IMG/VR virus record: IMGVR_UViG_3300007541_000310
Location: 1-20,563 of that record
Source: a virus
Reading direction: 5' to 3' (one strand)
Length of the DNA: 20,563 bases
Shown here in pieces: positions 1-20,563 of the stretch (the stretch's first letter is position 1; every line of letters begins with the position of its first letter). A program made the translations under genes and the position numbers. The notes beneath the pieces are model-generated. The model did no database searches, had not been told where the DNA came from, and worked only from the letters and a program-made list of their open reading frames with translations.

Positions 1-879
1 CCTTCTTCAACTATTGAACAAGGAACTCCTGATAGTTTGAAACCTAAAGGAAGAGCAAAATTAGGTCAAATTATTTTAAATGCAGTTAAACCCGCTGTAC
101 AATTAATCATACCTAAAATTGAAGAATTGGCTATTGAATATGGTCTTGAACAATTTGAACAATTAAAAGATCAAGCAACTAGTCCTGAACAAATTGAAGC
201 TTTAAAACAAAGATTTTGCCCACTCCCTGAACGATTAGATAGGTTAATTGAACTTAGAAATAATATTGTAACCCAACTAAACTCAATAGGAGATAGACTC
301 TCCTCAATTCAGGTAAGTATTGAAGTGGGCACAGGTGTAAAAGATGCCTTTCAACAAATTGTAAATTCTATAAATATTGTTAGACCTACAATCCAAAGTG
401 CAGCGGCTGTTGCTCCTTTAGCGAATATTTTAGGACCCTTAACAGTATCTTTAGACAGGTTGCAAGGTATTGTAGATAAGATTGAACCAAAATTACAAAA
501 TACAACTTTTAGTTTAGATGCTGTATTTCCCCCAATAGCAGTTGTAGTAGAAATTATAGACAAAATTGTTGTTTTATTAGGAAAATTTGATATTCTAATT
601 AAACTTTGTCGACCTAGTGCTAGTCTTACAGCTATTAATGATAATGTAAACATCTTTAAAAGTAGCGGAGTAGTAAATTCTGCAGGTAGTTATAAAGGAT
701 TTACATTTGAAATTGTTACTGAAGCTTTTAGTCCTACTGTCAATAGAATCAAAGCAATCGCCGTAAACCAATCAGGCGTGCCTCTTTTAGAAACCGGTTT
801 ATCTTTTACAACGGATTCTCAAACTTTAATTGATGAATTAAAATTAATTATTGACAGAGATAACTTAAAAGCTTATTAA
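1..879 (+). CDS. Unknown tail/baseplate-region protein with hydrophobic helices, 5' partial
   Basis: The reading frame is open from base 1, so the gene starts before the window and 292 C-terminal residues are visible. The TTG at 37 is an internal Leu codon rather than a credible start. I do not recognise the family. The visible part is mostly helical, with an acidic/amphipathic N-terminal stretch (IEELAIEYGLEQFEQLKDQ), then long hydrophobic segments near window residues 130-165 and 172-205 (for example PPIAVVVEIIDKIVVLLGKF). It ends in a compact beta/alpha-looking domain of about 65 residues beginning GSYKGFTFEIVTEAF. It lies directly upstream of the gp25/gp6 block, in a region where T4-like phages encode baseplate or hub parts, so a tail-associated role is inferred from position only. 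The hydrophobic helices would also suit a tape-measure-like or membrane-interacting segment. Confidence 0.75.
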   Translation, partial: PSSTIEQGTPDSLKPKGRAKLGQIILNAVKPAVQLIIPKIEELAIEYGLEQFEQLKDQATSPEQIEALKQRFCPLPERLDRLIELRNNIVTQLNSIGDRLSSIQVSIEVGTGVKDAFQQIVNSINIVRPTIQSAAAVAPLANILGPLTVSLDRLQGIVDKIEPKLQNTTFSLDAVFPPIAVVVEIIDKIVVLLGKFDILIKLCRPSASLTAINDNVNIFKSSGVVNSAGSYKGFTFEIVTEAFSPTVNRIKAIAVNQSGVPLLETGLSFTTDSQTLIDELKLIIDRDNLKAY

Positions 880-883
880 CCTG

Positions 884-893
884 ATATTTATAA
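884..893. promoter_or_regulatory. ATATTTATA intergenic motif, copy 1
   Basis: ATATTTATAA occupies most of the 17-nt gap between the partial first gene and the 122-aa gene, ending 3 nt before its ATG. It is one of four exact copies of ATATTTATA, all intergenic. The opposite strand reads TATAAATAT, which contains the T4 late promoter core TATAAATA. The function is inferred: a phage promoter element or an RNA-level signal. Confidence 0.5.
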
Positions 894-896
894 CAT

Positions 897-1265
897 ATGA
901 AAACGCAAGACTTCAAAAAAATCATTAAAGAAGCAGTTAAAGAAGCCATCCAAGAGGAACTAAAAGACATCCTTTTGGAGGCAGTTCGTTCACCCAAAGC
1001 ACCAATCCAGGAAGCTTACAAAATGCATCCTGTAACTATTGATACTCCTACAACTCAACCTGCAATGTCAGCTGAGCAAAAAAGAGCAATGTACGACAAT
1101 GTTCTCAATGGTATGAGATCAAATGGTGGTAACATTAATATGACAACTGCTGATTTAAATACTTTCCAGGTTCAACCAGGTATTAGCACTGTGGGTGAAG
1201 GAAGTGCTCTTCCAGGCGGTAATGTTGGTTTAGACCAAATAATGAGTTTAATGAAAGGTAAATAA
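897..1265 (+). CDS. Small protein with N-terminal charged helix, unknown function
   Basis: This 122-aa protein has no family I can name. Residues 1-30 form a strongly charged amphipathic helix (FKKIIKEAVKEAIQEELKD) with several [IVL]-x-E-A contexts: IKEA 10-13, VKEA 14-17, LLEA 26-29 and IQEA 37-40. The middle is low in structure-forming residues and rich in Thr, Asn, Gln and Met. The C-terminus ends with a short GNVGLDQIMSLMKGK segment. The start ATG lies 3 nt after the ATATTTATAA motif, and the stop codon overlaps the gp25 start by one base (TAATG). This makes it the first gene of the baseplate transcription unit and probably co-translated with gp25. A structural or assembly role in the baseplate is inferred from position alone. 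Confidence 0.8.
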   Translation: MKTQDFKKIIKEAVKEAIQEELKDILLEAVRSPKAPIQEAYKMHPVTIDTPTTQPAMSAEQKRAMYDNVLNGMRSNGGNINMTTADLNTFQVQPGISTVGEGSALPGGNVGLDQIMSLMKGK

Positions 1266-1672
1266 TGGCTTTTGGTGCTCAAAAAATATACCCCATTGAT
1301 ACTAAACCGTCTGTAGCGGTTGGTATTGCTTTTCCTTTTGATGTACCGGGTGTATTTAGACAAACTTATTACACCAAAGACGCTGTAAGATATAATTTGT
1401 TAAATTATTTTTTAACAGATCCCCCTGAAAGATACTTAAACCCAAATTTCGGAGCAGGTTTACGTTCTTTTATCTTTGAACAGATATCTAATCAGAATTT
1501 AGATGGTTTAAAAGAAACTATTGGAACTCAGTTAAGAGAATTCTTTCCTAATGTTATAGTGAAAGAACTTAATATATTCTCTATACCAGATCAAAACCAA
1601 ATCACAGTAACATTAAAATATTCAGTACTTGATACTAATATTTCAGATCAAATTGAATTAGTATTCGCATAA
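1265..1672 (+). CDS. 25: Baseplate wedge protein gp25-like (GpW/gp25 family)
   Basis: This protein is a homologue of T4 gp25, the small wedge subunit that bridges the inner baseplate and the sheath in contractile tails. The length of 135 aa matches the family (T4 gp25 is about 132 aa). The family signature is visible: a conserved helix with YNLLNYFLTDPPERYLNPNFG followed within a few residues by GLRSFIFEQI, where the Pro/Glu/Arg and Asn-x-x-x-Gly positions are characteristic. It ends in an amphipathic beta-strand pair (NQITVTLKYSVLD). Its start overlaps the stop of the preceding gene by one base, and its own stop overlaps the gp6 start by one base, so translation is probably coupled. The adjacent gp6 homologue strongly supports the call; gp25 followed by gp6 is the usual order in contractile phages. 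Confidence 0.93.
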   Translation: MAFGAQKIYPIDTKPSVAVGIAFPFDVPGVFRQTYYTKDAVRYNLLNYFLTDPPERYLNPNFGAGLRSFIFEQISNQNLDGLKETIGTQLREFFPNVIVKELNIFSIPDQNQITVTLKYSVLDTNISDQIELVFA

Positions 1673-3531
1673 TGGCAGTAAGACGTAACATACAATATAT
1701 TAATAGGGATTTTACCGAATTAAGAGCGAGTTTAATTAACTACGCTCGCACTTATTTCCCTACTACTTACAATGATTTTACTCCAACATCACCAGGTATG
1801 ATGTTTATGGAGATGGCTGCCTATGTAGGAGACATTTTATCATTTTATCTTGATAATCAAATTCAAGAAACATATTTACAATATGCTCGCCAAACAAATA
1901 ATTTGTTTGACTTAGCTTATATGTTTGGTTACAAACCTAATGTTACTTCTGCAGCTAGTGTAGATTTAAGTTTTTATCAACAGGTTCCTGCCGTCTCTGG
2001 TAGTGATGGTTATCAACCTGATTTTAATTACTCCCTCTACATACCAGCCAATTCAACATTCTTATCATCAGCTTCAGGAAGTGTAAGCTTCTTAATTGAA
2101 GATCCTGTTGATTTTAGTGTTTCTTCCTCAGGTGACCCTACAGAGGTTACTGTTTTTGCACAATCTGGAAATGCAATTCAATATTTCCTTCTTAAAAAGG
2201 TTAGAAAAGCTATTTCAGCTACAATAAACACAACAACATTTTCGTTTGGAAATCCCGAACAATTTTCTACAGTTCAAATTAGTGCAAATAATATTATTGG
2301 AATTTTAGATGCTTTTGATACTGATGGAAATCAATGGTATGAAGTAGATTATTTGGCTCAAGACGCAATATTTGATTCCATAAAGAATACAAATACAAAC
2401 GACCCAAACCTATCTCAGTATTCAGGAGATACTCCTTTCCTACTTCAATTAAAACAAGTTCAGCGTAGATTCGCCACTCGTTTTTTAAATGATACAACTC
2501 TTCAGATCCAGTTCGGCTCTGGTACAAATTCTGATACAGATGAAGAAATTTTACCTAACCCTGATAACGTAGGTTTAGGTTTACCTTTTGAAGTTGATAA
2601 GCTTACAACAGCATTTTCTCCTTCAAACTTTATCTTTACTAAAAATTACGGCATCGCACCTAATAATACTACAATCACAATGAGGTATTTAACTGGAGGT
2701 GGTGTTTCTGCTAATGTTCCTCAAAATACGATCAATACGCTTACTACAGGAAACGTACAATTTTTGAATTCAAATCTTGATCCTGTTACAGCACAATCTA
2801 TTTTTACTTCATTAGCTATCAACAACCAAGTAGCAGCAGATGGTGGTGGAGACGGAGATTCAGATGAAGAAATTCGCCAAAATGCTTCGGCAAACTACGC
2901 AACACAATTGCGAAATGTAACCCAAAATGACTATTTAGTTAGAGCTTTATCTCTACCAGCAAGGTATGGTGTTATTTCTAAAGCTTATATAGAACCGACA
3001 AAAGCTCAAAGCGCGCAGTCCGGTGCAGCTGCATCGATCCTTGATTTATACGTTTTATCTTTTGATGAAAACAGCAAATTAAGAAAGGCCTCACCCGCTT
3101 TAAAACAAAATCTGTCTACTTACCTATCTCAATATAGAATGGTAAACGATAGTTTAAATATCAAAGATGCTTTTATTATAAACATTGGTGTCAATTTTGA
3201 TATCATTGTTTTACCTAACTACAATAGTAATGAAGTTCTTACTAAGTGTATTTTAGCTTTAAGAGAATTTTTTGCTATTAAGAATTGGCAAATCAACGAA
3301 CCTATTGTTTTAAGAGATTTATATATTCTCTTGGATCTTGTAGAGGGAGTACAAACTGTAAAAAATATCACTATAAGCAATAAGGTAGGTACAAATTTAG
3401 GATATTCTGAATATGCTTATGATGTAACAGGTGCTACTTTATCTAATGTTGTATATCCCTCTTTAGACCCAATGATTTTTGAAGTAAAATATCCAGATAC
3501 CGATATTCAAGGTAGAGTAGTATCATTATAA
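1672..3531 (+). CDS. 6: Baseplate wedge protein gp6-like (baseplate J family)
   Basis: This 619-aa protein matches T4 gp6 (660 aa), the wedge protein that forms the ring around the baseplate hub. The N-terminus (INRDFTELRASLINYARTYF, then TPTSPGMMFMEMAAYVGDILSFYLDNQIQETYL) is the conserved gp6 opening. An acidic DGGGDGDSDEEIRQNAS stretch near residues 395-412 precedes the typical NYATQLRNVTQNDYLVRALSLP motif of baseplate J-like proteins, in which translocated loops are tested against partners. The C-terminal part (VLRDLYILLDLVEGVQTVKNITI) is also family-typical. The gene shares one base with the gp25 stop and ends 1 nt before the next gene. A key acidic/Gly-rich loop is retained and no truncation is seen. 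Confidence 0.92.
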   Translation: MAVRRNIQYINRDFTELRASLINYARTYFPTTYNDFTPTSPGMMFMEMAAYVGDILSFYLDNQIQETYLQYARQTNNLFDLAYMFGYKPNVTSAASVDLSFYQQVPAVSGSDGYQPDFNYSLYIPANSTFLSSASGSVSFLIEDPVDFSVSSSGDPTEVTVFAQSGNAIQYFLLKKVRKAISATINTTTFSFGNPEQFSTVQISANNIIGILDAFDTDGNQWYEVDYLAQDAIFDSIKNTNTNDPNLSQYSGDTPFLLQLKQVQRRFATRFLNDTTLQIQFGSGTNSDTDEEILPNPDNVGLGLPFEVDKLTTAFSPSNFIFTKNYGIAPNNTTITMRYLTGGGVSANVPQNTINTLTTGNVQFLNSNLDPVTAQSIFTSLAINNQVAADGGGDGDSDEEIRQNASANYATQLRNVTQNDYLVRALSLPARYGVISKAYIEPTKAQSAQSGAAASILDLYVLSFDENSKLRKASPALKQNLSTYLSQYRMVNDSLNIKDAFIINIGVNFDIIVLPNYNSNEVLTKCILALREFFAIKNWQINEPIVLRDLYILLDLVEGVQTVKNITISNKVGTNLGYSEYAYDVTGATLSNVVYPSLDPMIFEVKYPDTDIQGRVVSL

Positions 3532-3532
3532 A

Positions 3533-4666
3533 ATGGCAGTATATAAAATTTTCCCCGAAAAAGACGCTTCGATCTATTCCCTATTCCCCACAATGAATAC
3601 GGGATTAGATGAAATTCTTGACATTACAAATTTAAACTTTGCTATCAGTAGTAGTGCTCAAGTAGCAAGATTTTTAATCAAATTTGAGGAAAGTCAAATT
3701 AATAGCACTTTAAGCAATCTTGTTGGGAATAGCGAATGGACTGCCGCCTTAAAATTATATATTGCAACAGCTCAAAGTATAAACTTAGATTACTATCTTG
3801 AAGTATTCCCAGTTTACGGATCTTGGGGAATGGGTACTGGAAAATATTTAGATAGCCCTATTTCTACTAATGGTGTAAGTTGGAAATACCAAAATTATGC
3901 TAATGGAAATAGCTGGCCTACTGCAAGCTGGATTACAATTCCTTATGTTTCAATGTCCTACCAAAACAACAACAAAGGTGGTGGGGCTTGGTATACTGGA
4001 TCTTCTACAGGACTTTCATTCCCTATTACACAAAGTTTTAATTACAGAAGTGATAAAGACTTAAATGTAGATGTAAAAGATATTGTCACTGCTTGGAGCT
4101 CTTCTGAAATTGCTAACGAGGGATTCCTTATAAAATGGGAAGATAGTATTGAATGGAATTCTGCTAAAGCGGTACAACCTGTTTTACAATATTATAGTGT
4201 TGATACAAACACAATTTATCCTCCTGTTTTAGAATTTAAATGGGATGATAGCATTTGGAATACAGGATCAACAACTACTACAGTTGTCACAACTGACAAT
4301 CTTTATGTTTCTATTCCTGAAAACCAAGGATTCTTCTATAGTGAAAGTGTTCAACGCTTTAGAGTAAACTGCAGACCAAAATACCCAGAAATTGTATTCC
4401 AAACTGCATCACTCTACACAACAAACTACTACTTACCTTCTGGTTCAGCTTGGTATGCTGTTAAAGATTTAGACACAAATGAATACGTAATTGAATTTGA
4501 CGAAAAATACACTCAAATGAGTGCTGACGACATTTCAAATTACTTCTTCTTATATATGAATGGTCTTCAACCTGAAAGATATTACACAATCCTTATCAAA
4601 TATGCGATTAGTGGTTCAGTTTTTGTTCAAGATAGCAATTACAACTTTAAAGTTATTAACGGATAA
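3533..4666 (+). CDS. Tail/baseplate protein with DNRLRE-like domain
   Basis: This 377-aa protein has an N-terminal beta-rich region that resembles DNRLRE-type domains. It opens with YKIFPEKDASIYSLFPTMNT and continues with an N-T-G-L-D-E segment, then a strand-rich core containing FNYRSDKDLNVDVKDIVTAW and GFLIKWEDS around residues 165-210, the segment usually written as DVTxxVxxW in such domains. The remainder is beta-rich and aromatic, with a C-terminal part (YYLPSGSAWYAVKDLDTNEY) that looks like a separate immunoglobulin-like or accessory domain. It sits in the gp6-gp7 neighbourhood and starts 1 nt after the gp6 stop, so a baseplate-periphery role is likely. DNRLRE domains occur in extracellular proteins and phage structural proteins. 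The domain assignment comes from motif memory; I cannot run a profile search. Confidence 0.75.
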   Translation: MAVYKIFPEKDASIYSLFPTMNTGLDEILDITNLNFAISSSAQVARFLIKFEESQINSTLSNLVGNSEWTAALKLYIATAQSINLDYYLEVFPVYGSWGMGTGKYLDSPISTNGVSWKYQNYANGNSWPTASWITIPYVSMSYQNNNKGGGAWYTGSSTGLSFPITQSFNYRSDKDLNVDVKDIVTAWSSSEIANEGFLIKWEDSIEWNSAKAVQPVLQYYSVDTNTIYPPVLEFKWDDSIWNTGSTTTTVVTTDNLYVSIPENQGFFYSESVQRFRVNCRPKYPEIVFQTASLYTTNYYLPSGSAWYAVKDLDTNEYVIEFDEKYTQMSADDISNYFFLYMNGLQPERYYTILIKYAISGSVFVQDSNYNFKVING

Positions 4667-5028
4667 TGGCTCAAGAGGTAAATTTACAAAAACAAGTATA
4701 TGATAAAAATCAATACCAAAAGGTTATTGATAACTCATTTACCCAGTTAGGTGTAACTAACCCTACATCTACTACAGTTGCTCCCTTACCATCTGTTGAT
4801 CAATTTTTTCAGTATTATTCCCAATTGTTCTTTGATATTCCTAAATTCGGTGCAACCAATTCTCACGAATATTTAATTAAAACAAGTCAAGACTATATAG
4901 GAACTACTAATGTAGTAAATGAAGAAATTCAAGCATTAATTGCAGAGTTAACAGCTCTTAGACAAGATAACTTGGATTTACAACAAAGTTTATTAGATTT
5001 GGTAAGCGCGAATCAGAACAATGGCTAA
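4666..5028 (+). CDS. Small tail/baseplate protein with C-terminal coiled coil
   Basis: The 120-aa product has a polar N-terminus, a central aromatic motif (VDQFFQYYSQLFFDIPKFG followed by HEYLIKTSQDYI) and a C-terminal heptad-like helix from about residue 83 (EEIQALIAELTALRQDNLDL), which predicts an oligomerising coiled coil. I do not know a characterised homologue. The gene is wedged between the DNRLRE-like protein (one-base overlap) and the very large tail protein (8-nt overlap), so it is almost certainly translated with them and belongs to the same substructure. A connector or chaperone-like role for the large neighbour is possible but is only inferred from size, coiled coil and position. 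Confidence 0.8.
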   Translation: MAQEVNLQKQVYDKNQYQKVIDNSFTQLGVTNPTSTTVAPLPSVDQFFQYYSQLFFDIPKFGATNSHEYLIKTSQDYIGTTNVVNEEIQALIAELTALRQDNLDLQQSLLDLVSANQNNG

Positions 5029-8000
5029 TAGTATTACATTAACTTCAATTGACCCTCAAACATTTGAGCTTCAGAACTATTCTCCTTCGGATAATAATCT
5101 GATTACCAATTTTACTATTGATTCCTCATTTAATCCTGAAACAGATTATATTTCATATTTTATCTATAATTTAAATGGATTTATAGAAGGATTTAGAGAA
5201 AATTATCGAGGGTATACAATACAAAATCAGGCCCTATTTGTTTATCCTGAAAAGGATGTAGTTGCATCATCTCTTCAAATAGGAGAATACAATATTGTCT
5301 ATTATTTCCTCCAAAATCAGGCAAATAGTAGCCCAGATGCTCAATATTTCATCAGTGAAATTTCTTCTGATAGAACTGAACTTAGATTAAGTTCAACTGA
5401 AATCTCAGATGCTTTACTTTTACAAGGGGGTGCTGATCTAATCTTAAAACAAACCAATTCACAAGGAGTATTTTTAGATTTTTATCTAAATTTTGGTTTA
5501 GACAGCTTCATTATTGCCAATAATCTTTTAATTGACAATACAGATCCTACTAACCCAACACTTTTAGTTAAATTATACGAGGCACTTCCTGAGGAGTTTG
5601 GAATTAATAATACTTGTTACTTTGTTACAGAAGTTGCTGATCCTATTGGTTACAACGTAGATATTCAAGATGATTTTTCTGATCTATTTGTAAATCCTCA
5701 ACTTTCCGGTCCTAATTTCAATTTGAATATTAAGGATCAAATTAACAATAGTACTCCTTACACAAATTATCAAACCTTAACCTCACAATCTTATGCTGTA
5801 GGTTCTGGAAGTTTGCAGTACCAAGTTAATAGTATTTTAGCTGAAAGAGGTATTGAAATCAACGTAGATTATTCTAACTACTCTAATTTCATTTATTTCT
5901 CTTCAGCTCAAACCCGATTAGAAAACTTTTATTATAAGTTAAGCTTAATTGAAGAATATCAATACAGCGCTTCTCTAACAGATAATACGGGTTCTGGATT
6001 TGTCTCTAGCTCACAAAACCTTTGGAATTCTAAGATAGATGAAATCATAACCACATTCGATGGTTACGATTACTATCTTTACTACAATTCAGGATCCACA
6101 GCTTGGCCTAAAGTTAACTCTCAATATCCCTACATCAATGCCTCAACAGCAAATCCTGGTGCAGGATATACTTGGTTCTTAAGCCAATCAGCAGTTGCTA
6201 CTACATTTGATGAAGCTAACAATAATGCTTTAATCAATGCTATTCCGGGCTACTTAAGAGAAGATACTGACAATGCTGATTTTGAGCTATTTGTAGAGAT
6301 GTTAGGCGAAATGTTTGATAACATTTGGCTTTACTATCAAGATGTAACAGAAAAATGGAATGCAGATAACCGCTTACAATATGGTGTTTCTAAAGAAATT
6401 GTTGCTGATATTTTAAGAGACCTTGGTCTAAAAATTTACCAAAGCAATTTCTCATCAACAGATCTTTACCTAGCATTTTTAGGTGTCACTCCAGAAGGCA
6501 ATCAATTCCCCTTCCCTTATATTACAGGTTCATACCCCGTACCTACAGGCTACGAATATATTGATACTAAAATCTCAGCATCAAATGAGGTTGTTCCTTT
6601 AGAAGATGTTCAAAAATCCTTCTATAAGAGATTATTCCACAACTTACCTTTCTTACTTAAGAAAAAAGGTACAACAACTGGATTACAAAGTCTTTTAACA
6701 ACTTATGGTGTTCCTGATACTATTTTAAGAGTAGCGGAATTCGGAGGTAAAGATAAAATTGAAACTAACGATTGGGATTACTGGCAGCATAAGTACAATT
6801 TAGCACATTTAGCTGCAGATGCTAATCACTATATTGCAACAGATTTTGCCCTTAATTCAAGTTGGACAACACAATATACAACAAATCGTCCTGAAACTAT
6901 ATCCTTTAGATTTAAAACTATTGGATTAGATTATGCTTTAGCAAACAACGTACAAAACTTATTTATTGCTACAGATGGTGGAGATTCAAGTTATATTAAT
7001 CTTGTTTATCCTAGCTCATCCCTAACATCTGGATCATACTCAGGTTCAATTCCAAACCCATACGACCAAAAGTATGCATACCTAAATTTCATCCCAGATG
7101 CCGCAAACCCTAGTGTTTCTGCCAGTATTTATTTACCTTTCTTAGATGAAGGTTGGTGGTCGGTTGCTCTTACATATACTGGAAGCGACATATTCACATT
7201 ATATGCTGCTAACAACATTTACGATGGCGATGATGGTTCAACAATTGGTTTTATTGGATCTGCTTCAGTAGTAGGTGATGAAGCTATTTGGAATGTACTT
7301 GACCAAGCTTATTTTATAAGCAATGCTGGTTCAAGTTTCCCAAATGGTGGTACTTTCTTCTCGGGTAGTTTACAAGAAATTAGATACTACTCGAACCCAA
7401 TAGATGTGCGTAGTTTCAAGGATTTTGTAATGAATCCTGATTCTATTAAAACCGATGGTTTAAATGGTGCTTCAAATTACTTAGCTTTTAGAGCTGCTTT
7501 AGGTGGTGAACTTTATACAGGTTCAGTTTCAATCCACCCAAAAGTTACTGGATCTTGGATTACAACCTCTTCATTTAATAGCGATAGTAACTTTACTATT
7601 AATACTGAAAATTGGGTTTCTAATTACGAATACCTTTTCTTAAATCAACCTGCGGTTGGTATTAGAAATATTATTTCAAACAAGATTCAAGTAGTTGAAC
7701 CTAACCTTCCAGCAGGTAATACTTTATCTCAATATATTTCAGTACAACAAAAAAGTACAGGTAGTTTATACACAGAAAACTCAACTTATACTGAGATAGC
7801 TTTTTCTCCACAAAACGAAATCAATGACGACATTATGGGTCAACTTGGTTTCTTTAATATGGGAGACTACATAGGTGATCCAAGACAAAGATTCGATCGC
7901 TTAGACTACTACCCTGATCTTGATAGAATTAGAAACAACTATTTCGAAAAATATCAGTCAAACTATAATATTTTTGAGTACATCAACTTGATCAAATATT

Positions 8001-9151
8001 TTGACAATTCATTGTTCAAAATGATCAAAGATTTTACTCCTGCTCGCAGTAGTCTTGCTTCAGGTGTTGTTGTTAAACAAACAATTTTAGAAAGAAGCAA
8101 ATACCCAGAACCTTTAGTTGCAGTTTCTCAATCAGAATTTACAGGTTCTATTGATACTGCCTTTATTGAAGGTGGCCCTGGAGGTTCAACCCCTATTTTA
8201 GCAAATGGAGGTATTACCAAAGTAGAAGTACTTGATGGTGGTTTTGGTTACACAGGTAGTGCAAGTACCTATCCTATTTCAATTATTGGAGGTGGAGGTC
8301 AAGGTGCTGTTTTAACACCTAATATCACTTTAGGAGGTGTACTATCAGTTGGTACTATTCTGACACCCTATATTATACAAAATTCGTACGATGTTCCAAA
8401 TGGAAATAATACAATATTAGGATATTTAGAAGATGGTGTCTCTTACTCATTTAACTACTCTGCTTCAAGTAATACAATTACTTTTATTGAAGCTCGGCAA
8501 ACATTTTCACCCTATTACGATTTAGAAAAAATAACATTTAAAGCAGGTGATCTTGGTAGTACTACTGATGTTATAGTACAAGCACCTTATACAATACTAA
8601 GTTCAATTAGTGACGGGTATATCTCTTCAGTCCAAATCAACAACCCAGGTAAAGATTTCACATCATTCCCAACTCTTTCAATTACAGGGACAACGGGTTC
8701 AGATGCAATTTTAGAAGTTACAGAGTTAGATAATTCTATTGTAACTCAAACTTGGTATGGTAATAATGTTACTCCTTATGGTTTAGTACCATTTACACAA
8801 TCTACAGCTGTTGAATTTTATAATGGAGAATATAGTGGATCTTTAATCAACGTAGATAATGGAGGTGAGCTAAACTTAGCAAACCCCGTTAAACAAGTTA
8901 GTACTATTCCTCTCTCTTATTATTCTACAGGATCTGCTACAGCTATAAACCCCTCTCCTGGTCAATTCTTTTGGAGAGCTGAACAATATGCTGTTGGAGG
9001 AGGAATATCACCAGATGGTCCAGCTGGTTTAAAATATATGTATATTAACGAAACCGATGCTAATGGGGTTAATATTCTTCAAGCTTTGCAAAATTTAAAT
9101 CCTGGAGATACAATGACATTTACAATAGTATACGATCAAACTGTTTCTTAA
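5021..9151 (+). CDS. Very large baseplate/tail protein, gp7-like position, with LamG-like region
   Basis: This 1376-aa protein is the largest in the window and occupies the place of T4 gp7 (about 1030 aa). Residues about 1-400 are beta-rich. Residues 405-560 contain a wedge-like segment (PGYLREDTDNADFELFVEML, then ILRDLGLKIYQ and LPFLLKKKGTTTGLQSLLTT) of the kind seen in P2 gpI and large wedge proteins. Residues about 590-810 look like a concanavalin A/LamG fold (IATDFALNSSW, TISFRFKT, EGWWSVALTYTGS, GSLQEIRYY), a possible glycan-binding module. Residues 960-1040 return to a conserved helical segment (FFNMGDYIGDPRQRFDRLDY, then YINLIKYFDNSLFKMIKDF). Two GxGYT-type glycine-rich repeats follow near 1062-1113 and 1203-1233. 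It overlaps the preceding gene by 8 nt. The gp7 equivalence is inferred from size and order. Confidence 0.82.
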   Translation: MANSITLTSIDPQTFELQNYSPSDNNLITNFTIDSSFNPETDYISYFIYNLNGFIEGFRENYRGYTIQNQALFVYPEKDVVASSLQIGEYNIVYYFLQNQANSSPDAQYFISEISSDRTELRLSSTEISDALLLQGGADLILKQTNSQGVFLDFYLNFGLDSFIIANNLLIDNTDPTNPTLLVKLYEALPEEFGINNTCYFVTEVADPIGYNVDIQDDFSDLFVNPQLSGPNFNLNIKDQINNSTPYTNYQTLTSQSYAVGSGSLQYQVNSILAERGIEINVDYSNYSNFIYFSSAQTRLENFYYKLSLIEEYQYSASLTDNTGSGFVSSSQNLWNSKIDEIITTFDGYDYYLYYNSGSTAWPKVNSQYPYINASTANPGAGYTWFLSQSAVATTFDEANNNALINAIPGYLREDTDNADFELFVEMLGEMFDNIWLYYQDVTEKWNADNRLQYGVSKEIVADILRDLGLKIYQSNFSSTDLYLAFLGVTPEGNQFPFPYITGSYPVPTGYEYIDTKISASNEVVPLEDVQKSFYKRLFHNLPFLLKKKGTTTGLQSLLTTYGVPDTILRVAEFGGKDKIETNDWDYWQHKYNLAHLAADANHYIATDFALNSSWTTQYTTNRPETISFRFKTIGLDYALANNVQNLFIATDGGDSSYINLVYPSSSLTSGSYSGSIPNPYDQKYAYLNFIPDAANPSVSASIYLPFLDEGWWSVALTYTGSDIFTLYAANNIYDGDDGSTIGFIGSASVVGDEAIWNVLDQAYFISNAGSSFPNGGTFFSGSLQEIRYYSNPIDVRSFKDFVMNPDSIKTDGLNGASNYLAFRAALGGELYTGSVSIHPKVTGSWITTSSFNSDSNFTINTENWVSNYEYLFLNQPAVGIRNIISNKIQVVEPNLPAGNTLSQYISVQQKSTGSLYTENSTYTEIAFSPQNEINDDIMGQLGFFNMGDYIGDPRQRFDRLDYYPDLDRIRNNYFEKYQSNYNIFEYINLIKYFDNSLFKMIKDFTPARSSLASGVVVKQTILERSKYPEPLVAVSQSEFTGSIDTAFIEGGPGGSTPILANGGITKVEVLDGGFGYTGSASTYPISIIGGGGQGAVLTPNITLGGVLSVGTILTPYIIQNSYDVPNGNNTILGYLEDGVSYSFNYSASSNTITFIEARQTFSPYYDLEKITFKAGDLGSTTDVIVQAPYTILSSISDGYISSVQINNPGKDFTSFPTLSITGTTGSDAILEVTELDNSIVTQTWYGNNVTPYGLVPFTQSTAVEFYNGEYSGSLINVDNGGELNLANPVKQVSTIPLSYYSTGSATAINPSPGQFFWRAEQYAVGGGISPDGPAGLKYMYINETDANGVNILQALQNLNPGDTMTFTIVYDQTVS

Positions 9152-9154
9152 AAA

Positions 9155-10657
9155 ATGGCTACAGTAACTCAAACCATATCAAGAACTATAGTTGGGATTA
9201 ATCCAATAGGAAATAATATTTGGCAGGTTGAATTTAACCCTGCTCAAACTCAAATATCATCGAATGTTTTAACTAATCCTGTAGTATATCTTTCAAGCTC
9301 AGCCCAACCTGTTATCTTAAATCCATATCTTAACAATTTAGGAAACTGGAACTCTAACGATTATAACGCTATCATTAATAACGCTGATGTTTATAGAGAA
9401 AATAAATTTTTGTTTGATGTAGACTATAGTACAAACCAACAAGTCCCCGTCAACTACGAAGGAATTATCTCAGGATCTGCAACACGAGCCACAATCCCAG
9501 AATCAAATTATACTTCAATATTCTGGAATCGAATTCGTTATGATGGATCTAGAAATACAACAGATGGGTTTAATAACGCTAATGTTGGTAGCTCAAATAC
9601 TATCCAAACTGAGCAAAATATGGATTTACAACCCTCTACTTTAGGTTTAGCAGCCACTAGTAGAGGCACATCAGTTGGTTTATATTACTATTGGGCCGGT
9701 GGTACTGACCCAGAAGTACCGGGTGCAACAAATTTCCAAATTAAATTTATGTTTGATGAAAATGGAAACGTGTTTACCCCTGATATCTCTAGTTCATACT
9801 ACTACGATTTACTTTATAGTTTCCCTGCTAATTCATACGCTAACGTAATTCCATATAACAAAGATGGTTCTACTACAGCACAAAATAGTGTTCAAGCTAG
9901 TATCCAAGGTATTAGACAAGTATTTTGGCCAGGTGTATACTTTAACGCTTATTTAACAAGTCAATCGGGATCAACAGTAAATAACGATTTCTACTATGAA
10001 ATCTTGAATACTAAAAATCAATTAGGCACTTTAACAAACTCATATTCACCTACATACTGGTTTACCACAGCTTCAGGTGACACAAGTACTTTACTTCTTA
10101 GCAATACTATAAGAGGTGTAATGTATAATAACGCAGGTGCTTTAACAGATCCCAATCTAGGTCTTTGGGGAGAATATGGTAAAGAAGGGCTTTTTTACCA
10201 AATAACGGGTAGTGATACTTATCCCAATAGAAGAGGATTTGATGAAACTACCTTACCTATTTTACCTTCTCCATATGAGTTAATCTATGATTTAAGCCCA
10301 CCTAACCTATACTTCTCAGGTTCTTTTAGTCCATTCCCAGATATAGTAAGAATATCAGATGAAAATGATGCTAACTACACATACAGAACTATTGAAAAAG
10401 TGGTTTTACAAGCATCTACTACTGCCTATCTTACTCTTAGAGGAGCTTTAAGTGGTGATTTTATTGAAGCTAATGGACGAGTTAATAAAGTTACTTTACT
10501 TAGACTTGTCCCTGCTCCTGAAAAGTTATACCTTAACGTAACAAAGATAGGAGGCGATTCAGGTCCCGGCTTTATCCTACCAGCTAACCCAAGTCAAAAG
10601 TTAATAGATAATTTTCCAAACATAATTGATAACTTATCATCGAAAAATTTAATATAA
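9155..10657 (+). CDS. Structural tail protein, unknown subtype
   Basis: This 500-aa protein is rich in Asn, Ser, Thr, Tyr and Gly, with almost no Lys-rich or catalytic-looking stretch, as expected for a virion protein. An N-terminal beta-rich part (WQVEFNPAQTQISSNVLTNP) leads into a conserved-looking block near residues 65-115 (WNSNDYNAIINNADVYRENK, then FDVDYSTNQQVPVNYEGIIS and SGSATRATIPESNYTS). The C-terminal hundred residues (DENDANYTYRTIEKVVLQAS to LRLVPAPEKLYLNVTK) form a separate strand-rich domain. I recognise this architecture as a recurrent phage structural type but cannot assign a T4 number. It begins 3 nt after the 1376-aa gene and is the last gene before the second ATATTTATA motif, so it closes the baseplate transcription unit. 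Confidence 0.75.
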   Translation: MATVTQTISRTIVGINPIGNNIWQVEFNPAQTQISSNVLTNPVVYLSSSAQPVILNPYLNNLGNWNSNDYNAIINNADVYRENKFLFDVDYSTNQQVPVNYEGIISGSATRATIPESNYTSIFWNRIRYDGSRNTTDGFNNANVGSSNTIQTEQNMDLQPSTLGLAATSRGTSVGLYYYWAGGTDPEVPGATNFQIKFMFDENGNVFTPDISSSYYYDLLYSFPANSYANVIPYNKDGSTTAQNSVQASIQGIRQVFWPGVYFNAYLTSQSGSTVNNDFYYEILNTKNQLGTLTNSYSPTYWFTTASGDTSTLLLSNTIRGVMYNNAGALTDPNLGLWGEYGKEGLFYQITGSDTYPNRRGFDETTLPILPSPYELIYDLSPPNLYFSGSFSPFPDIVRISDENDANYTYRTIEKVVLQASTTAYLTLRGALSGDFIEANGRVNKVTLLRLVPAPEKLYLNVTKIGGDSGPGFILPANPSQKLIDNFPNIIDNLSSKNLI

Positions 10658-10658
10658 T

Positions 10659-10668
10659 ATATTTATAA
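10659..10668. promoter_or_regulatory. ATATTTATA intergenic motif, copy 2
   Basis: ATATTTATAA lies in the 30-nt gap between the 500-aa and 219-aa tail genes, 19 nt before the ATG at 10688. This is the only copy with enough room downstream for a transcription start and a short leader. A 12-bp perfect palindrome follows it. The role is inferred from its exclusive intergenic placement. Confidence 0.5.
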
Positions 10669-10670
10669 CA

Positions 10671-10682
10671 AAATACGTATTT
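10671..10682. repeat. 12-bp perfect palindrome AAATACGTATTT
   Basis: The inverted repeat has no loop and is centred on ACGT. It lies between motif copy 2 and the 219-aa gene start. It could be a small operator-like site or a restriction/modification target; it lacks a following T-run, so it is not a standard terminator. Confidence 0.4.
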
Positions 10683-10687
10683 AAAAA

Positions 10688-11347
10688 ATGGGATATTTAA
10701 ATAATTCAGTAGTAACAGTTGATGCTATCTTAACCGATAAAGGTAGAGAGTTACTCGCTAAAAACGACGGAACATTCCGCATCACTCAATTTGCTTTGTC
10801 TGATGACGAGATAGATTATACTCTTTATAATCCTAACAACCCTTCAGGTTCAGCTTACTACGGCCAAGCAATTGACAATATGCCTTTGTTAGAGGCATTT
10901 CCTCTTGTAACTCAAGAAATGAAGTATGTGTTAACTACACTACCTCGTGGAACCTCTAAGATGCCTGTTCTTGATTTAGGATATTCAAATATCACATTAA
11001 AACAAGGTGCTTCACTTGCTGTCACTCCTCAAACATTAAACTATATTGGTGGTACAACTACATACGAAACCAATGGTTATACTGCTACTATAAGTGATGT
11101 AAGAACATTAAGCACATTTAACGGGGTAGGTATTAATACTCCCGAAGCCGTTGCTCTAAACAGCACTACAACAGTAGGAACTAACGTTTCTAAAACAGTA
11201 GTAGGTACTACAATTAACCTAACTGCAACAACAGTTAATACTCTATTTGGTTCAAATACAATCTTACAAGCAACTCTTACAGTAGTAGGTAGAGATTCAG
11301 GAGCTAGATTGACTATCCCAGTAACTATTACTAAAACTTCTAATTAA
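10688..11347 (+). CDS. Structural tail protein with LTDKGRELLA N-terminus
   Basis: The 219-aa product begins with a motif found in many phage structural proteins: MGYLNNSVVTVDAILTDKGR followed by ELLAKNDGTFRITQFALSDDEIDYTLYN (residues 1-48). An aromatic, Pro/Gly-containing link follows (GQAIDNMPLLEAFPLVTQEM), then a long Thr/Ser/Val-rich beta segment to the C-terminus that resembles an Ig-like or bacterial adhesin domain (TISDVRTLSTFNGVG, TLTVVGRDSGARLTIPVTI). It is the first gene after motif copy 2. The next gene starts 5 nt after its stop. A fibre, spike or decorating protein of the tail is the most likely identity, based on composition and neighbours; no enzymatic motif is visible. Confidence 0.78.
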   Translation: MGYLNNSVVTVDAILTDKGRELLAKNDGTFRITQFALSDDEIDYTLYNPNNPSGSAYYGQAIDNMPLLEAFPLVTQEMKYVLTTLPRGTSKMPVLDLGYSNITLKQGASLAVTPQTLNYIGGTTTYETNGYTATISDVRTLSTFNGVGINTPEAVALNSTTTVGTNVSKTVVGTTINLTATTVNTLFGSNTILQATLTVVGRDSGARLTIPVTITKTSN

Positions 11348-11352
11348 TAGAT

Positions 11353-12387
11353 ATGTCGTTTAAAAGATTTACCCCTTCAGATTTTTTAGTATCAGCTGAT
11401 TCTGTTACTTCTCCTTGCTGGGCTAACAATGTTAATACTTTAACATCATTTCCTACTTCTTCTACTCAAGAGGCAAGTTCACAAGGTGACTATGTTTTAG
11501 CAGTTTACAATACTGTAGCAACCTATGATTCTGCTTCAATTCAATTCTACATTGGATATTGTGATGCAAATGGTTCAGGTTCAACTGCCTATAATACTGC
11601 AATCCCTAGTTTAAGTCCTTCAAGAACACTTTACGGTCAATATAGAAACCTTATTCTTGAAGATGAGAATTCAGGATTTATTTTTGGTGATGTAACTAGT
11701 TCTCAATTCTTTGCTATCTCAGTTGAAAGATCAAGTTACAAGCAATCTTTGATGCCTGGTACTTTGAATCTTAAACTAACTAATGGCGCGGCAAATGTAT
11801 ACCTTACTGATAATAGTAATGATGTTTCAGTTGTTCCTTACATTAATGGTACAAGAGTTTACCAGTTAATCTCGGGTTCAAATGGAACCAATAGTGGTAC
11901 TACACCAACAGGAGCTTCTGCAGCCGGTTATACAGCTTCAGGTTCTTATGGTTGGTTTGTGCCTGATATGGGAACTATTCTTTTAAATGCCAAAGCATTA
12001 CAACTCCCAGCAACTGCAGGTGGTATTGCCTTAGCTCCTTCAACAGGTAGCTCAAACGTAGCTAATGGTTTAAACAATACAATTATGTATAGAACCATTA
12101 ATTCTGGAGCAAGCTTCCAATTACTTTCTCAGGAAAATGTTACTTCAGATTATGTGTTTGTAAGACCACAAAACGCTGAATTCAATTATACAACTAACCC
12201 ATCATTTATCTCGGGTTCAACCGGTGAAGTTATTTATCCAACTTTCATCAACAATCCTCAAACCTATATTACAACAGTAGGTTTATACAATGATGCAAAC
12301 GAATTGTTAGCTGTAGCTAAACTTTCTAGACCACTTGTTAAAGACTTCACTAAAGAAGCTTTAATTCGCGTTAAGCTAGACTTCTAA
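11353..12387 (+). CDS. Tail structural protein, paralogue A of a tandem pair
   Basis: This 344-aa, Ser/Thr/Asn/Gly-rich protein opens MSFKRFTPSDFLVSADSVTS and runs through a beta-rich body. A low-complexity linker (SGSNGTNSGTTPTGASAAG, about 174-192) is followed by an aromatic segment SYGWFVPDMGTILLNAKAL. The C-terminal module carries AEFNYTTNPS (275-284) and TTVGLYNDANELLAVAKLS (307-325), and ends in VKLDF. The same C-terminal module occurs in the next gene, so the pair likely attaches to the same partner with different N-terminal domains. A tail-fibre or baseplate-appendage role is inferred. It starts 5 nt after the 219-aa gene and has no Shine-Dalgarno site. Confidence 0.78.
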   Translation: MSFKRFTPSDFLVSADSVTSPCWANNVNTLTSFPTSSTQEASSQGDYVLAVYNTVATYDSASIQFYIGYCDANGSGSTAYNTAIPSLSPSRTLYGQYRNLILEDENSGFIFGDVTSSQFFAISVERSSYKQSLMPGTLNLKLTNGAANVYLTDNSNDVSVVPYINGTRVYQLISGSNGTNSGTTPTGASAAGYTASGSYGWFVPDMGTILLNAKALQLPATAGGIALAPSTGSSNVANGLNNTIMYRTINSGASFQLLSQENVTSDYVFVRPQNAEFNYTTNPSFISGSTGEVIYPTFINNPQTYITTVGLYNDANELLAVAKLSRPLVKDFTKEALIRVKLDF

Positions 12388-12390
12388 TGA

Positions 12391-13380
12391 ATGAGTGCTT
12401 GGAAACAATTTTTATCAAGTGATATAATTGTTAACCCGTTTGTGGTTAACAAAGGTTTTACTTTTCCTTATACAAGCTTTTACACTGAATCTAGTGGGCA
12501 ATATGTTGGAATAGATCGATTCCTTGGAAAAAATACTCCTTGGGATGTGGCTATAGGTCAAAATGCTACAACAGGTGAAAATCAAGTTGAATACGAAGCT
12601 CTTGTTTACAGAAATGTAAAGCAACTTTACTACTCAAACTTTATATCCTCAAGCACTGGTGATAACGTTAACCAAAGAATCTTAATCCCTGGATTTAACA
12701 CTTCAGGTAATGCTTTTATAGGATCCAAAACGAACCCAGCATTTGATAATTTTCTCCAAAGCACTTTAACACCTAATAGATATTTTCCTACTGCCTCTAA
12801 CGCTGAAGTAGCAGTTATATCAATTCCTTCTAAAATTTATGGAGAATATATAGCTCCTAATAGTTTTATTTTATCTTACCCAAGTCTAAATTCAACCATT
12901 ACAGACGATGGTGAAGGTAATCTAAACATCTCAGGTAGTGCTGTGGGTGAAGGGTATATAGGTAATATAATTTACACACAGGGTATTGCAATTTTAACAT
13001 CTAATACTCAACCCGATATTGCAGGTTATAATTTAAATGACTATGTAACTGATACAGATGTTACTTGTTCATTTACATCTGCAATGACTATTTGGGAAAC
13101 CCAATACAAATGTACTCTTAGAGAAAGCGAATTTAATTGTACTTTAAATCCTTCTGCTCAAACAAGCGGATCTTTTTATAGTTTTAGTGGTAGTCAATTC
13201 TACCAGCCATTTGATGGCACTTTAGCAGATAATGTGACAGGTTCATATTTTGCTCCTTACGTAACAACAGTTGGTCTATATGATGAGATGCAAAATCTCT
13301 TAGCAGTAGGTAAACTATCTCAACCTTTACCCACATCAGCTACAACCGACACAACTATTTTAGTTAACTTAGACTTCTAA
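12391..13380 (+). CDS. Tail structural protein, paralogue B of a tandem pair
   Basis: This 329-aa protein starts MSAWKQFLSSDIIVNPFVVN, comparable to the MSFKRFTPSDFLVSADSVTS opening of the preceding gene. Its C-terminus repeats the shared module: SEFNCTLNPS (246-255), TTVGLYDEMQNLLAVGKLS (292-310) and a final NLDF. The central part differs from paralogue A (LYYSNFISSSTGDNVNQRIL, YIGNIIYTQGIAIL). Three Cys residues cluster just before the module (CSFTSAM, YKCTLRE, FNCTLN), unlike the Cys-poor neighbours, which could mean a metal or disulfide site. The preceding stop is a tandem TAA TGA, with the ATG directly after it. Domain duplication and divergence is the best explanation of the pair; the receptor or partner is unknown. 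Confidence 0.78.
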   Translation: MSAWKQFLSSDIIVNPFVVNKGFTFPYTSFYTESSGQYVGIDRFLGKNTPWDVAIGQNATTGENQVEYEALVYRNVKQLYYSNFISSSTGDNVNQRILIPGFNTSGNAFIGSKTNPAFDNFLQSTLTPNRYFPTASNAEVAVISIPSKIYGEYIAPNSFILSYPSLNSTITDDGEGNLNISGSAVGEGYIGNIIYTQGIAILTSNTQPDIAGYNLNDYVTDTDVTCSFTSAMTIWETQYKCTLRESEFNCTLNPSAQTSGSFYSFSGSQFYQPFDGTLADNVTGSYFAPYVTTVGLYDEMQNLLAVGKLSQPLPTSATTDTTILVNLDF

Positions 13381-13383
13381 AAA

Positions 13384-13824
13384 ATGTGGAAATTTAATGG
13401 TGAAGAAATCACTGACATCGATCAGTTCCCATCTGGTACCTTTGGTTTTGTATATAGGGTACTTAACAAAGAAACTGGCAAGGCGTATATTGGTAAAAAA
13501 GTGTTGTACCACAGCACAAAAAAGAAATTAACCAAAAAAGAACTTACAGAGATAGAAGGACAAGGTCGTAGACCATCTTTCCGTCTTGTTGTAAAAGAAT
13601 CAGATTGGAAATCTTATTGGGGTTCTAACAAACTTCTTAAAGAAGAATTACAAGCTAACAAAGACAATTTTGAACGCTCAATTATATGTTTAGCTAAAGA
13701 TAAAAAACAGCTAACATACTTTGAAACCAAATATCTATTTATCTATTCAGTACTTGAAAAACCAGAGGAGTTCTATAACGATAATATTTTAGGAAAATTC
13801 TTTACAAAAGATTTGGCTTCTTAA
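13384..13824 (+). CDS. GIY-YIG nuclease-like protein
   Basis: The 146-aa product has the core of a GIY-YIG nuclease: GFVYRVLNKETGKAYIGKK at residues 21-39, where FVY replaces the usual GIY and AYIG supplies the second half. It continues with DWKSYWGSNKLLKEEL (74-89) and a candidate catalytic Glu in YFETKYLF (E114). Related small proteins occur widely in T4-like phages, either as Seg-type homing endonucleases or as resident nucleases of unclear role. There is no separate DNA-binding module, and it does not interrupt another gene, so a free-standing nuclease used in DNA processing is as likely as a homing enzyme. It begins 3 nt after the tail paralogue and is therefore transcribed with structural genes, yet sits beside the replication genes. 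Activity is not certain because the first motif is divergent. Confidence 0.75.
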   Translation: MWKFNGEEITDIDQFPSGTFGFVYRVLNKETGKAYIGKKVLYHSTKKKLTKKELTEIEGQGRRPSFRLVVKESDWKSYWGSNKLLKEELQANKDNFERSIICLAKDKKQLTYFETKYLFIYSVLEKPEEFYNDNILGKFFTKDLAS

Positions 13825-13836
13825 AAGATTTTTCGT

Positions 13837-13847
13837 ATATTCTATAA
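13837..13847. promoter_or_regulatory. Variant intergenic motif ATATTCTATAA before the primase
   Basis: The 23-nt gap before the primase contains ATATTCTATAA, which is the ATATTTATAA motif with one inserted C. It directly abuts the GTG start. Upstream is a T-run and TCG (GATTTTTCG), which could form another promoter element. It may be a motif variant or a promoter of a different class for replication genes. Confidence 0.35.
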
Positions 13848-14780
13848 GTGGTTAATCAACTCCTTGTAGCACTTGTCAATTCTGTCTTAGGATCAGGAAA
13901 ACCGACTGCAAGAGGTAACCAAGCCCACACCTGTCCATTCTGCCACCATCACAAACCTAAACTAGAGATAAATTTTAGTGAAGGGAATGGAGATAAAAAC
14001 CCGTGGCATTGTTGGGTGTGTGGGAAAAAAGGAGTAAAGCTTATCACCCTATTTAAACAAATTGGGGCTTCTGAAGATAAACTAAACGAACTACGCAGTT
14101 TAGTAAAATCTTCTTATAAAGATGAGCAAATCCAAACCCAAGAAGCAATTAAACTCCCAGACGAGTTTAAACCTCTATCTGAAATTACCGAAAAAGATAT
14201 TATAGGAAGACACGCTCTTATATATCTTAAAAAACGCGGTATTGCCAAAGCAGATATTCTTAGGTACAACATAGGGTATTGTGAAGGAGGAAAATACGAT
14301 AAAATGATAATTGTTCCTTCATACGATGAGTTTGGGAAACTTAACTACTTTGTAGCTAGAAACTTTAACCCAAACTCTCCAGTAAAATACAAAAACCCGC
14401 CTATTGGCAAGAACATTATACCATTTGAGCTGTTTATAAATTGGTCTTCACCGCTTATATTATGCGAAGGACCATTTGACGCAATCTCTATCAAACGTAA
14501 TGCAATCCCGCTTTTAGGAAAACATATACAACCAAACCTGATGAAGCGCATTGTAACTTCTCAAGTTGAAAAAGTATATATTGCGTTAGATAAAGACGCT
14601 CAAAAAGATGCTTTAAAATTTGCTGAACTACTCTTGGCGGAGGGAAAAGAAGTTTATATCGTTGATATGGACGAGAAAGATCCAAATGAAATGGGTTTTG
14701 GACATTTTACAAAACTTATTCAAGAAACATACCCAATTAATATCTTTGACCTGATGTCAAGGAAGATTTCACTAATATGA
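13848..14780 (+). CDS. DNA primase, T4 gp61-like (zinc finger plus TOPRIM)
   Basis: This protein synthesises RNA primers for lagging-strand replication, acting with the replicative helicase. The 310-aa length is close to T4 gp61 (342 aa). Residues 29-58 form a zinc-binding site with C29-P-F-C32 and C55-W-V-C58, the DNA-reading finger of DnaG-type primases. A TOPRIM domain spans about 200-285: the catalytic Glu is in LILCEGPFD (E207), the DxD is in ALDKDA (D248, D250), and a further acidic DPNE lies at 278-281. The start is GTG at 13848 because an in-frame TAA lies immediately upstream and no ATG occurs before the zinc finger. The stop overlaps the next gene start as ATGA, so the nuclease downstream is translationally coupled. 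No helicase fusion is present. Confidence 0.9.
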   Translation: MVNQLLVALVNSVLGSGKPTARGNQAHTCPFCHHHKPKLEINFSEGNGDKNPWHCWVCGKKGVKLITLFKQIGASEDKLNELRSLVKSSYKDEQIQTQEAIKLPDEFKPLSEITEKDIIGRHALIYLKKRGIAKADILRYNIGYCEGGKYDKMIIVPSYDEFGKLNYFVARNFNPNSPVKYKNPPIGKNIIPFELFINWSSPLILCEGPFDAISIKRNAIPLLGKHIQPNLMKRIVTSQVEKVYIALDKDAQKDALKFAELLLAEGKEVYIVDMDEKDPNEMGFGHFTKLIQETYPINIFDLMSRKISLI

Positions 14781-15565
14781 TAGATAAAGGAACTAAAATT
14801 TATAAAAAAAGCGTTACAAGAATTCTTGAAGTAGACCAAGATGCAAAGCAGGTAAATTTTTTAGATACACGTTTTTACAGAAAAGGAGAAGAATACTATC
14901 CTTCAATCACCTCAGTTTTACAATACTTCCCTAAAAACAAATTCTTTGAGAACTGGCTTAAAGATGTTGGTCATAATTCGGAAGTTATAGTTCGCAAAGC
15001 AGCAGATGAGGGAACACAAGTCCACGAAGCTATTGAAGCTTATTTAGAGGGAAAACAAATTTCGTGGTTAAACGAATTCGGTCAAGCCAACTATTCTTTA
15101 GATGTTTGGAAAAATATCTTGAAATTTGATGAGTTTTGGAAGCAAGTTAAACCAACCCTCATCGAAAGTGAAATCCACCTATTCTCAGATGAAGCTAAAA
15201 TTGCAGGAACTTGTGACCTGGTTTTAGAGATTAATGGTGAAATGTGGATTTTGGATATCAAAACCTCAAATAGTCTTCATACAAGCCAAGATCTTCAAAT
15301 TGCCGCTTACGCTAAAATGTGGAATGAAAGCTTTGAAGAGAAAGTTAAGCGCACAGGTATCCTTTGGCTTAAATCATCTAAAAGAGGACCAGACAAATCA
15401 GGGAAGAAAATTCAAGGCAAAGGTTGGGAAATTTACGAATCAGATCGCTCAATAGAGGAAAACTGGAAGTACTTCGAAAACATTCTTGAACTATATCACC
15501 TTGAAAATCCAAATGCTAAACCCGCATTTGAAAGTTTCCCCTTAACAATTCAATTAGAGGGTTGA
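14777..15565 (+). CDS. PD-(D/E)XK exonuclease, RecB/Cas4-like
   Basis: This 262-aa nuclease probably processes DNA ends during phage replication or recombination. The motifs of the RecB/Cas4 branch are in order: YPSITSVLQYFP (41-52), a helix with GTQVHEAIEAYLEG (79-92, H83/E84), AGTCDLVLEINGEMWILDIKT (143-163, giving D147, D160 and K162 of the D-x(n)-D-x-K core), and the QxxxY motif at Q174-Y178 (LQIAAYA). No Cys cluster for an iron-sulfur site is seen, unlike many Cas4 proteins. It overlaps the primase stop by 4 nt (ATGA) and ends at the third ATATTTATA motif, so primase and nuclease form a two-gene unit. Its role could be equivalent to the T4 gp46/47-type or lambda exo-type processing step; that link is inferred. 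Confidence 0.88.
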   Translation: MIDKGTKIYKKSVTRILEVDQDAKQVNFLDTRFYRKGEEYYPSITSVLQYFPKNKFFENWLKDVGHNSEVIVRKAADEGTQVHEAIEAYLEGKQISWLNEFGQANYSLDVWKNILKFDEFWKQVKPTLIESEIHLFSDEAKIAGTCDLVLEINGEMWILDIKTSNSLHTSQDLQIAAYAKMWNESFEEKVKRTGILWLKSSKRGPDKSGKKIQGKGWEIYESDRSIEENWKYFENILELYHLENPNAKPAFESFPLTIQLEG

Positions 15566-15573
15566 TATTTATA
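15565..15573. promoter_or_regulatory. ATATTTATA intergenic motif, copy 3
   Basis: GATATTTATAC starts just before the end of the nuclease gene (the motif's first A is the last base of its TGA stop) and precedes the kinase ATG at 15589 by 15 nt. A 10-bp palindrome lies between. It marks the border between the replication pair and the kinase/metalloprotease group. Confidence 0.5.
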
Positions 15574-15576
15574 CGC

Positions 15577-15586
15577 AAACGCGTTT
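15577..15586. repeat. 10-bp perfect palindrome AAACGCGTTT
   Basis: This loop-free inverted repeat is centred on CGCG and located 3 nt after motif copy 3 and 2 nt before the kinase start. It parallels the palindrome that follows motif copy 2. It is not followed by a T-run. Confidence 0.4.
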
Positions 15587-15588
15587 AA

Positions 15589-16392
15589 ATGATCAGTCTT
15601 GTTCAATTACTGGAAGAACTCTCCTCTAGACCCAAAGCCATAATTTTTGCTGGCTCACCGGGTGCTGGAAAGAGTTCTTTTGTAAAAGATGCTATCGAAG
15701 AATTTAATATGAAAGTATTAAATGTTGACGATTACTATAAAGAAAATATGAGACAAGCTGGTCAATCTCTTGATGTTAAAAATGCTAGTAGAGAAGGTAG
15801 AAGTAAATCATCTTCAGCTATGCAGAAAGCTATTAAGAGCTACCAAAGTGCATTGACTCAAGCTATGAACAACGATGAAAACATAGTTTTAGATGCCACT
15901 TCAGGATCCTTAAAAAAGACTGCTGAATTAAGAAATGAACTTAATATGGCAGGTTATGATGTAATGATGATTTATGTGCATTCTTCACTTAAAAAAGCTC
16001 TCAAAAGAAATGATAGACGTTTTGAAAAAACTCAAGGACAGGAGCGTAGCTTACCTCCAGATGTGGTTGTTAAGACTTGGGCAAATGTCACAAGAAATTA
16101 CAACCAATATAGAAACATATTTGGTGACGATTTTGTGTCTGTTGTAAATGACGAAAAACCATTTACACTTTCATCTTACGATGATATAAAAAAGATATAT
16201 TTGGATCCTTACCAACCCAAAGATTCTCTACCAACATCACCACAAGATCAAGCATATCAAGATAAAATTGAAGCTGAAAATAGAGCTTATGTAGATGACT
16301 TTATTTCAAAAAGAAAAGCCCAAGATATCATAGACAACTCTGTATCTAAAGAGGATGTTAAAGTTAAAGTAAAACAATTCCTATCCAAATGA
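15589..16392 (+). CDS. Zeta-toxin-like P-loop kinase
   Basis: This 267-aa protein has a full nucleotide kinase core of the zeta-toxin/polynucleotide-kinase type. The Walker A loop is GSPGAGKSS (22-30), preceded by the hydrophobic strand AIIFA. An acidic NVDDYY (45-50) sits where zeta toxins and related kinases bind substrate. NIVLDATSG (98-106) matches the second strand with its acidic residue, and a basic lid region follows (LKRNDRR, 138-144). Zeta proteins phosphorylate UDP-GlcNAc, but the substrate here cannot be read from sequence. The C-terminal 70 residues are charged and probably an extra helical tail. No epsilon-type antitoxin gene is next to it. It overlaps the metalloprotease gene by 4 nt (ATGA), so the two are co-expressed. 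Alternatives include an RNA/DNA end kinase. Confidence 0.82.
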   Translation: MISLVQLLEELSSRPKAIIFAGSPGAGKSSFVKDAIEEFNMKVLNVDDYYKENMRQAGQSLDVKNASREGRSKSSSAMQKAIKSYQSALTQAMNNDENIVLDATSGSLKKTAELRNELNMAGYDVMMIYVHSSLKKALKRNDRRFEKTQGQERSLPPDVVVKTWANVTRNYNQYRNIFGDDFVSVVNDEKPFTLSSYDDIKKIYLDPYQPKDSLPTSPQDQAYQDKIEAENRAYVDDFISKRKAQDIIDNSVSKEDVKVKVKQFLSK

Positions 16393-17489
16393 GCGATAAA
16401 ATCCCAGGTGGTTTAGCAAAAGGTATGAGTTTAGCAGATATTGCTAAACATCATAAAGTTCCTCTCAAATCGTTAAAAGCAAAACTTGAGCAGGGTATTA
16501 AAGTTGAAATGGAGCACACTACAGATAAAGCTGTTGCTCGCGAAATTGCTATGGATCACATTTTTGAAGATCCAAACTACTACACTAAGCTAAAAACAAT
16601 TGAAAAGGAAGCAGTAGAAGAGCAACCTGTTGAAGAGAAAAAAGATCCGTACGCAATCTCTGCTTATGCTCTTGAACTTCAAAAAGGATTAGAAGAACAT
16701 TTACTTGAATCAATGATTAAAGATAATATGTTCCGCTCAGACTATATAGACTTTAATCGTTTAGAAAGAGAATTAGACTTTATCTTTGATGATTTGGGGA
16801 TAGACATTAACTTAACTCAACATTTCAAGGATAGAGTAATGCAAAGACGAGTGGATAAAAGAGATATTATGGATTTAATGTCTAAAGTTCACGACAAATA
16901 TTCTCAAGAAGTTCGTTTCTTAAAAAGAGACGACAATAGAGTATTTAGACATTTAACTCGTTTGCTTGATATTGCTTCTGTAGCTGGTGGAATTGATAGC
17001 GATGGTTATAAGGATTTATTCCTTAAAACTATCTTAAAAAGAAATGATCCAAGCGAACCACCTCTTCGTACAAATTACACTTCTCCAGTCTTATCAGTAA
17101 ATGAAGAGAAATCATCTTATAAAAATTTCATTCCTGAAATAAACAAATTTATGGCGGCTAATGGGATGAATGTTGAACCATTCCCTTCAGTAAAATTCAT
17201 AGAGGATGATGAAGAAAATGCTAATGATCCCTTAGGTACTACAGCATACTATGATCCCGCCAATAAAATGGTTGTTTTATATACTATGAAACGCCATCCA
17301 AAAGATATTTTACGTAGCTATGCTCACGAAATGGTCCACCACGAGCAAAATTTAAATAATATTATAGGCAAGGGAGAAATACAAACAACAAACACTCTTG
17401 AAGATGATTTTTTAGATAAAATCGAGAGAGATGCTTACGAAAAAGGAAACATTATGTTTCGCAATTGGACAGATAGTTTAAAAAAATAG
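16389..17489 (+). CDS. Three-part protein: DUF5661-like, HFxxR domain, HExxH metalloprotease
   Basis: The 366-aa product has three visible parts. Residues 5-70 match a small phage domain like DUF5661 (PGGLAKGMSLADIAKHHKVP, then GIKVEMEHTTDKAVAREIAM and EDPNYYTKL), possibly a helical DNA- or protein-binding unit. Residues 120-220 form a second phage-type module with HFKDRVMQRR (145-154) and FLKTILKRND (211-220). Residues 245-366 are a zinc metalloprotease-like domain: SYAHEMVHHEQN carries HExxH at 313-317, and E346 in IERDAY is a candidate third zinc ligand. The linker before it contains SVNEEKSS (236-243), and LLES lies at 105-108. It starts inside the end of the kinase gene. Targets are unknown; virion maturation or host-protein cleavage are both possible. 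The fold is inferred from motifs only. Confidence 0.8.
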   Translation: MSDKIPGGLAKGMSLADIAKHHKVPLKSLKAKLEQGIKVEMEHTTDKAVAREIAMDHIFEDPNYYTKLKTIEKEAVEEQPVEEKKDPYAISAYALELQKGLEEHLLESMIKDNMFRSDYIDFNRLERELDFIFDDLGIDINLTQHFKDRVMQRRVDKRDIMDLMSKVHDKYSQEVRFLKRDDNRVFRHLTRLLDIASVAGGIDSDGYKDLFLKTILKRNDPSEPPLRTNYTSPVLSVNEEKSSYKNFIPEINKFMAANGMNVEPFPSVKFIEDDEENANDPLGTTAYYDPANKMVVLYTMKRHPKDILRSYAHEMVHHEQNLNNIIGKGEIQTTNTLEDDFLDKIERDAYEKGNIMFRNWTDSLKK

Positions 17490-17492
17490 TTT

Positions 17493-18071
17493 ATGAAAGA
17501 AAATGTTCTGAAAAAACAATTCGTTGAAAAAGACGTTCAACGCTTAAGAAATTTAGTACAAGGAAAATATGCAGATAAATCCCAAATATCAGTCGGTTTT
17601 ACAAAAGAAGCCAATAAAGTATACAACGAAGGTGATGTATGGGAAGCCGATGGGCGTACGTGGACTATTAAGGATGGCATTAAACAAAATGTCACGAAAT
17701 TGGACAAAGCTAAAGAAGCGATTGTCTTACCTTTATTTTGTCCTAACTGCAAAAAAATGATGAAACCAAGGTTGGATAAAAAATGGTTCCAACTTTATAA
17801 ACATTGTTTTGATTGCCAAATTGATTTTGAAACCACTCTCAGAACTTCAGGTCAGTGGGAAACCTATCTTAAAGAGATAAATAATCAGGGCATTGATGGT
17901 CTTATCAAAGACTTTGAAGTCTGGATGGAAGAAGAAATCAAATATAAAGATAACGAATCTTACATTACAGAAGCCGGTGACGTAGAAAAATGGTCTTCAA
18001 CAAATGTAAATTTACTTCTTAAACAGAAAGAAGATACTATTAAATTTCTGCAAAGTCTAAAAAAAGACTAA
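17493..18071 (+). CDS. Conserved T4-like phage protein with zinc ribbon
   Basis: This 192-aa protein carries a four-Cys zinc ribbon: FCPNCKKMMKPRLDKKWF (82-99, C83 and C86) and HCFDCQIDFE (104-113, C105 and C108). The N-terminal part contains GDVWEADGRTWTIKDGIKQN (47-66), a small beta-rich unit, and the C-terminal part is helical and acidic (LIKDFEVWMEEEIKY). The C-terminus holds SYITEAGDVEKW, with an I-T-E-A context at 158-161, and ends in a lysine-rich helix. I recall proteins of this layout from other T4-like phages but no function is known to me. It starts 3 nt after the metalloprotease stop, is part of the same unit, and ends at motif copy 4. A nucleic-acid-binding or virion-scaffold role would be a guess. 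Confidence 0.8.
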   Translation: MKENVLKKQFVEKDVQRLRNLVQGKYADKSQISVGFTKEANKVYNEGDVWEADGRTWTIKDGIKQNVTKLDKAKEAIVLPLFCPNCKKMMKPRLDKKWFQLYKHCFDCQIDFETTLRTSGQWETYLKEINNQGIDGLIKDFEVWMEEEIKYKDNESYITEAGDVEKWSSTNVNLLLKQKEDTIKFLQSLKKD

Positions 18072-18080
18072 TATTTATAA
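18071..18080. promoter_or_regulatory. ATATTTATA intergenic motif, copy 4
   Basis: ATATTTATAA begins at the last base of the zinc-ribbon stop codon. The nearest possible starts are GTG at 18092 (11 nt on) and ATG at 18216 (135 nt on). If the small ORF is not real, this copy is followed by the longest untranslated leader in the window. Confidence 0.5.
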
Positions 18081-18091
18081 GAAAACTATTC

Positions 18092-18325
18092 GTGAGAAGA
18101 GGACCTGGTGATATCTTTATCAATACAGACCCTAGATTGGGTAAAATTGCTATAAGTAAAGATACAATAATAAACCAAGTTCCTCTTCCCGTTCAAGAAA
18201 TTAAAAAAGAAGACAATGAGCCAATTCGACGTAGCCAAGTGGAACAAACAGAGATACCTAACGGAAGCGAACCTTCTAGAAAGCAAAGCACAAGAGGCAG
18301 CAGACGCAATAGACAAAGCTCTTGA
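18092..18325 (+). CDS. Doubtful small ORF overlapping the 181-aa gene
   Basis: A GTG-started frame of 77 codons covers the 144-nt space between motif copy 4 and the next gene. The first 41 residues (VRRGPGDIFINTDPRLGKIA, then ISKDTIINQVPLPVQEIKKE) have a normal protein composition. The last 36 lie in the +1 frame relative to the 181-aa gene and are Arg/Ser/Gln-rich, the look of an out-of-frame shadow. A real gene would overlap its neighbour by 110 bp, far more than anywhere else here. The distance from the motif (11 nt) fits the other units. It could be a short peptide gene, a leader coupling translation to the 181-aa gene, or the remnant of a gene that lost its end. Confidence 0.35.
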   Translation: MRRGPGDIFINTDPRLGKIAISKDTIINQVPLPVQEIKKEDNEPIRRSQVEQTEIPNGSEPSRKQSTRGSRRNRQSS

Positions 18326-18761
18326 TGAAGCTGATCCCTCGGGTATTCTCCCAGAAGATTTAGGAAAGGCTATTGCTATAGTTGTTAAAAAAGGATTTCA
18401 GACTGAAAAACAACAAGCATTTATGGATGCCCTCCATACTGGTTTAGGTTATCCTGATAAATTATCAGAAGCTAAAGATGACTTTTATCCAAACTCACCA
18501 GAAGCTTTAAGACAAGCTACTCAAACAGCAAAAGATATTTTAGATAAACATAAGTCTAGTATTAAAGATATTGCTGACAAATACGAGGGACAACCAGGTA
18601 AATCAAGACAAATGATGGATGAACTCAATGACTTACTTGATGCTGATTTAAAAGGAATCCCATTTGAAGACTATGTTTCAAACAAGGTTAGAGGTGTTTT
18701 AGGTAAAGCATTGTTCCGCTATTATGCTTCAAAGAATCCCGAATTAGCTAAAATGATGTAA
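18216..18761 (+). CDS. Helical Ala/Asp/Lys-rich protein, possible head-associated protein
   Basis: This 181-aa protein begins [20 protein letters not shown], an opening I associate with a group of phage proteins from this kind of region, but whose function I do not know. It is almost entirely predicted helix, with alternating charged segments ([40 protein letters not shown]). The [LIV]-x-E-[AS] contexts are LTEA 15-18, LLES 20-23, LDEA 36-39 and LSEA 83-86, which may be prohead-protease-type sites. The start ATG follows an A-rich run (AAAAAAGAAGACAATG). The stop overlaps the next gene by one base (TAATG), so the two are coupled. Head scaffold, internal head protein or DNA-condensing protein are candidates; none is proven. 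Confidence 0.78.
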
Positions 18762-20563
18762 TGATGGAAGATATTAAAAAAATACAAGAATTTTTCTCTA
18801 AACCTTTAGAAGAAATGATGTCTATAGATGATCAAGCTAAAGCATATTTCCTTGAAAAATTTAAAAAAGGCGAAATTGATTCTTTACCCGATAATCCTAA
18901 AGCAGCATTTTTAGATCAAATGACGAAGGATGAAATGGAAAAAGATGCAGCTCAATTCCGTAGTGAAAGAGGTTTAGAAGAAATCAACCTTTCAGAAGCT
19001 TATGTTCCTGAAAATATCAAAGAATTTGCTAAAAGAAAAGGTGTTTCACGTTTAGTAAACACTGTAGCAGGTTGGGCTGAAAAAGTAGGTAAAAGGATTG
19101 TTGGTGGAACTGCTATTGGAAAGTATTACAATACTCTTATTTTAGATATGACTTACCAAGGTTCTCAAATCTATATCAATTGTGAAGACGAAACAGTTGA
19201 ATTATATGGTGAACCAGTTTACAGCTTCCAAGATTTTAAAAGAGTATACGAAGCAGACCAAGAAGAAGAAGAATCAGTAAATGAATTAGACACAGCAACA
19301 TACCGCTCAGCTCTTCAAAAGGGCAGATCAAGAGGAGATTCTAAAGGTAAAGGTATTGCTACATCTGCTCTTAATTTATTAGCTAAAAAAGCAGCCCAAA
19401 CTTTAGCAGGTCAATCATTTGAGGTTGCTGGTTCTTTAAATAATGTAACTAAAGGCATTAGCAAAAGTGATGTTTATAGTTACATTAATCAAGCCCTAAT
19501 GACATTTACAGGCGCAGGTGAATTGTACAATCCCCGAGACATCAATACAGTTGGTTCGGATGAGGTTAATTTTTTAATGGATGTTGAATTCCAACTACCC
19601 GATAATATTGGTGGTTGGTCAGAACCTGTAAAATTCAGAGGATACCAAAACTATAAATTCCCAGCCAAAGTTCAATTTTCAATTAAAGATGGTAAGGTTT
19701 GGGTTTGGTTTAAGGCAGCTGATACTGATTTAGAATTTACAAGACCAGGTGCAAGAGCAATTGCTAAATTAGCTGATATGGTTGCTCAAGAACTTCAACT
19801 AAAAACACCTATTAAACACAATTCTATCAAGCAGTTTGATGCTATGAAGCCAACTGAAAAGTCAGTAAACGAAGCTCAATTCTCAGATTACTCAAACAAC
19901 GAATTAGCAGCTTATTGTAAAAACAATCCAAACGATAAAGTCGCAGCAGCTGAACTTAAAAAACGTTCTCAAAAACTTAAAGACTTAAGTAGAACAGACG
20001 AAGCTAGAGATCTTAATGATCCTGTTATGATGAAGTTTAGGGCTGAAAAAGAAAAAAGGAAATATCTTAACACCCCCACATCTTCATCTCCATCAACATC
20101 TCGAGTTTCAGATAAAATCGCTGCTTTAAAAGCTCAAAGAGCTCAAATTATGCGCGATATGGAACAAGAAGCAGAACCAGAAGGTGGCCCAATCGCTGAT
20201 AGATATGGTGATATGCTTAACAAAATTGATAAAGCAATCGCTAAAATTGTAGCCAGTGGTATAACAGAAGAAGTATCTAACGACTACTCACCTTTATCTT
20301 ATGCTAAATTAGTAGCTGCAGGTAAAATGGATATTGAGGATGCTATGAAAGAAACAGGCTTCCCTTACGTCACTTTAATATCTTTGGTTAATAAAATCAA
20401 AGGTGCTAGTTCGATGAAAGAAGGTACTTGGGCTTTAGGTAATGCTAAAGATATCCAACGTATTTTAGACGTTCTAGTAAAGTTAAAAGATAATGCATAC
20501 AATGTTATTGGTGATGATATTTTCTTTGATGGTTTAGATAGTGCTATATCTCGTGCTGAAGAG
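18761..20563 (+). CDS. Large modular protein, 3' partial, possible processed polyprotein
   Basis: A reading frame of 601 codons opens at the ATGATG at 18761 and stays open to the window edge, so the true protein is longer. No family is recognised. It looks modular: a helical acidic N-terminus (1-76); a basic/hydrophobic module opening [20 protein letters not shown] (81-175) with strands [15 protein letters not shown]; an alpha/beta module (176-370) with [14 protein letters not shown]; a basic helical module (372-500) with a Ser/Pro-rich linker ([14 protein letters not shown]); and a final helical module from about 505. Borders coincide with LSEA 77-80, VNEL 173-176, VNEA 369-372 and ITEE 501-504. 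It overlaps the 181-aa gene by one base and is in the same unit. A head or internal virion polyprotein is inferred. Confidence 0.8.

Follow-up and report, generated by a model that had tools for sequence, protein, structure and literature searches.

The nine-letter word ATATTTATA is, with a probability of roughly 80%, a late promoter of a large and mostly uncultured group of T4-like phages that includes Flavobacterium phage immuto, and it is probably read by a phage-encoded sigma factor. We infer the promoter function, the late timing and the reading by a sigma-like protein from genome comparisons. According to this model, early genes would be transcribed from a host-type promoter, TTG-N20-TATATTTAG. 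After early expression, a phage sigma factor of the immuto gp118 type would probably take over the host RNA polymerase and direct it to the word at virion and other late operons.

The starting point was a 20.6 kb IMG/VR fragment (20,563 nt, called the window here), which has all its genes on the + strand. These encode T4-type baseplate proteins (gp25-like), a GIY-YIG endonuclease, a primase, an exonuclease and a P-loop kinase. The protein encoded at 16389-17489 contains a DUF5661 domain and also gave a weak match, below the curated cut-off, to the T4 endoribonuclease RegB. At the protein level the nearest cultured relatives are the Flavobacterium phage immuto records (44–47% identity for two window genes), followed by Microcystis phage Mel-JY01, and Rhodothermus phage RM378 matched a part of one window gene.

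Four copies of the word are located on the + strand of the window, all of them in intergenic gaps, exactly where the first-pass annotation had placed them. The copy at 884..892 is separated by 4 nt from the start (ATG at 897) of a conserved gene of the baseplate operon, and it is kept in seven of eight distinct upstream regions of relatives, the eighth carrying ATATTTATT. The copy at 10659..10667 precedes the ATG at 10688 of an ortholog of immuto gp107 by 20 nt, and 49 of 57 distinct upstream regions retain it despite changes of the flanks and of the spacing. The copy at 15565..15573 is found 15 nt ahead of the ATG (15589) of a gene for a P-loop kinase/zeta-toxin-like AAA protein and is kept in 22 of 24 distinct upstream regions. 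The last copy, at 18071..18079, lies 12 nt before a small ORF with a GTG start (18092-18325) and is present in both relatives that could be aligned to this ORF. As had been described before, the copies at 15565 and 18071 each share one base with the upstream stop codon. The small ORF overlaps the next ORF (18216); its GTG start is kept in one relative (78% identity), whereas another seems to have an ATG start.

It had also been stated that no copy on the + strand lies within a gene. A fifth exact copy had been overlooked, which is situated on the minus strand at 369..377 within the first ORF. Because of this copy, TATAAATA does occur on the + strand, at 369, although it had been reported to be absent from the gene strand. 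The minus-strand copy is probably due to chance, as reverse-sense copies in genes of relatives occur at background level. Both strands of the window together thus contain five copies, compared to a mean of 0.96 in dinucleotide-preserving shuffles, and none of 100 shuffles reached five. The gaps of the window comprise just 131 bases, in which no second 9-mer is found four times. Nine-base positions with at least eight gap bases number 83 of about 20,560, and only 12 of 293 all-A/T 9-mers are placed in gaps to this extent, so the location of all four + strand copies in gaps has a p value of about 3e-6 against the AT-matched background.

For a wider comparison, 12 related genomes were used, i.e. 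11 IMG/VR contigs and the genome of immuto. They were oriented with the genes on the + strand, ORFs were called mechanically (ATG only), and the 9-mers in the gaps were ranked by strand asymmetry. ATATTTATA ranked first, with 196 copies on the coding strand and 7 in reverse orientation, the sites being not fully independent because the 12 genomes are related to each other. A third-order Markov model of the gaps predicted about 17 copies, and thus the observed number represents an 11-fold excess. The strand ratios in whole contigs include 20:2, 23:1, 26:2, 30:0, and 23:0. At loci that were fetched with two window proteins, the word is mostly intergenic and is found on the gene strand, a few to about 25 nt before the start codon. 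The gaps are AT-rich and the window contains just four + strand copies, which would be compatible with a mere chance product of base composition. This explanation has a negligible probability and is refuted by the 196:7 asymmetry, by the 11-fold excess over the Markov model in 12 genomes, and by the retention of the word while flanks and spacing change. The word is also present, though infrequently, within genes of the 12 genomes, where its strand bias is slight (31 versus 17).

The word had been linked to T4 via its reverse complement, TATAAATAT, which includes the T4 late promoter core. This turned out to be a coincidence. The core TATTTATA is found in gaps 267 times on the gene strand and 46 times in the reverse (TATAAATA) sense; the word acts as TATTTATA on the gene strand, and TATAAATA is not enriched there. 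A T4 late box read from the reverse strand was thus rejected as an explanation, because the bias lies on the gene strand.

The 196 sites have a simple anatomy. A conserved upstream (-35-like) partner is absent, and an A-rich stretch follows 3–5 nt past the word. Position 1 tolerates C and position 9 tolerates T as single-base variants, and the consensus is [A/C]TATTTAT[A/T], a single -10-type element that is mostly located 3–35 nt before the start codon. The distances to the start codon are not uniform. A sharp class has 3–4 nt (27 of 196), few sites have 5–9 nt, and a broad class has at least 10 nt, in some cases more than 30 nt. In T4, late transcription begins roughly one helical turn past the box (PMC2988020). 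If this spacing held here, the mRNA would begin at or beside the start codon where the ATG follows the word by 3–4 nt. In Flavobacterium psychrophilum, a member of the host genus, leaderless messages account for 5.5% (PMC9723704).

A position directly ahead of start codons on the gene strand would also be expected for an RNA signal in late 5′ leaders that acts in processing, stability or as a translation aid, and the weakly suggested RegB-like endoribonuclease of the window would fit such a role. We regard this as very unlikely, because the variation of the distance from 3 to more than 30 nt is unlike a translation signal, and because a single AT box with an A-rich downstream region at one gene class only is the anatomy of a T4-type late promoter (PMC2988020).

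A second element was found in the gaps of the 12 genomes, TTG-N20-TATATTTAG, which precedes small early-type genes. It can also be written as TTG-N20-TATATTTAGGTAT, followed by an A-rich leader and AAAGGTTATG, and it resembles the host consensus TTTG/TAnnTTTG (PMC6847099, PMC9723704). In immuto (L134-L136) and its relatives, a strikingly constant leader ending with AAAGGTTATG follows the early promoter before many unrelated small genes. The two classes were named late and early because of the kinds of genes that they precede. In immuto and among orthologs, the word is located before the genes for terminase, portal, tail sheath, tail tube and baseplate hub as well as further structural genes, while in immuto the second element clusters at 60–77 kb before small hypothetical genes. 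The exact word precedes orthologs of gp117 in 10 of 12 cases, tail tube in 8 of 10, tail sheath in 7 of 10, and gp107 in 8 of 12, and the gene set behind the second element is largely different. Both patterns matched at gp107, hub, and gp073; these cases were not read as double promoters, because the pattern for the second class is loose enough to match the late word as well. A C at position 3 of the word stems nearly exclusively from G003, a single genome in which it forms part of the early class. ATCTTTATA was considered as a second late variant, as its ratio in G003 is 38:0, but it has an upstream partner (CCTAG or TTTGG) and was thus assigned to the early class.

The fifth long gap of the window had been proposed to hold a variant of the word with a one-base insertion. 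Instead, it contains a promoter predicted to be of the host type, TTTGGCTTCTTAAAAGATTTTTCGTATATT (TTTGG...TATATT), at 13812..13841 on the + strand before the primase gene, which fits the TTG-N20-TATATT class. The late word was found in none of 73 distinct upstream regions of relatives, which have either a TTTGGCT...TTCGTATCTTA element or a terminator-like AAGCTTGG..CCAAGCTT followed by a T run. In the window (13812-13848) and in relatives (L076, L077, L150, L219), the distance from the first T of the -7 box to the primase start is 12–13 nt, and the primase message may be leaderless. Taken together, the earlier proposal of a phage-wide signal stood in so far as the word is restricted to gaps, is strand-specific, heads groups of genes and very probably acts in transcription; it does not partition the whole genome, but marks one class, mostly virion/late genes.

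Alternatively, the word could be a late or middle promoter that is read by the host primary sigma factor or a modified host holoenzyme. The -7/-10 box of Bacteroidetes primary-sigma promoters (-33 TTTG, -7 TAnnTTTG) is AT-rich like the word, and ATATTTA is common to the early promoters TATATTTAG and the word. However, the word lacks the -33 element that the early class has, and its sequence departs from TAnnTTTG (PMC6847099), whereas the early class and the site at 13812-13841 show an approximate fit to the primary-sigma type. Reading by the host sigma factor is thus unlikely, and a phage-encoded sigma factor remains the preferred reader.

A search for a gp55-type sigma factor, which had been suggested by the first-pass annotation, yielded a candidate in all 12 genomes examined. 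With the T4 gp55 sequence alone as a query, no significant match was obtained. The profile of the gp55 family (phrog_234) and Pfam Sigma70_r2 each weakly indicated candidates of about 240 aa in most genomes; phrog_12791 gave no match. The candidates belong to a single protein family that is present in 12 of 12 genomes and, where checked, adjoins the baseplate late operon. The immuto member is gp118 (78150-78872), which is labelled 'hypothetical protein'. Based on synteny with one of the contigs (G001), the respective gene is expected about 2 kb upstream of the window and thus outside of it. Relatives of the protein were found in at least 600 IMG/VR stretches.

Several results point to a sigma function of this family, albeit weakly. 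Sigma70_r2 matched 9 of 11 members with a best E value of 1.3e-5 (in the genome search the matches stayed under the curated cut-off), and phrog_234 matched 8 of 11 with a best value of 8e-4. A profile-profile comparison with gp55 using hhalign was weak, with a probability of 15%. A conserved stretch, FD..xGxKAxSYFxTIxKRxLI, in our reading resembles sigma region 2.3-2.4. A structure model that was generated with 20 relatives is of moderate confidence (mean pLDDT 73, pTM 0.45). Compared with viral structures, the model is most similar to a phage sigma factor, and sigma factors make up several of the highest-ranking matches, none of which passes an E value of 0.001. A PDB sequence search with the sigma profile gave no match, and a PDB fold search nothing significant. 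In G003 (contig positions 52440-53321, L156 region), the sigma-like copy has about 60 extra amino acids directly before the region 2.3-like motif, which are absent from the other 11. The contig G004 contains three matches above the Sigma70_r2 cut-off, at 4725-4919, 3160-3354 and 166208-166366 (minus), and thus this phage may carry additional sigma factors.

The variants of the word were compared with the sigma clades. One sigma clade goes with A as the first letter of the word, the other with either A or C. In the clade of the window (G001, G002, G003, G009, G010, G011) and in G004, CTATTTATA is absent from the gaps or unbiased. The immuto group uses both ATATTTATA and CTATTTATA, with ratios of 13:1 and 13:1 in G008 and 15:1 and 11:1 in immuto. 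A further set of 80 loci with the sigma gene and its surroundings gave a ratio of 77:0 for CTATTTATA. G004, which has a divergent sigma protein, prefers ATATTTATT (27:1). This covariation fits a recognition of the word by the sigma-like protein, but it is not an independent proof, because the split follows a single phylogenetic division.

More distant relatives gave varying results. Mel-JY01 (PP395634) has a sigma homolog with 39% identity, and the word precedes its genes with a ratio of 8:0. The recorded host of this phage is a cyanobacterium, yet it has the sigma-like protein, the late word, and the baseplate genes (L317-L320) in common with the immuto group. The retention of the word with this recorded host and the tracking of the phage sigma clade by the variants also argue against reading by the host primary sigma factor. 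The uncultured phage LR756508 encodes a sigma homolog with 42% identity, and neither form of the word was found in the 100 kb checked. In RM378, which has an annotated sigma factor, ATATTTATA was not found before genes; a related word, TTATTTAA, is enriched there (22:9), and the RM378 sigma factor could not be aligned convincingly with the sigma-like family.

The T4 late promoter consists of the box TATAAATA, which is read by gp55 together with gp33 and the sliding clamp gp45; the box of cyanophage S-PM2 is NATAAATA. T4-type late promoters have no -35 element and an AT-rich segment just downstream (PMC2988020). Common to T4 late promoters and the word are a single -10-type AT box upstream of virion genes and a sigma-like phage protein, and the sites of the word share the lack of a -35 element, the AT-rich downstream region, and the position before late (virion) genes. 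However, the word contains neither TATAAATA nor NATAAATA. Unlike the T4 box, it has the core TATTTATA on the gene strand, with A changed to T at two central positions, and the sigma candidate has about 240 aa, compared to 185 aa for T4 gp55, with weak similarity. No member of the T4 clamp family PF02916 was detected above the cut-off in the phage group by a search that is insensitive, as it also misses a cyanophage known by its group to have a clamp. In the open-access literature, no description of an TATTTATA phage promoter or of immuto transcription was found. We tentatively hypothesize that the late box has moved from TATAAATA to [A/C]TATTTAT[A/T] in this abundant, largely uncultured clade, which would run its late programme with a sigma family of its own, with letter preferences of the subclades, a share of leaderless late messages, and possibly without T4-type clamp activation.

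In summary, the word would provide an operon map for a phage clade that is represented by hundreds of metagenome contigs and is almost without functional annotation. A conserved 'hypothetical' gene gains a testable function as a putative late sigma factor, and tests are practical because immuto is a cultured member of the group. The results suggest that T4-like phages do not all share the late box of T4, and such a variability would supply naturally matched sigma and promoter variants for studies of promoter recognition via the -10 element only.
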